Below the pieces are notes generated by a model. The model worked only from the letters and a program-made list of their open reading frames with translations. It was not told the DNA's origin and did not search any database. From positions 372,001 to 436,000 of the forward strand of contig JAOUEW010000001.1 of the NCBI GenBank assembly GCA_029858505.1: a stretch of 64,000 nucleotides of DNA, read 5' to 3'. Shown here piece by piece: positions 1 to 64,000 of the stretch. Within the stretch, counting starts at the first letter, position 1, and every line of letters starts with the position of its first letter. Source of the DNA: Deltaproteobacteria bacterium. GTDB taxonomy: Bacteria > SAR324 > JACQKK01. The translations under genes were made by a program, and so were the position numbers.

Positions 1-1
1 G

Positions 2-502
2 TCTGGCCGGGCTGGCGCCCACGGGCGGGGGTTTGCCGTGGTGGCCGACGAGGTGCGGGAACTGGCCGCCCGTTCCGCCCAGGCGGCCAAAGAAACCGCT
101 TCCCTCATCGCCGACTCGGTGGCCAAGGTGCAGCACGGGTCCGACACCGCCACCAAAACCGCCGAGTCTCTGGGGCGGATCGTGGGGGAGATTTCCAAGT
201 CCTCCAGCCTGATGAGCGAAATTTCAACGGCGGCCTCTGAGCAGGCCCACTCCATCAACCAAATCTTTAACGCACTCAGTCAAATCGAAAACATCACCCA
301 CACCACCAGCAAGAACGCCACCGAGTTCATGTCGGCCTTTGAGAACATTGCCGCACAGTTGTCGGTGATGGGCGAGAAGCTGGATCACTTCCACTTGCGC
401 CAGTCGTTGTCGTCTCCGGCCCCCCGGGCGGGGGGGCAGCCCCAATTGATGGGCCCCACCAACGCCATTGCCTTGGATGAACACCGCTTCGGGAAGTATT
501 AA
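2..502 (+). CDS. Methyl-accepting chemotaxis protein, C-terminal part (5' end outside window)
   Basis: The reading frame is open from the first bases and encodes the tip and return helix of a chemoreceptor signalling domain. The hairpin-tip sequence [18 protein letters not shown] is the family hallmark for binding CheA and CheW. It is followed by a long amphipathic helix with the usual heptad pattern ([10 protein letters not shown]), and the protein ends about 60 residues later without a CheR-tethering pentapeptide. The ligand-binding and membrane parts lie upstream of the window. The gene ends 2 bases before lpxA, so the two may share a transcript by chance; no functional link is implied. 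Confidence 0.93.
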
Positions 503-504
503 CC

Positions 505-1323
505 ATGGCCGTGACCATTCACCCCAGCGCGGTGATCGGCCAGGGGGCCGTGATTGGAGAGGGCACCGTTGTTGGGCCCTTTGTGGTCATCGAGTCTGGC
601 GCCCGGCTGGGGGAAGGCAACCAGATTGGGGCGGGGGCCTATATTCACGGCACCGTGGAAATGGGCAGCCATAACCGGGTATTCACCCACGCCACCCTGG
701 GGGGAGAGCCCCAAGACAAGGGGTACAAGGGCGAACCCACCCGCCTGATTATCGGCAGCCGCAACATCATCGGCGAACACATCACCATCCACCGGGGTAC
801 CCCGGCCTCTGCCCACAAAACGTCCGATGCCACCGAGGTGGGGGATGACAACTTCCTCATGTCGGCGGTGCACATTGGCCACGACTGCCGCCTGGGGAAC
901 CACACGGTGGTGTCGAGCAACACCATTTTGGGGGGGCACTGCTTGGTGGAAGACCGGGTGGTGTTTGGGGGCGGGGCGGCGGTGCATCACAAATGCCGCA
1001 TTGGCCGCATGGCCATGGTGGGGGGCCAAACCGCCGTCACCCAAGATATTCTCCCTTTCGCCATGGTGTCTGGGCGCAACAGCCTGCACGGTTTGAACCG
1101 GGTGGGCCTGCGGCGAAACGGGTTTTCTCCCGCTGAAATTGCTCCACTGAAAGAAGCCTATCGGCGGTTCTGCCGCCAGCGCCAGGGGCGGGAGGACGTG
1201 CTGGCCTGGATGGCCTCTCAACCAGCCAACCCCCTGCTGGCCGCTTGGCAGGCCTTTCTGGCCCAGGCCAGCCCCCGGGGTTACGCCCGCGACGCCCACA
1301 CCGGCCCCAGTGAAGAAGAATAG
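505..1323 (+). CDS. lpxA: Acyl-ACP--UDP-N-acetylglucosamine O-acyltransferase
   Basis: First enzyme of lipid A synthesis: it transfers a 3-hydroxyacyl chain from ACP to the 3-OH of UDP-GlcNAc in the cytoplasm. The 272-residue length fits the family. Residues 1-190 are hexapeptide repeats (IGxGxxIGxxxxVGP) forming a left-handed beta-helix, followed by a short helical C-terminus. The catalytic histidine is H126 in AVHIGHDC (H125 in E. coli), with conserved H145 and H161. G174 aligns with E. coli G173, the hydrocarbon-ruler position, so a long acyl chain (about C14) is inferred. The usual neighbours lpxD, fabZ and lpxB are absent, so the gene sits apart from the common lpx cluster. Confidence 0.97.
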   Translation: MAVTIHPSAVIGQGAVIGEGTVVGPFVVIESGARLGEGNQIGAGAYIHGTVEMGSHNRVFTHATLGGEPQDKGYKGEPTRLIIGSRNIIGEHITIHRGTPASAHKTSDATEVGDDNFLMSAVHIGHDCRLGNHTVVSSNTILGGHCLVEDRVVFGGGAAVHHKCRIGRMAMVGGQTAVTQDILPFAMVSGRNSLHGLNRVGLRRNGFSPAEIAPLKEAYRRFCRQRQGREDVLAWMASQPANPLLAAWQAFLAQASPRGYARDAHTGPSEEE

Positions 1324-1384
1324 GGAATAACGGGAGCCAGGAAAACAGGGCAGCCTTGCCCAAAGAACCCTTCCGATCCATCCC

Positions 1385-1807
1385 ATGACCAATCCCATCT
1401 CCCTCATTACCCTGCCGGAATATTACCCCCTGTTCGCCGTGTATTTCGATTACCTGGTGAACCACCAGCACCACTTGGCCCAAGAGCAGCTCCGGCGGAT
1501 TCAACAATCCTTGCGCTCCGTGCATGCCAGGGCAGAAGTGGGCGCCCCTTGGCGCAAGTCGTGGACCCTGCGGCTGTTTACCGAACGATTCTTGCTGGAA
1601 CGCTTCCCTCCCCACCTGGTGAAGGAGGCTTGGCTGTTCCTGCGGGAGGAACTGGAAGGGCTTCCCCTGCAGGAAGCTGGCGACCAACCGCCGAGAGGGG
1701 AGAGAACCCCCCGCCGTGCCCGGCCCAAGCCGGCCTCCCTGCCCGAAACCCCCGCCGAATCCCCCGCTTTTCCCCGGCCTCCGTTTCTTCCGCCAGAATC
1801 GGTATAA
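1385..1807 (+). CDS. Hypothetical protein, helical N-terminus and proline-rich tail
   Basis: A 140-residue protein of unknown function. Residues 1-95 look globular and helical (LITLPEYYPLFAVYFDYLVN, then Arg/Leu-rich helices). Residues 96-140 are Pro/Arg/Glu-rich and probably disordered. There is no signal peptide or membrane segment. The ATG start follows the lpxA stop by about 60 bases and the gene is co-directional with the metallophosphoesterase downstream. Codon use resembles the neighbours, which supports real coding. I recognise no family. Confidence 0.6.
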   Translation: MTNPISLITLPEYYPLFAVYFDYLVNHQHHLAQEQLRRIQQSLRSVHARAEVGAPWRKSWTLRLFTERFLLERFPPHLVKEAWLFLREELEGLPLQEAGDQPPRGERTPRRARPKPASLPETPAESPAFPRPPFLPPESV

Positions 1808-1870
1808 TCCATCCTACCCAAACCCGCCTCGTTCCAGTTCACCTCCTGCTCCCATTCTCCCTCTCACTTC

Positions 1871-2596
1871 ATGAATATCTGGGCCATATCCGATATCCAT
1901 TTGTCGTTCACCCGTGACAAACCCATGCACGTGTTTGGAGAGGGCTGGCGCAACCACTGGGAAAAGATTGAGCAGAACTGGCGGCAGCGGGTGGCCCCCG
2001 AGGACGTGGTGCTGGTGCCGGGAGACGTGTCGTGGTCCAGAAAATTCTCCGACGGGCTGAAGGAACTGGAGTGGATTCACCGCTTGCCGGGGCGGCTGAA
2101 ATTGCTGGTGCGGGGCAACCACGACCATTGGTGGCCCCTCACCCCAGCGGATGCCGCCCGGGTGCCCGCCACCCTGCGCTTATTGGCGGGAGAAGCCTTG
2201 AGCGTGGAGGGAGAGGTGTTCTGCGGAACCGGCGGCTGGCTGGCCCCCGGCGACCCCTACTACACCGACCTGGACCGGCCATCCTATCAGCGAGAACTGG
2301 AAGCCTTTCGCCGATCCCTCGACGCCGCCCTGGAACTCTCCGGCGGCAGGCCCTTTCATGCCCTGCTGCATTTTCCGCCCACCACCTCTCAGGGCAAGCC
2401 CACGGCCTTTCAGGCCCTGCTGGCCGAATACCCGGTGAAGACCCTCACCTTCGGGCACTTTCACTTTCCCCACGAATGGCAGGCCACCCCCCAGGGCAAT
2501 GTGAAGGGGGTGCGCTACGCGTTGGTGTCGGCGGATTACGTGGATTTCGCCCCAGTGCGAATTGGGGAAGGATTGACAGGTGGGAATACCCAATGA
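1871..2596 (+). CDS. Calcineurin-like metallophosphoesterase
   Basis: A 241-residue member of the dinuclear-metal phosphoesterase superfamily. The metal-binding blocks appear in order: DIH near residue 8, GDVSW near 54, GNHDHWW near 80, and GHFHFP near the C-terminus. No signal peptide is visible, so it is probably cytoplasmic. The substrate cannot be told from sequence; this short group includes predicted phosphohydrolases of unknown substrate. Its TGA overlaps the ATG at 2593 (ATGA), suggesting translational coupling with the anhydromuropeptide kinase downstream. Confidence 0.85.
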   Translation: MNIWAISDIHLSFTRDKPMHVFGEGWRNHWEKIEQNWRQRVAPEDVVLVPGDVSWSRKFSDGLKELEWIHRLPGRLKLLVRGNHDHWWPLTPADAARVPATLRLLAGEALSVEGEVFCGTGGWLAPGDPYYTDLDRPSYQRELEAFRRSLDAALELSGGRPFHALLHFPPTTSQGKPTAFQALLAEYPVKTLTFGHFHFPHEWQATPQGNVKGVRYALVSADYVDFAPVRIGEGLTGGNTQ

Positions 2597-3957
2597 GAGG
2601 GTGTTTCAGTTGTTCACGCTGTTTCCAACATTTCGAATGGCCCATGCCCCCCAAGCGTCCCCCCTCCCGTCCATCGCTGCCCCACCCGCTGCCGCCCCGG
2701 CTGGGGGTGCTGTCTCGCATGGCGGCCAAGCCCGCCCGGCTGGTGCTGGGGCTGATGAGCGGCACCAGCCTGGACGGGCTGGACCTGGCCCTGTGCCGGG
2801 TGCGGGGGGCGGGGGAGCACACCCGGCTGGAGGTGGTGAACCATGCCACCCGGCCCTACACCCCAGCGGAGCGGGCCCACTTGGCCCAGGTGGTGTTTCA
2901 GCCAACGGCCCCCCTGGAGGCGGTGTGCCAGCTGAACGGCTGGCTGGCCCGGCTGCACGGCAGGCTGGTGTTGGAACAACTGGAGGCCTGGGGGCAGGAC
3001 CCCCGGGGGGTGGACCTGCTGGCCAGCCATGGTCAAACGGTGTTTCACCGGCCGGGGCAAACCCCAGAGCCCCCCACGACCTTGCAATTGGGAGACGGGG
3101 ACCTGCTGGCGGGGTTGACCGGAATGCTGACCGTGTCGGACCTGCGGCAGAAAGACATTGCCGCCGGGGGAGAAGGCGCCCCCCTGGCCCCCTTTATGGA
3201 CGGACTGTTGTTCCGCCACCCTGGCCGGGGGCGGTTGCTGCTGAACCTGGGGGGCATGGCCAACTTTACTTGGCTGCCGCCGGGGCCGCCGGGGCGGGGC
3301 GGGTGGCTTTCCGCCGACACGGGCCCGGCCAATACTTGGCTCGACCGGGCCGTTCGGCGGTACGCCCCCCACCTGCCGGGGGGCTTCGATCAAGACGGGC
3401 GGCTGGCCCTGGCGGGGCGGGTGCAACCGGGATTGTTGGCTGCCCTGAAGGAACACCCTTACTTTGAGCGCCCGGCCCCCAAGTCTACCGGGCCAGAAGC
3501 CTTTGGGGCCCGGCCCCTGGCCGAAGCCCTGAATCGAGTTGGTGTGGCTGGCTTGGCTGGCGCTGACCGGGCTGGCGATGGCCTAGCAGGTGCGGGCACA
3601 GCCGAGGACTTGCCCCCCCTGGCGGGGCTTTCGCCAGAGGACCTGCTGGCCACCCTGGCTCAGCTGACGGTAGACACGGCCTCGGCTTGTATCCTCCGAG
3701 AAGTGGGAGAGGCCCTGGCGGGGGGGGAGTTGTACCTGACCGGGGGTGGGGCCCACCACCCCCTGCTGGCCCAGGGGCTGGCCCGCAGCCTGCCCATGCT
3801 GACCCCCGCCTCGTTTCAAGACCTGGGGGTTCCTCCCGATGCCAAAGAGGCCGTGCTGATGGCGGTGCTGGCCCACGAAAGTTTATTTGGCCTGGGGTTC
3901 TTTCCGGCGGGGCAGACCCAACCCTGGGGGTTCGGCAAGTTGTCGTTTCCCCGGTGA
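2593..3957 (+). CDS. anmK: Anhydro-N-acetylmuramic acid kinase
   Basis: Phosphorylates 1,6-anhydro-MurNAc to MurNAc-6-P while opening the anhydro ring, in cytoplasmic recycling of cell-wall sugars. The ATP-grasping segment GLMSGTSLDGLDLAL is diagnostic, and LLNLGGMANFTWL and the late LYLTGGGAHHPLL are the expected ASKHA-fold glycine motifs. I chose the ATG at 2593 because it overlaps the previous stop (ATGA). That adds about 42 Pro/Arg-rich residues before the conserved core; the ATG at 2719 (MAAKPARLVLG) would give a standard 412-residue protein and is a serious alternative. An Ala/Gly-rich stretch at 3540-3610 is a family-variable loop. Confidence 0.93.
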   Translation: MRGCFSCSRCFQHFEWPMPPKRPPSRPSLPHPLPPRLGVLSRMAAKPARLVLGLMSGTSLDGLDLALCRVRGAGEHTRLEVVNHATRPYTPAERAHLAQVVFQPTAPLEAVCQLNGWLARLHGRLVLEQLEAWGQDPRGVDLLASHGQTVFHRPGQTPEPPTTLQLGDGDLLAGLTGMLTVSDLRQKDIAAGGEGAPLAPFMDGLLFRHPGRGRLLLNLGGMANFTWLPPGPPGRGGWLSADTGPANTWLDRAVRRYAPHLPGGFDQDGRLALAGRVQPGLLAALKEHPYFERPAPKSTGPEAFGARPLAEALNRVGVAGLAGADRAGDGLAGAGTAEDLPPLAGLSPEDLLATLAQLTVDTASACILREVGEALAGGELYLTGGGAHHPLLAQGLARSLPMLTPASFQDLGVPPDAKEAVLMAVLAHESLFGLGFFPAGQTQPWGFGKLSFPR

Positions 3958-4139
3958 AAAATTATTTCCGTCAGGATAGAATACAAAATCGTTCTTGACG
4001 CAATTATTTCTCACGCTCCTTTTTCTGATCGTTCTCAAGGTTTCTAGGTAGGAAAATACAATCAAACACCTGCGGATAAACCCCCGTAGGTCATGTTTGT
4101 TTCCGCAGACCCTAAAAAATTTTCCAACGGAGAATGTCC

Positions 4140-4892
4140 ATGAAACAAACCGGATGGACGGTGGGGCGATGGTGCGCGGCATGGGTGCTGGCGGCAGGCC
4201 TGCTGGCGGCGCCCGCCTGGGCCGAGGGGGCCGCGAGGGTGACGTTTATCACTCAGCCCGCCGAAATGATGCCCAAGGGCAGCACCCGCTGGCGGCGGCT
4301 GAACCTGAACGATGAGGTGCGGGAGGGAGACCGCATTCGCACCGGCATGGGCGGGCGGGTGGAAATTCTGCTGTCAAAAAACCGGGTGCTGCGGGTGGGC
4401 CAAGCCAGCGAGATGGATCTTCCCCGCCTGTTTTTCTCTCGGCAAGAAAACCATGTGGATGTTCGGCTGGTGTTTGGGCAAATGTGGACCACCCTGGCCC
4501 AGCCCCTGAAGAAAGGCCAGGAATCGTACCGGGTGCGTACCCCCACCGCCACCCTGGGGGTGAAGGGAACCCGCTTTAATGTGGATGCCGACAAAGACAG
4601 CAGCGAGGTGGTGTTGTCGGTGGTGGAGGGAGAAGTGGTGACAACCCCCCCGCCGCCCCCGCCGCCGGAGGCTGGCCCCCGCCGGGAAATTTCCGGCCCC
4701 CAAGAAATTGCCCCGCCCCAAGAGGTTACCCGGGAGGAATGGTCGGTGATTGTGGGGAAAAACAAAAAGGCCGTGTTCCGCCCAGGGGCTGGCAAGCCTC
4801 AGGTCACCGCCCTGACCGAGGATGACTTAGATCAAGACTGGGAGGCGTTCAACCTCCAGCGCGACGCGGAACTGGGGAAATTAGGAAAATAA
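4140..4892 (+). CDS. FecR-domain secreted protein
   Basis: About 250 residues. An N-terminal signal peptide (KQTGWTVGRW, a hydrophobic core, cleavage after APAWA) is followed by a FecR-type beta domain. That domain shows the hallmarks of this family: a start such as VREGDRIRTGMGGRVEILLS, a middle with TPTATLGVKGTRFNV, and VVEGEVV. A polyproline linker near residue 175 leads to a short charged tail. Here the domain is free in the periplasm rather than part of an anti-sigma factor, as in many stand-alone FecR proteins of unknown role. I chose ATG 4140 over 4134 because GGAG at 4129-4132 is 7 bases from it. Confidence 0.8.
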   Translation: MKQTGWTVGRWCAAWVLAAGLLAAPAWAEGAARVTFITQPAEMMPKGSTRWRRLNLNDEVREGDRIRTGMGGRVEILLSKNRVLRVGQASEMDLPRLFFSRQENHVDVRLVFGQMWTTLAQPLKKGQESYRVRTPTATLGVKGTRFNVDADKDSSEVVLSVVEGEVVTTPPPPPPPEAGPRREISGPQEIAPPQEVTREEWSVIVGKNKKAVFRPGAGKPQVTALTEDDLDQDWEAFNLQRDAELGKLGK

Positions 4893-4981
4893 GAGAGATG
4901 GAAAAGGAAGAGAAGGAATTAGCGGGGGGTGGAAGCACCCGTAAGAACGGGGGATGGGGAGCCGGGCCGCCCATCCTCAAT

Positions 4982-5299
4982 TTATTTGGGTTTGATCTCT
5001 TCTTGAAACCCCCGCACCATTTCGACCACGGCCCAGTCTTCGTCTTTGAACAGAATTCCTACTTGGTAGGTGCCATTCTGCGGCAGGCACCAGCGCACCA
5101 CCCCAAAAATGGTGACTTTACCTTCAAACACCTCCACCTCTACCATGTCTCCCGGAGTCATGGGGTTCTTTAAGGTGACCCCCATGCCTTTGGCGCTGAT
5201 ATCATGGCAAATTCCCTCGCAATTGTGAGGGGCGTGGAACTTGACGTGCTCGCCAAATACCATCCGTTCTGTTTGTCGGTCTTTGATGGATTTCGTCAT
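4982..5299 (-). CDS. PilZ-domain protein (predicted c-di-GMP receptor)
   Basis: A 105-residue single-domain protein. It has an arginine-containing N-terminal stretch (KDRQTERMVFGE) and the second PilZ motif as CHDISAKGMGV, matching D/NxSxxG. A beta-barrel follows (GDMVEVEVFEGKVTIFGVVRW, here listed up to the tryptophan). PilZ domains bind cyclic-di-GMP and control motility or envelope functions. It is divergent from the CsgG-like gene at 5504 and converges with the FecR gene. The first RxxxR motif is imperfect, so ligand binding is inferred. Confidence 0.8.
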   Translation of the reverse strand: MTKSIKDRQTERMVFGEHVKFHAPHNCEGICHDISAKGMGVTLKNPMTPGDMVEVEVFEGKVTIFGVVRWCLPQNGTYQVGILFKDEDWAVVEMVRGFQEEIKPK

Positions 5300-5503
5300 G
5301 ATGACCTGGAATTGTCCGAAAAGGATACCTTTTTACGTCTCATTGACTCTCCCGTTCACCCTGCCCTGCCGGGCTTTGTTTAGCAAGCAGATTTTCAGGT
5401 CAACTCTCCTAAGATTGGCGTTGTTTTTGCTTTCTAACGGGTATCCCGTGGAGTGTTTTCCCCTACACGCAGTGAAAAACAGCCGATCTTCCAAAGAGGC
5501 CCC

Positions 5504-6760
5504 ATGACCAGCCCTTGCCGATGGACAAAAAACTTCCTGACCCGTCTGTTGATTTCAGCCGGGCTGGTGGGGGGCTTGGCCCTGTGGGCGGGGCCTTCCC
5601 CCGTGGCCTGGGGGCAAGAGCGTTTTCCTGGGTCCGGTTTTGGCTCTCCCAGCCCCTACACTTCGGGGAAGGGGGAACTGTTTCAAAACAACGGCCGGGT
5701 GAAAATTTTAATTCTGGCCTTAAGCCCCTTCGACATCACCGAATCTGCCGCCGAGCAGATTGGCCTGATGCTGCAAAAAAACCTGAGCAACACCGGGCAT
5801 TACTCGGTGGTGGGCTTTCGTGAAGCCAATATGTTTTTTGAAAACGAACGGACGGAACTGGTGGACTGCCGGCAAATTGCCTGCGGTGTGGAAAGCGGCA
5901 AGGTGCTGGGGGCCGACCGCGTGTTGGTGGGCAGCATCCGCCAAACCCCGCAAAGCATCGAGCTCAACATCCGGTTGATTAACGTGGCCAACAACCTGAC
6001 CGACTTCAACGAGCAAATCTTTTTTACCGACCAGAACATGGACGATCAGATGTTCCGGCTGGCCAACGACATTGCCTCCAGCACGTTGATTGTGGGGCGG
6101 GTGCTTTCAACCTCGCTGCGGGGGGTGGTGCTCGACATGGGCGAACGCCATGGGTTGGCCATTGGAGACTTTCTGGTGGTGTATAAGCAGGATGTGTCCA
6201 TCAACGACCTGGGGGGAAAGGTCATTGATTTTCAGCGAAAGAACATTGCCATCGTGAAGGTGCTGCGGGTGAACGGAAACTCGGCCGAGGCCATTTTGAT
6301 TCACTCGGTGGAAGACCCCCAGCCGGGGCATTTTGTGCAGACGTTTCTGAACCCTACCCGCCAGACGGCGCTGATGGAGGACACCCGCCGAGAGTTGGAT
6401 ACTGGTATTCGCATGGAAAACAAGATCAAACCCCTGGAGCTGGCCCCGGTGGCCCTGACCGACAACGAACGCAAAGACTGGGAGACCCGTTTCCTGGCCG
6501 CCAAGGCGGAAGAAGATACCTGGTACACGTATTCGCTGTATGGGGCGGGGGGGGCGGTGGGGGTGCTGTATTTGTCTTCGCTCACCAAAATGACGCCCAT
6601 TGTTCCCATGGCGGCGGTGGGGGGGGCCGGATACGTGGTGTATCAGTTCCTGCAGGCACGCCAAGTGGTGCAAGATATTCAGTTGGAAGGCCGGGCCAGG
6701 GGTTATCTCACCATTGTGCCGGGGCCAACCACCACCGTGGCCTTTACGGTAAAATTTTAA
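5504..6760 (+). CDS. CsgG-like / FlgT-like envelope protein
   Basis: About 418 residues. A signal peptide (hydrophobic core LLISAGLVGGLALWAG, cleavage near AWG-Q) is followed by an alpha/beta domain that begins VKILILALSPFD. It contains the segment CGVESGKVLGADRVLVGSI, typical of the CsgG/TolB-N-like group that senses or secretes at the outer membrane. Residues 190-290 are a beta-rich region resembling FlgT. Near residue 345 a hydrophobic Gly/Ala pair of helices (VGVLYLSSL, AAVGGAGYVVYQFL) suggests membrane association. ATG 5504 is preceded by AAAGAGG at a good distance. Exact function unknown. Confidence 0.65.
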   Translation: MTSPCRWTKNFLTRLLISAGLVGGLALWAGPSPVAWGQERFPGSGFGSPSPYTSGKGELFQNNGRVKILILALSPFDITESAAEQIGLMLQKNLSNTGHYSVVGFREANMFFENERTELVDCRQIACGVESGKVLGADRVLVGSIRQTPQSIELNIRLINVANNLTDFNEQIFFTDQNMDDQMFRLANDIASSTLIVGRVLSTSLRGVVLDMGERHGLAIGDFLVVYKQDVSINDLGGKVIDFQRKNIAIVKVLRVNGNSAEAILIHSVEDPQPGHFVQTFLNPTRQTALMEDTRRELDTGIRMENKIKPLELAPVALTDNERKDWETRFLAAKAEEDTWYTYSLYGAGGAVGVLYLSSLTKMTPIVPMAAVGGAGYVVYQFLQARQVVQDIQLEGRARGYLTIVPGPTTTVAFTVKF

Positions 6761-6767
6761 GCGTCCT

Positions 6768-7034
6768 CCCAACAGCACCCCTCCACTGCCCCTTGGCGGG
6801 GGCATCTCTAAACTCGAATCCGGGGGGTGAGGTCTGGTCTCCGCTTGATGAGACCTCACCCCCCGCCCCCTCTCCCGAAGAGAGGGGGAGTTCAATGGCG
6901 TTTGGGCGGTGCTTGTTTCCGACCAGATTCCAACAACAGAACAAATGAATTGAATAGCCGATGGCTTCGAGCATTGCCCTTCCCATCGGGGCGGGACAGC
7001 CGCCTGAAAGGCGGCAGGGAGGGGTGCTGTTGGG
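6768..7034. repeat. Miniature palindromic repeat, copy A (17-bp terminal inverted repeats)
   Basis: A 267-bp non-coding element bounded by perfect 17-bp terminal inverted repeats: CCCAACAGCACCCCTCC at 6768-6784 and its complement at 7018-7034. It contains several internal hairpins, among them CCCCCTCTC-CCGAA-GAGAGGGGG and CCGCC-TGAAA-GGCGG. A closely related copy lies inverted at 10646-10889. No transposase is encoded and no target-site duplication is evident, so it resembles a MITE or a composite of REP-like palindromes. Confidence 0.8.
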
Positions 7035-7053
7035 AACAAGAGGGAAGCCGAAA

Positions 7054-7254
7054 AACACCCCTCCCCTGCCCTACGGGCATCCCCTCCCCTTCGTGGAGGG
7101 GAACAGCGTGAAGCCGGTGGATTGGGTGCTTGCTTCCTTTCAGTCTCCTCATCCGAACGGATTTTATTTTCCACCCCTTCGGCCTAAGCCGTATTGTCCC
7201 TCCACGAAGGGGAGGGACAGCCGCCTGAAAGGCGGCAGGGTGGGGTGCTGTTGG
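7054..7254. repeat. Miniature palindromic repeat, copy C (divergent core)
   Basis: A second element immediately after copy A, with related ends (AACACCCCTCCCCTGCC at left, GGCAGGGTGGGGTGCTGTT at right) but a different centre. Its inner arms, CCCCTCCCCTTCGTGGAGGG at 7081-7100 and the near-complement at 7198-7217, match in 19 of 20 positions. The CCGCCTGAAAGGCGG hairpin of copy A recurs at 7221-7235. Nothing in it looks coding; together with copy A it fills the gap between the CsgG-like gene and the barrel protein. Confidence 0.65.
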
Positions 7255-7287
7255 AATACCCGCAGGGGAGAGATCAGGCGGTCCGCC

Positions 7288-7932
7288 TTAAAACCACACC
7301 CCTAAACCTACCGATAAAATGCCGAGTTCGTAGTCGCGTTTTTCTTGGCCCATATATACCCCAAAGTTATATAAACCCACATCTTTTTTCAAATAAGTAT
7401 AATTGTAAGACAGTGACCCCACAATGTTTTCGGCCCTGTAACTCAAGGCCAAGTATTGATAGCTTCCCCCGCCGCCGCCGCCGTTTGATTTCACCGTATA
7501 AGTATTAAATAATGACGATTCTGTGTGCTCGGGGAAGTTAAAGTCTACTCCCCCCAACCCAAACTGAAACACCAAGGCGTCATCCATGGGGATCCGGAAC
7601 AAGAATCCTTGCATGCTGGCCGTAAAGGGGGCCGTTCCCGTAAACCCAGGGGGAGGGTTGAGATCACCGGAATAACTGTGTAAATCCAGCCCCAGGGCCG
7701 TGCCCCCACCAAAATCGATCCCGCCCAGGTACAGGTGATAACCTCCGATTCCTTTAACCGTATACCGCCCTCCGCTGTTGATGGCCGCCGGGCCTTCCAG
7801 TCCCCAGAACAATTTGCGATCTTCTCCGGCAGACTGGGCTTGGGCGGGCAGGGCCAGCGCCAACAGGGCCATCCCCACCAGCAGAGGCAGCAGGCCCCGT
7901 CCGGGCCGGTGTTGCTGTTGGCTTGCGATCAT
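7288..7932 (-). CDS. Predicted outer-membrane beta-barrel protein
   Basis: 214 residues. Signal peptide: GRGLLPLLVGMALLALALPA with cleavage after AQA. The mature part alternates polar and aromatic residues in short strands (GGYHLYLGGIDFGG, YQYLALSYRAENIVGSLSYN) and ends LSVGLGVWF, a C-terminal aromatic of the kind recognised by the Bam machinery. A five-glycine loop sits near residue 160. Small eight-strand barrels of this kind are adhesins, porins or structural proteins; no family is recognised. It lies head-to-tail with two other secreted proteins on the same strand. Confidence 0.65.
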   Translation of the reverse strand: MIASQQQHRPGRGLLPLLVGMALLALALPAQAQSAGEDRKLFWGLEGPAAINSGGRYTVKGIGGYHLYLGGIDFGGGTALGLDLHSYSGDLNPPPGFTGTAPFTASMQGFLFRIPMDDALVFQFGLGGVDFNFPEHTESSLFNTYTVKSNGGGGGGSYQYLALSYRAENIVGSLSYNYTYLKKDVGLYNFGVYMGQEKRDYELGILSVGLGVWF

Positions 7933-7974
7933 GAAGATTCTCCGTTCAAAAGCGTGTGGGGGGCCGTGGCTGGT

Positions 7975-8583
7975 TTACATGGGGAAGCCAAAACCCAAAG
8001 TATTGATTTTATTAGATACTCTTGAGGGGGATCCACCAGAGCCTTGTATTTGCCCATTCAATTCTTCATGGGTGATGTTTAAAACAAATCCTTCCATTCC
8101 CACAAATTCCCCAACATCTGTTCCCAGGGTCAACCAATACCCCTCCGTTGCACCTTTGGACATGGGTGCAAAATAATTTTCTACGGTTATGAATCCTGTG
8201 TTGTATCCGGTTGAAACTATTATGGCATCTAGGCGGTGGGCATATCCCAGTCCAAACAGGTCTGCCTTGAGCATTCCTGTGGAAAATGTGTTGATCATCA
8301 CATTTTGGTGGTAAATTCCCCGGTTGAGCACCAAGTAGGAATTTTCAGCCGACCCCCCCATCACGGTAAAGGGGACATCGAAGGACAGACGGTATCCATA
8401 ATGTGAAATATAGGTGAACGAGGCATTAGTTGTTAAATCTTTGGCGGTAAAATCCATGATCAGGCCCAGGTTCACGATCACCGGGGATTGTTTGGCCGCC
8501 GGACCAGCGGTTTCTTGCCCCCAAACGGGGGTAGCCGCCAAAAACAGGGCTGCCAGCAGTGTATAGCGTAGCGTTTTAATCAT
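7975..8583 (-). CDS. Hypothetical secreted protein, barrel-like
   Basis: 202 residues with a clear signal peptide (KTLRYTLLAALFLAATPVWG, cut before QETAG). The mature chain is rich in amphipathic strands (FTYISHYGYRLSFDVPFTV, KADLFGLGYAHRLDAIIVST) and ends NKINTLGFGFPM. It therefore resembles outer-membrane proteins but lacks the usual final aromatic residue. Same strand as the neighbours, 42 bases from the next gene, so probably one transcription unit. Unknown function. Confidence 0.6.
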   Translation of the reverse strand: MIKTLRYTLLAALFLAATPVWGQETAGPAAKQSPVIVNLGLIMDFTAKDLTTNASFTYISHYGYRLSFDVPFTVMGGSAENSYLVLNRGIYHQNVMINTFSTGMLKADLFGLGYAHRLDAIIVSTGYNTGFITVENYFAPMSKGATEGYWLTLGTDVGEFVGMEGFVLNITHEELNGQIQGSGGSPSRVSNKINTLGFGFPM

Positions 8584-8678
8584 GGGCTTCTCCCTGGGGT
8601 ATCCGTGGGGTGGTGCGTCGCTTCTCCCTTATTCTTCCTAAATTTTCAGAAAAATCTCAAGGGGAATCCTCAACGCCT

Positions 8679-8715
8679 AAAAAAAACCCTCCCAGGCCAC
8701 CTAGGCTGGGAGGGT
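8679..8715 (-). terminator. Rho-independent terminator after the 8741-9301 gene
   Basis: A perfect 10-bp stem, ACCCTCCCAG at 8686-8695 and CTGGGAGGGT at 8706-8715, with a 10-base loop. Read on the minus strand it is followed by eight T residues (8679-8686). It lies 26 bases beyond the stop of the barrel protein and separates it from the gene starting at 8583. Confidence 0.9.
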
Positions 8716-8740
8716 GTTTGGCCAAACACACCAGAGGAAG

Positions 8741-9301
8741 TTAGAACGAGAACTTCACCCCCACGGTGACCAGTTTGCCGCTGAGGTCCACTCCGTTGGC
8801 GGCGCCGCCCATGGCGGTGCCTTTACTGGCAGAGACGATATGGTACCCCACGTGCGCGTCCAACATGGGCATCAGGGCAAACCCAGCGGTGAGATACAAT
8901 TGGCTGGCAGATACCGATGAAGTAAGGGGCACCGTGGCACCGGAGGCAGTGTTGATGCTGCCCATGCCCAGGCCCACATCCAGGTGCAGGCCAGTGCTTA
9001 ACACGTTGTAATACAAGTCATACATGGCGAAGTCGAAGGTGTTGCTGCCCAATGAGGTATTGGCTTTGACCGAGTATTGCTCCATGGCTAGGCCAAAACT
9101 GCCCATGAAAGGGGGGCTGACCGACAAAATGAAGCCCGAGGGGTTGGTGCTGTTCACGGCTACCCCACTGAGGTTTGAAGCATTAAAACTGTACGCCACG
9201 GGAACATCCAACCCCACGCTGAACAGCATGTCGGCTTTGGCGCTTCCTGCGCCAAACAGCAATGCGCCAAATACCATCAACGACGCCAAACGTTGCTTCA
9301 T
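8741..9301 (-). CDS. Predicted outer-membrane beta-barrel protein
   Basis: 186 residues with a signal peptide (KQRLASLMVFGALLFGAGSA, cleavage after AKA). The mature part has glycine-rich amphipathic strands and ends LVTVGVKFSF, the classical C-terminal phenylalanine of Bam substrates. Middle strands: YYNVLSTGLHLDVGLGMGS and LYLTAGFALMPMLDAHVGYH. It resembles small OmpA- or OprG-like barrels in layout but no family is recognised. A strong terminator follows, so it is transcribed apart from the next two secreted proteins. It is divergent from the carbamoyltransferase. Confidence 0.7.
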   Translation of the reverse strand: MKQRLASLMVFGALLFGAGSAKADMLFSVGLDVPVAYSFNASNLSGVAVNSTNPSGFILSVSPPFMGSFGLAMEQYSVKANTSLGSNTFDFAMYDLYYNVLSTGLHLDVGLGMGSINTASGATVPLTSSVSASQLYLTAGFALMPMLDAHVGYHIVSASKGTAMGGAANGVDLSGKLVTVGVKFSF

Positions 9302-9519
9302 GGGAATCTCCGGAGAGAATATGATAGGTTAACCCCTGGGTGACCCAAGGATGAATCGGCCCCCAAGGGGATAGACCATGGAGCGTCATTCGTGACACTC
9401 CTGTAGCGGCTATTTTACCCCAACCGTCTGGCGTTGGCCAATGATCAGCTGGAGGATTTGACTTTTTCGGCAGGAACGCCGGAAAATACTGGTTTTTCAC
9501 CGGCTTCCCCCAAGAAAAC

Positions 9520-10443
9520 ATGAAACATTGCCTGTCTTTAAAAGATTTTACCCCCGGCGAGGTCACTGGCCTGCTCGACAACGCCCTGCGGCTGAAGAAA
9601 AACCCCAGCCTGGGCCGGGGATTGATGGCTGGCCGCTGGCTGTTCATGTTGTTTCAAAAAACATCCACCCGCACCCGGCTATCGTTCGAGGTGGGGGCGG
9701 GGCAACTGGGGGGGCACTCGGTGGTGATGGATTGGGACTCTAGCAACTTTGCCATTTCCCCCATCCGTTACGAGGCCCGCTATGTGTCGTCCCACGCCTC
9801 CATCATCATGGCCCGCCTGAAGAAGCACAGCGACCTAACCCAGTTGGCCGAGCATTCTCGGGTGCCGGTGATCAATGGCTGCGATGACATGTTTCACCCC
9901 TGCCAAGCCTTGGCTGACCTGTTAACGGTGTATGAAACGGCGGGCAGCCTGAAGGGGCAAACGGTGTGTTACGTGGGGATTCACAACAACGTGGCCAACT
10001 CGTTGGCGTTGGGCTGCCAGCGGACGGGCGTAAAGCTGATTCTGGTCACCCCGGAAGGCAACCAGCCCGCCCACGACCCCCGCATGTTGGAAGAATGGGA
10101 AGCCCAAGGAGTGGTGGAGCGCACCTTGGACTTGAAAGAGGCCGTTCTCCGGGCGGATTTTGTGTACACCGACACCTGGGTGGATATGGAGTTCTTCCGG
10201 GACCCGGCCTTTAAGGCCGAAAAGGAGCGGCGGATTAACCTGATGCTGCCCTATCAGTTGAACGAAAAAAACCTGGCGGGCAGCCAGGCCTATATTCTGC
10301 ACGACATGCCCATTCACCCAGGCTTTGAAATCTCGGAAAGCATGGTGGAATCTCCCCGCTCGCTGATTTATCAGCAGGCCGAAAACCGCCTGTATGTGCA
10401 ACAGGCCCTGATGCTGCACCTGTTGGACATTCCCCTGCCCTAA
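9520..10443 (+). CDS. Ornithine/aspartate carbamoyltransferase family protein, atypical substrate loop
   Basis: 307 residues, normal for the family. The carbamoyl-phosphate site is intact: KTSTRTR at 47-53 and HPCQALAD at 126-133, with HNNVANSL at 155-162 in place of the usual GDGNN. The amino-acid-binding parts differ from true OTCase: the SMG loop reads DTWVDME (218-224) and HCLP reads HDMP (261-264), followed by IHPGFEIS. AENRLYVQQA near the end is typical. The nearest reading is an ArgF-like enzyme, but replacement of the ornithine-contact Ser and Cys by Asp makes the substrate uncertain. There are no arginine genes next to it. Confidence 0.8.
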   Translation: MKHCLSLKDFTPGEVTGLLDNALRLKKNPSLGRGLMAGRWLFMLFQKTSTRTRLSFEVGAGQLGGHSVVMDWDSSNFAISPIRYEARYVSSHASIIMARLKKHSDLTQLAEHSRVPVINGCDDMFHPCQALADLLTVYETAGSLKGQTVCYVGIHNNVANSLALGCQRTGVKLILVTPEGNQPAHDPRMLEEWEAQGVVERTLDLKEAVLRADFVYTDTWVDMEFFRDPAFKAEKERRINLMLPYQLNEKNLAGSQAYILHDMPIHPGFEISESMVESPRSLIYQQAENRLYVQQALMLHLLDIPLP

Positions 10444-10513
10444 CCCCAAGCCTTCCGTAACCCCCTCCCCCGCATTCCCAACCCCATTTCCCTTGTTGAT
10501 CTCACGATGAGAT

Positions 10514-10548
10514 GAGACCTCCGCATCACCCAGGTTTTTGCCGTGAAA
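10514..10548 (+). repeat. Dispersed GCCGTGA repeat, copy 1
   Basis: GAGACC followed by a CCGCATCACCC stretch and GGTTTTTGCCGTGAAA. The same block occurs at 34926-34960 and, inverted, at 18490-18534. The flanks differ, so the conserved unit is about 35-45 bases. Function unknown. Confidence 0.6.
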
Positions 10549-10645
10549 TAGCATGTCGCTCGTCCGCTGTTCTCATCATGACCCTTTTTGTTTGGGGCTA
10601 GCCCGATACTCGAATCCACGCATAACATTTCTGCTTCCAGTGATT

Positions 10646-10889
10646 CCCAACAACACCTCACCCCGCCCGCTGGAGCGGGCTGCCCCTCTCCCGTAGAGAG
10701 GGGCAATGCTCGAAGCCATCGGCTATTCAATTCATCTGTTCTGTTGTTGGATACTGGTCGGAACTAGCAACGCCCAAACGCAATTGAACTCCCCCTCTCT
10801 TCGGGAGAGGGGGGCGGGGGGTGAGGTCTCATCAAGCGGGGATCAGACCTCACCCACCGGATTCGAGTCATGGGAGGGGTGTTGTTCAA
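10646..10889. repeat. Miniature palindromic repeat, copy B (inverted relative to copy A)
   Basis: The reverse complement of this segment matches copy A (6768-7034) over most of its length, including the hairpin around CTTGATGAGACCTCACC and the conserved core GAATTGAATAGCCGATGGCT. Its ends, CCCAACAACACCTCACC at 10646-10662 and GGAGGGGTGTTGTTCAA at 10873-10889, are diverged forms of the 17-bp ends of copy A. It lies in the 688-base gap between the carbamoyltransferase and FKBP genes; apart from this element and the short repeat at 10514, that gap shows nothing recognisable. Confidence 0.8.
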
Positions 10890-11131
10890 GTTAGACCATG
10901 CGACAGTGCGAAAAGCGTTTATAAATAGTTCCATTAAAAATGGGTCATGCCTAGAACAGCGGTTTATCCCCCTTCCCCCAGGGCAGGGGGATGGGAAAAA
11001 TCCCATGGATGCCTAGAATTTGGACGGAAACGGGTTTTCCTAAAGAATTTGGTTCGCCTTTTGCTTCCTTTAAAGAGCAAACACCCGAACCCACTGGGGC
11101 CCGGCCCCAGCCCTTATTATGGAGAATTCCG

Positions 11132-11635
11132 ATGGCCATGGACATCAGCGCCAACCCGCCCAAAACCCAGCCCGCCCTTGGCCCCACCGCCGACGGCCCC
11201 CAGGGGCTGAACAAAAAGTTTCTGGAAACCTTCAAGGTGTTGCCCGAAGAGCGTTTCCGCACCACCGATTCTGGTTTACGGATTGCCGTGGTGAAGGAAG
11301 GCGAGGGGAAACCCCTGCTGAAAGACATGCAGGTGACCGTGCAATACAGCGGCTGGTTGGAAAGCGGAGAGAAATTTGACACTTCTGTGGGCAAAGACAA
11401 GCCGTTTTCCTTCACCCTGGGGCGGGGAACGGTGATTAAAGGCTGGGAGGAAGGATTGCAGGGAATGAAACCGGGGGAACGCCGCCAGTTGATTGTTCCG
11501 GCCGAGTTGGCCTATGGCGACCGCCAAGTGGGGAAAATTCCCCCAGGTTCCGTGCTGATTTTTAACGTAGAGGCCTTGTCGGTGGAAGAGGCCAAATCGC
11601 CCAACCCCAAGGGCAACATGTCCATCACGGCCTAA
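11132..11635 (+). CDS. FKBP-type peptidyl-prolyl cis-trans isomerase
   Basis: About 167 residues. A flexible N-terminus (to about residue 45) precedes a complete FKBP domain: VTVQYSGWLESGEKFDTSV, then GTVIKGWEEGLQGMKPGERR, then a Pro-Gly-containing end (IPPGSVLIFNVEALS). There is no signal peptide, so it probably folds proteins in the cytoplasm. ATG 11132 was chosen because GGAG at 11121-11124 lies 7 bases upstream; an open frame extends further upstream but without a convincing start. The gene converges with the last phage tail gene, with only 4 bases between stops and no terminator. Confidence 0.88.
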   Translation: MAMDISANPPKTQPALGPTADGPQGLNKKFLETFKVLPEERFRTTDSGLRIAVVKEGEGKPLLKDMQVTVQYSGWLESGEKFDTSVGKDKPFSFTLGRGTVIKGWEEGLQGMKPGERRQLIVPAELAYGDRQVGKIPPGSVLIFNVEALSVEEAKSPNPKGNMSITA

Positions 11636-11639
11636 GGGG

Positions 11640-12140
11640 TCATTCCATCACCGGCCAATTTGGCTGGAAGGCTTCCAGGGCTTCCGGCGTGGCCAGCGTG
11701 TCTAGCCCCACCGTGGCGGGAAGGTCCCGCAGGGCTTGCCGGGCCAGGGCCAGCCGACTTTCCTGGGCGGCTTGGCCGGTCTCCTTCGCCCGTAATATCA
11801 ATCCATCCGTTTCCGCCAGTCTCTTGTTTCGCTCCGCTCGAATCTCCGCCATCTTCTGCGCCCTGGCCAGGGGCATGTCCACCACGATATTCTTTACCCC
11901 TCCCGTCTCATGTTCTCTCCAACAATTGCGAAACGCCCGGCTTTGGGGCAGGTTGGCGGCCTCTTCCACCCAAACATTCAAAGCGTCCGGTGGCACATCC
12001 TTTCCTTGGACGTGAGCGATGGCGTCCAGTTCGGTTTTATCCGCGTTGGCGGCCAGCCATCCGGCAATATACGCTGGCGATGGAATGACAATCGCCAACC
12101 CACCATCTGATCTTGTGTACACAATGCACTTCGTGGTCAT
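11640..12140 (-). CDS. Phage tail fibre assembly chaperone-like protein
   Basis: 166 residues. The C-terminal half carries the pattern of tail-fibre assembly proteins: a helix with RAERNKRLAETDGL, then SRLALARQALRDLPATVG and a closing FQPNWP. These match the R-D-x-x-L, YRQALRDLP and W-P signature of the phage tail assembly chaperone family. The position directly downstream of the fibre gene agrees. ATG 12140 (MTTKCIVYTRS) was chosen over an upstream extension. It would help fold or attach the fibre protein. Confidence 0.7.
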   Translation of the reverse strand: MTTKCIVYTRSDGGLAIVIPSPAYIAGWLAANADKTELDAIAHVQGKDVPPDALNVWVEEAANLPQSRAFRNCWREHETGGVKNIVVDMPLARAQKMAEIRAERNKRLAETDGLILRAKETGQAAQESRLALARQALRDLPATVGLDTLATPEALEAFQPNWPVME

Positions 12141-12150
12141 GGCTCTCTCG

Positions 12151-12936
12151 CTAGTTTCCGTGAATGTCGACAGACACGTTTGTATAATCACCAAGGGTTG
12201 TTGTCCTTGTATCCCCCGTAAAAATTTTGCACTGGGTTGTCGTTTTAAGCGGAGAAACAGTAGCTAACCAAACAATTCCAGGGGCCTCCATGTTTCCTGA
12301 AAGTGTGTAGTTTGCGTCGGCCAGGGCGGTGGCAAAATGGATGATGTAAGTGCCTACGCCTAAATCACTGATCGTTGAAATGTTGAATGCCGCTAAAATT
12401 GCCGGGGTCCCCGTTCCATTGAAATGGATCCAGGCCTTGGGAATGTTGTTTTTATAAAGCGTATACGCCGCCGGGGTGGCCGAGGAGGCGAGGCTGACCT
12501 GCACGGCTCCCGTGGAAAATTGAGTCACCGTCATGGCGGCCAGGGAAGCCACCCCGGTGGCTAATAAATTTCCCGTGGAGAGATTGCCCAGCGAGGCAGT
12601 GCCCGTGACCATGGCGTTTCCGGCCGACAGGGAAGAGAAGGAAGCAGGTCCAGTGATCAAGGCGCTGCCCGCGTTAAGGGCGCCGAGCGAACTTACCCCC
12701 GTTACCACCGAGGCATTGGCAAACACCACCCCCACCGAAGCCACCCCGCTGGTTTGGAAATTCCCCACGGTCAGGCTTCCCAGAGAAGCCTGACCGGTGA
12801 CCATGAGGCTGCCCACCTGAATGGGCGGTGCGCCAGAATTCCCCGCGGCCAGGGCCCACAGGTTGTCTCCCATCTGCCGGACCATGGCGGCCGTAAGGCG
12901 GCTGCCAAGGGCCGGGCTTACCACATCCCATGCCAT
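12151..12936 (-). CDS. Phage tail fibre protein with tandem beta repeats
   Basis: 261 residues. The N-terminus (AWDVVSPALGSRLTAAMVRQ) is a typical virion-attachment segment. Residues 40-150 are about six imperfect repeats of 16-18 residues built on V/A-x-T-G-x-A-S-L-G-x-L-x-x-G-N, a beta-helical or triple-stranded fibre shaft. The C-terminal 110 residues form a probable receptor-binding or trimerisation tip (PKAWIHFNGTG, FATALADANYTLSGNMEAPG). Such C-terminal domains occur in many phage fibres. It lies 10 bases upstream of the assembly chaperone. Confidence 0.75.
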   Translation of the reverse strand: MAWDVVSPALGSRLTAAMVRQMGDNLWALAAGNSGAPPIQVGSLMVTGQASLGSLTVGNFQTSGVASVGVVFANASVVTGVSSLGALNAGSALITGPASFSSLSAGNAMVTGTASLGNLSTGNLLATGVASLAAMTVTQFSTGAVQVSLASSATPAAYTLYKNNIPKAWIHFNGTGTPAILAAFNISTISDLGVGTYIIHFATALADANYTLSGNMEAPGIVWLATVSPLKTTTQCKIFTGDTRTTTLGDYTNVSVDIHGN

Positions 12937-12960
12937 GTTGGTTTCTCCTGAAGTTGGCCC

Positions 12961-13413
12961 TTACAGCAGGGCGTTGAAGGTTTGGTCCAGCAGCCCCAAC
13001 AGGGGATCATCCAGCCGAAAGGGCCGCCCACTGAGTGGCTGTTCCGCTTCTGCCTCTAACGTCAGCTCTCCTTGAAAAACATCGGAGTAGGGTTCCCGCA
13101 GGCTGTGGAGGGGCGGGTGATCTCCGGTCAGGTACCCCGTTAGGGTGCTGGCTTGGTGGGAGGTGTTCAGGGTGAGGGCCATGCGGTGACCCTCTCGCCA
13201 CCAACGATTCAGCCGCTCCTGGTCCGCCCGGTCCATCCAATCCAGCGGAATCCGCACTTGCCGATACACCGCCCAGGTTTGGGCGTACAACCGGCCAGAG
13301 AGGGTGCGGAGGTCGGCCTCTAAACGCAGAGATCCCTGGGTCATGTCCCATCCCAGGGGCAAGGCCAGCTCCCAGGGAGAATCGGTCAGCGAGGTGAGGA
13401 GGCAGTCTCCCAT
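12961..13413 (-). CDS. Phage tail protein, small paralogue of the 13490-14335 C-terminal domain
   Basis: 150 residues. The segment GRLYAQTWAVYRQVRIPLDW, then ERLNRWWREGHRMALTLN, and a late FQGELTLEAE align with the C-terminal domain of the next gene upstream (LNEWWQEQHRLVFHEN, WEGTLTLEGL). The two genes therefore share a domain used in tail-tip proteins. No enzyme motif is present. It is probably a structural component between the hub and the fibre. Confidence 0.6.
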   Translation of the reverse strand: MGDCLLTSLTDSPWELALPLGWDMTQGSLRLEADLRTLSGRLYAQTWAVYRQVRIPLDWMDRADQERLNRWWREGHRMALTLNTSHQASTLTGYLTGDHPPLHSLREPYSDVFQGELTLEAEAEQPLSGRPFRLDDPLLGLLDQTFNALL

Positions 13414-13489
13414 GGCGTGGATTCCTTTTATAGAAAGAAAAAAGAATGAATGCTTTGGAAGGATTATGTTGAGGATGGAGGGTGAACCG

Positions 13490-14335
13490 TTAGCGGAAAG
13501 ACAACTCTCCTCCGGTGAGTCCTTCCAGGGTAAGGGTTCCCTCCCACCGGTCAGATTCGCCCGTGACCCGCTTCCAGACCGGCTGGCGGCTGCCGCCCAG
13601 GCGGCAAATCATCACGGCTTCCGGGTCTGCCGAGTTTTCATGAAACACCAAGCGGTGTTGTTCCTGCCACCATTCGTTCAGTTGGGCCGCGTGAGAATCG
13701 CTCAACCAGGAAAGAGAGAGCTGAAACCCCTGGGCAACGGCCCCGGCCCCCACAAACATTTTGGCCGACCCAGAGCGCTCGGCGTAGCCCATCCAGCGGC
13801 CGGTTCGTTTCAAGTCCCATCCGGGCACCAGGGGAATGGGATCGGCTTCCACCAGCACGTCATCCAGCCACCAGGTGGAGGTTTGGCTGTGCCCGCCAGT
13901 GCGGGCCACCTGGAACAGGGGGAACAAACCGTGGCTGGTGACTAGCCCCGCCAGGTCAAAGGCGTGGAGCATTCCGTCGGCGGGCAAGACCCATTCGTTG
14001 GCGGCCAGGGAGGATGTCCACAACCTTGCGGTGTAACTGCCTGAATCGGCCCCGCCAGCCCGGAACCAAAACCTTGCCCGCAGGGTATGGGTTTGCACCT
14101 GGGAGAAAAACGGCTGGGTTCCCCCATAGGCAAAGGAGAACCCAGGCTGGGCTAGGCCGGTGGAAAAGGCATGGCACACCAACCCCCAGGCCGAGGAATG
14201 CACCCCGGCCACCAAAAAAAAACTGGCTTGATCGAACGCCGAAGACTGCCAGCCGGAGGGCAGGGCCCCAGCCTGGGGCAGGTCATCAAAACTTTGGTTG
14301 GTGCCCAGCAGGGCGCCCAGGGAATAGCCGCTCAT
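13490..14335 (-). CDS. Phage tail protein with jelly-roll-like N-terminal domain
   Basis: 281 residues. Residues 15-165 look like a carbohydrate-binding jelly roll: short beta strands rich in aromatics (TLRARFWFRAGGADSGSY, WWLDDVLVEADPIPLVPG). Residues 170-281 match the neighbouring 150-residue tail protein (LNEWWQEQHRLVF; TLTLEG). ATG 14335 (MSGYSLGALLG) is preferred over the GTG four codons upstream. Together with the propeller and fibre it forms the adhesion end of the tail. The sugar-binding role is inferred from fold-like features only. Confidence 0.6.
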   Translation of the reverse strand: MSGYSLGALLGTNQSFDDLPQAGALPSGWQSSAFDQASFFLVAGVHSSAWGLVCHAFSTGLAQPGFSFAYGGTQPFFSQVQTHTLRARFWFRAGGADSGSYTARLWTSSLAANEWVLPADGMLHAFDLAGLVTSHGLFPLFQVARTGGHSQTSTWWLDDVLVEADPIPLVPGWDLKRTGRWMGYAERSGSAKMFVGAGAVAQGFQLSLSWLSDSHAAQLNEWWQEQHRLVFHENSADPEAVMICRLGGSRQPVWKRVTGESDRWEGTLTLEGLTGGELSFR

Positions 14336-14384
14336 GGGGGGGCTCACAAAATGAAGCTGGGTTCATAACACCGGTAGCGCAGGG

Positions 14385-16466
14385 TTACCGCACCGGCGGT
14401 GGGATAAGACACAAAGGCGTCCAGGGTTTCCCCCGATCCGGGCTGAAGGCAATGTTTCCCTGAAGATTGATCCAACTGTCTTCCTCCCAGTGGGAACCCT
14501 GATCGAAGGTGCGGTAGACCATGCCCCCATACCCGATGTTATTTTGGTCGAAGGGCAGCAGGGTGACCCCCGAGGAGATGTCCCACGCCTGAAAAAAACA
14601 AATGCCAGACAACACGTTGGTCCAAACCGTGGAGGAGGGGGCCCATGTTTTCGAACGATAGAGGCCCACCTCTGAAATGCCATTGCCTGAAATCCCCACC
14701 AGGGTTTCCCCATCGCTTGTGGCATGCATGCCATGAACAAATCCCTGGCGGGAGGTGACGATGGTGTGTTTATTTGCCCAACTGGCCCCGGAATCGGTGG
14801 ATTCCCAAATATCCACGGCGCCATAACCGGGGTAATTCATCCCGGTTCCGCCCCAAATCACCCCGGGGGCGGGGGAATAAAAACGAGAAAGGTAAAAAAA
14901 ATAACTGATGGTATGGGTGACAGCCCAGCTGGAACCCGCGTCGGTAGACCGCCAAATGCCTCCGTTGGCGGCCCCCGCCAGCAGGGTTCCGCTGCAGACT
15001 TCGAACAAGTCGTAGACCTGTGCCACCCCTGGGGCCAGCGAGCAGACGGTGGCAAAGGATATGCCGCCATCGGAAGAGCGTTGAATGACCGCTTGGCCAG
15101 ACCCGGAAGAGGGGGGCCCCGCCAGAACCAAGCCGCCCCCAGACAACACCCGCAAGGCACTGCCGAAATGGGACAGGGGGTTGAAGAACCCCGCGGAATC
15201 GGTGCGGAACAAGCGAGGCCCCCCCAACAGGCTGCCCAGGGCCACAAAGTCTTCCGACCCCACGGCTTGCAGGGTGTGGGGCCACAGGGCGGCAGAGGCC
15301 ACCGTGGAAAGGTACTCCCAGCGCGGATGGAAGGCCTCGGTCAGCGTCAGCGCGGTTTGCCCCCCCGCCAAGTCAATCTCCATGCCGCTGACCCTGAGCA
15401 ATGCCTGCCCCTGGGGGAACAACGAATGGGTCAGGGTGAGCACATCTCCCACCGAATAGGCGAACCCGAACCCCAGGGGCATGCGGGCGCGGAGGGTTTT
15501 GCCGGGGCGCCCGCCCTGGCGCAGCCTGTTTTGCACCAGCCCGTAGGCGTCTATCCCCCGGGCAAACCAGATTTGCGTCTGGCCGTATTGGTTAGAGCGG
15601 CGCCCGAAGGCTTCTACCGAGCGGGAGTTTACCCGGGTATGACTGGAGTAAAACCGCCGGGTTTGGGGCAGATACAGCACGTTCATCTGGATATCGTTCT
15701 CGACCTGGGTAGGGTCTACCGACAATTCCAGGCTGAGCAGGTCTTGGGGGTCTAGCCGGGGCGGCACGCCCAGGAAGGGAACGTTCCTGGGTTTAAAGGT
15801 CAGCCGCCCGTTGTCGAAGGCGATGGCCCGTTGGTCTAAAAAGGCCAGGTGGGCCAATACCCGGTAGAGTTTTTCTCCGGTCAACTGGGCCTGCACCCGG
15901 ATGTCTTGAATCAGGTTTTCCTGGCGCCAAGCCTGCCAGCCCGGATAGTCCAGGTCGGGGTTATTGCTGCCCGCCAGGGAAGACATTCCCCCGTATTGGG
16001 TGGTGAGCAGCCAAGCCAGGTCGGCTGGATAGTATTGGCTGCCAGTGAAGGAAAGCTCTTGAGAGGTGACTTGGCTGCCCAGGGTAATGTCGGTGAGCCG
16101 TTGGGTGGAGGCTTGCAATTGCAGCCGCAGTTCTTTTCCTTCCCGAGAAAACGCTGCGTGGCTGGGGGTGCCCTGATACAGCGGAATCCATTCTGGGCCG
16201 CTAAGCGGATGGGTTAACCCCAGACTGATTTCGCCAGGAAGGGTCAGGGCCAAGTCGCAGCCCACCAGAAAGGTAAACGGCCCCTGGTCGTTGGCCAGGG
16301 TGAGCTGGGTGGTGCCGAGGTCAATGGAGTCATCTTTGTAGGCCAGCACTGGCCAGCGCAGTACCCGGTCAGACCAGTCGCGGTCCCCCAGGGTGAACCG
16401 CCGCTGCCAGCGCACCCGCTGGCTTTTGGCGGTGGACAAAAACCAACTGGAGACGGAGGTCATCAT
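14385..16466 (-). CDS. Tail hub/tip protein fused to an Asp-box beta-propeller
   Basis: 693 residues in two parts. Residues 1-390 look like a baseplate hub or tail-tip protein (FTLGDRDWSDRVLRWP, LGFGFAYSVGDVLTLTHSLF). From about residue 400 on there are repeated Asp-box motifs, S-x-D-x-G-x-S/T-W: SSDGGISF, STDAGSSW, STDSGASW, TFDQGSHW. Asp boxes mark sialidase-like beta-propellers; the catalytic Arg triad is not evident, so binding rather than cleavage is likelier. The ATG overlaps the tape-measure stop (ATGA). It probably carries the receptor-binding part of the particle. Confidence 0.72.
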   Translation of the reverse strand: MMTSVSSWFLSTAKSQRVRWQRRFTLGDRDWSDRVLRWPVLAYKDDSIDLGTTQLTLANDQGPFTFLVGCDLALTLPGEISLGLTHPLSGPEWIPLYQGTPSHAAFSREGKELRLQLQASTQRLTDITLGSQVTSQELSFTGSQYYPADLAWLLTTQYGGMSSLAGSNNPDLDYPGWQAWRQENLIQDIRVQAQLTGEKLYRVLAHLAFLDQRAIAFDNGRLTFKPRNVPFLGVPPRLDPQDLLSLELSVDPTQVENDIQMNVLYLPQTRRFYSSHTRVNSRSVEAFGRRSNQYGQTQIWFARGIDAYGLVQNRLRQGGRPGKTLRARMPLGFGFAYSVGDVLTLTHSLFPQGQALLRVSGMEIDLAGGQTALTLTEAFHPRWEYLSTVASAALWPHTLQAVGSEDFVALGSLLGGPRLFRTDSAGFFNPLSHFGSALRVLSGGGLVLAGPPSSGSGQAVIQRSSDGGISFATVCSLAPGVAQVYDLFEVCSGTLLAGAANGGIWRSTDAGSSWAVTHTISYFFYLSRFYSPAPGVIWGGTGMNYPGYGAVDIWESTDSGASWANKHTIVTSRQGFVHGMHATSDGETLVGISGNGISEVGLYRSKTWAPSSTVWTNVLSGICFFQAWDISSGVTLLPFDQNNIGYGGMVYRTFDQGSHWEEDSWINLQGNIAFSPDRGKPWTPLCLIPPPVR

Positions 16467-17407
16467 GGCAGGTCAGAGGAATAGGCGGGTTTGATTCCTT
16501 GCCGGGCCAGGCGGTCCAGGGCCGGCAGAATTTTATCCCGGGTCAGCCGGGCCATGTCTTCCGGCGCCATGGCCAGCAGGGCATCGGCATGGGTGGCGTT
16601 CTCGAACATATGAATGGCCAAGTTTTGAATGACCAAGCCGGAAGAACTTTTGTCTTCCGACAAAAAGCGGGTCAGGTCCCGGTTCTGGGTGGGCGACAAC
16701 ACCCGCTCGCCACGCTTTAATAAAAAGGTAGAATCCTCCGGCACTTGCTCCAGCCCGCCGTGGGCAATGTTGACCTGTTGAATGTGGGCCACGTTGGCCA
16801 GCCCCCGGGCCACCACCCCCGCCATGGCCACCACGTTTAACGGAAAGGGCAGGTTGGAGGCCAGGGTCCGGTTGGCGGCAAGGTAGGTAGAAATCATGGC
16901 TTCGGCGATGGCCAGGGCCTTGGCGGCCTGGGCCATGGATTTTCCCTGGGTGGCGGCCAGGGCGGCCAGCCCGCCGTAGAAGTCTCGAAACACCTCCAGC
17001 CGCTGGTTCAAAGATACCCGCTGCTGGGCCTCTTGGGCCAGGGAGAATGCCTCCATTTGGGCCAGGCGGCTGGCCTGAAAGGTTTCGGCCTCGGCCGATT
17101 CTTGGGCCTGGGCTTGGCGGCGGGCCTCGGCCCGGCGTTGGGCGGTGGCGCTGTCTAGCGCCACCATGCTCTCTCCAAACCGCTGCTCCATGTCCAGCAG
17201 GCCAGCGGTGAGTTCCTCCCGGCTGGCCAACTGAATCTCGCTGATTTGCCCCACTTGGCGGGAAAAACTTTGGCCGAAGGATTCGGTTTCCCCCCTGGCG
17301 GTGGCGGCATTTTGAGAGACTCCGGCCAGGGCGCTCTCCAGTTTCAAAAACACCGGGGAGAACTGGTCTTTCCCGGAGATGACAATTTCAATCCCTTGGG
17401 TGTCCAT
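16463..17407 (-). CDS. Short tape measure protein
   Basis: 314 residues. The N-terminus (MDTQGIEIVISGKDQFSPVF) is typical of Mu-like tape measures. A long coiled-coil follows (residues 50-150, rich in A/E/Q/R), then an Ala-rich hydrophobic stretch near 165-215 (AMAQAAKALAIAEAMISTYL) as in other tape measures that cross the membrane during ejection. The short length predicts a short tail. ATG 17407 has AAGGA about 7 bases upstream. Position between the chaperone region and the hub is as expected. Confidence 0.8.
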   Translation of the reverse strand: MDTQGIEIVISGKDQFSPVFLKLESALAGVSQNAATARGETESFGQSFSRQVGQISEIQLASREELTAGLLDMEQRFGESMVALDSATAQRRAEARRQAQAQESAEAETFQASRLAQMEAFSLAQEAQQRVSLNQRLEVFRDFYGGLAALAATQGKSMAQAAKALAIAEAMISTYLAANRTLASNLPFPLNVVAMAGVVARGLANVAHIQQVNIAHGGLEQVPEDSTFLLKRGERVLSPTQNRDLTRFLSEDKSSSGLVIQNLAIHMFENATHADALLAMAPEDMARLTRDKILPALDRLARQGIKPAYSSDLP

Positions 17408-17560
17408 CAGGGTTCCTTGGTGAGTTCCGGAGGAAAACGGCGAAAGGATCAAACTTCATTTGTAGCCCCCTCCATCCCCATTCTTCTGCCATGGGAGGTT
17501 TTGTTCAGCGGGGGATCAGATCAGAAAACCTGTGATGGTGGTTCTTGGGGGTGAGAGGTG

Positions 17561-17746
17561 TTAAGAGCCGAAAAAACCAATCGAAAAGCATTGCGTGAAA
17601 ACGCACAAAGCAAACATACAAAGTAAGCACCACATGAACATCAGAAACGCAGAAGAAAGGATCAAAAGAACAACACAGGGGAAAAGAAAAACGAAGGAAA
17701 AGGCGGAGGAAAACGTAGAGAAGAAAACAGAGAAAATAAAGATCAT
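17561..17746 (-). CDS. Possible small hydrophobic membrane protein
   Basis: 61 codons starting one base after the lipoprotein stop (TGA-A-ATG). The peptide is almost entirely hydrophobic and aromatic (FPCVVLLILSSAFLMFMWCL), with about two membrane spans and several cysteines. It could be a holin-like or small membrane protein. The strand is unusually purine/pyrimidine-skewed for this region (pyrimidine-rich coding strand), so it may be a non-coding stretch that happens to be open. The rest of the 17408-17560 gap shows nothing. Confidence 0.3.
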   Translation of the reverse strand: MIFIFSVFFSTFSSAFSFVFLFPCVVLLILSSAFLMFMWCLLCMFALCVFTQCFSIGFFGS

Positions 17747-17747
17747 T

Positions 17748-18557
17748 TCAAGGCTGGCCCCAGATGCGCCGTAACCCCTGGCGGCCCTCACCGGGGCGGC
17801 CCGTCCAAGTGCGCTCGGTATCCTCTCCAAACCGCCATTGGAAACGGACCACTTTTCCCTGGGCCGCCACATACAAAAACAGGGCCTTGGTGGCGGGAGT
17901 AAGGGCCTGAGCGGGAAACACCACCCTGGGCCGCAGGGTGAATTGATCGGGCAGGGGCATCTCTCCCTTGCGCTCGTGGCCGCGGTCGCCGGGAATGTAT
18001 TCTCCCCGGCCATATTCGTCTTCGACTTTGATGGGGTAAAACTTGTTCCCGGCATCGTCCATCAGGTACAGCCCCTGGCGGGCAGCATAGGTCGACAAAA
18101 ACAAATCTCCCCGCTCCGGGCCAATCAACTCGCCATCGAACACCAAGCCTTCCTTGAACAGTGTTTCCCGTTGGGTTAGGGCGGCTTCATGCTCGGCGGG
18201 GCTTTGGGAGTAAGCCACCCGGTCCTGTTCCAGCCGCATGGCTTCCACGGGCCACATCACCAGGGTAAAGGTGGAGCGGGAATGGAACGCGTTCCAATCG
18301 CCCAGCTTTAGCGGATTGGTTTCCGCTGGAACGGTGTACAACCGCATCAGTTGGGCCGGGGGGACATCCGGCTGGAGCTCCTGGGGGTGGGGAACGATAC
18401 GGGGTGCCGAGGACAGGCAGCCCGCCAGCAGACTGACCAACAGCCCGGACCAAATCCCTCCCAACCCCCACCCGGCCCACGAAGCCCCCCCTTCCCCCTT
18501 TTCACGGCAAAACCCCGGGTGATGCAGAGATCTCGTTTTTGGCTGTGGATGGTTCAT
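17748..18557 (-). CDS. Predicted lipoprotein embedded in the tail module
   Basis: 269 residues. A lipobox is clear: WSGLLVSLLAGC, with the cysteine near residue 47. The long n-region before it is partly encoded by a copy of the dispersed GCCGTGA repeat. The mature part is a beta-rich domain (STFTLVMWPVEAMRLEQDRV, GLYLMDDAGNKFYPIKVEDE). Nothing resembles a tail protein, so this may be a cargo (moron) gene acting in the host envelope, perhaps in superinfection exclusion. ATG 18557 is the only ATG that fits; the start is uncertain. Confidence 0.6.
   Translation of the reverse strand: MNHPQPKTRSLHHPGFCREKGEGGASWAGWGLGGIWSGLLVSLLAGCLSSAPRIVPHPQELQPDVPPAQLMRLYTVPAETNPLKLGDWNAFHSRSTFTLVMWPVEAMRLEQDRVAYSQSPAEHEAALTQRETLFKEGLVFDGELIGPERGDLFLSTYAARQGLYLMDDAGNKFYPIKVEDEYGRGEYIPGDRGHERKGEMPLPDQFTLRPRVVFPAQALTPATKALFLYVAAQGKVVRFQWRFGEDTERTWTGRPGEGRQGLRRIWGQP
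18490..18534 (-). repeat. Dispersed GCCGTGA repeat, copy 2, inside a coding region
   Basis: On the minus strand this reads TCTCTGCATCACCCGGGG, then TTTTGCCGTGAAAAGGGGGA, matching copies at 10514 and 34926. It lies in the 5' part of the lipoprotein gene and encodes residues near LHHPGFCREKGEGG, before the lipobox. Thus the repeat contributes coding sequence or arrived by insertion near the start of that gene. Confidence 0.65.
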
Positions 18558-18589
18558 GATGTTCTTTGTCCGCTGGTGAGCGGGAAAAA

Positions 18590-18847
18590 TCAAGCCGGGG
18601 ATGTATGCTTGTTTTCAAGGTTCATCCGCTGGTGCTCATCGGCCAGGATGTGAAAGGCCTGCACCCGGTGCCAGGGCTGGGCCAGCAGCGGCAGGCCATC
18701 GGGCCATTCCACGCGCTGCCAGCCGCCCCTTTGGGGAAAATGACACCAGGCAAACAACCGCAGGGTTTCCGAATAGGGGCGGCCCCCTGGGCCATTGCCA
18801 GTGGGCAGGGGGTACCCCAGCCGCGCCAAGCGGGCCGCCCGTCTCAG
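18590..18847 (-). CDS. Tail assembly chaperone, -1 frameshift extension (G-T)
   Basis: An 85-residue extension without its own start, in the -1 frame relative to the gene at 18844-19209. It begins LRRAARLARLGYPLPTG right after the slippery heptamer and ends ENKHTSPA. In lambda-like and Mu-like tails, the short protein and its frameshifted longer form chaperone the tape measure. The location between tube and tape measure genes, and an absence of a convincing start codon, fit this reading. The lipoprotein gene follows after 32 bases. Confidence 0.72.
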   Translation of the reverse strand: MRRAARLARLGYPLPTGNGPGGRPYSETLRLFAWCHFPQRGGWQRVEWPDGLPLLAQPWHRVQAFHILADEHQRMNLENKHTSPA

Positions 18848-18853
18848 TTTTTT
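18777..18853 (-). promoter_or_regulatory. Programmed -1 ribosomal frameshift signal
   Basis: The heptamer A-AAA-AAC (18847-18853, minus strand) lies in the zero frame as GAA AAA AAC just before the TGA stop. Six bases further on, GGGCGGCCC (18832-18840) can pair perfectly with GGGCCGCCC (18777-18785), a nine-bp GC stem with a 46-base loop. Slippery site, spacing and stem together match known tail-chaperone frameshift sites. Confidence 0.8.
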
Positions 18854-19209
18854 TCTTGCTCGGGGCGAACGGCCGACAGGGCCACCAGCCGAGTGATGAT
18901 TTCCCCCGTCAGTTCGGCCAGGGCGGTTTCCTCGCACAATGATTCGATGGACGCTGGCTGTCGGCTGCCCGCTTGCAGCAGGGTGATTCCGGTAAGGTTT
19001 TGCAGGTGGTCGGGCAGCACCCTGCGGGCCACCGCCATCAGCCCCATGGTTTCGGCAGACGTCAGGGGTTGGTCAGGGTGCGCTGCTGTGTGGGTTTCCC
19101 AAAACCTCAGCAGCTCTTGAAAGGCCCACACCCGCAGCGGGCGGATGTCGTATCGGACTTCAGGCCACAAAGAAGACGTATGGGTCTGCCAGTCTAGGTT
19201 TAGTTCCAT
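18844..19209 (-). CDS. Tail assembly chaperone (G form)
   Basis: 121 residues, small and helical (PLRVWAFQELLRFWETHTAA, DHLQNLTGITLLQAGSRQ), ending AVRPEQEKN. Function is inferred from position between the tail tube and tape measure genes and from the frameshift signal at its end. ATG 19209 lies just after the tube stop (TAA CCCC ATG). The zero-frame product ends here; a fraction of ribosomes should continue into the extension at 18590-18847. Confidence 0.72.
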   Translation of the reverse strand: MELNLDWQTHTSSLWPEVRYDIRPLRVWAFQELLRFWETHTAAHPDQPLTSAETMGLMAVARRVLPDHLQNLTGITLLQAGSRQPASIESLCEETALAELTGEIITRLVALSAVRPEQEKN

Positions 19210-19213
19210 GGGG

Positions 19214-20173
19214 TTAATATCCGGGTTGGGTGTTGACCAGGGTGGCTCGCAGGGCATACCCCAGCCCCGGGTCGAACACTCCCTTGGCCGAGAAGCTGAC
19301 TTCCAGCAGGCCTGGGCCAGACAACGCGGGCTTGAACTCGGTAAAGCGGAGCTTGGGAACGTGGAGGGTCAGTTGGTTGGTGTAACTGCCCGCCACGGTT
19401 TCTCCCGCCAGGCTGAGAGACAGGGGCCGTTCGGTTTGGGCCAAGAAATCGGAAAACAAGGCTTGGTCTTGAAACACCATGGCCCCCTGCACCGCCACCC
19501 GCTGGGGGCCGCCCCGTTTCACCCGGCTGGGCCAGCGCCCGCCGTCTAGGGTGTGGGCCAGGGCCAGTTGGTTTTCAAACCGCACCGACAACTGCCGCAA
19601 CTCGGTCACGGCCTGCCCGTTGTAGGCGGCCGAGGCCACGTCCCAAGTCCAGGGGCGCCCGGCAGGAAACACCGCCGCCGCCGGGGCCTTGCGGGAGAAC
19701 AACCCGCCCTTGACCGACAACGAGGCAGACAGCAGCTGGCCCTGGGAAATTTCCAGGCTCAGGGCATCGGCCAGCAGGTTGCCATACAAAAAAGCCGAGC
19801 CCACGTCGCGGTGAATTTCCAGGGTCATGGGGGGCAGGGCGGCCAGGGCATCCCAGTCGGTGGCGGCCGGGCGGAAGTCGTGCAAGAAGGCGGAGTTTTG
19901 GGGAGTGGTGGTGACTTGCCCCAGGGCCGCCTTCAGAAAGTGCCCCAAGGCAATGGGGTGGGCCTCGGTGTGAATTTCGCCCGCCACTTCGTGCAGTCCT
20001 TCGTGGACGGGAGATTCTGCCAGCCGCCCGTAGATGCCGCTTTCCACCACCTGGCCGATGGTTTCCATCACCGACTCGGTGACCAGCGGCAGGTAATGGG
20101 CCGAGGTGGTGAGCAGGGTGCCGAAACTGTTTTGGAAATGCAGGGCCAGATGACCCGAACGTCCGTATGCCAT
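19214..20173 (-). CDS. Phage tail tube protein
   Basis: 319 residues. N-terminus AYGRSGHLALHFQNSFGTLL resembles Mu-like/siphovirus tube proteins, and repeated beta strands follow: LSVKGGLFSRKAPAAAVFP, FTEFKPALSGPGLLEVSFSA. Such proteins stack as hexameric rings around the ejection channel. No sheath gene precedes it, so the tail is probably non-contractile. It is the main tail component by position (after gp37-like, before the chaperone). Family assignment rests on order and layout. Confidence 0.68.
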   Translation of the reverse strand: MAYGRSGHLALHFQNSFGTLLTTSAHYLPLVTESVMETIGQVVESGIYGRLAESPVHEGLHEVAGEIHTEAHPIALGHFLKAALGQVTTTPQNSAFLHDFRPAATDWDALAALPPMTLEIHRDVGSAFLYGNLLADALSLEISQGQLLSASLSVKGGLFSRKAPAAAVFPAGRPWTWDVASAAYNGQAVTELRQLSVRFENQLALAHTLDGGRWPSRVKRGGPQRVAVQGAMVFQDQALFSDFLAQTERPLSLSLAGETVAGSYTNQLTLHVPKLRFTEFKPALSGPGLLEVSFSAKGVFDPGLGYALRATLVNTQPGY

Positions 20174-20203
20174 GGCAAACCTCCAGAGGGAAAGGGAGCG
20201 GGG

Positions 20204-20638
20204 TTAGCCCCGCAGTTCTGCCGCGATGCTGATTTCGTTGGTGAAGAACCAGGTGTCTCGGTCGAGGTCCCGTTGATAGGGCTGCACGGCCAGCCGCCCC
20301 AGGGTAAGTACCGTGCCGCCCAGGGTGCGGTGGCGGTTCAGCACGTCCAGCACGACTTGTTGGTGTTGGGCCAACTGCCGGGTGGCTTCCTGGCCCGACT
20401 GGCGGCTGGCGGCCTGCACATACACCAGCAGTTCCAATTTGGCCTGCCAGGGCTGGGTACCGCCCAGGGTGTGGGGGTTCACCTCCAGGCCGCCTTCATA
20501 CACCCCCACCCAGGGGGTCAAGCGGCCGTCTTTGTTCAGGGGCTCCCCTTCGCAAACGGTGAACCCGGCCGCCGTCAGGGCGGCATCGGAAGACAAGAGG
20601 GTGTACAGGGCGGCGGTGACGCTGTTCACATGGATCAT
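20204..20638 (-). CDS. Mu gp37-like tail terminator / completion protein
   Basis: 144 residues. Start IHVNSVTAALYTLLSSDAAL and the body LELLVYVQAASRQSGQEATR, then QLAQHQQVVLDVLNRHRTLG, match the size and helical/strand pattern of DUF1834 (Mu gp37-like) proteins, which join head and tail. ATG 20638 overlaps the upstream stop (ATGA), showing coupling with the gpG-like gene. Enzymatic motifs are absent. Confidence 0.65.
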   Translation of the reverse strand: MIHVNSVTAALYTLLSSDAALTAAGFTVCEGEPLNKDGRLTPWVGVYEGGLEVNPHTLGGTQPWQAKLELLVYVQAASRQSGQEATRQLAQHQQVVLDVLNRHRTLGGTVLTLGRLAVQPYQRDLDRDTWFFTNEISIAAELRG

Positions 20639-21069
20639 TTCAAAGCCTCCCGAAGGAAGTTCCGCAAGGTTTGCTGGGCCAGCTCTTCGGCCTGGGCCGG
20701 GGAGGGCAGGATGGGCCGTCGGGGCACGCCCAGCCCCTGCTGGTGGTGGGCGGCATAGGGCACCGAGTTTTTCAGCCGGGCGGCCTGGGCATCCACCGTG
20801 GTGGCGAAGCCACGACGCAGCCGACCGGTGGCTTCCAGGGGGGCGGCGGGCCAGCCCCGCCGCCGTTTGGCGGCCAGGGTGGCGGGGGCCAGGGGGGGCC
20901 ACCCGGATTCGCTGAAGCCCCCTTGGTTGGCCATGTTGTCTTGCGCCCATTGCAGCAGGGACTGAGACACCCCGGCATGAAACACCGCCATTCGGGCCAA
21001 GTGTTCCCGGCGGCGGGTCAGAGCCTTCGCCAGGGTTTCAGGATTCAACGACCATTCCAGGGTCATCAT
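20635..21069 (-). CDS. Phage virion morphogenesis protein (Mu gpG-like)
   Basis: 144 residues, helical N-terminal half (EWSLNPETLAKALTRRREHL) and a conserved W-P-P-L-A-P-x-T motif (FSESGWPPLAPATLAAKRRR) typical of phage virion morphogenesis proteins. The end, YAAHHQQGLGVPRRPILPSP, matches the family's H-Q-x-G and R-P-x-L blocks. The ATG overlaps the gp36-like stop. It probably acts in head-tail joining. Confidence 0.8.
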   Translation of the reverse strand: MMTLEWSLNPETLAKALTRRREHLARMAVFHAGVSQSLLQWAQDNMANQGGFSESGWPPLAPATLAAKRRRGWPAAPLEATGRLRRGFATTVDAQAARLKNSVPYAAHHQQGLGVPRRPILPSPAQAEELAQQTLRNFLREALK

Positions 21070-21488
21070 TCCAGGTACCCGTAGCCTCCCTGCAGGCCCG
21101 TCAGTTCTTCCAGGGCAAACACCGGGGAACGGCCAGAGGTGCTGCTCCACACCCCGCCATGGGGGCGGGCGGCAAACAGGGCCGTGCCGGAGGTGGTGAT
21201 CATGGCTTCCCGGGCATCCAGCAGTCCCCGAATGCGGGCGTCAATTTGCTCTGCCAGCGGCACGGCTTCGGCGGGGTTTTTGCCCCGTTGCAGCACCAAC
21301 AGATAGGCCAGATCCAGGGTTAAGTCCTTGGCCGTCAGGTTTTCTGGGCCAAAGGGAACCGTGAACCCCAGGGCCAGCAGAGCCTCCAACCGCAACGAAG
21401 CAAACGGCAGCAGATGGGCGCTGACCTCGGCCTCGGGGAGGCGGGTGGGGTAGCGGGCGGCGAATTCGGCATAGGTGGCGTAGGTCAT
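21066..21488 (-). CDS. Mu gp36-like head completion protein (DUF1320)
   Basis: 140 residues. N-terminal YATYAEFAARYPTRLPEAEV and LLALGFTVPFGPENLTAKDL fit the DUF1320/gp36 family, in which a Y-x-T-x-x-D/E-F start is followed by helices. It is needed to complete heads before tail joining. ATG 21488 overlaps the stop of the 991-residue glycosylation protein by one base (TAATG), so the two are translationally coupled. Confidence 0.72.
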   Translation of the reverse strand: MTYATYAEFAARYPTRLPEAEVSAHLLPFASLRLEALLALGFTVPFGPENLTAKDLTLDLAYLLVLQRGKNPAEAVPLAEQIDARIRGLLDAREAMITTSGTALFAARPHGGVWSSTSGRSPVFALEELTGLQGGYGYLE

Positions 21489-24463
21489 TAGAAGTACCTT
21501 TCTTGGAACACCTCGGTTTTTTCTTTGAGCAGCAGGCCCATCAACCGGTGGATGTCTTCGGATTCGGCAAAGCGCCCAGAGACCCTGGGCAGGGGCTGAC
21601 CGGGGCGGTCGCCCAGCCCATCTTTGAAGGCCCCCAGTTCGGCCTCGAAGGCAATGCCCCCCTGGGCCAGCAGGGCTGCCGCTTCGGAGTAGTAAGGCAG
21701 GCTGTCCAGGGCCAGGCGGGTGTGGCCCTCGGCGGTTAAGGCCCGCCACATGGCTACAATTTGCCTGGCCCTGGCCTCCATGGCGGGGGTGACCACGGCC
21801 ATGGCCCCGTCAGTCTGAGACTCTTGGTCGTAGCGGATAAGATGGGCCAAGTCGCGGATCCATAGAAACCGGCCCAGCAGCCGTTGGGGATATTTTTCCC
21901 GGTCTCGAATCATCAGCGGCAGGTTGCGGGCAAACCGCTGGCGGCGCACGGCCTCGGTTTCATACCCGTTGTGGCAAATGGCCACGTCGGGCAGCAGCAT
22001 CACCGCCCCCAGGCCTTGGTTCAATTCCCGCTCGGGGTGTTCGTGCACCACCCCGAAAAACTTCACCCCCGGAACGCGGCGGAACAGCCGGCAGGGATAG
22101 TCGGTTTTCAAAATGCCCGCGGGCTCTACGGCATAGTGGTGCTGCTTCACCGCGTATCCGGCGAAGGCGTTCGGCCGCAGGTATTTCCACAGCCGTTCGG
22201 GCCATTCCAGCACCTCATCGTCGTCCAGCCACAAAATCCAGTCGCCCTCGGCCCGGGCCAGGGTTTGGTTGCGGGCTTCATCAAACCCCGTTTCCAGGGG
22301 AGACCGCAGAGAGAATGCCTGAGCCCCGTACCGCCGGGCAATTTCCCAGGCGGGGGCGTTGGGGTCTCCCTGGTCATCCAGCCCCAGCACCAGTTGGGCG
22401 GCCATGGGTTTCACGCTTTCCAGGGCCCGGGCCAGGGTGCGGCCATGGCCCGCCGCCACCATGCACACGCTGACTGTTTCCGGGGGTGCTTGGCGGGTGA
22501 GTTTTTCAGTGGGGTTCAGGGCTTGAGAGGGCCGACCCCCCGCCTGCCAAGTCATTTGATACACCCCCAGGGGTTCTCCCAGGGGGGTAAACCCATGGGG
22601 AACCGCCAGTAAGGAAAAGCCCGGCTTGTGCCCCCACATGGTTTCCAGATCGGCCCGTTCCAGGTGGTGAATATGGGCCCGCAGGGGGCAGGTTTCAAAA
22701 ATGGCCGCCTCCCAGGGGCCGTAGGGCACGGTGAGGCACAGGGTTCCTCCAGGGGCCAGACGGCGCTCTAATTGGTCGGCCAGTTCCCAGGGGCGGGGGG
22801 TGTGCTCCATCACTTCCAGGGCCAGCACCAAGTCAAAAGTTCCCCCCAGGTTGGCGGCCTCGCCGTGGCTGAAGAACAGATGGGTCAGCCCTTCTTTTTC
22901 GGCATGGGCGCGGCCCACCGCCACCGCGGCGGCGGAGATGTCAATTCCCGTGAAGCGCAGCCGGGGAAACCGGCGGGCCAGGGCCAGGGTGAAATGCCCT
23001 TGCCCACAACCGTAGTCCAGCACCCGGGCGTTTTCCGGCAGGGCCGCCACGGGCTCTGCCGCCACCTGAAACCTGGGCATGGCCCACAGACCTTCTGGGT
23101 GAACGATGCCGGGATCTTCTCCCCCTTGCAGGTGGTGGCGGGTGAGGGCCTCGTTATGGGTCGGGTAGTTGTTGTTTTTCACAAACCCGTAATGCGTTGC
23201 TAGGTCTTGAACAACGTTTTGGCCGATGGGGCCGGTCAAACCTTCCTGGCCCAGGGGAGATTCGGCCAGGGCGGTCAGGGGGAAAATATCGGAATGGCGC
23301 AGCAGGTGCCGGGCCAGCCGAGATGGACTGGCGCACCGTTCAGCCAGGATTCGCTCCGCCAAAGAAACCATGCCGCTGGCCGAGCGAGCCCAATCGTAGC
23401 GGGGGGCGGCTTGGCGGCAGCGGCGGTGGAGGCCCGCCCATGTTTCCGGGGCTTGTTTCAACCGCAGAATTTCTTCCGCCAAGCGGGCGGCCAGGGTGTC
23501 GGGGGCCGGGTCCAGCCAAACCACCCCCCCATCCCGCAGGGTTTCCGGCAGGGCTGCTACCGGGGTGGTGAGGATGGGGGTTCCCGCCCCCTGGGTTTCC
23601 ATGGCGGTGATGCAGCTCACTTCCTCAAAGGCCGTGGGGTACAGGTGCAGCCAGGCGTTTTCCATCTGCCGGGCCAGGTCTTGCTTCGACAACGCCCCGG
23701 CCAACTCCACGTTGGGCAGTCGGCGGCAGCGCTCCCACAGGGCCTGGTACAACCCCGCCATGGCAGGGGTGGTGTTTTCATATCCAGCCACCACCAGTTT
23801 CAGTTCCGGGGCCGAGCGGGCCAGCCGCTCCATCACCCCGCCGGGGCCCACCAAATATTCCAATCCCCGCTCTGGGCGGGAGGAATACATCATCCGGCCC
23901 CCTGCCAGCCGCCGGGAGAATTCCTCTTCTGGAGTGCCAGCTTGTTGGGGCGGCAGATACAAACCGTGGTCAATGCCGTTGGGAATGACCTCCACCACTT
24001 CCGGGGAGAACCCATACACCTGAACAATTTGTTGTTGGTGAAAGGCCGAGACGGCCAGCACCCGATCTACGTTCCACATTTGCCCAGCCACCGAGGGCAG
24101 GTGGCGCTTCAGGGCCAAGTCATGGGTCCACCAAAAATTCACCTTAGAGGCATAGGGGCGGTGAAAGGCCATGGGGGCCCGCTGAATCACCAACAGATCG
24201 TGGGGAGTGTGGGAAGCGTACCATTCAAACCGCTCTCCCAGGGGGCTTTGCCCCGTGGGCGTACCCGCCGACAGGTAGCGGACCCCGTCCCACACGCCCT
24301 CTTCTTCTGGGGTAATTTGGGTGAACAGGGTGACTTGGTGGCCATGGCGGGCCAGCTCCCGGGCCGTATAATAGGCGGCACTTTCAGAACCCCCCAGGCT
24401 TTTTCCCTGGGCCAGGGTGCCGCCATGGAAGGGAATTCCGGGGCAGAGGATCACGATGTTCAT
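21488..24463 (-). CDS. Three-part glycosyltransferase (GT4) - methyltransferase - glycosyltransferase (GT2) fusion
   Basis: 991 residues. Residues 1-360: GT4-type transferase with a GGSESA nucleotide-sugar loop (KSLGGSESAAYYTARELARH) and a C-terminal E-x7-E block (FEEVSCITAMETQGAGTP). Residues about 470-620: SAM-dependent methyltransferase (RVLDYGCGQGHFTLALARRF, EVMEHTPRPWELAD). Residues 660-900: GT2 family (VSVCMVAAGHGRTLARALES, WILWLDDDEVLEWPERLWKY) with the metal-binding DDD. It lies between capsid and head-completion genes and would decorate virion protein or cell sugar. There is no signal peptide. Substrates are unknown. Confidence 0.85.
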   Translation of the reverse strand: MNIVILCPGIPFHGGTLAQGKSLGGSESAAYYTARELARHGHQVTLFTQITPEEEGVWDGVRYLSAGTPTGQSPLGERFEWYASHTPHDLLVIQRAPMAFHRPYASKVNFWWTHDLALKRHLPSVAGQMWNVDRVLAVSAFHQQQIVQVYGFSPEVVEVIPNGIDHGLYLPPQQAGTPEEEFSRRLAGGRMMYSSRPERGLEYLVGPGGVMERLARSAPELKLVVAGYENTTPAMAGLYQALWERCRRLPNVELAGALSKQDLARQMENAWLHLYPTAFEEVSCITAMETQGAGTPILTTPVAALPETLRDGGVVWLDPAPDTLAARLAEEILRLKQAPETWAGLHRRCRQAAPRYDWARSASGMVSLAERILAERCASPSRLARHLLRHSDIFPLTALAESPLGQEGLTGPIGQNVVQDLATHYGFVKNNNYPTHNEALTRHHLQGGEDPGIVHPEGLWAMPRFQVAAEPVAALPENARVLDYGCGQGHFTLALARRFPRLRFTGIDISAAAVAVGRAHAEKEGLTHLFFSHGEAANLGGTFDLVLALEVMEHTPRPWELADQLERRLAPGGTLCLTVPYGPWEAAIFETCPLRAHIHHLERADLETMWGHKPGFSLLAVPHGFTPLGEPLGVYQMTWQAGGRPSQALNPTEKLTRQAPPETVSVCMVAAGHGRTLARALESVKPMAAQLVLGLDDQGDPNAPAWEIARRYGAQAFSLRSPLETGFDEARNQTLARAEGDWILWLDDDEVLEWPERLWKYLRPNAFAGYAVKQHHYAVEPAGILKTDYPCRLFRRVPGVKFFGVVHEHPERELNQGLGAVMLLPDVAICHNGYETEAVRRQRFARNLPLMIRDREKYPQRLLGRFLWIRDLAHLIRYDQESQTDGAMAVVTPAMEARARQIVAMWRALTAEGHTRLALDSLPYYSEAAALLAQGGIAFEAELGAFKDGLGDRPGQPLPRVSGRFAESEDIHRLMGLLLKEKTEVFQERYF

Positions 24464-25543
24464 TCAGGCTCCTTCAAACAGGGGTTCCCAACATTGGGCG
24501 ATGACGTCGTTCCAGCCGTGAACTGGCAGGTCGGGGGAGCAGGCCATGGTTGGCCTGGGTTCGGGGTGGCCCGCCAAAAAATTGTGGAAATCCCAGCGAT
24601 TCGCTGCGTGTGTTTCCAGGTCGCCTAAAAAGGGCGCCACCAGCCGCGTGCCGCTCCAGGCGGCCCGCAGCAGATTCACCACCAGGGCTTCGCGGCCGCA
24701 AAGGGGGGCCGGGTGCAGCCAAAACCGGGCTTGGTGAAACGCCCGCCAAACATCCATCACGGTGGGGTCTTCCGTTTGAACAATCCCTGGCTGGACCAGG
24801 GCCTGCTCCAGGCGCGCCAGCCAGGCGGAACCTCCCTTGGCCTGGAACCCCGCCCACAACCGGCGGGGAGACACCACCTCCAGCGTGATGTGGGGGTGGA
24901 CTTGGCGGATGGAAGGCCACAGGGCCAGCAGTTGCTCCAATCCCTGGTCTGGGGGGCCAGCGAACACGGCCCGTTCAGAGACGGGGGGTTCCGCCGGCAG
25001 CAGCAGCGGCGGGGTGATGGCCAGGGGCGCCACCCGGTGAAAACGCTCCCCGCCCAAGAATGCAGCCGAAAGGGCATCCATGGCCCCGGCCCCCCAACTG
25101 GTGACGTAACGATCCACCCGGTTCATCCAGGGCTGGGGGGTGGAGATGTCTCCATGGTGTTCTGGGGCCAGTGGCTCCCAGTGAATCCGCTGGTGGGCGT
25201 TCACCGGCATGGCCCACAACCGGGGGCAGCGCCAGCTAATGAGCACATCCCTGGGCTCCTGGGGGCGAAAGGCCCCCAGGGGCAAGTATTCCACCCCATG
25301 GTGCATCCACCCGGTGCCCCGGGGGGCGTTGTGAAACACCCGCACCCGGTGGCCCCGGGCCGCCAGGGCCTGGGCCCAGTCGGACAGCAGTTCTTCCAAA
25401 CCCCACCAGCCTTGGTCGGCATCCAGGGGTGTCCACCCGCCGGGAACATACGCGCACCACACATCCACCGTTCGGGCGGGGTGCCCCGCCACAGGGCTGA
25501 CCCAGGGGCTGAAGGGAGCGGGTTGAGGCAGCAAGGTTTCCAT
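24464..25543 (-). CDS. Glycosyltransferase-like protein (GT4-type)
   Basis: 359 residues. N-terminal Rossmann-like region (TVDVWCAYVPGGWTPLDADQ, WAQALAARGHRVRVFHNAPR) and a C-terminal region with VSERAVFAGPPDQGLEQLLA, matching the layout of the larger GT4 module, then FHQARFWLHPAPLCGREALV. The Glu-x7-Glu motif is degenerate, so it may be a partner or divergent transferase rather than an active enzyme. Its TGA directly abuts the ATG of the 991-residue fusion. A 139-base gap with a strong hairpin separates it from the capsid gene. Confidence 0.65.
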   Translation of the reverse strand: METLLPQPAPFSPWVSPVAGHPARTVDVWCAYVPGGWTPLDADQGWWGLEELLSDWAQALAARGHRVRVFHNAPRGTGWMHHGVEYLPLGAFRPQEPRDVLISWRCPRLWAMPVNAHQRIHWEPLAPEHHGDISTPQPWMNRVDRYVTSWGAGAMDALSAAFLGGERFHRVAPLAITPPLLLPAEPPVSERAVFAGPPDQGLEQLLALWPSIRQVHPHITLEVVSPRRLWAGFQAKGGSAWLARLEQALVQPGIVQTEDPTVMDVWRAFHQARFWLHPAPLCGREALVVNLLRAAWSGTRLVAPFLGDLETHAANRWDFHNFLAGHPEPRPTMACSPDLPVHGWNDVIAQCWEPLFEGA

Positions 25544-25625
25544 GGGGCGGCCGTTTTAGGGTGAAAGCCAATCGTTCTGCTCTCGGCGGGGGTGGACATT
25601 CCACCCGCTCCGGCAGCAGTGGAAG

Positions 25626-25651
25626 ACCGGGGCGGAACTCCGCGCCCCGGT
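25626..25651 (-). promoter_or_regulatory. GC-rich hairpin between capsid and glycosylation genes
   Basis: ACCGGGGCG (25626-25634) and CGCCCCGGT (25643-25651) form a perfect 9-bp stem with an 8-base loop just after the capsid stop. No T-run follows on the minus strand, so this is an mRNA-stabilising or attenuating hairpin rather than a classical terminator. It would let the capsid be made in excess over the glycosylation enzymes. Confidence 0.45.
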
Positions 25652-25682
25652 TTCCATCGCCAGTCCAACAGCCCTCCAGCCC

Positions 25683-26648
25683 TTACAGCGTGCTGGAGGT
25701 AACGTTGCTCACCAAAAAGCCCAGGGGCTTGGCGGTGATCACTTCATCTTGGTAGTAGCCAATCTCGACCTCGGTGCATTTGCGCCGGGGGTCGTAGGGG
25801 TGGCGTTCCACCTGCATGTTGGGCACTTCCGAAGAACTCCATCGGAAGTTGTACCCGAAGGAGGGTGTTTCCATGCTGGGTTGGTCGGGCGCGTAATACA
25901 CCACCACGTGGTCGCCCCAGATTTGCTTCAAGTTGATGGGCAGGCCTTCCTGGGCCGTGTTGCGCCAGGCGTTGCCTACCAGCACCTTCATTTCCAGCAG
26001 GTCTTCGGCCTGGGAGACGCTGGGGTAACCGCCGCCCCCCGACACATGGGGGTTGACCGCCCGGTTGACCACCTTGGTGCTGCGGCGGAAGTGCCGCCAG
26101 GCCGTGCCAGAGAACAACACCCGGTTGGGCCGGAAGCCCGTGGCGGTCTCGACGTTGTCAACCGCCGTCAGCAGGTCGGTGAGGGGGTCGGCGTTCACGT
26201 GGTCCGTCCACGATGAGCCCACCGCTTTGAAGGACCCCACGTTGCTGGGGGTGGTGAGCAAGTCGGCCAGCCGGGTTTCCCAGTCGAGGAACAGGCCGTC
26301 TTGCAGACGCATCACCCGCCCTTCTTCAAACTGCCGAACGAACAGGGGGTCGGCGTTGGCCCGGTCTTCCAGGGTCACGTCGGACTTGAGGGCGTAGTTC
26401 ACGCAGTAAAACCCAGCGGAAGACACCCGGGTGTGGGTTTTGTTGGCCTCCCCGCCCCGGGCGCGCAGGGTGCGCTCTTGGCGGAACAAGTCGTCTTGCT
26501 CAAAAATCACGTAGGTATCGGACTGTTTGGGCACCAGCACGGTGGGCAGCACGCTGCTGGCAATGAACCCCGCCGGACGGTAGTTCAATGCCACGTTCGA
26601 CAAATGCTGGTCCACGTGCACGGCTCTTCCTTGGAGGTAATCGCTCAT
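25683..26648 (-). CDS. Major capsid protein (HK97-like, by position)
   Basis: 321 residues. Order (after decoration gene, before head completion genes) and length fit a major capsid protein. The N-terminal arm (SDYLQGRAVHVDQHLSNVAL) and LRARGGEANKTHTRVSSAGF, followed by a spine-helix-like segment (VETATGFRPNRVLFSGTAWR), resemble HK97-fold capsids. No long scaffold domain is present; the preceding protease-like gene may provide it. The ATG abuts the decoration stop (TAA ATG). Confidence 0.78.
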   Translation of the reverse strand: MSDYLQGRAVHVDQHLSNVALNYRPAGFIASSVLPTVLVPKQSDTYVIFEQDDLFRQERTLRARGGEANKTHTRVSSAGFYCVNYALKSDVTLEDRANADPLFVRQFEEGRVMRLQDGLFLDWETRLADLLTTPSNVGSFKAVGSSWTDHVNADPLTDLLTAVDNVETATGFRPNRVLFSGTAWRHFRRSTKVVNRAVNPHVSGGGGYPSVSQAEDLLEMKVLVGNAWRNTAQEGLPINLKQIWGDHVVVYYAPDQPSMETPSFGYNFRWSSSEVPNMQVERHPYDPRRKCTEVEIGYYQDEVITAKPLGFLVSNVTSSTL

Positions 26649-27050
26649 TTAGGCAAGCTCCCCGATGTGGCCCATGTAGGCCGTGGTGGCGAAGTTGAAC
26701 AGCCCGGTGCCCACGCCGCCAGAACCCACGTCGGCGTCTAGGCAGCGGCCCACCACGTAACTTCCGCTGGCGGCCTCGGAAAAATAACCGGACTGGGTGA
26801 CGGTGAGGCGGCGGCCTTTGGCCACGGGCGCCCCGGCGGTGAATTTCATCACCCCCCAGGTGCCCAGGGAAACCGGCTCTCCCGATTTTCCGCCGTACAA
26901 CAAAATGCCCCCGGCCTGGCGGCCGTTGGAGGCAATGGTTCCGGTGTCCAGCGCCACGGCTTTGAAGATGGCACCGGTGCCCGGGCGCAAATCGCTTAGA
27001 TCGCCCCCGGCCTGGATGGCCCAGGAATGGTTGTGTCCTTCCACAGACAT
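26649..27050 (-). CDS. Capsid decoration/cement protein
   Basis: 133 residues, beta-rich and glycine-rich (AIQAGGDLSDLRPGTGAIFK, GLFNFATTAYMGHIGELA). Small proteins encoded just before the capsid gene in Mu-like and related phages stabilise the shell. The segment VVGRCLDADVGSGGVGTG resembles DUF2190-type capsid proteins, in which a similar A-x-x-x-G-R-x-L-D/E motif recurs. Assigned by position and composition. Confidence 0.62.
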   Translation of the reverse strand: MSVEGHNHSWAIQAGGDLSDLRPGTGAIFKAVALDTGTIASNGRQAGGILLYGGKSGEPVSLGTWGVMKFTAGAPVAKGRRLTVTQSGYFSEAASGSYVVGRCLDADVGSGGVGTGLFNFATTAYMGHIGELA

Positions 27051-27054
27051 AGGT

Positions 27055-28068
27055 TTAGGCTCCCCAATGGGCGGTGAGGGTGTAATCCCGGTAGGCCTGG
27101 GCCAATTCCGGGTCGGTTTTCAACACCAGTTCGGCGGCCTGGCTGTAAGACAAATGCTCCGCGCTCATGCGGGCTGAAGCCAGCCGGGCCAGCCGTTGGG
27201 AGGGATCTTCATCCTCTCCGGTGAAGGCGGCGGCCGAGCGGGCCGCCCCCTGTTCTCCCGCGGGCAGCCGGGGCACGGCGCCGGAGAGAAACTCTCGCAC
27301 CCATGCCCAGGACACCCGGGGGGAATCTTGCTCGGAAAACGAGGCGGACGGGTTGTTCATTTCGGCCGCCAGTTGCTGAAACAGGTAAGGAGGCAGTTTT
27401 CCCTCCCCCACGGCTTGGCGGGCGAAGGTCAGCACCGCTTGGTGGTGGTCTGGTTCACCCTGGGCATGGAAAGCCCGCGCTTCCGTGGGGGGAGTTTGTT
27501 CTGGCCCATGGGTCACCGCCCAGGTGAAGGTTTGGACCAAGCCCCAGTCGGTGGAGGAGGGCGGTGGGGTAAGATATACCGCCAGGTCCTGAAGGTTGGT
27601 GACCGCCGGAAGGTCGGCCCCCAGCAAGGCCACTGCCTTGAGGGCTTTGCCCAGGGACTGGCCGTTTTGGCGGACCTGGGTGTAGATTTCCGCGCTGACC
27701 CGGCGGTAGCGGCCCTGGGAAATGGCTTGCCACACCACCTCGGGCATGTGGGTGAAGGACGCCATCAGTTTGTCGCCCGCCACCCACAGCCGCTCCACCC
27801 AGCCCAGGGATGGGTCCCCATCGGCTTGGCCGGTGAGGGTGGCGCCAGCCGGAGTTTGACCGACTGCGGCTTGACGAACAGATGTGGGGGCCGATACCGG
27901 TTGAGCGGGATCGTGGCCGAATTTCAACGGGGGTTTCAGCTCATCCTTCAATCGCTCGAAGTTAGCGGCCAGCTCTTCCAAATCTTGACGGGTGAAGGTC
28001 TGGCCGTTCCAGGTGCCAACGCTGAAAATTTCGGCCGATAAAGAACGGCTGGGTTGGGTGGGGGTCAT
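27055..28068 (-). CDS. Phage I-like prohead protease/scaffold
   Basis: 337 residues. The N-terminus EIFSVGTWNGQTFTRQDLEE, then ANFERLKDELKPPLKFGHDP, is the signature of Mu gpI-like proteins, in which a serine-type protease domain is followed by a helical scaffold. Residues 200-337 are helical and charged (GEDEDPSQRLARLASARMSA), a likely scaffold. The ATG overlaps the portal stop (ATGA). It should mature and shape the prohead together with the capsid. Confidence 0.78.
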   Translation of the reverse strand: MTPTQPSRSLSAEIFSVGTWNGQTFTRQDLEELAANFERLKDELKPPLKFGHDPAQPVSAPTSVRQAAVGQTPAGATLTGQADGDPSLGWVERLWVAGDKLMASFTHMPEVVWQAISQGRYRRVSAEIYTQVRQNGQSLGKALKAVALLGADLPAVTNLQDLAVYLTPPPSSTDWGLVQTFTWAVTHGPEQTPPTEARAFHAQGEPDHHQAVLTFARQAVGEGKLPPYLFQQLAAEMNNPSASFSEQDSPRVSWAWVREFLSGAVPRLPAGEQGAARSAAAFTGEDEDPSQRLARLASARMSAEHLSYSQAAELVLKTDPELAQAYRDYTLTAHWGA

Positions 28069-29312
28069 GGCTGCTCCAAGGGGATGGCGGGGGGAAGAGG
28101 CACCCCCAGCAGTTCACGGATTCGGGTTTCATCTTGGGGTTCTGGTTTTACCGCGCCAGCGCGCACCGCGTCGGTCCAGGCCCGCACCAGTTCCCGTTTC
28201 TGCTCTTCGGTATGGGGGCTGAAACGGAACCGGGGTGGTTGGGCCAGGCCGAAGTTCCACCAGGCCAACTCCTTGAACAACTGCTCGTTCAGGGTTTCGG
28301 CCAGAGTGTCGGCCAGGGCGTTCATGATCAGGAAGAAAATATCCTGATGGGTCTGGCTTTGGCTGTAACTTCCCTGGCTGCCCTGCTCCGACAGCCCCAG
28401 CAGGTTCGGCACCAGCAGGGCCTTGGCCATGGCTTTGTCTCTGGCCGCCACCGCCCGTTCAAAGGCATCGGTCGAGGGGGCGCTGACCATGGACAACTCT
28501 ACCCCCGCGGGGGTGATGAGAGATGTTTGCCCAGATACTCCCTGCATGGCGGCTTTCAGCTCTTCCCGTTCTTCGGGGGTCAGGGGGGCGGTGATTCGCC
28601 CGTGGATGAACCCGGAGGCCATCCGTTCCAGGTACAGGTTCCAGAAGGCCAGAATGTTTTCCTTGGCCCACCAGTGCCGGTAACAAGCCTTCAGGTCGGA
28701 TTCCCCGTACAGCGGGTCCACATCGGGCTGGTTCACGTGATGGATGAACCGGGCCAGGTCCAGTTCTGCCCGGGTGCTGCCCTGGTATTGCAGCAGACCG
28801 GTGCAATTGCCGTGGGGGTCGGCCTGAAAGGTGAACGATTCCGCCGGGCGGAGTTTAAGACTTTGAATGCCCCACAGGGTTTGGCCCCGCCACTCCACCT
28901 GGCCATATACTTTTTCGGTGAGGCTAAACCCGTACACCTGGCTAGAAAGCATTTGCCCCAAGGCCTGAATGAAGGACCCGGCCAGTTGATCTTCCAGCAG
29001 ATGGCGAAAGAACCCGGCGCATTCTTGATGCAGAGGGCTGTCGGCGGGGGTGTCGAAATGCCAAGCCCGCCCGGTGACCATGGCGGTTTTCAGGCGCACC
29101 AGGGCTCGAATCTGGTCGTCGGACATCATTTTTCGATACAACCGGTACCCCCGCTGGGCCACCAAGCTGTCTGGGTTCCAGCGTTCCATGGGCACTTGGC
29201 CGAAGAATCGGCCAAAGCCCCAGGCGGTTTCTCCGGGAGCCGACGGTGGCGCGGGGACTGCCGCCGGGGGGTCTCCCAGCCAGCCCCGCAGGGTTTGGAA
29301 AGTTTTAGACAT
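28065..29312 (-). CDS. Portal protein (DUF935, Mu gp29-like)
   Basis: 415 residues. Characteristic segments: IRALVRLKTAMVTGRAWHF, the conserved SLTEKVYGQVEWRGQ and ARFIHHVNQPDVDPLYGESD, with LARDK-like AARDKAMAKALLVPNLLGLS near residue 310. This is the twelve-subunit vertex through which DNA is packaged. Start ATG 29312 (MSKTFQTLRG) overlaps the terminase stop by 8 bases. Mu-like DUF935 portals fit the Mu-like head gene order seen here. Confidence 0.9.
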   Translation of the reverse strand: MSKTFQTLRGWLGDPPAAVPAPPSAPGETAWGFGRFFGQVPMERWNPDSLVAQRGYRLYRKMMSDDQIRALVRLKTAMVTGRAWHFDTPADSPLHQECAGFFRHLLEDQLAGSFIQALGQMLSSQVYGFSLTEKVYGQVEWRGQTLWGIQSLKLRPAESFTFQADPHGNCTGLLQYQGSTRAELDLARFIHHVNQPDVDPLYGESDLKACYRHWWAKENILAFWNLYLERMASGFIHGRITAPLTPEEREELKAAMQGVSGQTSLITPAGVELSMVSAPSTDAFERAVAARDKAMAKALLVPNLLGLSEQGSQGSYSQSQTHQDIFFLIMNALADTLAETLNEQLFKELAWWNFGLAQPPRFRFSPHTEEQKRELVRAWTDAVRAGAVKPEPQDETRIRELLGVPLPPAIPLEQP

Positions 29313-30564
29313 CAAGTTCACGGGACACCATGGGTTTTCCAAGGATGAATCCCTGGCCCTGCCCGGGAAGGGCGTGAACACACAAGGCCAAGGCAAACAC
29401 GCAGTCGTCGTGGCTTCCCGACGGGTGGTCGGGGCGGCCCTGGGTCAGGCGGAAGTTCTCCAGTTCCTCCAGGGTTTCCGGGTGAGGAAACAAGGTGAAC
29501 CGCCCCTGTTCCAGTTCCATGGCCAGCCGGTCTAACAACTGGCGGCGCACGGCTCCGGTAATGACCACCGGGCGGACGGGCAGCCCCTGGGCGGCCATTT
29601 CTTCGGCCACCGGGTCGCCCGCACCGGTGGCATCCACCACCAACGGCGCTTGGTTGAACCGCCGGGAGAGGTCTCCCAGGCGGCTGATTTGTTGGCGCCA
29701 AGCGGTCTGCTTGAAACGCTCGCACCAGACCCCCCGGCGGGGGTGCAGCCGGGCCACCCAGGCCACCGTGTAGTCGGCGCGGCGGGCCAGGTCTACCCCG
29801 ATGACATAGGCGCTGCCGGGCTGACCCGATGTTTCGGGCGCCCCTTGGGCCGCCTTGCGGGGCTCTCGGAAGAAAGCCCCTTCGCTCTCCACGAATTCCG
29901 CCAGGATTTCCTGGCGGAATTCTCGCTCGGGCATGTGGGATTCCATGTGGGCCAGCATGTCGCGGCTAAGCAGGGTATTCACGTGAGACGGATGGCGGAA
30001 GCTTTTCCAATCCGGCTTGCTGTCGGCTTGCCCCCAGGCGAACATTTGTTGAAACAACCCCGGCCCCTTGGGAGAGCCGATGATGAACCAGCGGGCCCCT
30101 TGGTTTTCTGCCCCCATGGGAAACAGCGTTTCCCAAAACAAAGCGGGGTCTTGCAGCACAATGCCGGCCTCGTTGATCCAGATGTAGTCGTAGCCAAACC
30201 CCGCCAGCAGATCGGGCCGCTGGGCCGAAACGAAATCGCAATAGCTGCCGCTGGGAAAATTCAACACCCGCTGGCTGGCCTGCCAGCGAAAATCGGTGCC
30301 CTCCAACAGGGGCCGGAAGTAGCGGCTGACCAGCTTGGCAATGTTGCGGTGCACAGGCTCTACCCACAGATGGCGGGAGCCGGGGTGCTCTTGCTGGGCG
30401 ATTTCAACCAGCCGAAACACGGCACCTTTGGTTCCCCCCGCCCGGCGGCCCTTGACGTACACCACGAACCGCTCTTCGGCATCGAACACTTGTTTCTGGT
30501 GGGGCAGGTAGGGCAATTCAATCCGCGTCTTTCGCGGGGTGTGTTTCTTCTCCTTTCGTTCCAT
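29305..30564 (-). CDS. Terminase large subunit (Mu-like)
   Basis: 419 residues. ATPase domain: GRRAGGTKGAV at 39-49, a Walker A variant without the classical lysine position, as in some Mu-type terminases, and YDYIWINEAG as Walker B. Nuclease domain: VIGVDLARRADYTVAW, then LVVDATGAGDPVAEEM, and SHDDCVFALAL supplying acidic metal ligands. It packages DNA through the portal. ATG 30564 is preceded by GAGG. It overlaps the small subunit by 47 bases. Confidence 0.9.
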   Translation of the reverse strand: MERKEKKHTPRKTRIELPYLPHQKQVFDAEERFVVYVKGRRAGGTKGAVFRLVEIAQQEHPGSRHLWVEPVHRNIAKLVSRYFRPLLEGTDFRWQASQRVLNFPSGSYCDFVSAQRPDLLAGFGYDYIWINEAGIVLQDPALFWETLFPMGAENQGARWFIIGSPKGPGLFQQMFAWGQADSKPDWKSFRHPSHVNTLLSRDMLAHMESHMPEREFRQEILAEFVESEGAFFREPRKAAQGAPETSGQPGSAYVIGVDLARRADYTVAWVARLHPRRGVWCERFKQTAWRQQISRLGDLSRRFNQAPLVVDATGAGDPVAEEMAAQGLPVRPVVITGAVRRQLLDRLAMELEQGRFTLFPHPETLEELENFRLTQGRPDHPSGSHDDCVFALALCVHALPGQGQGFILGKPMVSRELDV

Positions 30565-31096
30565 CGGCCTCAATCCGGATGACCTGCACGGTGTGTTCGT
30601 GGGACGGGTTGTCCTCCGCCAGTTCGGTGAGGCAATGGTTTTGGGCGGTGACGCTGCCCTGAATGGCCGCTTGATAACGGGCCAGTTTGACTTCCGCGGC
30701 CCCCAAAGCCCGGCCCCGGCGCACGGCTTGTTCCACTGCCTGCCGCAGGGCCGGGGGCATGGGCCCCCGCCAGCGCAGCTTGGCCAGAATTTCTCCCAGG
30801 TTCAGCCCGGCGGAAGCCCATTGCTCGGCCTGCCAGGCCAGGTCGTCTGGCGTCATGGCTTCCCGCGCCTCCGGTTCATCCCCCGGCTCCTGGGCGCCAC
30901 CCGCTGACTGGGGCCGTTCCGGCAGGGGGGAGGGCATGTCTCGTTCCGTCAGCACCCCGGTGGGTACGGGGTGTTTGTAAGCGTTGGATTCCAGTCGGAG
31001 GATTCCCCGCGGAGTTCTTTTTCTTGCTTTTGGTCGGGGTGCCCTTCCGGTTTCTCTCCTGCCTGTGTGATTGCCTCTGCCCTTGCCCGCTGCCAC
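30518..31096 (-). CDS. Terminase small subunit (inferred)
   Basis: 192 residues. The GTG at 31096 is preceded by AAGGAGG at an ideal 5-base distance, so this start is well supported. The N-terminal third is basic and Pro-rich (likely DNA-binding or disordered). Residues 80-165 are helical: WQAEQWASAGLNLGEILAKL, then ALRQAVEQAVRRGRALGAAE, which includes the helix-turn-helix-like segment expected of a small terminase. Assignment rests on position and layout. Confidence 0.62.
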   Translation of the reverse strand: MAAGKGRGNHTGRRETGRAPRPKARKRTPRGILRLESNAYKHPVPTGVLTERDMPSPLPERPQSAGGAQEPGDEPEAREAMTPDDLAWQAEQWASAGLNLGEILAKLRWRGPMPPALRQAVEQAVRRGRALGAAEVKLARYQAAIQGSVTAQNHCLTELAEDNPSHEHTVQVIRIEADGTKGEETHPAKDAD

Positions 31097-31138
31097 GCCC
31101 GCCTCCTTGCTGGGTGTTGAAAGTTCACGCCACGGTGG

Positions 31139-31660
31139 TTATTCCATCCAGCACACCGCCCCGCCGCGGGGCCGGGGTCGCACGTCCAGGTGCACTGTCA
31201 ACCGGGCGGGGTAACGGCCCACGCCCCCAATCTGCCTCACCTGCTGGGCCGCCCCGGCCAACTCCGCAACCTCTTCCAGGGAGCCGCAGCGGATGTCGGC
31301 CGCCATGCCCCGGGTGTGATAGGACCGGGGCCGCCCCCCCGCCAACCGGTGCCAGGGCTTGCAGTGAAACCCCGCCGCCAAGGCCAGCGGGCGGCCCAGC
31401 ATCATGCGCAGGGTTTGCAGGGCCAGCACCAGCCGGGGGTGCACCAGGGTATGGGTGCAGGTCTTGTCTCCACAGGGGCAATGGAAGGCCCCCAGGGTAA
31501 AATCATTACTTAAAGTCGTATCCAAGCCCTTGGGGTATAGCCACAACACCTCCCCATCGGGTCCTGGATCCGTCCGGGTATAGCCCGGTGGGGTGTTCCA
31601 GGAGGGTTGGGAAAGAACATGGCTCTGCTGAGAACCTTCCGAATTAAAATCATCCATCAT
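31139..31660 (-). CDS. M15-type (DUF882-like) peptidase, candidate endolysin
   Basis: About 173 residues. Zinc ligands: H and D in HTRGMAADI, and H in LTVHLDVRP, the H-x6-D...H-x-D pattern of the M15 D-Ala-D-Ala carboxypeptidase family. Preceding text TLVHPRLVLALQTLRMMLGR and PLALAAGFHCKPWHR is typical for M15A. No signal peptide is seen; as first gene of the operon it is the likely cell-wall hydrolase. The start is uncertain (31660 or 31657); an open frame reaches 31831. Confidence 0.78.
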   Translation of the reverse strand: MMDDFNSEGSQQSHVLSQPSWNTPPGYTRTDPGPDGEVLWLYPKGLDTTLSNDFTLGAFHCPCGDKTCTHTLVHPRLVLALQTLRMMLGRPLALAAGFHCKPWHRLAGGRPRSYHTRGMAADIRCGSLEEVAELAGAAQQVRQIGGVGRYPARLTVHLDVRPRPRGGAVCWME

Positions 31661-31729
31661 GTGAATGTGTTCCCCATAAAAAGGTGCGGATGACCGGAAA
31701 AAAAACGATCCAATCCCAACCAGGACAGA

Positions 31730-31741
31730 GAACATATGTTC
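31730..31741. promoter_or_regulatory. Palindrome GAACATATGTTC, candidate operator of the phage operon
   Basis: A perfect 12-bp palindrome of the form GAAC-N4-GTTC, about 70 bases upstream of the first gene of the leftward operon. This matches the SOS (LexA) box form known from Bacillus-type bacteria; whether this organism's LexA uses it is unknown. The rest of 31661-32003 shows no gene. Confidence 0.4.
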
Positions 31742-31754
31742 ACTTATCTGGCTC

Positions 31755-31776
31755 AAAAAAAACCGGAAGGTTCCGG
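31755..31776 (-). terminator. Short hairpin with T-run upstream of the phage operon
   Basis: On the minus strand: CCGGA-ACCT-TCCGG followed by eight T residues (31755-31762). The stem is only 5 bp but wholly followed by a T-run, so it could end leftward transcripts entering the operon. It would insulate the operon from upstream transcription. There is no obvious leftward gene upstream that it serves. Confidence 0.5.
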
Positions 31777-32003
31777 GAATTGCGGTTTTGGATGGCTTGG
31801 TGATGTGGGAGATTCCCCCCGATGAATACAACTATGACACAGGGAATTTAATTAATCAAGCAAAAAAGAGAACGCATGTACACCTATTTGATTGGATGAG
31901 GAAAATTGAAGGGAAGGGAAAAGTAAAATGAGGGGTTCCCGTTTTGATCATGAGACCTAATTTGCCCATAATATGGTTCTGTTCACATTCTTGAGAGCGA
32001 ACC

Positions 32004-32153
32004 ATGAAATACTCCGCGCAAATCAAACCGATCAGTTCCTTGAAAGCCCACACGGCTGAAATTGTGAGCCAGTTGGAGGAGGGCCGCGTAAGGCCAGCCG
32101 CTGGGGTCATTGGGCGGTTGCGTGAAAAGAAAGGGCAGAGGGATGGGATTTGA
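32004..32153 (+). pseudogene. Degenerate Phd/YefM-type antitoxin with internal deletion
   Basis: 49 codons. The start KYSAQIKPISSLKAHTAEIV is the typical DNA-binding N-terminus of Phd-family antitoxins. It then runs into QLEEGRVRPAAGVIGRLREK, which resembles the extreme C-terminus of these proteins, so about 35 central residues seem to be missing without frame loss. The end overlaps the toxin start. Probably non-functional as an antitoxin. Confidence 0.7.
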
Positions 32154-32469
32154 GGTTGGGCTGACCCATGACGCGGAAAATGATCTGGCGGATAGATAGG
32201 AGCACATTGCCCGGAATGATTCCCCAGCCAAAGCCGATCATGTGATGGCCAGGGTTGAACACGTGTTGGAGGGATTGACCGAAACCCCCGAACGGGGTTT
32301 CTATCCGCTGGTGTTGTCGGCGTTGGGGATTCGAGAGTATCGGCAGGTGTTTTTCAAACCCTATCGGATGATATACCAAGTGATGGGGCGTCATGTGGTG
32401 GTCATGCTGATTTCTGGTGGCCGCCGTGATATGCCGTCTTTGCTGCAACGCAGACTTTTAGGGGGATGA
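32143..32469 (+). pseudogene. ParE/RelE-family toxin with in-frame stop
   Basis: Reads GFEVGLTHDAENDLADR, then TAG (32197-32199), then EHIARNDSPAKADHVMARVE and EYRQVFFKPYRMIYQVMGRH, with a final RRDMPSLLQRRLLGG. These are ParE family blocks; the stop replaces the usual tyrosine of the Y-E-x-I-A motif. The gene starts inside the antitoxin (overlap), as in intact pairs. The toxin is therefore inactive, matching the damaged antitoxin. Confidence 0.8.
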
Positions 32470-32510
32470 ACCTCCGCCATGCCAACCATCATCCTTGATC
32501 CGGAGGAACA

Positions 32511-33452
32511 ATGGCCATTCCAGATTATCAAACGCTGATGCTGCCTTTGTTAAAAGCCTGCGCAAAGGGCCCTATTCACAGAAAGGAGGCATATGATCAG
32601 TTGGCAAGGGAGTTTCAATTGACCCAGGAGGAAATAACCCACCCACTACCAAGCGGGGGTCTTTTATTTCAGAACCGTGTTAATTGGGCATCTACCTATC
32701 TTTTTCGGGCCGGACTGATTGAGCGACCAAAGCGTGGTTTTATGAATATTACCGAACGCGGCAGGGAGACACTAAAAAATCCTCCTGGGCGGATTGATAA
32801 TAAATTTCTTTCACAATTTGATGAGTTTTTAAGGTTTGCGGGCAGGTCGCGCTCTGAGCATCAGTCGCAGTCCGGGTCGGGTGAAGAAGAAACGATCAAT
32901 GACTCAATTTCAGGTCAGGAAAACAATTCAGGAACTCCGGAGGAGCGAATTGATTCTGCTTACGAGGAAATTACCAGCACACTAAGAAATGACCTTCTGG
33001 TCAAAGTTCAGGGGATGGAGCCAACCGATTTTGAAAAACTGATCATTCATCTGATGACAAGCCTTGGCTATGGGCAAAACGGTTCAGCCCAACACCTGGG
33101 CAAATCCCACGATGGCGGGGTGGATGGGGTGATTAACGAAGACCGGTTGGGGCTGAATAAAATCTATCTGCAGGCAAAAAGATACGCAGATGACAACGTG
33201 ATTGGTGTCGAGCAGATCAGGTCTTTTGCCGGGGCATTGATTGAAAAGAGGGTATCCAAAGGTGTGTTTGTCACCACCAGCCGGTTTGCTCAAGGGGCTA
33301 AAGACTTTGTAAAAAACAATCCGAGCATTGTTTTGATGGACGGCCAAGAACTGACTCGATTGATGGTGGACCATGGGGTGGGGGTTCGCACCATCCGGAC
33401 GATCGAAATGAAAAAGATAGACCTGGAATATTTTGAAGCATTTGAGGAGTAG
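32511..33452 (+). CDS. mrr: Mrr-type restriction endonuclease (type IV)
   Basis: 313 residues. N-terminal winged-helix Mrr domain (residues 5-95: YDQLAREFQLTQEEITHPLP, then WASTYLFRAGLIERPKRGFM). After a Ser/Glu-rich linker (110-145) comes the catalytic domain with DGGVDGVI (D205) and LQAKRY (Q221-A-K223), the PD-(D/E)xK variant of Mrr. It cuts DNA carrying foreign methylation. It lies next to the phage-derived region and the decayed toxin pair, in a defence-like setting. Confidence 0.88.
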   Translation: MAIPDYQTLMLPLLKACAKGPIHRKEAYDQLAREFQLTQEEITHPLPSGGLLFQNRVNWASTYLFRAGLIERPKRGFMNITERGRETLKNPPGRIDNKFLSQFDEFLRFAGRSRSEHQSQSGSGEEETINDSISGQENNSGTPEERIDSAYEEITSTLRNDLLVKVQGMEPTDFEKLIIHLMTSLGYGQNGSAQHLGKSHDGGVDGVINEDRLGLNKIYLQAKRYADDNVIGVEQIRSFAGALIEKRVSKGVFVTTSRFAQGAKDFVKNNPSIVLMDGQELTRLMVDHGVGVRTIRTIEMKKIDLEYFEAFEE

Positions 33453-33463
33453 TGAGGTTCCTT

Positions 33464-33510
33464 AAAAACAAACAGGGCCGTGCCTTTTGGCGCGGCCCTG
33501 TTTGTTTTTT
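33464..33510. terminator. Bidirectional terminator between mrr and tRNA-Gly
   Basis: Near-perfect inverted repeat: AAAAACAAACAGGGCCG at 33464-33480, mirrored by CGGCCCTGTTTGTTTTT ending at 33509, with a short GCC-TTTT-GGC tip. Poly-A on the left and poly-T on the right give U-runs in both directions. It serves the rightward restriction gene and the leftward tRNA. Confidence 0.92.
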
Positions 33511-33524
33511 AGGAGAAATTTGAG

Positions 33525-33596
33525 AGCGGGAAACGGGGGTTGAACCCGCGACCCCAACCTTGGCAAGGTTGTGCTCTACCACTGAGCTATTCCCGC
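33525..33596 (-). tRNA. tRNA-Gly (GCC)
   Basis: 72 bases on the minus strand. Acceptor arm GCGGGAA pairs with TTCCCGC; D arm TAGCTCAGTGGTAGAGCA; anticodon stem CAACC/GGTTG with loop TTGCCAA, anticodon GCC; T arm GCGGG-TTCAACC-CCCGT. The discriminator is T and the CCA end is not encoded. It converges with mrr and shares the terminator at 33464-33510. Confidence 0.95.
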
Positions 33597-33701
33597 TTAA
33601 GTCCAGTTCAAAAGGGTGTCTCAAGCAAACGGGGTTGTCAAGGCGGTGGCTGGGGGGTAGGGTGGAAAGAAACCCGATTCCCTTTCATTCCGGATATTTC
33701 C

Positions 33702-34913
33702 ATGGATTTTTCTCCCCCCCCTTCCCGGCCTGGGGAAACCTCCCTCCAGGGTGTTCGGCCCTTGTCTTGGCGGCAGGGGCTGGCCGTGTTGGGGCTGGGG
33801 GGGCTGGCGTCGGCGGTGGCTTGGTGGACCGATGGCGACCTGAAGCTGGCGGCGGTGTGGTATGACCCGGCGGGGGAGCACCCTTGGCCGGTGGGAGACC
33901 AGCCGTTTTGGCATTTCTTGTATCGGTGGGGGGAGTTTCCGGCGGTGGGGCTGTTGGCCGGGGCGCTGCTGGTGTGGGGTTGGGCGGGGCGGGGTAAGGC
34001 AAGCAGGGGCGGGGCCAGTGCTTGGAAACGCAGGGGGGCGCTGCTGGTGGTGGTGGCCATGTTGGTCGGGCCCCTGCTGTTGGTAAACGGGGTGTTGAAG
34101 GAGCACTTTGGGCGGCCCCGCCCAAGGCAGGTGGATATATTCGGGGGCACCCGGCCATTTCAGCCGGTGGGGGTGCCCACCTTTCAGCGGGAGGAAAATA
34201 GTTTTCCCTCGGGTCATGCGGCGGCGGGGTTTTCCCTAATGCTGCCTTATTTCGCCCTGCGGCGGCGGCGGCCGGGCTGGGCGCGGTTCGGCCTGGGGGC
34301 AGGGCTTGTTTTGGGCAGCCTGGTGGGGGCTGCCCGGATGGTGCAGGGGGGGCATTTCTTCACAGACATTGTCTGGGCCGGGGTGGTGGTGTGGTTGACT
34401 GGCTGGGGGTTGGCCTTGCTGGAACAACGTTGGGAGCAACGTTGGGAACAACGCTGGGAAAAGGGTGGGGGAAAAAGGTCCGTGACGGCCCAGGTGGTGT
34501 TGGCCCGGGGAGCGGTTGGGGGGACAGCCACGCTATTGGCCCTGCTGGTGGTGGTGGGGTACCTGGTGAGATTTCCCTATGGGGCGCACCTGGAATGGTC
34601 CGCCCCCGCGGCAGACCGGGGCAAGGTGAACAAGATGACAGTGGAGCTGGCAGGATTTGGAGAACAGCAGGGAGGAGGTTCAGGGAATATGCTGAGGCGG
34701 GTGGCGGCCCCGGCAGGGAGCCGGTTGAAAATTATTTCCCGGGTAAACGGGCGGGGGCTGCCCCAGGCTTGGGCCGAAATGCGGGTGGAGCAGAAACCGG
34801 GAAAGTACACGGTTCGATTGGAAACGGCGGGGTTGTTTCGCCAAGACGTGGAAACGGATATTCTGATTCCCGAAGGACTGGATGTGACGGTCAATGTGTT
34901 GCCCGAACCCTAA
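33702..34913 (+). CDS. PAP2-family phosphatase with extra C-terminal domain
   Basis: 403 residues. Several membrane spans, and the three acid-phosphatase motifs: LKEHFGRPRPR (K-x6-R-P), NSFPSGHAA (P-S-G-H), and ARMVQGGHFFTD (S/A-R-x5-H-x3-D, the expected first serine being alanine). This active site faces the periplasm in PAP2 lipid phosphatases such as lipid A or undecaprenyl-pyrophosphate phosphatases. Residues 255-268 repeat EQRW three times. From 285 to the end a soluble beta-rich region follows a further membrane span. Which lipid is the substrate is unknown. The ATG at 33702 clears the tRNA. Confidence 0.83.
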   Translation: MDFSPPPSRPGETSLQGVRPLSWRQGLAVLGLGGLASAVAWWTDGDLKLAAVWYDPAGEHPWPVGDQPFWHFLYRWGEFPAVGLLAGALLVWGWAGRGKASRGGASAWKRRGALLVVVAMLVGPLLLVNGVLKEHFGRPRPRQVDIFGGTRPFQPVGVPTFQREENSFPSGHAAAGFSLMLPYFALRRRRPGWARFGLGAGLVLGSLVGAARMVQGGHFFTDIVWAGVVVWLTGWGLALLEQRWEQRWEQRWEKGGGKRSVTAQVVLARGAVGGTATLLALLVVVGYLVRFPYGAHLEWSAPAADRGKVNKMTVELAGFGEQQGGGSGNMLRRVAAPAGSRLKIISRVNGRGLPQAWAEMRVEQKPGKYTVRLETAGLFRQDVETDILIPEGLDVTVNVLPEP

Positions 34914-34925
34914 GCTCGATATTTC

Positions 34926-34980
34926 TGAGACCGATGCATAACCAGGGTTTTTGCCGTGACAAGGGGGAATGGGGGGTGAA
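34926..34980 (+). repeat. Dispersed GCCGTGA repeat, copy 3
   Basis: GAGACCGATGCATAACCAGG followed by GTTTTTGCCGTGACAAGGGG and a palindromic tail GGGGGGTGAAGCCCCCC just beyond (34970-34988). Matches copies at 10514 and, inverted, 18490. It occupies the short gap before the DUF350-like gene; nothing else is visible there. Confidence 0.6.
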
Positions 34981-35040
34981 GCCCCCCAATGGTCTTATAT
35001 CTAGCAAAGAGTTTTCAATTCAACTTATCTTGGGGTGCCC

Positions 35041-35955
35041 ATGAACTGGTTGGCGCTGATTAAATTTATGGTGTATGGCGGGCTGGCCGTGGGGGCCATG
35101 CTGGTGTGGTGGGTGTTTTACACCCGGATGCTGACCCGGGGATTCTCGGCCCGGGATGCGGTGTTTGGCCAGAACCCCAAACCCGCGGTGGCCCTGGACC
35201 TGATGGGTGGGGTGGTGGCCATGGGAATTCTCATCCGCTCCGCTTTGGTGCGCCCGCCGTTGGAGACCTTTGTCCAAAACATGGAGGCGGCCCTGGTGAC
35301 CCTGGCGATCACCATTGTGCTGCTGGGGGTGCTGCGCTGGGTGGTGAATGGCGTGCTGTGGGTGTGGTTCCGGGGGAAAACCGATATCCATGGGGATCCG
35401 GTGACGGTGAACAACGAGTTGTTTCTGCACAACAACCTGGCCGCGGGGTTGTTTTCGGCCACGGTGTATTTGGTGCTGGCGGCGGGGTTGATTCAAGAAG
35501 ACATGTTGAATTTGGCAGGGTACCGCCAGGAAGGCACGTTCAATATTTTGGGGGTGTGGGCCCTGGGGGCGGCCACCATTTTCTTTCACTCGCTGTTGTA
35601 TTTGGGATTCAGCCGGGAGAAAAGTATTTTGTACCAGGGGTTCCACCACAACAATCCCGCCGCCGCGTTGTCGCTGATGGGCCTGATGTCGGGGATGTTA
35701 TTGCTGAACCACATGATTACCCGCACGTTCATGCCCGGCCAACACATGTTCAATCAGCCAGAGTTGTGGGCCTATTTGGGCACGGCCATGGTGCTGGTGC
35801 TGGTGGTGAAAACCCTGGCGCGGGTGGTGTTCTGGTTTACCCTGGGGCTAGACGTGCGCAAGGAATTGGTCGCGCGCCAGAACGCCGCCTGGGGGCTGAT
35901 TGACGGGGGGTTGATTCTTTCTCTGTTTATTATTCTGGTGGGGCTGTTGGCCTAA
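35041..35955 (+). CDS. DUF350-like integral membrane protein
   Basis: 304 residues with about eight hydrophobic segments arranged as two similar halves (first: NPKPAVALDLMGGVVAMGIL; second: NPAAALSLMGLMSGMLLLNH), as in DUF350 proteins, which have an internal duplication. The A-x-A-L-x-L-M-G repeat at the start of each pair of spans is a clear sign. Start ATG 35041 is preferred over a GTG two codons upstream. Function unknown; DUF350 proteins are linked to the inner membrane. Confidence 0.65.
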   Translation: MNWLALIKFMVYGGLAVGAMLVWWVFYTRMLTRGFSARDAVFGQNPKPAVALDLMGGVVAMGILIRSALVRPPLETFVQNMEAALVTLAITIVLLGVLRWVVNGVLWVWFRGKTDIHGDPVTVNNELFLHNNLAAGLFSATVYLVLAAGLIQEDMLNLAGYRQEGTFNILGVWALGAATIFFHSLLYLGFSREKSILYQGFHHNNPAAALSLMGLMSGMLLLNHMITRTFMPGQHMFNQPELWAYLGTAMVLVLVVKTLARVVFWFTLGLDVRKELVARQNAAWGLIDGGLILSLFIILVGLLA

Positions 35956-36044
35956 GGGGGTTGCTTTGACCCGTTTCTCCTCCGCTGGTAGAATAGCCCC
36001 CAACCCCATTGTTTCTCTTGTTCATCTTTTTTCCTCCGCGCGCC

Positions 36045-37103
36045 ATGACTCCATCGGCTTCTCCGAAGTATCCTCCGTCTTCCATGGACCAGGCCCAGCA
36101 CAGCTCGGTGACCCCGCGGCACGACTGGACCGAGCAGGACGTGGCCGACATTTACCATCAGCCCCTGTTGGATTTGGTGTATCAAGCGGCGGCGGTGCAC
36201 AGGGCGGTGTTTCCCGCGGGGGAATTGCAAATGTGCGCTCTGCTGAGCGTGAAGACCGGCAAGTGTTCAGAGGATTGCGGCTACTGCGCCCAGTCGGCCC
36301 ACCACCACGCGGCCATCGAGCCGGAAAGCCTGAAGGCGGTGGACGAGGTGCTGGCGCGGGCGGGGCAGGCCAAGGCCCAGGGGGCCACCCGGTTTTGCAT
36401 GGCGGCGGCTTGGCGGGGACCCCGTGACCCTGCCGCCTTCGAGTCGGTGTTGGACATGGTGCGGGGCATTCGGGCTCTGGGCATGGAGGCCTGTGCCTCT
36501 TTGGGAGAATTGAGCGAGGGCCAAGCCGAGCGGCTGGCGGAGGCGGGCTTGAATGCCTACAACCACAACCTAGACACCGGCCCGGCGTTTTACCCCCAGG
36601 TGACCCACACCCATACCTTCGACCAACGCTTGGCCACCATCCGCCGAGCCGCTGGGGCTGGCATTGGGGTGTGCGCGGGGGGAATCATCGGGCTGGGCGA
36701 AAGCCCCCAAGACCGGGTGGCTTTGCTGCACATCCTGGCCACCCTGCGCCCCCACCCGGAAAGCGTTCCGGTGAACGCGCTGGTGCCGGTGGAGGGCACC
36801 CCTTTGGCCGGGCGCCCGCCGGTGGACCCCATGGATTTGGTGCGGGTGATCGCTACGGCCCGGTTGCTGATGCCTGCCACCAACGTGCGGCTGAGCGCCG
36901 GGCGGTTGACCCTGAGCCCAGAGGCCCAGGCCCTGGCCTTTTTGGCGGGGGCCAATTCCATTTTTACGGGGGAAAAGCTGCTCACCACCCCCAACACTGG
37001 CTGGAACACCGACCGGTCGCTCATGGAGCGGCTGGGTCTTTCTCCCCGCCCCGCAAGGTATTCCTCTCCCACCCATGCCTCTTCCATTCCAGCGGGAACT
37101 TGA
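36045..37103 (+). CDS. bioB: Biotin synthase
   Basis: 352 residues. Radical-SAM enzyme that inserts sulfur into dethiobiotin. The CxxxCxxC cluster is C74, C78 and C81 (GKCSEDCGYCAQ), with the second motif VNALVPVEGTPL and NVRLSAGR near the end carrying the [2Fe-2S]-binding region arginine. All conserved blocks are present. ATG 36045 is the first in frame; ATG 36084 (MDQAQHSS) is possible. It overlaps bioF by 29 bases, so bioB-bioF-bioD form one operon. bioA and bioC are not in the window. Confidence 0.95.
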   Translation: MTPSASPKYPPSSMDQAQHSSVTPRHDWTEQDVADIYHQPLLDLVYQAAAVHRAVFPAGELQMCALLSVKTGKCSEDCGYCAQSAHHHAAIEPESLKAVDEVLARAGQAKAQGATRFCMAAAWRGPRDPAAFESVLDMVRGIRALGMEACASLGELSEGQAERLAEAGLNAYNHNLDTGPAFYPQVTHTHTFDQRLATIRRAAGAGIGVCAGGIIGLGESPQDRVALLHILATLRPHPESVPVNALVPVEGTPLAGRPPVDPMDLVRVIATARLLMPATNVRLSAGRLTLSPEAQALAFLAGANSIFTGEKLLTTPNTGWNTDRSLMERLGLSPRPARYSSPTHASSIPAGT

Positions 37104-38265
37104 CCGGCTGGCCGGTTTGGGCCGAACCAGAGCCCTGCTGCCGGCCGCCGGGCTGGATTTTTCCTCCAACGATTATTTGGGGCTGGCCGCGCACCCCGCC
37201 CTGGGGCAAGCTGTGGCCCAGGCTTTGGCGGAGGGACTCCCCGTGGGGTCTGGGGGTTCCCGGCTGCTGCGGGGGAACCACCCAGCCCACCAGGCCCTGG
37301 AGACCCAGGCCGCGGCATTCTTTGGAACGGAGGCGGCCCTCTATTTCAATTCTGGGTTCGACGCCAACCTGGCGCTGTTTTCCACCCTGCCCAGCCGCCA
37401 CGATCACGTCATCCACGACCAATTCATCCACGCCAGCGTGAAGGAGGGGGTGCGGGCTTCCTTGGCCCGGCGGAAGGCCGTGCCCCACAACAATGTCTCG
37501 GCCTTTGCCCAGGCCGTGGAACAGGCCCGGCGGAAGGGGGCCCAACAAGTGTTTGTGGCGGTGGAAAGCCTGTACAGCATGGACGGCGACCGGGCGCCTT
37601 TGGCCGATTTGGTCAACCTGGCCCGAGATCAAGACGCCGTGCTGGTGGTGGACGAAGCCCATGCCACCGGGGTGTATGGCCCAGGGGGGCGGGGGCTGGC
37701 CCACGAGCTGGACCATGGCCTGGGCCATGGCCTGGATCCCGAACGGATCATTTGCTTGCACACCTGCGGAAAAGCCCTGGGGGTGAGCGGCGGGCTGGTC
37801 ACCGGCTCGCGGGCGATGGTTGACACCCTGGTGAATGGCGCCCGGAGTTTTCTGTTCACCACCGCGGCTTCCCCCCTGATGGCCCGGGCGGTGAGTTGTG
37901 CGCTGGAATTGTCTGCCCAGGCCGATGAGGCCAGGGCCCGGCTGGCCCGGCTGACGGCCCTGGGCCGCGCCCGACTGGAGGGGTTGACCCGCTGGCGGCT
38001 GTTGCCGGGAGACACGCATATTCTGCCGGTGGTGGTGGGAACGGACAGCGCCGCGGTCTGGGCGGCGGAACGACTGCGGACAGGCGGGTTTGACGTGCGG
38101 GCCATTCGGCCGCCCACCGTGCCGGAGGGAACCGCCCGGCTGCGAGTATCTTTGAACACCCAGCGAACCCCGGAGGAGGTGGAGGCCTTGGCCCGGAGGA
38201 TTTTGGCGCTGGAGGAAGAATGGGCCCAGGACGCCGGGCGGAATCGAAACGGAGAACACCTGTGA
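37075..38265 (+). CDS. bioF: 8-amino-7-oxononanoate synthase
   Basis: 396 residues. PLP enzyme that condenses pimeloyl-ACP (or -CoA) with alanine in biotin synthesis. PLP ligands: VVDEAHATG (D193, H196) and the Schiff-base lysine K233 in HTCGKALGVSGG. FSSNDYLGLAAHP near residue 30 is the family's start. The extra ELDHGLGHGLDPE loop near 215 is a small tandem-like insertion. It starts inside bioB and its stop overlaps the bioD start (GTGA), pointing to coupled translation. Confidence 0.93.
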   Translation: MPLPFQRELDRLAGLGRTRALLPAAGLDFSSNDYLGLAAHPALGQAVAQALAEGLPVGSGGSRLLRGNHPAHQALETQAAAFFGTEAALYFNSGFDANLALFSTLPSRHDHVIHDQFIHASVKEGVRASLARRKAVPHNNVSAFAQAVEQARRKGAQQVFVAVESLYSMDGDRAPLADLVNLARDQDAVLVVDEAHATGVYGPGGRGLAHELDHGLGHGLDPERIICLHTCGKALGVSGGLVTGSRAMVDTLVNGARSFLFTTAASPLMARAVSCALELSAQADEARARLARLTALGRARLEGLTRWRLLPGDTHILPVVVGTDSAAVWAAERLRTGGFDVRAIRPPTVPEGTARLRVSLNTQRTPEEVEALARRILALEEEWAQDAGRNRNGEHL

Positions 38266-38936
38266 GCGAAAACCGGCTGGTGATCACGGGCACCGACACG
38301 GGGGTGGGCAAAACCGTGGTGGCGGCCATGCTGGTGGCGGCCCTGCGGGCGGCCTATTGGAAACCCATTCAGGCGGGCCTTGAGGAGGGCGAGACCGACA
38401 GCCAGCGGGTGGCCCGGCTGGCCGGGGTGGGCCCAGAGCGAATGTTGCCGGAGGACACCCTGTTGGCCCACCCCCTGTCGCCCCACCGGGCGGCGGAGCT
38501 GGAGGGCCTGTCGCTGGATGTGGAGCGGCTGGCGGCGGGGCCGCCAGAGACCGGGCGGCTGGTGGTGGTGGAAGGGGCGGGGGGCGTGCTGGTGCCCCTC
38601 ACCCGGCAGGTGTTACAGGCGGACCTGTTTGCCCGCTGGGGGTACCCGGTGGTGGTGTGCGCCCGCACCACCCTGGGAACCCTGAACCATACCCTGCTGA
38701 CCTTAGAGGCCCTGCGGGTGCGGGGGGTGGAGGTGCGGGGGGTGGTGTTTGTGGGGGAGGAAAACCCAGACAACCAGCGCACCATTCAAGAACTGGGGCG
38801 GGTGAAAGAACTGGGGCGGCTGCCCTGGCTGCCCAGGCTAGACGCCGCCAGCCTGGGGCAGGCCTTTCAGCAGAACTTCCGCCGGGAGGACTTTTTGTCA
38901 GGCGTTTTGCCGATAGGCCGTCAACAGGGATTCTAG
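38262..38936 (+). CDS. bioD: Dethiobiotin synthetase
   Basis: About 224 residues. ATP-dependent carboxylation and ring closure of 7,8-diaminononanoate. Walker A TDTGVGKT at 11-18 (K17) and VVVEGAGGVLVPL near 100 are the conserved motifs. GTG 38262 overlaps the bioF stop and has GGAG 7 bases upstream, which decides the start over an upstream frame. Its end overlaps the end of the HPt gene on the opposite strand by 39 bases, so the two operons converge tail to tail. Confidence 0.93.
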   Translation: MSENRLVITGTDTGVGKTVVAAMLVAALRAAYWKPIQAGLEEGETDSQRVARLAGVGPERMLPEDTLLAHPLSPHRAAELEGLSLDVERLAAGPPETGRLVVVEGAGGVLVPLTRQVLQADLFARWGYPVVVCARTTLGTLNHTLLTLEALRVRGVEVRGVVFVGEENPDNQRTIQELGRVKELGRLPWLPRLDAASLGQAFQQNFRREDFLSGVLPIGRQQGF

Positions 38937-39242
38937 ATGCTCGGCCAGCCGGGCGGTTTGGCTGGGGGTAATGAGCGGAATTTGGGGGGGCAGGCCCCGC
39001 AGGAATACTTCGAGGTCGCCAGCCCGCTGGCTGAGTTCTTTGCACCCATAAATGGCCCCGCTGCCCGACAACTTGTGAGCGAGCTGCAACAGCCCGCTGA
39101 GGTCATCGGCGGAACCCCCACCCTGGATGAGCCGCCCCCCCAGTTCTTCCATCTGATGAATTTTTTCCTCCAGTCGTTCCAGGTACCCTTTGCGCAGCAT
39201 TTGGAACTGTTCTTGAACGGCCGCTTCGGTGGGGTTAGCCAT
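38898..39242 (-). CDS. HPt (histidine phosphotransfer) protein
   Basis: 114 residues, four-helix layout. The phospho-accepting histidine is H56 in LLQLAHKLSGSGAIYGCKEL, matching the HPt consensus (H-x-L-x-G-S/A). It would relay phosphate from the receivers of the neighbouring hybrid kinase to a response regulator. ATG 39242 lies inside the response-regulator end, with GGAGAGG about 6 bases ahead, so expression is coupled. It converges with bioD. Confidence 0.85.
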   Translation of the reverse strand: MANPTEAAVQEQFQMLRKGYLERLEEKIHQMEELGGRLIQGGGSADDLSGLLQLAHKLSGSGAIYGCKELSQRAGDLEVFLRGLPPQIPLITPSQTARLAEHLESLLTAYRQNA

Positions 39243-39621
39243 GGGCGCCTCTCCAAATGTCTCCAACGGTTTGGGACAGGGTCATGGGGTCAAAGGGTTT
39301 GGGAATGATTCCCACCGCCCCCAGGCTGCGGTAATGAGAAACATCGGCAGGCTGCACCTTGGCCGTCATGAAGATCACCGGAATGGACGAGGTGGCGGGG
39401 TTTTCCCGCAGGGCTTTCAGGGTGTGCGGGCCGTCCATCCCCGGCATCATCACATCCAGCAAAATCAGGTCCGGCAGAAACCCCGGAATGGTGTTCAGGG
39501 CCTCCTCTCCGCCGCTGCACACCCGCAGGGTAAACCCCCCCAGCTGCTCCAAAGAAATGCGGGCCACGGTTTGAATATCGGGCTCGTCTTCAACCAGCAT
39601 GATTTTTTTTAACTCCGGCAT
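39235..39621 (-). CDS. Single-domain response regulator (CheY-like receiver)
   Basis: 128 residues, receiver domain only. Acidic pocket E11-D12 (MLVEDEPD), phospho-acceptor D56 in [14 protein letters not shown]86 and K108 (IIPKPFDP). Without an output domain it acts as a phosphate relay or by protein contact. It lies between the hybrid kinase and the HPt gene, all on one strand, and overlaps the HPt start, so they form a signalling unit. No DNA-binding part is present. Confidence 0.92.
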
Positions 39622-39634
39622 GGGTTGTCTCCTT

Positions 39635-42600
39635 TCATCCGTTAAGGGTGCTGGCGTGGAGGGGGGCCTCTGGCAGGCTGGCCTGGGTTTTGCGCAACAA
39701 GTTGTTCACCACCTGCTTCAGCTTACCAGGATCGCTTTCGTATTTCATGAACACCGAAGATACCCGTTCTTCCGCGCCCTGGGGCAGGTGAAACGCGGAA
39801 AGCACCACCACTGGCAGTTTGTGCTTTTGGGTGGCGGGCAGGTGGGCAGTTAAATCCAGTCCATCGCCGTCGGGCAGCTGCTGGTCCACAATCATCAAAT
39901 CCACCGTGCGGGTTTCTAAAATGGCCCGGGCGGCGGCCAGGGTTTTGGCTTGCAGCACCTCGGCGGAATTTCCAAAGGTGGCCGCCACGAAATCCAGCAC
40001 GTCTTTGTCGTCTTCCACGTGCAATATAACGGGGCGGTGGGGGCCCACGGCCCACCCGGTTTTGCTCAGGGCCTGCACCAGCCGGTCGGGCGAAAAGGGT
40101 TTGTCGACCATGTCCACCACCGAGGCCAGCCCGCCGGAAATTTTTCTCACCCCGCTGTCGATGTAGGCGCTGAGGACCACCACCGGCAGGTGGCGGGTGC
40201 GGGTGTCTTGCTGAATTTCGTGGATAAGCTGCAGGCCGTTTTCTCCTGGCAGAGACAAGTCCATCAGCACCCCTTGAAAGTGATAGCGGGCCAGCAGGTT
40301 TTTGGCTTCCTCGGCAGAGGTGGCCACCATGGCCTTGAACCCCAGTCCGTTCAAAATTTCGGTGACTTGGCGGATGTCATCGGCGTTGTCTTCCACCACC
40401 AGCACCTGGTCGTGGTCGGGGTTTTCCTCGGTGTGGGCCAGTTCCAGGGGTTGATACACCGGCAGCTCAAAGTGAAACACCGTTCCGCCCTGGGGGCCGG
40501 AGGAAAACCCGATGACCCCCCCATGGCGTTCCACAATGGCCCGGCAGATGGAAAGCCCCAGACCCGTGCCCCCCTTTTTGCGGGTGTCAGAGGAATCGGC
40601 CTGGGCGAACTTGCTGAACACCCGGGGCTGGAATTCTTTGGGAATGCCGGCACCGTGGTCTTCCACCTCCACCCGGATTTTCTTGCCCTTCACCAGTTGG
40701 CGCACCACCACCCGTTCCCCCCGGGGAGAAAACTTAACGGCGTTGGAGATGAGGTTGGACAGCACCTGAATCATCCGGTCCGGGTCGGCCATGACCCAGG
40801 TTTCGTTCTCGGCTATTTCTTTTTCCAGGATCACGCCGTACTCGCGGGCGTAGCCTTGGTTGCTTTCCACCGCCTGAACCAGGACCTGGTGCAGGTCCAG
40901 GGGGCGGTGGTTGAACACCAAGTTGCCCGATTCAATTTTTTCAATGTCGAGGATGTCGTTGATCAGCCGCACCAGCCGTTCGCTGTTGTTGTAGGCAATG
41001 TTCAGCATGGCCAGGGTTTGTTCCGGCAGTTTTCCGGTGACCCCCCCGGTGATTAGCCCCAGGGAACCCCGGATGGAAGTGAGGGGGGTGCGCAGTTCGT
41101 GGGAGACCGTGGCGATGAACTCGCTTTTCATCCGCTCGATTTTTTTCCGCTCGGTAATCTCTACCCACACGGTGATGACCCCCCCCTTCCGGCCGCGGGC
41201 CTCCAGGGCGGGAGACACCCGCACCTCGAAGATGTTATCGCCCAGGTCCACCTCCACCGTTTCGCTTTCCAGGTCTCGGGCCTGGTTCAGGGCCCGGTCC
41301 AGCATGGGCTGCCCAGAGAAAACTTCGTGGAAGGATTTGCCTTCCATCTCTTGGGGGTTGAACCCCAGCTCTTTGGCGGCCCGGCCCCGCACCAGGGTAA
41401 TCTGGTTGTTGCCGTTCACCGCCACCAGCATGATGGGGGCGCTGGTGACCACCGTGGCCAGTTGGGCCATGCTTTGTTCCAACTGGGCGCCGATCCGTTC
41501 CCGGTCCAGGGCGGTGGCCAGCATGCGGGCCATGGATTCGGCAAAGTGGAGATCTTCCCGGGAGAACTCCCGGGGTTGGCTGGTGTAAACCCCCAGCAGA
41601 CCCATGGGGCGGGTTTTCCCCGGCAAGATGACGCACAGCCCCCCTTGAATCCGGGCGCGGGTCATGTGGGCGGGCAGGGCGGTCTTCCCCTCCAGGGGGA
41701 TGGGGGTGGGGTTGTTGGCCGCAAAGGAGGGAAATGAGCGGGAGATGTCCTCTGGTTTCAGGGGGGGCAGATGTTCCAAGGGCCAGCCCATGGCGGCCGT
41801 GGGGGTCAAATGCCCGGTTTTGGGGTCGGCCAAAAACACATGGCCGAAATTCATGTCCAGGGTGTAGCCCAAAACGGACAGGCCGTGTTCCAGCAGCCGC
41901 TGGGAGGGCATGCCCTCCATGACCTTTTCCAAAATTTCCTTCAGGGCCGACTGCTGAACGGCCCGGGTGGTCAATTCGTTCTGAATGGCTTTCAGGTCGG
42001 TGATGTCTTGAACAGTGCCCACCATCCGCAGGGGGGTGCCCGCCGCGTCGCGGGAAACCTCGCCGGTTTCCAGCACGGTGCGAATCTCGCCGCTGGGGCG
42101 GACCACCCGGTGTTCCACCCGGTAGGGGATGTCTTTTTCGACCGCGTTGCCCACCCCCTGGGTCACCTTCTCCCGGTCATCGGGGTGGATGGCCTCTAAA
42201 AAAGCCGGATAGGTGGCGGGGAAGGCTTGGGGTTCATGGCCGAAGATGCGGAACACCTCATCGGTCCAGGTCAGGCCCCCGCTGGGGATATCCCACTCCC
42301 AAGAGCCCATGTGGCCAATGGCCTGGGCCTTGGCCAGGGAGTTTTTGGCCGCCCGCAGCTGGGCTTCCACCGTGGTGATCTCCGACAAGTCTCGCAGCAC
42401 CCCGGCGAAACGCACCCCCGGTTCAGAGTCTTTCAGGTCGGAGATATTCAGGTGCAGGGGAAATTCGGAACCGTCTTTGCGGCGGCCAGTCACTTCTCGC
42501 CCGATGCCGATGACGCGGGCCGGGGCCCCGGCCAAGTAGCGCCGCAGGTATTCATCGTGTTTGCGGGCGTGTTCTTCCGGCATCAGCAGGGTCACGTTTT

Positions 42601-43357
42601 TACCCATCAGCTCGCCGGGCTGATAGCCGAACAAGGTTTCCACCGCCGGGTTGATCCATTGAACCAGGCCCTGGGCGTTGATGAACACCACCCCGTCGGA
42701 GGAACTGCGGGTCATCAGCCGCCCCACCCGCCCCTCCAACTCCCGCAGGGCGGCCTCTCGCCGGGCCTGCCGCAGGGGCAGCCACACGCCCAGCCAAAAG
42801 GCCAACCCCCCCGCCAGCAGGGAAATCAGCTCCAGCCACAGAAAGGGGGCCACCCGGTCCCACAGGGGAAAGCCCAGCAGCAACACCAAGCGATGGGTGG
42901 GAATGGGGGCATAGGCCGAGACTTGCAGCTTGCCGTCCACCGAAATCAGTTTCACCCCCTTTTCCCCAGCCAAACCCTGGGCCAGGGGGGCCAAGAAGGG
43001 AGAGTTTCCCTCCAGGTGTCCCACGGGCGCTAATTGGCCATGGACCTCTGCCAGATACACCCGCAGGCCCTCCGGCGTGTCACCGACCAGGTACAGAAAA
43101 CCCCGCTCGAACAGCGATTGGTTTTTCTCCAAGCTTTCTCGCACCTGCCCCAAGGTGCTGATCAACGGCTGGTTGGGGCTGTGGACTTTGTCATAGGCCG
43201 CCACGGAATCAATGAGGGAGGCCATCATGGTGGCCCGCCACAACAGCCGTTGACTTTGGTCTTGCAGAGAGTGCCAACCGGCCCATCCCAGGGCCAGGGT
43301 AAACAACCCCACGCTCAACCCAATTTGCAATACCCTGATCTGATGTTTTGTTTTCAT
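39635..43357 (-). CDS. Hybrid sensor histidine kinase with PAS, GAF and two receiver domains
   Basis: About 1240 residues. Two membrane spans (about 10-30 and 170-195) bracket a periplasmic sensor. Then PAS (210-330; WINPAVETLFGYQPGELMGK), PAS with PAC (340-455), GAF (480-620), PAS (630-740), HisKA with H753 (FIATVSHELRTPLTSIRGSL), HATPase with its G-boxes (GGTGLGLSICRA), and two receivers (VLVVEDNADD...VLMDLSLPGENG; ILHVEDDKDV...LMIVDQQLPDGDG). ATG 43357 (MKTKHQIRV) was chosen over a TTG upstream. It heads the operon with the response regulator and HPt genes. Confidence 0.92.
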   Translation of the reverse strand: MKTKHQIRVLQIGLSVGLFTLALGWAGWHSLQDQSQRLLWRATMMASLIDSVAAYDKVHSPNQPLISTLGQVRESLEKNQSLFERGFLYLVGDTPEGLRVYLAEVHGQLAPVGHLEGNSPFLAPLAQGLAGEKGVKLISVDGKLQVSAYAPIPTHRLVLLLGFPLWDRVAPFLWLELISLLAGGLAFWLGVWLPLRQARREAALRELEGRVGRLMTRSSSDGVVFINAQGLVQWINPAVETLFGYQPGELMGKNVTLLMPEEHARKHDEYLRRYLAGAPARVIGIGREVTGRRKDGSEFPLHLNISDLKDSEPGVRFAGVLRDLSEITTVEAQLRAAKNSLAKAQAIGHMGSWEWDIPSGGLTWTDEVFRIFGHEPQAFPATYPAFLEAIHPDDREKVTQGVGNAVEKDIPYRVEHRVVRPSGEIRTVLETGEVSRDAAGTPLRMVGTVQDITDLKAIQNELTTRAVQQSALKEILEKVMEGMPSQRLLEHGLSVLGYTLDMNFGHVFLADPKTGHLTPTAAMGWPLEHLPPLKPEDISRSFPSFAANNPTPIPLEGKTALPAHMTRARIQGGLCVILPGKTRPMGLLGVYTSQPREFSREDLHFAESMARMLATALDRERIGAQLEQSMAQLATVVTSAPIMLVAVNGNNQITLVRGRAAKELGFNPQEMEGKSFHEVFSGQPMLDRALNQARDLESETVEVDLGDNIFEVRVSPALEARGRKGGVITVWVEITERKKIERMKSEFIATVSHELRTPLTSIRGSLGLITGGVTGKLPEQTLAMLNIAYNNSERLVRLINDILDIEKIESGNLVFNHRPLDLHQVLVQAVESNQGYAREYGVILEKEIAENETWVMADPDRMIQVLSNLISNAVKFSPRGERVVVRQLVKGKKIRVEVEDHGAGIPKEFQPRVFSKFAQADSSDTRKKGGTGLGLSICRAIVERHGGVIGFSSGPQGGTVFHFELPVYQPLELAHTEENPDHDQVLVVEDNADDIRQVTEILNGLGFKAMVATSAEEAKNLLARYHFQGVLMDLSLPGENGLQLIHEIQQDTRTRHLPVVVLSAYIDSGVRKISGGLASVVDMVDKPFSPDRLVQALSKTGWAVGPHRPVILHVEDDKDVLDFVAATFGNSAEVLQAKTLAAARAILETRTVDLMIVDQQLPDGDGLDLTAHLPATQKHKLPVVVLSAFHLPQGAEERVSSVFMKYESDPGKLKQVVNNLLRKTQASLPEAPLHASTLNG

Positions 43358-43569
43358 AGCCCCCGGAGGACGAATGAGTGCCCCTGAATGGAATAGAATG
43401 GCCTCCCCCAGACATTCAACGAAAACCAAGCCCGACTGGGCTTAAAACTTCCTAAATAATAAAGATTAGTATTTTAGAATTAATGGCGTCATGCTGACAT
43501 TAACGAAAGAAATAGGAAATGATCATTCCGTTTGGCCGTCTTCTTTCCATCCGTTGAACGGACGGACCC

Positions 43570-43596
43570 TTGACACTGCTGGAATCTTTGTGTCAA
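43570..43596. promoter_or_regulatory. Inverted repeat TTGACAC-N13-GTGTCAA upstream of prkB
   Basis: A perfect 7-bp inverted repeat (43570-43576 and 43590-43596) about 200 bases upstream of the phosphoribulokinase start, in the 438-base gap after the kinase start. It could be an operator or a promoter element (it contains TTGACA). The rest of the gap holds no gene I can support. Confidence 0.3.
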
Positions 43597-43795
43597 TTTG
43601 CAGTTTATCGCCCGAATCCCCCGGCTGGCCCTTCCTTGCGGAAAGATCGAAATCGCTTGCCGCCTCAATGGCTTGCGAAAAAAGCGGGAGGGCAAAGCAG
43701 TAGAATGTTAACCGGAATGTTTACCTTGGCTCTCCCAGGCCCCTTGGGCCAGAGAGGGCTTCCCTGACCGAAACCTGACCTTGGATAAAAAGATC

Positions 43796-44779
43796 ATGAA
43801 ACGAAACAGACCTATCATTCTTGGTATCGTGGGGGACAGCGCCGCCGGAAAGACCACCATCACCGGGGGGTTGCGCAAGCTGTTGGGCCACGAAAACGTG
43901 ACCGAAATTTGCACCGACGACTACCACAAGTACGACCGGAAGGAGCGGTCCATTCACAAAATCACCGCCCTGCACCCCGATTGTAACTACCTGGACATCA
44001 TGGAACTGCAACTGGAGCGGCTGCATTACGGTCAGCCCATCCTGAAGCCCGTGTACGATCACGATGACGGCACCCTGACCCGGCCGGAATACGTGACCCC
44101 CCGCGAGTACGTCATCATCGAAGGGCTGCTGGGGTATTACACCCCCCCCATGCGCAACTTCTATGACATCAAGGTTTACCTGGCCCCGCCGGAAGACCTG
44201 CGGATGGTGTGGAAGATCAAGCGCGACTGCTCCAAGCGGGGCTACACCGAAGACCAAGTGCGCGATGAAATGGTGAAGCGCGAGCCCGACTCCGAAGCCT
44301 TCATCCGCCCCCAGCGTAAGTTCGCCGACATCATCATCGAGTTCTACCCCAAGCCTGGGGTGGATTTGAAAGACGCCGGCCCCAACCTGAACGTGCGGCT
44401 GATTCTGCGGCCAACCATTCCTCATCCAGACATCAGCTATCTGGCCGACAACAAAGACGCCCACGAGGCGGGAATCCGCTTCAAACTGGGCCGCGACTCT
44501 GGCATGCCGGTGGATATTTTGGAAATTGACGGCGACGTGACCCCCGAACACGCCCGGGAATTGGAAAAGCGCATTTGGGACCACCTGCCCGAGTTGGAAC
44601 CCATCAACCCCGACCAGTTCGGCAAGTTCATGGACGCCGGGAAAGAACGGCACAGCGACCCGCTGGCCATTACCCAGCTGCTGCTGACCTATCACCTGCT
44701 GCGGGAATATGAAGGCAATACCGTGCCTTTCGCCCCCCCCGTGGCGGCCATGTCTCGCCTGAAAGGCCCCGGCAAGTAA
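43796..44779 (+). CDS. prkB: Phosphoribulokinase
   Basis: 327 residues. Converts ribulose-5-P to ribulose-1,5-bisphosphate, the CO2 acceptor of the Calvin cycle. Walker A is VGDSAAGKTT near residue 12-21. The HPDCNYLDIMELQLERLHYG segment and YVIIEGLLGYYTPPMRNFYD are typical of the family. The start is ATG 43796 (MKRNRPIILG); an upstream TTG is less likely. It is directly followed by a terminator, then tkt and rpe, so the three are near each other but transkeletal expression is separate. Confidence 0.93.
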   Translation: MKRNRPIILGIVGDSAAGKTTITGGLRKLLGHENVTEICTDDYHKYDRKERSIHKITALHPDCNYLDIMELQLERLHYGQPILKPVYDHDDGTLTRPEYVTPREYVIIEGLLGYYTPPMRNFYDIKVYLAPPEDLRMVWKIKRDCSKRGYTEDQVRDEMVKREPDSEAFIRPQRKFADIIIEFYPKPGVDLKDAGPNLNVRLILRPTIPHPDISYLADNKDAHEAGIRFKLGRDSGMPVDILEIDGDVTPEHARELEKRIWDHLPELEPINPDQFGKFMDAGKERHSDPLAITQLLLTYHLLREYEGNTVPFAPPVAAMSRLKGPGK

Positions 44780-44796
44780 CGCCGGGGCGGTTTTTT
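44766..44796 (+). terminator. Terminator overlapping the prkB stop codon
   Basis: GCCCCGGC (44766-44773), AAGTAAC, GCCGGGGC (44781-44788), then GG and six T residues. The stem begins inside the last codons of prkB and its loop holds the TAA stop. It should end prkB transcripts before tkt. Confidence 0.88.
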
Positions 44797-44840
44797 AGAT
44801 CACCCACACTCCCAGAACGCTCCATTCCTAGGAAGGCCCG

Positions 44841-46859
44841 ATGACCGAAGAAATTTCTGCCAGCCAGCTGCCACAGTTTGCCGCCAACGCCCTGCGTGCC
44901 CTGGCCATGGATGCCGTGCAAAAAGCCAACTCTGGCCACCCGGGCCAGCCCATGGGCATGGCCGATGCGGCCTCGGTGGTGTGGAACAAATTTTTGAAGC
45001 ACAATCCCTCCGACCCCAAGTGGTTCGACCGGGACCGCTTCGTGTTGTCCGGTGGCCATGGCTCGATGCTGCTGTACGGTCTGCTGCACTTAAGCGGCTA
45101 TGACCTGCCCATGAAAGAACTGGAAAACTTCCGCCAACTGAACTCGAAGACCCCCGGCCACCCCGAATACGGCCACACCGTGGGGGTAGAGGTGACCACC
45201 GGCCCCCTGGGGCAGGGGGTGTGCAACGCCGTGGGCTTTGCCCTGGCCGAGCGGATGATGGCGGCCCGGTTTAACAAGCCCGGCCACGAGATGATTTCTC
45301 ATTACACCTACGTGTTGGCTGGCGACGGCGACATGCAGGAAGGGATTTCTCACGAGGCCGGGGCCATGGCGGGCCACCTGGGCCTGGGGCGGCTGATTGT
45401 GCTGTGGGACGACAACGGCATTACTATTGACGGCCACACCGACCTGTCTACCTCGGAAGACGTGCTGGCCCGGTTTGCGTCTTATGGCTGGCACACCCTG
45501 AGCGTGGACGGCCACGACCAGAAGGCCCTGGAAGAGGCCATCAAAAAGGCCCAGGCCGAAACCGGCAAGCCCACCCTGATCGGTTGCAAAACCGTGATCG
45601 GCTATGGCGCCCCCACCCGGGCGGGCACCCACAAGGCCCACGGCGAGCCCCTGGGCGAGGAAGAAATCAAGGGCGCCCGGCAAAAGCTGGGCTGGTCCTG
45701 GCCTCCCTTTCAAGTGCCGGCCCCGGTGCTGGATTTCTGGCGCCAGGCCAAAGACCGCGGCCAGCAGGCCAACAAAGCCTGGGCCGACAAACTGGCGGCC
45801 TATCAAAAAGCGTTCCCCGCCGAAGGGGCCGAGTTGGCCCGTATTGCCCGGGGAGAAGACCCCAAGGATTGGAAGGCCGGTTTGGACAAGCTGCGCGACA
45901 GCTGGCTGAAAGAACCCCCCACCCTGGCCACCCGTGCCTCTTCCGGCAAGGTGCTGGAAGCCCTGGTGCATAACCACCCCGACATGGTGGGCGGCTCCGC
46001 CGACCTGACCCCCTCCAACAACACCCACCCAGGGAAAGTGGAGGACGTGAACAAAAAGAACAACTATGCCGGGCGGTACATTCGCTACGGCATTCGGGAG
46101 CACGGCATGGGCTCGGTGATGAACGGCTTGGCCCTGCACGGGGGGGTGGTTCCCTACGGCGGAACCTTCCTGGTGTTCTCCGACTACGCCCGGCCCGCGG
46201 TGCGCCTGAGCGCCCTGATGGGGCTGCGGGTGGTGTATGTGTTTACCCACGACAGCATTGGGGTGGGGGAAGACGGCCCCACCCACCAGCCGGTGGAGCA
46301 TTACGCCGCCCTGCGGGCCATTCCCAACTTGGCGGTGTTCCGCCCGGCGGACGCCCTGGAAACCCTGGAGTCTTGGGAAACGGCGGTGACCATGACAGAC
46401 ACCCCCAGCGCCCTGCTGCTGACCCGCCAGAACCTGCCCCCCCTGCCCCGCTTGGGCAAAGACGGCGCGGCCAAGGGCGGCTATGTGGTGAGCGAGCCCC
46501 CCAACGGCTTGCCCCTGAAAGCCGTGGTGATGGCCACCGGGTCGGAGGTGCATTTGGCCGTGGCGGCCCAGGCCGAACTGGCCAAAGAGAACATCGGCGT
46601 GCGGGTGGTGAGCCTGCCCTGCTGGAAACTGTTTGAAGACCAACCCCAGTCTTACCGTGACCAGGTGATTCCCCCAGGCGTGACCGCCCGGGTGGGCGTG
46701 GAAGCCGGGATTTCCCTGGGTTGGGACCGCTACATCGGCCTGAAGGGCCGCATGGTGTGCATGAAGGGCTTTGGGGCCTCGGCCCCCGGCGGTAAACTGT
46801 TCGAGCACTTTGGCATTACCGCCAAGGCCGTGGTTGCCGCCGTGAAGGAGCAGGTATGA
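44841..46859 (+). CDS. tkt: Transketolase
   Basis: 672 residues. TPP-dependent two-carbon transfer in the Calvin cycle and pentose-phosphate pathway. The TPP motif is GDGDMQEGISHEA with WDDNGITIDG downstream; HPGQPMGMADAASV near residue 35 and the later EDGPTHQPVEHYAALRAIPN are conserved. ATG 44841 follows AGGAAGG. The stop overlaps rpe (ATGA), so tkt and rpe are coupled. It is next to prkB, supporting a role in the Calvin cycle. Confidence 0.96.
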   Translation: MTEEISASQLPQFAANALRALAMDAVQKANSGHPGQPMGMADAASVVWNKFLKHNPSDPKWFDRDRFVLSGGHGSMLLYGLLHLSGYDLPMKELENFRQLNSKTPGHPEYGHTVGVEVTTGPLGQGVCNAVGFALAERMMAARFNKPGHEMISHYTYVLAGDGDMQEGISHEAGAMAGHLGLGRLIVLWDDNGITIDGHTDLSTSEDVLARFASYGWHTLSVDGHDQKALEEAIKKAQAETGKPTLIGCKTVIGYGAPTRAGTHKAHGEPLGEEEIKGARQKLGWSWPPFQVPAPVLDFWRQAKDRGQQANKAWADKLAAYQKAFPAEGAELARIARGEDPKDWKAGLDKLRDSWLKEPPTLATRASSGKVLEALVHNHPDMVGGSADLTPSNNTHPGKVEDVNKKNNYAGRYIRYGIREHGMGSVMNGLALHGGVVPYGGTFLVFSDYARPAVRLSALMGLRVVYVFTHDSIGVGEDGPTHQPVEHYAALRAIPNLAVFRPADALETLESWETAVTMTDTPSALLLTRQNLPPLPRLGKDGAAKGGYVVSEPPNGLPLKAVVMATGSEVHLAVAAQAELAKENIGVRVVSLPCWKLFEDQPQSYRDQVIPPGVTARVGVEAGISLGWDRYIGLKGRMVCMKGFGASAPGGKLFEHFGITAKAVVAAVKEQV

Positions 46860-47524
46860 TCAAAATCGCTCCGTCTCTGCTGTCGGCCGACTTTGGCCGC
46901 ATCAACGAGGAAATCGCCGCCGTGCACGAGGCCGGTGCCGACTGGGTTCACCTGGACGTGATGGACAATCATTTCGTTCCGAACCTGACCTTTGGCCCGC
47001 CCATTGTGGCCCGCATGAAGAAGCGGGAGGGATTGGTGTATGACGCCCACCTGATGGTGCAGAATCCGGATTCGTTGGCAGAGGCCTTCGCCAAGGCGGG
47101 GTGCCACTACATCACCATCCACGCCGAGGCCACCCACCACTTGCAGCGGTCCATTAAGCACATTCAGTCGTTCAAGGTGAAGGCGGGGGTTTCTCTGAAC
47201 CCCCACACCCCCTTGAATGTGCTGGATTGGGTGCTGGAAGACCTGGACATGGTGTTGCTGATGAGCGTAAACCCCGGCTTTGGCGGGCAGTCTTACATTC
47301 CTCAGGTCACCCGGAAAATTGCCCAACTGCGGGAAACCCTGGACAAACGAGGATTGGGCCGCGTGGAAATTCAGGTGGACGGCGGGGTGAACAACGACAC
47401 GGTGAAAGAGGTCGTGGCCGCTGGCGCCACCTGCTTGGTGGCGGGTACCGCTGTGTTTGGCCAACCCGACTACAAAAAAGCCATCGCCACCTTGCGGGAA
47501 TTGGCTGCCCAGGCCAAAAAATAA
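46856..47524 (+). CDS. rpe: Ribulose-phosphate 3-epimerase
   Basis: 222 residues, TIM barrel. Interconverts ribulose-5-P and xylulose-5-P. Conserved blocks: IAPSLLSADFGRINEEIA, VHLDVMDNHFVPNLTFGPPI, then a phosphate-binding segment (VLLMSVNPGFGGQ), and EIQVDGGVNNDTV. Its ATG overlaps the tkt stop. Together tkt-rpe regenerate ribulose-5-P for the phosphoribulokinase just upstream. Confidence 0.97.
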   Translation: MIKIAPSLLSADFGRINEEIAAVHEAGADWVHLDVMDNHFVPNLTFGPPIVARMKKREGLVYDAHLMVQNPDSLAEAFAKAGCHYITIHAEATHHLQRSIKHIQSFKVKAGVSLNPHTPLNVLDWVLEDLDMVLLMSVNPGFGGQSYIPQVTRKIAQLRETLDKRGLGRVEIQVDGGVNNDTVKEVVAAGATCLVAGTAVFGQPDYKKAIATLRELAAQAKK

Positions 47525-47662
47525 ATCTTCCGTTTGATTTCCTGGTTGAGTGTGATAGAAACCATAACCCGAAGCCATCATCCGAAGATTGTGTGTCGGG
47601 TGGAAGGGGGGGGCGCCTAGGTTTTTTCTGGCCGGAGCGCTCCGGAATTTTGAACTTGTTGA

Positions 47663-48169
47663 ATGCAAAGCCTTTTCAGGATGATGCCCATGCCCGGTTT
47701 TTCCAGCGCAGTCATGAAAGAGGTGGAAGGGATCTTCCAACGATACCCCCGGAAGGAGCACGCCCTGCTTCCCCTGATTCATTTGGTTCTTCGGGAGAAC
47801 AAGGGCTGTGTTCCAGAGGAATGGGACCAGGTGTTGGCCGACATGGTGGGGGTTTCCCTGAACCATGTGCGGGGGGTGATTACGTTTTACGATATGCTGC
47901 AGCGCGAGCCCCGGGGCAAGCACCACATTCGGGTGTGCACCAGCATTCCCTGCGGTCTGTGCGGCGGTGACAAAGTGCTGGAGCGGATGGAAGACGCGCT
48001 GGGCATTCACGCTGGGCAAACCACCCCGGATGGCATGATTAGCCTGGAGGAAGTGCAGTGCATCGCCGCCTGCGACAAGGCCCCCCTGATTCAAGTGGAT
48101 GACCACTTTGCCCAACAGGTGGATCCGGATCGCGTGGAAGAGGTGGTGGCTGCCATGAGGAGAAAGTAA
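47663..48169 (+). CDS. nuoE: NADH-quinone oxidoreductase subunit E
   Basis: 168 residues, 24-kDa subunit carrying the N1a [2Fe-2S] cluster: C92 and C97 (RVCTSIPCG), C133 and C137 (VQCIAACDKAP). Part of the NADH-oxidising arm of complex I. ATG 47663 or an internal ATG (47681) could start it. It is the first gene of the nuo set; a 14-bp palindrome CCGGAGCGCTCCGG lies at 47632-47645 before it. It ends 3 bases before nuoF. Confidence 0.93.
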   Translation: MQSLFRMMPMPGFSSAVMKEVEGIFQRYPRKEHALLPLIHLVLRENKGCVPEEWDQVLADMVGVSLNHVRGVITFYDMLQREPRGKHHIRVCTSIPCGLCGGDKVLERMEDALGIHAGQTTPDGMISLEEVQCIAACDKAPLIQVDDHFAQQVDPDRVEEVVAAMRRK

Positions 48170-48172
48170 CGG

Positions 48173-49423
48173 ATGCTAAAAGAAACCTTGCTGCTGGCTA
48201 AAAACATCCGCACCGATGGCTACGATGGCTCGTTGGAGGCCTATCGCCGAGCCGGGGGTTATACCGCCCTGGAAAAGGTGATGAAGTCCATGACCCCTGA
48301 TCAGGTGATCGAGGTGGTGAAGGCTTCTGGCTTGCGGGGGCGGGGCGGGGCGGGCTTTCCCACCGGCATGAAGTGGGGGTTTATACCCAAAGACCGCAAG
48401 CCCACCTACATGGTGTGCAATGCCGACGAAGCCGAGCCCGGCACCTTCAAAGACCATTTCCTGATCAACAACGATCCCCATTTGTTTCTGGAGGGGATGA
48501 TTTTGGGCTCTTACGCCATTGGCTGCAACCACGGCTATATTTATATCCGCGGCAGGTCGGTGCGCCCTGCCCAGCGAATCAACGAAGCCATTGAGTACCT
48601 GTACAAAGCGGGACTGCTGGGCAAAAACATTCTGGGATCGGGGTTCAGCTTAGACTTAACCGTGCACCGGGGCGCTGGCGCCTACATTTGTGGCGAGGAA
48701 ACCGCCCTGCTGGAATCGCTGGAGGGCAAGCGGGGTCAACCCCGGGTTAAGCCCCCCTTTCCGGCCACCCATGGCTATAACGCCTGCCCCACCAGCGTGA
48801 ACAACGTGGAAACCCTGGCCTGTGTGCCCTTTATCGTGAAAGAGGGGGCCGAGGCCTTTAAGAAAATTGGAACCCCCAACAACTATGGCACCCGCCTGGT
48901 GGGCATTAGCGGGCACGCGGCCAAGCCTGGCATTTACGAGGTGGCCATGGGGGTCAGCATGAAGCAGATCATCAACGATCTGGGCGGCGGCGTGCGGGGC
49001 GGCAAAAAATTGAAAGCCGTGATTCCTGGCGGGTCTTCGTCCAACGTGCTGCGCCCGGAGGAAATCGACATTCCCTTCGACTTCGACTCCGTGGCCAAGG
49101 CGGGATCCATGCTGGGCACCGCCGCCCTGATGCTGTTCGACGAAGATACCGATATCGTGGAACTGGCTTATCGCACGATTCTGTTTTACAACCACGAGTC
49201 GTGCGGGCAATGCACGCCCTGCCGCGAGGGAACCTTTTGGCTTCGCAACCTGGTGCGAGACTTCCGGGAAAACCTGGGCGACAGCCAAAAGTTAGAGCGG
49301 ATCGGGCGGGTGTCTCAACAGATGTTCGGCACTTCGCTGTGCGCGCTGAACGACGCCGCCGCGGGGCCCATCAAAGCGTTTGTGACCAAGTATCCAGAAG
49401 AATTCAAAAAACATTTCATCTGA
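48173..49423 (+). CDS. nuoF: NADH-quinone oxidoreductase subunit F
   Basis: 416 residues. Carries FMN and the NADH site (SGLRGRGGAGFPTGMKWGFI; ADEAEPGTFKDHFL) and the N3 [4Fe-4S] cluster: SCGQCTPCREGT supplies three cysteines and SLCALND the fourth. Complete in length. It accepts electrons from NADH and passes them to NuoG. The gene lies between nuoE and nuoG with short gaps of 3 and 16 bases. Confidence 0.97.
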   Translation: MLKETLLLAKNIRTDGYDGSLEAYRRAGGYTALEKVMKSMTPDQVIEVVKASGLRGRGGAGFPTGMKWGFIPKDRKPTYMVCNADEAEPGTFKDHFLINNDPHLFLEGMILGSYAIGCNHGYIYIRGRSVRPAQRINEAIEYLYKAGLLGKNILGSGFSLDLTVHRGAGAYICGEETALLESLEGKRGQPRVKPPFPATHGYNACPTSVNNVETLACVPFIVKEGAEAFKKIGTPNNYGTRLVGISGHAAKPGIYEVAMGVSMKQIINDLGGGVRGGKKLKAVIPGGSSSNVLRPEEIDIPFDFDSVAKAGSMLGTAALMLFDEDTDIVELAYRTILFYNHESCGQCTPCREGTFWLRNLVRDFRENLGDSQKLERIGRVSQQMFGTSLCALNDAAAGPIKAFVTKYPEEFKKHFI

Positions 49424-49439
49424 CCCGAAAGGGGCCGAT

Positions 49440-51023
49440 ATGCCCACCTTTTATCTGGACGACAAGCCGGTGGAGTTCCAGGAGGGGCAAACCATCCTCC
49501 AAGCGGCCATGGCCGCCGGCACGGAGATTCCACATTACTGCTACCACGACGCGTTGTCGGTGGTGGCCACCTGCCGCCAATGCCTGGTCGATATCACCGA
49601 CCTGGGCAACGGAAAGGGCCTGCCCAAACTGGCGACCTCGTGTTCTACCCAGGCCGCGGCGGGGATGAAAGTGTCGTCCACCAATCAAAAAGTGCGAGAC
49701 GGCCAGAACATCATCAACGAATTGCTGTTGGTGAATCATCCCCTCGACTGCCCCATCTGCGATCAGTCGGGCGAGTGCGATCTGCAAAACTACGCCTTCC
49801 GCTATGGCACCGGCCATTCGGAAATGGCCTACGAAAAGCGCACCTATGGCTGGCGCGACGTGGGCACGTTTATCATGCTGGAGCGCAACCGCTGCATTCA
49901 TTGTTCCCGCTGCGAGCGGTTCTCGATGGAAATTGAAGGCCACCACGATTTTGGCCATTTTCTACGCACCCACGAGCTGACTTTCGACACCTACAAAGAC
50001 CACCAAATTACCCACAAGTTCCAGGGAAACCTGGCCGACCTGTGCCCCGTGGGGGCCATCACCGAGCGGGAATTCCGCTTTAAAAAGCGCGCCTGGAAAC
50101 TGGAGCGCACCCCCTCGGTTTGCCCCGGTTGTTCCACTGGCTGCAACATTACCGTGGACCACAACGACGGCAAGGTGGAGCGGCTGAAGCCCCGCGAGAA
50201 CAAGGACGTCAACCAGTGGTGGATGTGCGATGAGGGCCGCCTGACCTATCGCAAGGCCAACGATAAAACGCTGCGCCTGACCGAGCCCCTGGCCCGGGTG
50301 AAGGGCGCGCTGGTCCCCGCGGCTTGGAACGCCCTGCTGGAAGCGGTGGCGGGCAAGGTGAAGGATTTGAGTGCCTCTGGCGATCAAGTGGTGGCGGTGG
50401 CCGATCTGGATTCCACCCTGGAAGAATTGTTTCTGCTGAAGAACCTGCTGGCGGGGGCCTTTGGCTCCGGGCAGTTTTTTGCCCCCCACGCGCCAGAATC
50501 TGCCGCCCCGGCGGGCGCCCGCTTTTTGGAAACCCTGATTACCCCAGACAAAACCCCCAACGCCCAAGGGGCTAAGTTGCTGGGTTTCCAGAGTGAAGCC
50601 GGAAACAAAGGCATGGAAAAAGCCCTGGGCAAGGCCAAGGTGGTGTTCGTGCTGGGTGCCCCAGAGGCCTCTCCAGCCCTGTTGAATGCTGCCCGCAAAG
50701 CCGAGTTGGTGGTGCAAGTGGCCGCCTACCGCTCGGAGTGGTTTGACATGGCCGATGTGATTCTGCCTGCCCTGACCTGGACGGAAAAATATGGCACCTG
50801 GGCCAACAAACAACGCCGGGTGCAGGCCCTGCGGCAGGCGGTGAACGGGCCCGGCGAAGCCAGGGACCCTTTAAGGATTCTCCCCGACCTGATGCGGGCC
50901 CTGGGCCAAGAGGCCAGCTTTGCCCCGGCACCAGACGTGCTGGACCGGCTGGCCAAGGGCGAGAAAAAATTTGCTGGGGTTTCTTGGAAGGTCGTGGGCC
51001 AACAGGGGTTCACCCTGGCTTGA
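49440..51023 (+). CDS. nuoG: NADH-quinone oxidoreductase subunit G (short form)
   Basis: 527 residues. N1b [2Fe-2S]: C34, C45, C48, C68. N5: H100, C104, C107, C113. N4: C152, C155, C158, C202. N7 ligands C228, C231, C235 and C263 are present. The molybdopterin-like region after residue 270 is much shorter than in E. coli (908 residues), as in the short NuoG of several lineages. It starts 16 bases after nuoF. nuoH and nuoI do not follow; the next gene is nuoJ. Confidence 0.92.
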   Translation: MPTFYLDDKPVEFQEGQTILQAAMAAGTEIPHYCYHDALSVVATCRQCLVDITDLGNGKGLPKLATSCSTQAAAGMKVSSTNQKVRDGQNIINELLLVNHPLDCPICDQSGECDLQNYAFRYGTGHSEMAYEKRTYGWRDVGTFIMLERNRCIHCSRCERFSMEIEGHHDFGHFLRTHELTFDTYKDHQITHKFQGNLADLCPVGAITEREFRFKKRAWKLERTPSVCPGCSTGCNITVDHNDGKVERLKPRENKDVNQWWMCDEGRLTYRKANDKTLRLTEPLARVKGALVPAAWNALLEAVAGKVKDLSASGDQVVAVADLDSTLEELFLLKNLLAGAFGSGQFFAPHAPESAAPAGARFLETLITPDKTPNAQGAKLLGFQSEAGNKGMEKALGKAKVVFVLGAPEASPALLNAARKAELVVQVAAYRSEWFDMADVILPALTWTEKYGTWANKQRRVQALRQAVNGPGEARDPLRILPDLMRALGQEASFAPAPDVLDRLAKGEKKFAGVSWKVVGQQGFTLA

Positions 51024-51103
51024 CCCCCAAAGATCACGCTCGAACCCAATCATATTCACAATAAAACGGCTGGAAATATTTTTTACACTCAAGAAGGCGA
51101 TCC

Positions 51104-51631
51104 ATGGACCTGATGTTCTACTTTTTTGGCGGATTGGCGGTGCTGGGCGCCCTGGCGGTTCTGGTGCTACGCAGCCCCGTGTATTGCGCCCTGGCTTTGG
51201 TGGGGTCCTTCTTCTGCTTGGGGGTGGTGTACATTCTGTTGAACTCTGAGTTCATCGCCGCCGTGCAGGTGCTGGTGTATGCCGGGGCCATCATGGTGTT
51301 GTTCTTGTTTGTCATCATGCTGCTGAACGTGCAGGCCGAGGCCCGCTTCCCCTTCACCGGGCGCCTTCCTCAAATCACTGGGCTGGCCCTGGCGGTGTCT
51401 ATTCTCACCCAGTTGGTGGGTTTGTTCCGCAGCCCCCTGGTGGGACCCAAGGGGGTGTACCCCGTGGAGCGGATCGCGGAGGAGGGGTCCGTAGAAGTGG
51501 TGGGGCAGTTGCTGTTCACCGATTACGTGCTGGCCTTTGAGGTGATTTCGATTCTGCTGCTGGTGGCGGTGGTGGGGGCGGTGGTGCTGGCCAAGCGGCG
51601 GGTCAAAAGCGAGACGGGAGAGAACGCATGA
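51104..51631 (+). CDS. nuoJ: NADH-quinone oxidoreductase subunit J
   Basis: 175 residues, five transmembrane helices ([40 protein letters not shown]). The second shows the family motif [11 protein letters not shown]. Membrane subunit of complex I at the proton channel region. Stop overlaps nuoK (ATGA). Confidence 0.95.
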
Positions 51632-51930
51632 TTCCCCTGGGGCATATTTTAATTTTAAGCGGTCTGTTGTTCTCCATTGGCGTGGCCGGGGTGATTCTCC
51701 GCCGCAATGCCATTGTGGTGTTTTTGAACATTGAGCTGATGCTGAACGGAGTGAACTTGGCCTTCATCGGTTTTGCCACCCGCATGGATTCCATGGTGGG
51801 GGTAATCTTTGTGTTCTTTGTGCTGGTGGTGGCCGCGGCGGAAGCCGTGGTGGGTTTGGCCATCATGCTGGAAATATTCCGCAACAAGGAAACCTTGAGC
51901 GTGGATGAGATCAACCTGCTGAAGTGGTAA
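51628..51930 (+). CDS. nuoK: NADH-quinone oxidoreductase subunit K
   Basis: 100 residues with three helices. Conserved acidic residues of the channel: [14 protein letters not shown] (E) and [20 protein letters not shown] (E). The size is standard. The gene overlaps nuoJ and is followed by a 283-base gap before nuoL. Confidence 0.95.
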
Positions 51931-52213
51931 CGGGTTGCTTGCGGTGGTGGGGCGCGTGGATAGGCGGCGGTGCTTGGAGGTGGGGGGATGAATACGTTGC
52001 CTAGGATGGGGAAAACCCATCGGACGGGAGGATGCGGTTCAAGATGGGTCAAGACTTGGTCAAGATTGGTTTCGTTTGAATGCGGCATGAAGTCGGGATG
52101 AAGTGAAGTGCGCCATGGCCAATACTTCAAGGGCCAGACCTGCTGGGTTGTTCGGTGTGAAGCGGGTTTGAAGTTCAAATGGTTTTCCGGAGATTCTTTC
52201 AGTGGACAACACG

Positions 52214-54145
52214 ATGATGAACGATTCGTTGTGGATCATTCCGGCCCTGCCGCTGGCGGGCTTTTTGCTAAACGGCCTGCTGGGCCGCAAGCTGGGGCCG
52301 GTCTTTGTGTCTCTGCTGGGGCCCGGTGTGGTGGGCGCGGCCTTCGTGCTGTCGATAATGGCTTTCAACCGCATGCTGCAAGCCCCCGGCTTAACCATTT
52401 CTCAAACCCTGTTTACCTGGATTCAATCCGGCAACCTGAACGTGCCGGTGACCCTGTTGGTGGATCGTCTCTCGGGGCTGTACCTGCTCATCATCACCGG
52501 CATTGGGTTTGTCATTCACCTGTTCGCCGTGGGCTACATGCGTGGGGAAGCCGGGTTCTGGCGGTTCTTCGCTTACCTGAACCTGTTTATCTTTTTCATG
52601 CTGATCCTGGTGATGGCCAGTTCTCTGCTGCTGCTGTTCGTGGGGTGGGAGGGGGTCGGTCTGTGCTCTTACTTGCTGATTGGCTATTACTTTGAAAAAG
52701 ACTCTGCCGCGGCGGCGGCCAAAAAGGCCTTCGTGGTGAATCGGATTGGGGATTTTGGTTTTATTGTGGCTTCTCTGATGCTGTTCTGGCTGTTTGGCAC
52801 CTTGGAAATGGCGGGGATTAACCAGCAGGCTTCGGTGGTGCTGGGGGCGGGGTCGCTGATGGTCACCACCGTGACTCTGCTGCTGTTCGTGGGGGCCGCG
52901 GGCAAAAGCGCCCAAATTCCCCTGTATGTGTGGCTGCCCGACGCCATGGAGGGCCCCACCCCGGTGTCGGCCCTGATCCACGCGGCCACCATGGTAACCG
53001 CCGGGCTGTACCTGCTGGCCCGCATGAGCCACCTGTTCGTGTTGTCTCCCGCCACCCTGGCCGTGGTGGCCGCCGTGGGCGCCGCCACCGCGTTGTTCTC
53101 TGCCACCATCGCCCTGGCCCAGAACGACATCAAGCGGGTGCTGGCCTATTCTACCTGCAGCCAGTTGGGCTATATGTTTCTGGCCATGGGGGTGGGGGCC
53201 TTTGGGGCCGGGGTGTTCCATGTGATGACCCACGCGTTCTTCAAAGCCCTGTTGTTCCTGGCGGCGGGGTCGGTGATTACCGCCCTGCACCACGAGCAAG
53301 ACATGCGCAAGATGGGCGGACTGGCCAAGAAAATGCCCATCACCGGATTCACGTTTCTTATTGGGGCCCTGGCCATCTCCGGGTTCCCCCTCATCTTCTC
53401 CGGGTTCTTCTCGAAAGATGAAATTCTGTGGCAGGCGTTCTCTTCTCCGGCGGGTTCTACCCTGCTGTGGCTGGTGGGGTTGATTACCGCGGTGCTGACG
53501 GCTTTTTACATGTTCCGGGCGGTGGGGATGGCCTTCTTCGGGGCCAGCCGTTTGGAGCACCCGGAGCATGTGCACGAGTCTCCCTGGGTGATGACCCTGC
53601 CCCTGATGATTCTGGCGTTTCTGTCGGTGACGGGGGGCTGGCTGGGCATTCCCCATTCTTTGGGCGGGGGCCTGGGCATCACCAACCGGATGGAACACTA
53701 CTTTGAAGGATTTTTCGCTCAGGTTCCGGCGGGGGCGGGCCACGGTGATACTGGCACCGAACTGGGCTTGATGGCCCTGACCACGGTGCTGGCCCTGGGG
53801 GCCATGGCCCTGGGCTATCGCATGTTTACTGTTAACCGGGAACGGGCCCTGGCCTGGGATCAAACGGACCCCATGGTGTGGAAAGTGCTGCGGAATAAAT
53901 ATTACGTGGATGAACTATACAACCTGGTGGTGTGGCGGCCTCTGCACTGGGTCTCGGACAAGGTGCTGTGGAAAACCGTGGACGTGAAGGGCATTGACGG
54001 CACGGTAAACGGCGCGGCCCGGGCGGCCCGGGGAATGGGTTGGGTGCTGCGCTTGGCCCAAAACGGGATGATTGAAATTTACGCGGTATCCATGGTGGCC
54101 GGGGCCGTGCTGGTGGTGGGCTACTTGGTGTTTTTAACCGAATAA
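52214..54145 (+). CDS. nuoL: NADH-quinone oxidoreductase subunit L
   Basis: About 643 residues, antiporter-like subunit with many helices. Conserved: WEGVGLCSYLLIGYYFEKDS, LPDAMEGPTPVSALIHAATM (channel lysine/histidine region), YSTCSQLGYMFLAMGVGAFG, THAFFKALLFLAAGSVI. The long C-terminal lateral helix region is present. Start chosen at ATG 52214; a GTG at 52202 is possible and lies nearer a GGAG. A 6-bp hairpin with a short T-run follows the stop (54144-54163). Confidence 0.95.
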   Translation: MMNDSLWIIPALPLAGFLLNGLLGRKLGPVFVSLLGPGVVGAAFVLSIMAFNRMLQAPGLTISQTLFTWIQSGNLNVPVTLLVDRLSGLYLLIITGIGFVIHLFAVGYMRGEAGFWRFFAYLNLFIFFMLILVMASSLLLLFVGWEGVGLCSYLLIGYYFEKDSAAAAAKKAFVVNRIGDFGFIVASLMLFWLFGTLEMAGINQQASVVLGAGSLMVTTVTLLLFVGAAGKSAQIPLYVWLPDAMEGPTPVSALIHAATMVTAGLYLLARMSHLFVLSPATLAVVAAVGAATALFSATIALAQNDIKRVLAYSTCSQLGYMFLAMGVGAFGAGVFHVMTHAFFKALLFLAAGSVITALHHEQDMRKMGGLAKKMPITGFTFLIGALAISGFPLIFSGFFSKDEILWQAFSSPAGSTLLWLVGLITAVLTAFYMFRAVGMAFFGASRLEHPEHVHESPWVMTLPLMILAFLSVTGGWLGIPHSLGGGLGITNRMEHYFEGFFAQVPAGAGHGDTGTELGLMALTTVLALGAMALGYRMFTVNRERALAWDQTDPMVWKVLRNKYYVDELYNLVVWRPLHWVSDKVLWKTVDVKGIDGTVNGAARAARGMGWVLRLAQNGMIEIYAVSMVAGAVLVVGYLVFLTE

Positions 54146-54290
54146 CCGCTGGCTGGCGGTTTTGGTTAGAGCGCCAGTACACTGCCTGAAGATTTGGCTT
54201 GGCATCGGCCGGAAAAATTTACACGAGTGTTTTTAGAGATAGTTTCACCCAAGTCTCACTCACAGTCATTCACAGTAAAGGGAACCGTTC

Positions 54291-55847
54291 ATGTCCATTC
54301 TGGGAATTCCCATTCTTTCTCTGGTGATCTTCCTGCCCCTGACGGGGGTGGCGGCCTTGTTGTTGGTGGGCCGGAATCAGGGGGCCCTGGCCCGGGGAAT
54401 TGCCCTGGCGGTGACCGGCCTCACGTTCTTGGCTTCGCTGCCCATGTATTTTGCCTACGATGCCGCCATGGGGGGCTTCCAAATGGTGGAGCAGATGGAC
54501 TGGATTCCCGCCTGGGGGGCCCAGTATTTTCTGGGGGCGGATGGGGTGTCGATGCTGCTGGTGCTGCTGACCACCCTGCTCACCTTTTTGTCTGTGCTGG
54601 CGGCTTGGAACGAGAACCGCCACACCCGTGAGTTCATGATTGCCGTTTTGCTGCTGGAAGTGGGCATGACCGGGGTGTTTTTGGCGCTGGACGTGTTCTT
54701 GTTTTATGTGTTCTGGGAGGTGATGCTGTTTCCCATGTATTTCATTATTGGGGTGTGGGGCAGCGACCGCCGACTGTACGCGGCCATGAAGTTCGTGGTG
54801 TACACCATGGCGGCCTCGGTGTTGATGCTGGTGGCTATTTTGTTCATGTACTATCTCAACTTTCAGTCCACCGGGCATTCCTCCTTCAATCTGCTGGAGT
54901 GGTATCACCTGAAGGTTCCCTTCCCCGCCCAGTATTGGCTGTTCGCGGCTTTTGCCCTGGCCTTCGCGGTGAAAGTGCCCATGTTCCCCTTTCACACGTG
55001 GTTGCCCGATGCCCACGTGGAGGCCCCCACCGCGGGGTCGGTGATTCTGGCTGGGGTGCTGCTGAAAATGGGAACTTACGGTTTCTACCGGTTTGCCATG
55101 CCCATGTTCCCCGACGCGGTGCTGATGGCCCTGCCCGTTTTGATGGGGTTGGCCGTGGCGGCCATTCTCTACGGGGCTTTGGTGTGCATGGTTCAGCCCG
55201 ACATGAAAAAACTGGTGGCCTATTCCTCGGTGTCTCACATGGGCTTTGTGATGCTGGGGCTGTTTGCCCTGAACACCCAAGGGGTGCAGGGCAGCATGAT
55301 TCAAATGCTGAACCATGGCGTGAGCACCGGCGCCTTGTTCTTGCTGGTGGGCATGATTTACGAGCGTCGCCACACCAAAGCCATCGCCGAATTTGGCGGG
55401 CTGATGGGCCCCATGCCGGTGTATGCCACCGTGTTTCTGGTGGTGGTGTTGTCCTCCATCGGGCTGCCGGGGCTGAACGGGTTCGTGGGGGAATATTTGA
55501 TTCTGCTGGGGGCCTACGGGGTGAATCCCTGGGGGGCGGGTGTCTCTGCCCTGGCGGTTGTGCTGGCGGCCATCTATCTGCTGTGGATGTATCAGCGGGT
55601 GTTCTTTGGCCTGGTGACCAAGGCGGTGAACCAAAAACTGGCGGACCTGACCCTGCGGGAAATGGCCGTGCTGGCCCCCCTGCTGGTGCTGATCGTGTGG
55701 ATGGGGGTTTACCCCAAACCGTTCCTGGATAAAATGAAGCCCTCGGTGGATCAATTCATTGCCAGTCAGGCTGGCGCCAAGCCCGCCGTGCCAGAATCCC
55801 CAGCAGCCAAGCCGGAATCCGTGAAGCCAGGGGTCTCCCTGCGCTAG
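54291..55847 (+). CDS. nuoM: NADH-quinone oxidoreductase subunit M
   Basis: 518 residues, antiporter-like subunit. Conserved: FFVFWE-type block (LFYVFWEVMLFPMYFIIGVW), FAFALAFAVKVPMFPFHTWL-like region with the essential lysine, LPDAHVEAPTAGSVILAGVL, and YSSVSHMGFVMLGLFALNTQ. The Pro/Ala-rich tail of about 25 residues is extra. It lies between nuoL and nuoN with non-coding gaps on both sides. Confidence 0.96.
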   Translation: MSILGIPILSLVIFLPLTGVAALLLVGRNQGALARGIALAVTGLTFLASLPMYFAYDAAMGGFQMVEQMDWIPAWGAQYFLGADGVSMLLVLLTTLLTFLSVLAAWNENRHTREFMIAVLLLEVGMTGVFLALDVFLFYVFWEVMLFPMYFIIGVWGSDRRLYAAMKFVVYTMAASVLMLVAILFMYYLNFQSTGHSSFNLLEWYHLKVPFPAQYWLFAAFALAFAVKVPMFPFHTWLPDAHVEAPTAGSVILAGVLLKMGTYGFYRFAMPMFPDAVLMALPVLMGLAVAAILYGALVCMVQPDMKKLVAYSSVSHMGFVMLGLFALNTQGVQGSMIQMLNHGVSTGALFLLVGMIYERRHTKAIAEFGGLMGPMPVYATVFLVVVLSSIGLPGLNGFVGEYLILLGAYGVNPWGAGVSALAVVLAAIYLLWMYQRVFFGLVTKAVNQKLADLTLREMAVLAPLLVLIVWMGVYPKPFLDKMKPSVDQFIASQAGAKPAVPESPAAKPESVKPGVSLR

Positions 55848-56053
55848 ATCGGAGAAAACCGGGGCAAAAGGGATAAGGAAAATGAGGGGGTAGAAAATAA
55901 TCGATGGGAAGAAAGTGCGGTTAGGTTTTTCGAGGGATGTCAAAATAGATGGGATGACGGACGGAATAATACCGGATAAGTAGTAGGCGTACAAAATGGC
56001 GGGATTACGGCGCAGAGCCATTCGGCAAACACGATGACATTAGGCTAGCCAAC

Positions 56054-57523
56054 ATGACCTTTCAGATTACCCAAACCGACCTGCAGACCATTCTCCCCGA
56101 ACTGATTTTGTTCGGAATGGGAATGCTGGTGCTTGTGGTGGAACTGTTCCGTCGGCCGGGGGCCTCTACCCTTCCCCAGGCCCTGGTGGCGCTGTTGGGC
56201 ATTTCAGCCTCGGGCTATGGGGCCTATTTGCAGCTGGGCTTGGACCTGAAAGGGTTCTCTGGCGAGGTGATTGCCGATGATTACGCCGCGGTGTTCAAAA
56301 TGGTGTTCGCCGCCACCGCGTTTTTAACCGTGCTGATTTCTACCCGCTACCTGGCCGACCGGAAAATGGATTTCGGCGAGTATTACGCCCTGCTGCTGTT
56401 TGCCGTCGGCGGCATGATGGTGATGGCTTCGGCGCTCGACTTGCTGATGGTGTTTGTGGGGTTGGAGATCCTGTCCATTTCTAGCTACATTTTGTGCGGT
56501 ATGCTGCGCCATGACGTGAAGAGCAACGAAAGCGCCATGAAGTATTTTCTGCTGGGGGCCTTTGCCACCGGTTTCTTGCTGTATGGCATGGCCATGATTT
56601 ACGGGGCCACCGGCACCATTCACATTCGGGAAATTGGCATGGCCCTGACCAACCCCGATACCTTTGCCAACCCCCTGGTGTGGTTTGGCATGGCGCTGCT
56701 GCTGGTGGGGTTTGGGTTCAAGCTGTCCATCGTGCCCTTCCACATGTGGACCCCAGACGTGTATGAAGGCGCCCCCACGGCGGTTACGGCGTTTCTTTCC
56801 GCCGGGCCAAAGGCCGCCGGGTTTGCCGCGCTCATTCGGCTGTTGGTAGAAGCCCTGGGGGCCATGCGCGGCGAATGGAGCCAGGTGCTGTGGGTGCTGG
56901 CCGCCCTGACCATGACCCTGGGCAACGTGGTGGCCATTCAGCAGAACAACATCAAACGGATGCTGGCCTATTCGTCCATCGCCCACGCCGGGTACATTCT
57001 GGCGGCGCTGGTGGTGTCGACCTCGGAGGGCTTGGGGGCCGTGGTGTTCTATACCCTGGCCTATACCCTGATGAACATGGGCATCTTTGCCGTGCTCATT
57101 CTGGCTTCCGGCCCAGACAAAGAGCGGGTGACCTTTGATGACTTCAAAGGGTTTGGCTATGTTTCTCCCGCGGTGGGGCTGGCCACCCTGGTGTTCGTGC
57201 TGTCGCTGATCGGCATTCCCCTCACCGGCGGGTTCGTGGGCAAGTTCCAAATATTCAAAGCCGTGGTGGAGCAAGGCTACATCTGGCTGGCGGTGATTGG
57301 GGTGGTGAACTCGGTGGTGTCGGTGTATTACTACCTGCGGATTCTGGTGGTGTTTTACATGACCCCCCCCCAGGGTGAACCCGCCCCCAAACCGGTGTTT
57401 CATCCGGGTTTGGCCGCCGCCATTCTGGTTTCGGCCGTGGGGGTGCTGTATCTGGGCATTCTGCCCTCCGCGTGGCTGGAACTCTCCTCCCGCTCTGTGT
57501 CGGTGCTGTTGGCCGGGTTTTAG
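56054..57523 (+). CDS. nuoN: NADH-quinone oxidoreductase subunit N
   Basis: 489 residues, third antiporter-like subunit. Conserved: VGLEILSISSYILCGMLRHD, ESAMKYFLLGAFATGFLLYG, VPFHMWTPDVYEGAPTAVTA, YSSIAHAGYILAALVVSTSE, and GIPLTGGFVGKF. Length is normal. It ends the nuo set; tRNA-Leu follows after about 90 bases on the same strand. Confidence 0.96.
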   Translation: MTFQITQTDLQTILPELILFGMGMLVLVVELFRRPGASTLPQALVALLGISASGYGAYLQLGLDLKGFSGEVIADDYAAVFKMVFAATAFLTVLISTRYLADRKMDFGEYYALLLFAVGGMMVMASALDLLMVFVGLEILSISSYILCGMLRHDVKSNESAMKYFLLGAFATGFLLYGMAMIYGATGTIHIREIGMALTNPDTFANPLVWFGMALLLVGFGFKLSIVPFHMWTPDVYEGAPTAVTAFLSAGPKAAGFAALIRLLVEALGAMRGEWSQVLWVLAALTMTLGNVVAIQQNNIKRMLAYSSIAHAGYILAALVVSTSEGLGAVVFYTLAYTLMNMGIFAVLILASGPDKERVTFDDFKGFGYVSPAVGLATLVFVLSLIGIPLTGGFVGKFQIFKAVVEQGYIWLAVIGVVNSVVSVYYYLRILVVFYMTPPQGEPAPKPVFHPGLAAAILVSAVGVLYLGILPSAWLELSSRSVSVLLAGF

Positions 57524-57610
57524 ACGTTGAGGGGATAGGGCGGGAAGTGTTGGTCTGGCGCGCCATCTCTTGACAACCCCCTCCAGCCCCCGGAAAATTG
57601 ATCCAATACC

Positions 57611-57692
57611 GCCGAGGTGGTGAAACTGGCAGACGCGCTGGACTCAAAATCCAGTGGGGCAACCCGTGCGGGTTCGATTCCCGCCCTCGGCA
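57611..57692 (+). tRNA. tRNA-Leu (CAA)
   Basis: 82 bases with the long variable arm of class II tRNAs (GGGGCAACCCGTGC). Acceptor GCCGAGG/CCTCGGC; anticodon stem CTGGA/TCCAG with loop CTCAAAA, anticodon CAA, reading UUG; T arm GCGGG-TTCGATT-CCCGC. Discriminator A; CCA is not encoded. Confidence 0.96.
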
Positions 57693-57762
57693 TTCGTTGT
57701 GAGTTTTGAGCGATGTGTATTTTTTAAGAAGCGATGTGTCATTTTTAAGAGAGGCTTGAGCC

Positions 57763-57790
57763 ATCCTGCGATCTGAACGCGGGATTTTTG
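57763..57790 (+). terminator. Likely terminator after tRNA-Leu
   Basis: ATCCTGCG (57763-57770), loop ATCTGAA, CGCGGGAT (57778-57785), followed by TTTTTG. An 8-bp stem with one T-G pair. It lies about 70 bases after the tRNA; the stretch between holds a tandem 21-base imperfect repeat (GCGATGTGT..., 57712-57753). Confidence 0.6.
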
Positions 57791-57863
57791 CGTAAGGCAT
57801 GTTTTCCCCCGTGTAGAAGCGAACAGGGAATGCGGGGCAAGGCCCCAAAATCATCCCCCTTGG

Positions 57864-57895
57864 AAAGCCCGCCCTGCGCGGGCTTTGTTGTTTTT
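57864..57895 (+). terminator. Second rho-independent terminator before the macroglobulin gene
   Basis: AAAGCCCGC (57864-57872), loop CCTGC, GCGGGCTTT (57878-57886), then GTTGTTTTT. Perfect 9-bp stem. The following 255 bases up to 58150 hold no supported gene. Confidence 0.85.
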
Positions 57896-58150
57896 AGGGG
57901 TATGGGGGATCAAGGGGGGAAGCAGAAGACCCAAGCCAAAAGAGGGAATGACGCTTTCGTGGGGGGCACGTAAGTCGTGAAACCCGGAATGAGATTGAGC
58001 CGCTCAGGGGGAAGTGCTCTCTTCTTTGAAACAAAAATATCCTTTCATATCGGAGGGCGCCTTTGTTGGCATGGGCGCTGGTTGTGGTGTAAGATTCCCT
58101 GCGGATTTCATCACTGGAAGGTCGTTTCATCACATCAAAAGGGGGTGGAT

Positions 58151-61100
58151 ATGAAAAGCCAATGGAAAGCTAAGTTGACCAGATGGAAGACATGGTTGCT
58201 GGGAAAATGGCCCCGCCAACGGGTGGCCAAGGGGGTGGAAGGGTTGAACACCCGCTGGGCCAAAGTGAAGGCCCATCCGGCAGCGCAACGGGTAGGGCGT
58301 GGGGTCCATCCTGTGGTTCAACGGTTGAAGGGTTGGGCCCAGACGGCTTGGCAACGCGGGGCCCAATGGGTGGCCCTGGCCATGCACGTGCGCCGGGCGG
58401 CCCGGGCTGAATCCTCCGCCGAGACCAAGCAAACCCCCACGGCTGAACGCCGCTCGAAATACGGTTTGTTTTTACAGAAGGTGGCGGCAGCGTTCAAAAC
58501 CTTCTTTTCTCCTGTGATGTGGGTGTGGTCCGGCCTGAAAGCGGTCTTCTATTTTACCCTGGGGAAATACACGCCTCCTCCCTTGTTTAAGTGGATATTC
58601 CGCTTGCCCTCCCTGGTGGTGGACGAAGTGGTGGCGTTGTCGCGTTATTGGTACCGGAAGTCGGCGCGGAGTTTTTGGATTGGCTTCCCCCTGGTGCTGG
58701 TGGCGACCGTTGCCGCGGTGTTGTTGATCATTTGGATGCCCCAGCGAAATGAAATTGAGCTGCATTTGTCGGGACCTGGCGAGCCTAGTTTTGAAGAGGG
58801 GGCCAAACCCGATGAATTGCGGATTTACGCTTATTCTTCCCTGGCTCGCCTGGAGCAAGCTGGAAAACCCGTGACCCATGGCATCACGCTCTCGCCGGAA
58901 TTGCCGGGGGTGTGGTTGTGGGTGGATGACTCTACCCTGGTGTTTAAGCCAGAGCCCGGAGTTCACTGGGCGGTGGGGGAAGATTACACGGTGAAGTTCG
59001 ACAGGGACCTGTTCCCCGAGCATGTGCATCCCTCCAGTTACAAACTGACCTTTTCAACACCACCCTTCAAAGGGGCCATCAAAGAGTTTTTCCTCTATCA
59101 AGACCCGAACGACGGCAAGATCAACAAGGTGGTGGGGACCATCCGTTTCAACTACCCGGTGGACGAGGAAGATTTTAGGGATCGGGTGACCTTGAAATTG
59201 AAGGGCAAGGGTGGGCTGTTCAGCGGGTTTGGGGGCGGGGTGGACTATCAGGTGACCTTCAACAAAACCCATACCGAGGCCTACGTGCACTCGGTGCCGT
59301 TGGTTATTCCTGAAGAAGAAAAAACGGCCGTGATGGTGGTGTCGTCTGGCGCCCGCTCCTCTTGGGGGGGCTCTAGCCTGGAGTCTTCCCTGGAAGACTC
59401 GGTCAGGGTGCCGGGGCTGGAGGATTTCTTCAAGATTGCCGAAACCACGGTGACCTTGGTGGACAACGAGCAGAATGAATCGGAACAAGTTTTGGTGGTG
59501 GAAACCACCTCTGGGGTGGGGCCGGATGAACTCTCGAAAAACTTGGAGGTGTATTTGCTGCCGGTGAACCGCCCAGCCTTTCAGGGTATGCCGGAGGTGA
59601 AGAATTATTATTGGGGAGACACGGCCATGATTGGCACCGAGGTGCTGGCCCAGTCTCAAAAAATTCAGCCGGATCCCCTGCCGTCGGAAGTGGCTTACCC
59701 CAAGGTGCATGCCTTCCGGGTGCAGGCAGACCCCGGCCGTTCTTTTTACCTGCAAGTGAAAAAGGGCACCCAGGGGTATGGGGGCTTTCCCCTGGTTCGG
59801 GCTTACGACCGAGTGATACGGGTGCCAGATTTTCCCAAAGAAGTGAAAATCATGCAGAAGGGGTCCCTGCTGAGCCTGGGGGGAGAACACAAAATTTCCG
59901 TGGCCGCCCGGGATATTCCGGCCGTGCGATTTGAAATTGGACGGGTGAAGATCACGGACATCGCGCACTTGGTCAGCCAAACCGGTGGGAAGTTCAACAG
60001 CCCCGAGTTCCAACACTATAACTTTGACGAAACCAACATTAGCCAGCAAACCGTGGTCACCCGCCCGCTGCAAAAGGGGCGCCCTGGTCTGCCCCAATAT
60101 GCCTCCTTGGATTTTTCGCCTTACCTGGGTGGCGCTGGGAATTTGCGGGGGTTGTTTTTGGTGCGGGCCAGAGGGTGGGACACCGCCCATTCGCGGCCAG
60201 CGGGGGGCAGCGACAGCCGCTTGGTGCTGGTGACCGACATGGGCATTCTGGTGAAAACCACCCAAGACAACCGCCATGACCTGTGGGTCATGTCCATCCG
60301 CAGCGGCAACCCGGTGGCCGGGGCCCATGTGGAAGTGCTGGGCAAGAACGGTCTGCCGGTGATCTCCGACGACACCGATGCGTCGGGCCGCGCTTCGTTC
60401 CCCTCATTGGAGCATTTCACCAGAGAAAAATATCCCACCGTGTTTTTGGTGACCAGGGGCAATGACGTGGCCTTCATGCCCTTCCGGGGGTTCGATACCC
60501 AGCTGGATTTCAGCCGGTTTGACGTGGGCGGTGAACACACCGTGAGAGACAGTGAATACACGGTGCGCACCTATGGCGGCGAAAACGGCGAGGATACCCC
60601 CCAAGAAAAACCCCAAAACGATCCCTCCAAGGGGCTGGACGCCTATCTGTTTTCTGACCGGGGCATTTACCGCCCCGGAGATACCTTTCACGTGGGCATC
60701 ATTGTGAAACCTCAAGATTGGCGCCAGGGGCTGCCGGCCATTCCCCTGGAGGTGGTGGTGACCGACCCCCGGGGCCTGGAGGTGAAAAAAGAACAAATCC
60801 GGCTTTCGCCCAGCGGCTTTGAGGAAATGGCTTACTCCACGCAACCGGTTTCTCTTACCGGTGCCTATCAAACCAGCCTGTACGTGGTGAAGGACGGCAA
60901 GCGGCACAATATGCTGGGGAACGTGAGCGCCCGGGTGGAGGAGTTTCTGCCCGACACCATGCGGATTGCGGCCCATCTTTCCAGCGAGCGCGCCGTGGGA
61001 TGGGTGCCCCCCAAAAAACTGAAAGGCCTGGTCACCCTGTCGAATCTGTACGGCACGGCGGCGGTCAACCGGCGGGTCACCGGGGTGATTCGGCTTTCTC

Positions 61101-64000
61101 CGGGCCTGCCAGACTTCAAGGATTATCCTGGGTATTTGTTTCAAGACCCCTTGAAAGCCAAAAATGAATTCCGTGAACCCCTGGGTGAAACCCAAACCGA
61201 CACCAAGGGCGATGCCTCGTTCGACCTGAACTTGGACCGGTTTGCCGATGCCACCTATCGCCTCACCTTCATGGCCGATGGTTTTGAGGCCGAAGGCGGT
61301 CGGTCGGTTTCGGCGTCTACCTCGGTGTTGGTTTCGCCCTTGCCCTATATTTTGGGCTACAAGCCCGACGGGGATTTTGGCTATGTGAAACGGGGAGCGG
61401 CCCGCCAGGTGCGGCTGATTGCCCTGAACGCTGGCCTGAAGCCGGTGAGCGCCGACGCGTTGACCGCCCAGGTGGTGGAACACCGTTTTGTATCGGCCCT
61501 CACCAAACAAAACGATGGCACCTATCGCTATCAGTCGGTGAAAAAAGAAATTCCGGGGCCGGTGAAGCCCCTGGCCATTCTGGGAGAGGGTTCTGACCAA
61601 CCCCTGGAAACCGAGCGGCCGGGAGAGTTTGAACTGGTGGTGAAAAACAAGGCGGGGCTGGAACTGGCCCGCATTCCCTACACGGTGGTGGGGGCCGGAG
61701 ACATCAGCCGCGACATGGAAAAAACCGCCGAGTTGCAAATCAAACTGAACAAGGGAGATTACAGCGCCGGGGAAGACATTGAACTGGCCATCCGGGCGCC
61801 CTATGTGGGGGCGGGGCTGATCACCATCGAGCGAGACAAGGTCTACGCGGCCAAGTGGTTCAAAACCACCACCACCAGTTCCATGCAAACCATTCGCGTA
61901 CCGGAGGGGCTGGAGGGCAACGCTTACATCAGCGTGGCCTTTGTGCGGGATATCTCCTCCAGCGATGTGTTCATGAGCCCCTTAAGTTACGGGGTAATGC
62001 CCTTCACCTTGTCTCGCCGGGCCCGCACCAACGAGATCACCCTAGACGTGCCCCCGCTGGTGCGCCCAGGAGAGCCCCTGCGGGTGGGGTATGCCGCCCA
62101 GCGGCCAGGTCGCATTGTGGTGTACGCGGTAGACGAGGGCATTTTGCAGGTGGCCCGCTATTCCACCCCCAGTCCTCTCGATCATTTCTTCCGCAAGCGG
62201 GCCCTGGAAACCTCCACCTCTCAGGTGTTGGACCAAATTCTGCCAGAGTTCTCTAAGCTGCATTTAACCCGCACCGGGGGCGACGAAGATGATATGGCCG
62301 CCGCCGCCCGCGCCAAGGGCAACTTAAACCCCTTTTCCCGGACAGAGGAAAAACCGGCGGCCTTCTGGAGCGGCGTGCTGGATGCCGATGCCACCCGGCG
62401 GGAGGTGACCTTCCCCATCCCCGACAGCTTTAACGGAGACATCCGGGTGATGGCGGTGGCAGTGGCCCCCCAGGCGGTGGGGGTCAGCCGCAAGAACCTG
62501 CTGGTGCGGGGGCACTTTGTGATTACCCCCCACGCCCCCACCTTTGCCGCCCCGGGAGACACCTTTGACGTGAGCGTGACCGTGGCCAACAACGTGGAAG
62601 GCTCTGGCGCCAAGGCGGCCCTGACCCTGACGGCCCAGGCCACCGGCCCCATTCAGATGGAAGGGAAGGACACCCGGGAAATGCAGGTGACCGAAGGCCG
62701 GGAAGAAACCCAAACTTTCCGCATCAAAGCGGGGGCCAAGCCGGGGCCAGCCAGTTTGGTGTTCACCGCGACCATGGGAGAGAAGACCAGCCGCCGGGCG
62801 GCAACCTTCAGCATTCGCCCCGCCATGCCCTACCAAACCCTGGTCGAGGCGGGGTCGGTGACCTCTGGACGGAGAGAGGTGAAGATCACCCGCAAGATGC
62901 ACTCCCAGCCCAGGGTGTTGGAGGCCAGCGTGTCCTCGGTGCCCTTGGTGTTGGCCCAGGGATTGGGGCAATACCTGAAAAATTATAGTTACGGCTGCAC
63001 CGAGCAACTGGTCAGCCGGGGCATGCCCTACCTGGTGTTGAAAGACACTCCGGGTTTTGGCTACAACCCGGCCCAGGGCGAAAAGCCCCTGCAGGAACTG
63101 ATGGCCACCCTGCAAGCCCGCCAGAACGAGGAAGGGGGCTTTGGCATGTGGGCCGCCAATTCCCATGTGTCCGACACCCAAACCGCCTATGCCCTGCTGT
63201 TCTTGACGGAAGCACGAGAACGGGGCCAGCCGGTCAGCTCTGGCATGATGGAGCGGGGGATGAATTACCTGCGTCAGGTGGCCAGCCAAAAAACCCGCTC
63301 CCTGAACCAGGCCCGGGAGCAGGCCTTTGCCATGTATGTGTTGTCTCGCAATGGCATGCGCATGACCAGCCAACTGGACACCCTCCACGACGCCCTGCGG
63401 GATGATATAAAGGGCGATTGGGAAACGGACCTGACGGGCATTTTAATGGCCGCCAGTTACCAAATGTTGATGGACGCCGAGCAGGGCGAATCCCTGATCT
63501 CCAAATCCAAAGTGGGTGATCGGGTGAAGGCTGCCTACGAGTTCTATTACGATGATCTGACTCGTGACGCCATGCTGGTGTATGTGCTGGCTCGGCACTT
63601 TCCCAAACGAATGGAGCGGCTGGATGCCGAGGACCTGATCCGGCTGACCGGGCCAGTGACCCAGGGGCGCTACAACACCCTGTCCTCCGCTCTTACCATT
63701 CTGGCTCTGGAGGCCTATGCCAAAAGATCTCAGGCCAAGCTGGGGCAGGTGCAGGTGCTCCAACTGGCCAAGGGGGTTGAAACCCCCCTGGCCTTGCCCG
63801 AGGGCATGTTCCCCAAGGTATCTTTTGGGGGAGAGGTTCAGGCCATTCGGATTCAGGCCCAGGGCAAACTGCCCGCCTTTTACCAGGTGACCCAGGGCGG
63901 GTTCGACATCACTCCGGCCACCGAGGAAATCAAGGAAGGGTTGGAGGTCTATCAAGAATTCCGCGACCCACTTGGCCAAACCGTCACCAGTGCCCGCCAG
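58151..64000 (+). CDS. Alpha-2-macroglobulin-like protein, membrane-anchored, large (3' end outside window)
   Basis: 1950 residues of a single open frame that runs off the window. Residues 1-170: positively charged, Trp-rich region; 175-196: one membrane span (IGFPLVLVATVAAVLLIIW); then MG-type beta domains, including the bait-containing part (DSRLVLVTDMGILVKTTQDN; YLFSDRGIYRPGDTFHVGII). The thioester motif YGCTEQ is present with C1616, followed by the alpha/alpha-toroid (ARQNEEGGFGMWAANSHVSD). It traps foreign proteases in the periplasm. ATG 58151 has AAGGGGG ahead of it. The very long N-terminal region before the span is unusual compared with lipobox-anchored YfhM. Confidence 0.95.
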   Translation, partial: MKSQWKAKLTRWKTWLLGKWPRQRVAKGVEGLNTRWAKVKAHPAAQRVGRGVHPVVQRLKGWAQTAWQRGAQWVALAMHVRRAARAESSAETKQTPTAERRSKYGLFLQKVAAAFKTFFSPVMWVWSGLKAVFYFTLGKYTPPPLFKWIFRLPSLVVDEVVALSRYWYRKSARSFWIGFPLVLVATVAAVLLIIWMPQRNEIELHLSGPGEPSFEEGAKPDELRIYAYSSLARLEQAGKPVTHGITLSPELPGVWLWVDDSTLVFKPEPGVHWAVGEDYTVKFDRDLFPEHVHPSSYKLTFSTPPFKGAIKEFFLYQDPNDGKINKVVGTIRFNYPVDEEDFRDRVTLKLKGKGGLFSGFGGGVDYQVTFNKTHTEAYVHSVPLVIPEEEKTAVMVVSSGARSSWGGSSLESSLEDSVRVPGLEDFFKIAETTVTLVDNEQNESEQVLVVETTSGVGPDELSKNLEVYLLPVNRPAFQGMPEVKNYYWGDTAMIGTEVLAQSQKIQPDPLPSEVAYPKVHAFRVQADPGRSFYLQVKKGTQGYGGFPLVRAYDRVIRVPDFPKEVKIMQKGSLLSLGGEHKISVAARDIPAVRFEIGRVKITDIAHLVSQTGGKFNSPEFQHYNFDETNISQQTVVTRPLQKGRPGLPQYASLDFSPYLGGAGNLRGLFLVRARGWDTAHSRPAGGSDSRLVLVTDMGILVKTTQDNRHDLWVMSIRSGNPVAGAHVEVLGKNGLPVISDDTDASGRASFPSLEHFTREKYPTVFLVTRGNDVAFMPFRGFDTQLDFSRFDVGGEHTVRDSEYTVRTYGGENGEDTPQEKPQNDPSKGLDAYLFSDRGIYRPGDTFHVGIIVKPQDWRQGLPAIPLEVVVTDPRGLEVKKEQIRLSPSGFEEMAYSTQPVSLTGAYQTSLYVVKDGKRHNMLGNVSARVEEFLPDTMRIAAHLSSERAVGWVPPKKLKGLVTLSNLYGTAAVNRRVTGVIRLSPGLPDFKDYPGYLFQDPLKAKNEFREPLGETQTDTKGDASFDLNLDRFADATYRLTFMADGFEAEGGRSVSASTSVLVSPLPYILGYKPDGDFGYVKRGAARQVRLIALNAGLKPVSADALTAQVVEHRFVSALTKQNDGTYRYQSVKKEIPGPVKPLAILGEGSDQPLETERPGEFELVVKNKAGLELARIPYTVVGAGDISRDMEKTAELQIKLNKGDYSAGEDIELAIRAPYVGAGLITIERDKVYAAKWFKTTTTSSMQTIRVPEGLEGNAYISVAFVRDISSSDVFMSPLSYGVMPFTLSRRARTNEITLDVPPLVRPGEPLRVGYAAQRPGRIVVYAVDEGILQVARYSTPSPLDHFFRKRALETSTSQVLDQILPEFSKLHLTRTGGDEDDMAAAARAKGNLNPFSRTEEKPAAFWSGVLDADATRREVTFPIPDSFNGDIRVMAVAVAPQAVGVSRKNLLVRGHFVITPHAPTFAAPGDTFDVSVTVANNVEGSGAKAALTLTAQATGPIQMEGKDTREMQVTEGREETQTFRIKAGAKPGPASLVFTATMGEKTSRRAATFSIRPAMPYQTLVEAGSVTSGRREVKITRKMHSQPRVLEASVSSVPLVLAQGLGQYLKNYSYGCTEQLVSRGMPYLVLKDTPGFGYNPAQGEKPLQELMATLQARQNEEGGFGMWAANSHVSDTQTAYALLFLTEARERGQPVSSGMMERGMNYLRQVASQKTRSLNQAREQAFAMYVLSRNGMRMTSQLDTLHDALRDDIKGDWETDLTGILMAASYQMLMDAEQGESLISKSKVGDRVKAAYEFYYDDLTRDAMLVYVLARHFPKRMERLDAEDLIRLTGPVTQGRYNTLSSALTILALEAYAKRSQAKLGQVQVLQLAKGVETPLALPEGMFPKVSFGGEVQAIRIQAQGKLPAFYQVTQGGFDITPATEEIKEGLEVYQEFRDPLGQTVTSARQ

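Follow-up and report, generated by a model that had tools for sequence, protein, structure and literature searches.

Is a compact run of virion genes in a SAR324 genome a prophage that has lost its early region, or an element resembling gene transfer agents (GTAs) and kept by the host for its particle? The window analyzed here, a stretch of 64,000 nucleotides, lies on a 982-kb contig of a 2.79-Mb MAG (hereafter G000) of the SAR324 cluster, listed in the NCBI taxonomy as Deltaproteobacteria incertae sedis. An earlier sequence-only reading had proposed a candidate GTA-like element or, alternatively, a Mu-like prophage with a recently deleted early region.

Gene Content and Organization of the Cluster

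The virion gene set covers approximately 20 kb (positions 11640–31660), is entirely encoded on the minus strand, and has all its frames open (table 1). Its products make up an entire siphovirus particle, from terminase, Mu-type portal, and protease through capsid, connector, tube, tape measure, and tip to fibres and endolysin. Read from 31660 to 11640, the genes for the endolysin and the small and large terminases are followed by those for the portal, the protease, the small head protein, and the major capsid protein. The glycosyltransferase-like gene and the gene for a 991-residue glycosyltransferase (GT) fusion precede those for the connector, tail completion, terminator, and tube proteins and the chaperone with its frameshift extension. 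The lipoprotein, tape measure, tip, two distal tail protein, fibre, and fibre assembly genes complete the cluster. The lipoprotein, encoded between the tail chaperone and the tape measure, gave a poor structure model.

The cluster is devoid of integrase, transposase, repressor, and replication genes and has no sheath gene. In the window, no direct or inverted repeat of at least 12 nt links the two ends, and no att repeats were found at both junctions of the clusters in G003, G009, and G000. The tRNA-Gly gene (33524–33596) was rejected as an attachment site, the other boundary having no copy of the tRNA end. At the left, the tail fibre assembly gene comes to within 4 bases of the FKBP gene, with its stop codon at 11640 and the end of FKBP at 11635. 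The sequence-only reading is thus borne out as regards the virion genes in assembly order with intact frames, the lack of these gene classes and of attachment repeats, and the left end abutting FKBP. Its "many" ATGA overlaps turned out to be several 4-nt overlaps. Its gene inventory stands, except that two large glycosyltransferase genes in the head module (21488–25543) had been overlooked, and ORF 18590–18937, taken for a separate gene, is the −1 frameshift extension of the tail chaperone.

Table 1. Features of the SAR324 Virion Gene Cluster and of Its FKBP-argF Flank (Positions in the Window).
Feature	Position	Strand	Evidence
Endolysin, M15 peptidase type	31139–31660	−	Peptidase_M15_3 5e-11; phrog_894 endolysin; 58% identical copy in G005 between atpE and terS
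Small terminase candidate, 112-aa core (ORF open to 31096)	30518–30856	−	Lies immediately before terL; homologues in G005, G008, G009 at same place
Large terminase, ATPase + RNase H nuclease	29305–30573	−	phrog_2 6e-34; Terminase_6C; profile match to P74-26/G20c-type TerL nuclease structures 8e-31
Portal, Mu type (PF06074)	28065–29312	−	Portal_Mu 5e-57
Head maturation protease/scaffold	27055–28068	−	phrog_976 2e-32
Small head protein, decoration/scaffold-like	26649–27050	−	phrog_673 2e-9; 65–73% identity in three genera
Major capsid protein	25683–26648	−	phrog_1005 3e-56; 72–79% identity in three other genera
Glycosyltransferase-like protein	24464–25543	−	Glyco_transf_4, weak; homologues at same place in G003, G005
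Glycosyltransferase-methyltransferase-glycosyltransferase fusion, 991 aa	21488–24463	−	GT4, Methyltransf, GT2 domains; adjoins capsid gene in G003, G005, and ~80 viral contigs
Head-tail connector (neck)	21066–21488	−	Position; 46–50% identical homologues in G005, G009; no family match
Tail completion protein	20635–21069	−	phrog_26 1e-17; Phage_tail_S
Tail terminator	20204–20641	−	phrog_37; Phage_tail_U, weak
Tail tube protein	19214–20173	−	Phage_tube_2 6e-22; 60–63% identity in two genera
Tail assembly chaperone, G-like	18844–19209	−	45–50% identity in G009, G005
Slippery heptamer A AAA AAC, programmed −1 frameshift site	18847–18853	−	In phase at the chaperone's last codons
−1 frame extension of chaperone, GT-like	18590–18853	−	40–45% conserved in G005, G009
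Predicted lipoprotein, tail module	17748–18557	−	36% identity in G005 and G009; conserved GC lipobox region; no family match
Short tape measure, 314 aa	16463–17407	−	phrog_3336 3e-20
Tail tip/hub	14385–16466	−	38–43% identity over full length, three genera
Distal tail protein	13490–14347	−	Homologues in G003, G005, G008
Distal tail protein	12961–13413	−	Homologues in G003, G005, G008
Tail fibre	12151–12936	−	phrog_11355 4e-13
Tail fibre assembly	11640–12140	−	Phage_tail_APC 1.4e-9
Host FKBP, conserved downstream flank	10991–11635	+	FKBP_C 2.5e-31; adjoins cluster also in G003, G009
Host ornithine carbamoyltransferase argF, outer flank	9520–10443	+	OTCace 1e-37; argF-FKBP-cluster also in G009

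Past the chaperone heptamer, the −1 frame runs on for about 85 residues. The heptamer occurs at the same place as A AAA AAC in G005 and as A AAA AAA in G009 and is conserved in three genera. A frameshift arrangement of the lambda G/GT type is not expected to persist in a decaying prophage over near-saturating synonymous divergence.

Conservation of the Locus among SAR324 Relatives

The relatives are fragmented MAGs, and each cluster was pieced together from separate contigs. A portal or capsid match was obtained in six of the ten genomes of the family, each belonging to another genus, and the cluster proper in five. It follows hemL-atpI-atpB-atpE, on the same strand, in G005, G008, and G009. 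In G003, atpE is followed on its contig by a gene for a possible holin, a small membrane protein, and then by the endolysin gene. At the other end, the tail genes of G003 meet a convergent FKBP gene; those of G009 run into FKBP and argF, as in the window. Both the atpE and FKBP flanks were therefore seen in G003 and G009, the atpE flank alone in G005 and G008, where G005 has argF-FKBP apart from the cluster, and the FKBP-argF flank in G000. In this last genome, the atp genes are 214 kb distant, with no virion genes there, indicating that one side of the locus has been rearranged. A Mrr-type restriction endonuclease gene (32511–33452, plus strand) lies at the rearranged boundary between the cluster and tRNA-Gly. 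A decayed Phd/RelE pair is found at 32004–32466 (plus strand); its antitoxin is shortened, and a TAG close to the start interrupts the toxin frame.

G006 has an empty atpE site, and no cluster was seen at that of G001; the contigs of G002 and G007 end too early, and these two genomes were left out of the presence/absence reading. As G006 is nested among carriers in the host tree, a loss of the cluster is implied. Contig C342 of G006 encodes a related portal (43%) in another gene context, which probably belongs to an ordinary phage of the host group.

G005 has extra tail fibre genes (L082, L084) at loci separate from the main cluster. G008 has fibre segments that are near-identical over about 120 nt and have different flanks (L014 15820–15975, L083 3030–3243, and L056 33–240), possibly reflecting fibre diversification or misassembly. 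The G008 portal that runs into fibre sequence is probably due to misassembly at these near-identical copies.

The comparison of synteny in relatives that the sequence-only reading had suggested thus returned the same locus in five genera with intact frames. No linked integrase was seen beyond the cluster on the flanks recovered, and the closest Phage_integrase-family gene in G000 is about 90 kb away.

Age, Selection, and Phylogeny of the Cluster

Substitutions were counted by the Nei–Gojobori method; synonymous sites are near saturation, and the dN/dS ratios are therefore rough. The dS of the virion genes is about that of hemL, atpB, argF, and FKBP, and their dN is well below dS. Between G000 and G003, for example, dN and dS are 0.15 and 1.22 for the capsid gene and 0.26 and 1.11 for hemL. 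By the dN/dS comparison also suggested by the sequence-only reading, the virion structural genes are under purifying selection.

Trees were built with FastTree, and topologies were compared by the AU test with 1000 RELL replicates. G000 and G003 are united in both the host and the virion trees. The virion alignment accepted the host topology (AU p = 0.24) and rejected all four tested alternatives lacking the G000+G003 group; the branching of G005, G008, and G009 is discordant between single genes. The cluster has been vertically inherited at a conserved locus, its tree being compatible with the host tree apart from this fine branching, and is as old as the host family.

Viral Relatives of the Cluster

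Comparison of the portal and the capsid with 50,697 phage records revealed no relative above 29% identity, the best values being about 28%. Scanning IMG/VR with the GT fusion retrieved 93 relatives; alignments of the capsid, portal, terminase, and tube used in the same way returned almost nothing, their short seed patterns probably being too specific. The IMG/VR contigs are predictions, some of which could be proviral. A GT-methyltransferase-GT fusion of 970–1000 aa encoded beside the capsid gene is widespread among them (L119–L198). Its role is perhaps the glycosylation of the particle.

Many of these GT-fusion siphoviruses show the same gene order as SAR324, portal-protease-small head protein-capsid-GT fusion-connector-tube-chaperone-tape measure-tip, with capsids and portals up to 53% and 52% identical, respectively, to those of the SAR324 cluster. 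However, upstream of the terminase gene, the contigs examined carry early genes for replication and recombination (NinG, NinB, nuclease, or helicase), where SAR324 has atpE. Tape measures of the cluster (314–337 residues, with 296–337 aa given for the relatives of the window) are about half as long as those of the viral relatives (593–846 aa, n = 10), and portals are also shorter (416–455 residues vs. a viral median of 745). The terminases differ as well, only one distant viral contig matching that of SAR324. In the capsid, portal, tube, and GT-fusion trees, SAR324 copies group as a single clade separate from the viruses (support 0.995–1.0).

Proposed Origin and Function

We consider it probable that the locus is an exapted, vertically inherited siphovirus-type particle cluster working like a GTA, which would package and deliver host DNA. 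Synteny, purifying selection, the lack of a linked integrase, and intact frames in relatives all support the GTA-like proposal of the sequence-only reading. An ancestral GT-fusion siphovirus would have settled between atpE and FKBP prior to the divergence of the family, then lost its early genes and been retained for its particle. The operon may be induced in a subset of cells, in which the terminase would fill small heads, bearing a short noncontractile tail, with fragments of host DNA by the headful mechanism. Endolysin and holin would then lyse the cell and release the particles for delivery.

The SAR324 terminase profile is closest to TerL of the P74-26/G20c type, which are headful packagers, so that packaging without a strict site would fit; the TerL nuclease residues are complete. 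At about 0.15 nm per residue, the 314-residue tape measure predicts a tail of about 50 nm. The holin candidate of G003 and G005 was not found in G000. About 40 kb to the right of its cluster, G000 carries a GTA_holin_3TM and amidase pair (C4:443684–444540; L029 3684–4540), rejected as a conserved lysis locus since the relatives yielded no such pair. Such holins occur in ordinary phages, and one is also encoded on contig C7 of G000 (L110/L111), a complete-looking 33.5-kb Mu-like contractile phage or prophage with a Mu transposase, a TniB-like ATPase, and a sheath.

The conservation evidence would fit equally well an exapted and selected particle with another host role, such as killing competitors or delivering proteins, rather than random DNA transfer, and the GT fusion and the lipoprotein of the operon have no known role in GTAs. 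However, a killing tail needs no DNA-filled head, and the SAR324 cluster has conserved its terminase, portal, protease, and capsid, with the full set of TerL nuclease residues; we regard such a role as unlikely. Repeated integration of related temperate phages at the atpE-FKBP site, followed in each case by loss of the early genes, is very unlikely. Site-specific phages do reuse attB sites, and G006 has its related portal in another context, but no flank seen carries an integrase or an att repeat, and the synonymous age of the virion genes is that of host genes. Moreover, the virion and host trees agree on G000+G003, and the copies are one clade relative to the viruses.

In favor of a decaying Mu-like prophage, recently deleted for its early region, are the Mu-type portal and the complete Mu-like contig in the same genome bin. 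"Recently" is refuted by the presence of the cluster in five genera, and intact frames, purifying selection, and a frameshift conserved across genera argue against decay. The relatives are, in addition, noncontractile with short tape measures, and the Mu-like contig differs in its genes and encodes a sheath. This is the least credible explanation of all. The same contig, or another phage, might instead act as the helper of a satellite, in line with the lack of replication genes. Phage satellites, however, encode integrases and regulators and retain no complete head and tail of their own, whereas the SAR324 cluster encodes both at a fixed locus in five genera with no linked integrase; mobilization by a helper appears highly improbable.

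The best reading of these sequence data is an independent and previously unreported GTA-like exaptation; the literature searched contained no account of a GTA in SAR324. We lean slightly toward a GTA that arose independently in SAR324 from GT-fusion siphoviruses and has a small-terminase solution of its own as well as a glycosylated particle. If true, this would represent an independent exaptation in uncultured SAR324 whose virus ancestors are still recognizable, and a widespread marine lineage might then be capable of GTA-mediated exchange. The idea can be checked in existing marine viromes.

Comparison with Known GTAs and Phage Mu

Known GTAs are nearly all from culturable hosts. Genetically unrelated ones are few, five by one count (PMC6821227), and three families are formally classified (PMC9662315). 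The genomic criteria used for GTAs are location, codivergence, selection, and a distinct clade (PMC9662315, PMC10883770). The SAR324 cluster agrees with them.

RcGTA-type GTAs have a head-tail cluster of about 15–20 kb and a short tape measure, as does the SAR324 cluster. Alphaproteobacterial type I GTAs (Rhodogtaviriformidae), including RcGTA, also share with it vertical inheritance, the lack of self-propagation genes, and the location of other functions at separate loci (PMC6821227, PMC9662315). Unlike RcGTA, which has an HK97-type set, the SAR324 cluster has a Mu-type portal, a phrog_1005/Cap_E-like capsid, and a GT fusion in the head module, and it resides in another host phylum. None of its virion proteins matched a GTA-specific family in Pfam or NCBIfam. 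Its predicted proteins place it outside the RcGTA family. The RcGTA small terminase is short and devoid of an N-terminal DNA-binding domain (PMC6854486). The SAR324 candidate has a short core of 112 aa and was modeled as all-helical with two N-terminal helices before a long helix (pLDDT 76) and, unlike that of RcGTA, seems to keep its N-terminal helices.

With phage Mu and Mu-like prophages, the SAR324 cluster has the portal family PF06074 in common; compared with Mu, it lacks transposase, sheath, and early genes, and its tail is noncontractile. In Brachyspira, BhGTA/VSH-1 is a 16.3-kb cluster that has codiversified with its host (PMC9662315). By description rather than by sequence, it is set apart from the SAR324 cluster by its terL, which lies outside the cluster in Brachyspira and inside it in SAR324.

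Follow-up and report, generated by a model that had tools for sequence, protein, structure and literature searches.

Why should a phage-like head operon in a SAR324 genome contain, between the capsid gene and the gene of a gp36-like head-completion protein, two genes for glycosyltransferase-related proteins, and what would these proteins act on? The window (the complete stretch of 64,000 nt that was analysed, and to which all window coordinates refer) is part of a genome of 2.79 Mb in 14 contigs, and its minus strand contains a cluster of head and tail genes of about 20 kb that runs from 31831 to ~11640 (Table 1). The matches obtained for the portal, terminase, protease and capsid genes confirm the presence of a head module. 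Upon rereading the sequence we could corroborate what a first-pass annotation had described: i) the genes encoding the capsid protein, a GT4-like protein (GT4a), a fusion protein and the gp36-like protein follow each other in this order within a single minus-strand head operon; ii) the ATG of the fusion gene abuts the TGA of the GT4-like gene (TGAATG); iii) the ATG of the gp36-like gene and the TAA of the fusion gene share one base (TAATG); and iv) the fusion contains, according to Pfam, a GT4, a methyltransferase and a GT2 domain in one chain. The arrangement is not due to chance: the search for it elsewhere, which the same annotation had proposed, recovered the identical order in several viral contigs as well as in two further genera of SAR324. 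The gp36-like ORF itself had no match in Pfam or PHROG.

Table 1. Features of the head operon and adjoining cluster genes (window coordinates)
Feature	Position	Strand	Evidence and remarks
M15 peptidase, first gene of the cluster	31139..31831	-	Peptidase_M15_3 5e-11 (Pfam); adjoins atpE in G003 and G005
Terminase large subunit	29305..30573	-	phrog_2 6e-34; Terminase_6C 6e-7
Portal protein (Mu type)	28065..29396	-	Portal_Mu 5e-57
Head maturation protease	27055..28068	-	phrog_976 1.6e-32
Decoration/scaffold-like head protein	26649..27050	-	phrog_673 2e-9
Major capsid protein	25683..26648	-	phrog_1005 3e-56; identity 72-79% across three SAR324 genera
Capsid C-terminus LVSNVTSSTL	25686..25715	-	Ser/Thr end motif; candidate glycosylation site
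Structured spacer capsid/GT4a	25544..25682	-	139 bp; RNA fold z; possible attenuator
GT4a, separate GT4-like protein	24464..25543	-	359 aa; GT-B fold matches
GT4-methyltransferase-GT2 fusion	21488..24463	-	991 aa; Pfam, AlphaFold2 and conservation
Fusion, GT4 (GT-B) domain	23330..24463	-	aa 1-378; E-x7-E = E281/E289; MshA and PimA/PimB' matches
Fusion, class I SAM methyltransferase domain	22499..23191	-	~aa 425-655; motif VLDYGCGQGHF; Methyltransf_23 1.8e-19
Fusion, GT2 domain	21659..22501	-	aa 655-935; acidic D747-D749-E750 and HEHPE motifs
gp36-like head-completion protein	21066..21488	-	position; homologs at 50-56% identity
Neck / tail completion protein	20635..21068	-	Phage_tail_S 3e-9; phrog_26 1e-17; start inferred
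Tail terminator	20204..20641	-	phrog_37 0.0012; Phage_tail_U 0.001; start inferred
Tail tube protein	19214..20173	-	Phage_tube_2 6.5e-22; homologs in four other SAR324 genera

The spacer that follows the capsid stop contains hairpins (RNA fold z = -2.9 in the window, -3.3 in SAR324 genome G009 and -6.3 in G003), and these could possibly limit the expression of the enzymes relative to that of the capsid. The same spacer in G005 showed no structured fold, and a T-run terminator was sought between capsid and GT4a and not found there. Small ORFs with the start ML[TA]P, which look alike in G005 and G009, are located between the capsid gene and the next gene (L032 4920-5101 (-) and L033 3123-3299 (-)); the window has none, and several viral contigs also have small ORFs at this place. 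Further downstream, a tail protein of 693 aa (14385-16466 (-)) contains near its C-terminus four Asp-box-like repeats (SxDxGxxW type, by eye) that resemble sialidase/BNR propellers and have no Pfam match; these may be the sugar-binding-like tail domain mentioned in the first-pass annotation.

The domain assignment of the fusion rests on Pfam matches (Glyco_transf_4 1.4e-13, Glycos_transf_1 4e-8, Methyltransf_23 1.8e-19 and Glycos_transf_2 8.9e-7) and on an AlphaFold2 model that was derived from a 20-sequence alignment (mean pLDDT 90.5, pTM 0.90). The protein is conserved in five SAR324 genera and in viral contigs; in the fusion alignment E281 of the GT4 domain is invariant, and the acidic and HEHPE motifs of the GT2 domain are invariant or nearly so. 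Among PDB sequences the GT2 profile matched GmaR (1.5e-23), SunS (1.3e-22) and ThuS (3.7e-20), the next GT2 being a teichoic-acid enzyme (1.1e-6) at a distance of at least 13 orders of magnitude, and Foldseek likewise related the domain to SunS and ThuS. GmaR modifies flagellin and SunS and ThuS modify peptides, so the GT2 domain has its affinity to enzymes whose substrates are proteins or peptides, and by its profile the enzyme is of the protein-glycosyltransferase type. Nineteen of the 20 fusion members match TIGR04195, the SunS model; the GT2 domain of the window is not a member of the SunS family of peptide S-glycosyltransferases, as its score of 30.7 bits is far under the curated cut-off of 350.

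Profile and fold searches with the GT4 domain both led to MshA and PimA/PimB', and comparison of the methyltransferase domain with the PDB yielded UbiG-type enzymes and, more weakly, WbdD. Moreover, GT4 or GT2 domains are joined with methyltransferase domains in enzymes that build surface polysaccharides as well. The fusion might then alter a surface glycan of the host (O-antigen or capsule) and thereby block superinfection or change the receptor, as MshA, PimA and other GTs of that kind act on small molecules or polysaccharides and WbdD is an O-antigen capping enzyme. We consider this unlikely, because the GT2 domain is closest to protein GTs, the linkage to the capsid gene is strict (53 of 53 contigs, from the best 80 of 235 capsid relatives; see below) and a flippase or membrane partner was not noticed in an unsystematic look at the genes between capsid and gp36.

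The separate GT4a remains under the Pfam cut-off (16.6 vs 28.5 bits), and its predicted fold matches GT-B enzymes. It occurs in three SAR324 genera and in a minority of the phages, and evolves fast (dN 0.6-0.8 between genera, about 1.5 to 2 times that of the fusion). The idea that GT4a and the fusion complement each other's catalytic Glu was rejected: the second Glu of E-x7-E is absent from every GT4a copy in the alignment, but four phages with GT4a lack it in their fusion too, and a division of labour can therefore not be deduced. GT4a may, judged from its sequence, be a helper or non-catalytic subunit.

The distribution of the fusion was established with alignment-based scans; single-sequence scans of the viral contigs and genome contigs had given no match. 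Twenty-four viral contigs were found, most of them with full-length relatives (30-43% identical over the best segments), and in nearly all loci that keep upstream sequence a recognisable capsid gene precedes the fusion (in L076 a spurious reverse ORF in the gene calls fills the capsid position). The common order in the nearest relatives is: capsid, GT4a, fusion, gp36, neck, tail terminator and tube. To avoid circularity, IMG/VR was scanned with the capsid only and the best 80 of 235 relatives were taken. Within these best 80 of 235, each of the 53 loci with at least 3.5 kb of downstream sequence has the fusion on the same strand, with a start at most 1.75 kb past the capsid, so that a glycosyltransferase is encoded with virion structural genes at 53 of 53 capsid loci; 45 of the 53 contigs are, by contig names, new relative to the fusion-based scan, and a few pairs are near-copies. 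When at least 1.2 kb of downstream sequence was required from the same best 80 of 235, 65 of 66 capsid loci had the fusion and the exception ended inside a GT4a-like gene. Since it was found behind the capsid in all 53 contigs having enough sequence, the fusion gene is a hallmark of a lineage of uncultured phages, its universality holding for the near part of the capsid lineage (≥ 42% identity to the query). The genes do sit between capsid and gp36, as first annotated, but 'inserted cassette' gives a wrong impression, as this is the regular place of the fusion in its lineage.

The surroundings of the fusion vary. The gp36-like gene directly abuts it in 20 of 57 loci, and in the others there are extra genes between the two or gp36 was not recognised; L062 has two methyltransferases between capsid and fusion and L065 a CBM6 protein behind the fusion. 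Viral relatives have three other genes at or close to this position (L067 11533-12123, L066 5781-6440 and L125 3131-3805): two appear by eye to encode sulfotransferases, which Pfam did not match, and one encodes a radical SAM protein (Pfam 1.1e-11), and other chemical decoration may be involved there. L086 (Acidiferrobacterales) was excluded from the trees: only its GT4 part was matched, and the ORF aligns to neither the methyltransferase nor the GT2 motifs. Full-length fusions were not found among 50,697 GenBank phage records, and the four isolates with a distantly related capsid gave no fusion-profile match within 4-5 kb of the capsid gene. The open-access literature that we searched yielded no description of a GT4-methyltransferase-GT2 fusion or of a SAR324 GTA.

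On six long viral contigs the starts of some genes resemble, by eye, those of DNA polymerase III alpha, DNA polymerase I or thymidylate synthase, which suggests that the relatives are replicating phages and not Mu-type transposers. The earlier label 'Mu-like' applies in part: the portal domain is of the Mu type, but gene starts of the relatives are polymerase- or thymidylate synthase-like (by eye) and a transposase or integrase was not recognised in the window cluster. The GTA idea that was raised beside it fits better in view of the atpE locus in other SAR324 genera (see below). Phage glycosyltransferases that glycosylate modified DNA bases are known, according to Pyle 2024 as cited in PMC12619734, and the fusion could in principle modify phage DNA bases like these other virus-encoded enzymes. 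This appears very improbable: the gene is found in the head module and not among replication genes, its GT2 domain has affinity to peptide and flagellin GTs, and it is retained in SAR324, in whose cluster phage replication genes were not recognised.

A potential acceptor was found in the capsid protein. Seventy distinct capsid proteins of the lineage were compared, and 66 have a Ser/Thr motif at the C-terminal end (...SST, SSQ, TSV or SAQ-type tails); Ser and Thr make up 49% of the last five residues vs 14% overall. The capsids of RDJL Phi 1, KPP23, Jenst and Shrooms, where the enzyme was not found within 4-5 kb, do not have a Ser/Thr end of the SST/SSQ type. The end motif is inherited within one clade, and its co-occurrence with the enzyme, which represents a single phylogenetic event, is therefore suggestive only.

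Together, the capsid linkage, the SunS/GmaR-type GT2 domain and the Ser/Thr capsid end make virion self-glycosylation, one of the options of the first-pass annotation, the best-supported reading, with acceptor and chemistry as its conjectural part. Judging from these sequence data, the fusion is probably a virion-protein glycosylation/methylation enzyme of uncultured tailed phages that was retained in a GTA-like cluster of SAR324. Its synthesis would accompany that of the head proteins. The first sugar would be put on Ser/Thr of a virion protein, most likely the major capsid protein at its flexible C-terminus, by the SunS/GmaR-like GT2 domain; the glycan would then be lengthened by the GT4 domain and methylated or capped by the methyltransferase domain. 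The proposed start on the capsid C-terminus, extension and methyl capping follow from the protein-GT affinity, the Ser/Thr capsid tails and the C-terminal glycans of mycobacteriophages. The gene order, the domains, the capsid linkage, the protein-GT affinity of the GT2 domain, the purifying selection and the shared locus are direct results of the comparison, and from these we infer the activity of the enzyme, the acceptor, the order of the steps, the sugar and the gene-transfer function.

The named genomes that matched the fusion in the alignment-based scan were SAR324 / 'Deltaproteobacteria' MAGs. The cluster end that contains the terminase or the peptidase is located just behind hemL-atpI-like-atpB-atpE in G005, G008 and G009, and in G003 a fragment of the M15 peptidase is found behind atpE at the contig end, which makes atpE the neighbour of the cluster in four other SAR324 genera. 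In the genome that holds the window the atp genes are at ~214 kb from the cluster, hence either the cluster or the atp region has moved; an Mrr-type nuclease gene adjoins the cluster here at one end, and the genes at its other end look, by eye, FKBP-like and ornithine-carbamoyltransferase-like. An integrase, repressor, replication gene or transposase was not recognised within 11640-31831, where several genes have no family match, nor were integration or replication genes recognised in its neighbours, and the window thus contains a structural cluster without recognised integration or replication genes, as in a GTA. The SAR324 capsids form one clade (100/99), and the sister phages have the same cassette. 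In comparisons between SAR324 genera the capsid has a dN of 0.15-0.21 and a dS of about 1.0-1.2, and the fusion a dN of 0.38-0.46 and a dS of 1.2-1.6, the dS values being those of the pairs that could be measured and the other pairs being saturated; by these estimates both genes evolve under purifying selection in SAR324. Because no integration or replication gene was recognised and atpE is the neighbour in four genera, the cluster looks domesticated, and the data fit a resident, selected and vertically inherited GTA-like particle cluster. In SAR324, phage structural genes would then have become such a resident cluster and kept the enzyme.

An ordinary or decaying prophage, with the enzyme as a mere passenger, would also accommodate part of these observations: the distance of ~214 kb to the atp genes of the same genome, the five of ten family genomes (fragmented MAGs) in which neither capsid nor tail tube was matched, and the other genes that follow atpE on the same contig in G006. 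The shared chromosomal neighbour in four other genera, the intact genes with dN well below dS and the lack of a recognised integration or replication gene make us doubt it, and we give it a minor chance beside the GTA-like reading. An apparent portal pseudogene in G008 was dismissed, as its 'stops' fall in a likely misannotated N-terminal extension of the query.

In two SAR324 genomes the fusion has another position. In G009 gp36 directly follows the capsid gene, with no GT genes between, and the fusion is found on other contig(s), where its neighbours are a small ORF, the gene of an S24-type regulator and that of a cupin protein which resembles, by eye, mannose-1-phosphate guanylyltransferase/isomerase; the adjoining cupin is a point in favour of a role in host glycan modification. 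The same order of regulator, small ORF and fusion is found on a separate contig in G008, in whose genome the capsid gene was not found, and the two fusions form a clade (99/99). It had been stated beforehand that absence of the genes from otherwise identical clusters of close relatives, together with separate expression and virion proteins free of glycan, would speak against a role in the virion. G009 shows half of this absence: its cluster has no GT genes between capsid and gp36, yet the genome retains the fusion on a different contig. Either the fusion has moved in G008 and G009 and serves the particle from its new locus, or these copies have another job. The S24/cI-like regulator is divergent and upstream of the relocated fusion (L034 1100-1807 (-) and L035 4365-5081 (+)), and a Cys-containing protein of 119-140 aa is encoded directly upstream of both fusions and was found only in these two genomes. 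A relative of the regulator (36% identical; G000:C4:445331-445813) lies 9.3 kb outside the window and ~42 kb from the cluster; it is possibly a regulator.

The complete picture, in which SAR324 has a domesticated gene-transfer particle whose own three-domain enzyme, inherited from a large lineage of uncultured phages, glycosylates and O-methylates it, is advanced tentatively, as somewhat short of an even chance. If true, it would be, to our knowledge, the first GTA known to encode a sugar coating of its own capsid, and the phages would represent a lineage with capsid glycosylation as a core and not an accessory trait; documented virion glycosylation concerns a few mycobacteriophages. In what was sampled of the lineage, the three-domain enzyme occurs as regularly as the capsid gene itself, and it persists in the resident cluster of SAR324, where phage replication genes were not recognised; both point to a basic environmental role of a capsid sugar coat, unrelated to animal immunity, such as in stability, particle adhesion, or interactions with grazers or receptors. 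A candidate enzyme and a defined candidate acceptor, the capsid C-terminus, are now given.

The known system that is most similar in outcome is that of the mycobacteriophages. Glycosylated virion proteins are reported for Che8, Corndog and Myrna (PMC12363180; PMC11256854), with glycans at the C-termini of capsid and tail-tube proteins according to PMC12619734, citing Freeman et al. 2023. Both cases have phage-encoded GTs that act there, and would act here, on capsid and other virion protein, and C-terminal acceptor sites, reported there and predicted here, whereas the enzyme described here is one three-domain chain with a methyltransferase, is fixed directly behind the capsid gene, and belongs to another phage lineage and a GTA-like cluster. 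In mycobacteriophages, virion glycosylation shields the particles from antibodies. Among solved structures, SunS, ThuS and GmaR stand nearest to the GT2 domain in profile, and the former two also in fold; they are separate enzymes that act on bacteriocin peptides or flagellin, whereas the GT2 domain here is part of a fusion. The related capsids (24-28% identical) of Roseobacter phage RDJL Phi 1, Pseudomonas phage KPP23, Arthrobacter phage Shrooms and Brevibacillus phage Jenst differ in having neither a fusion-profile match nearby nor the SST/SSQ-type end. With RcGTA-type gene transfer agents the SAR324 cluster shares the head-tail composition, the lack of recognised replication and integration genes and, in four genera other than that of the window, a common host locus beside atpE; it differs in being described at the level of genes and in carrying a glycosylation enzyme within its head operon.
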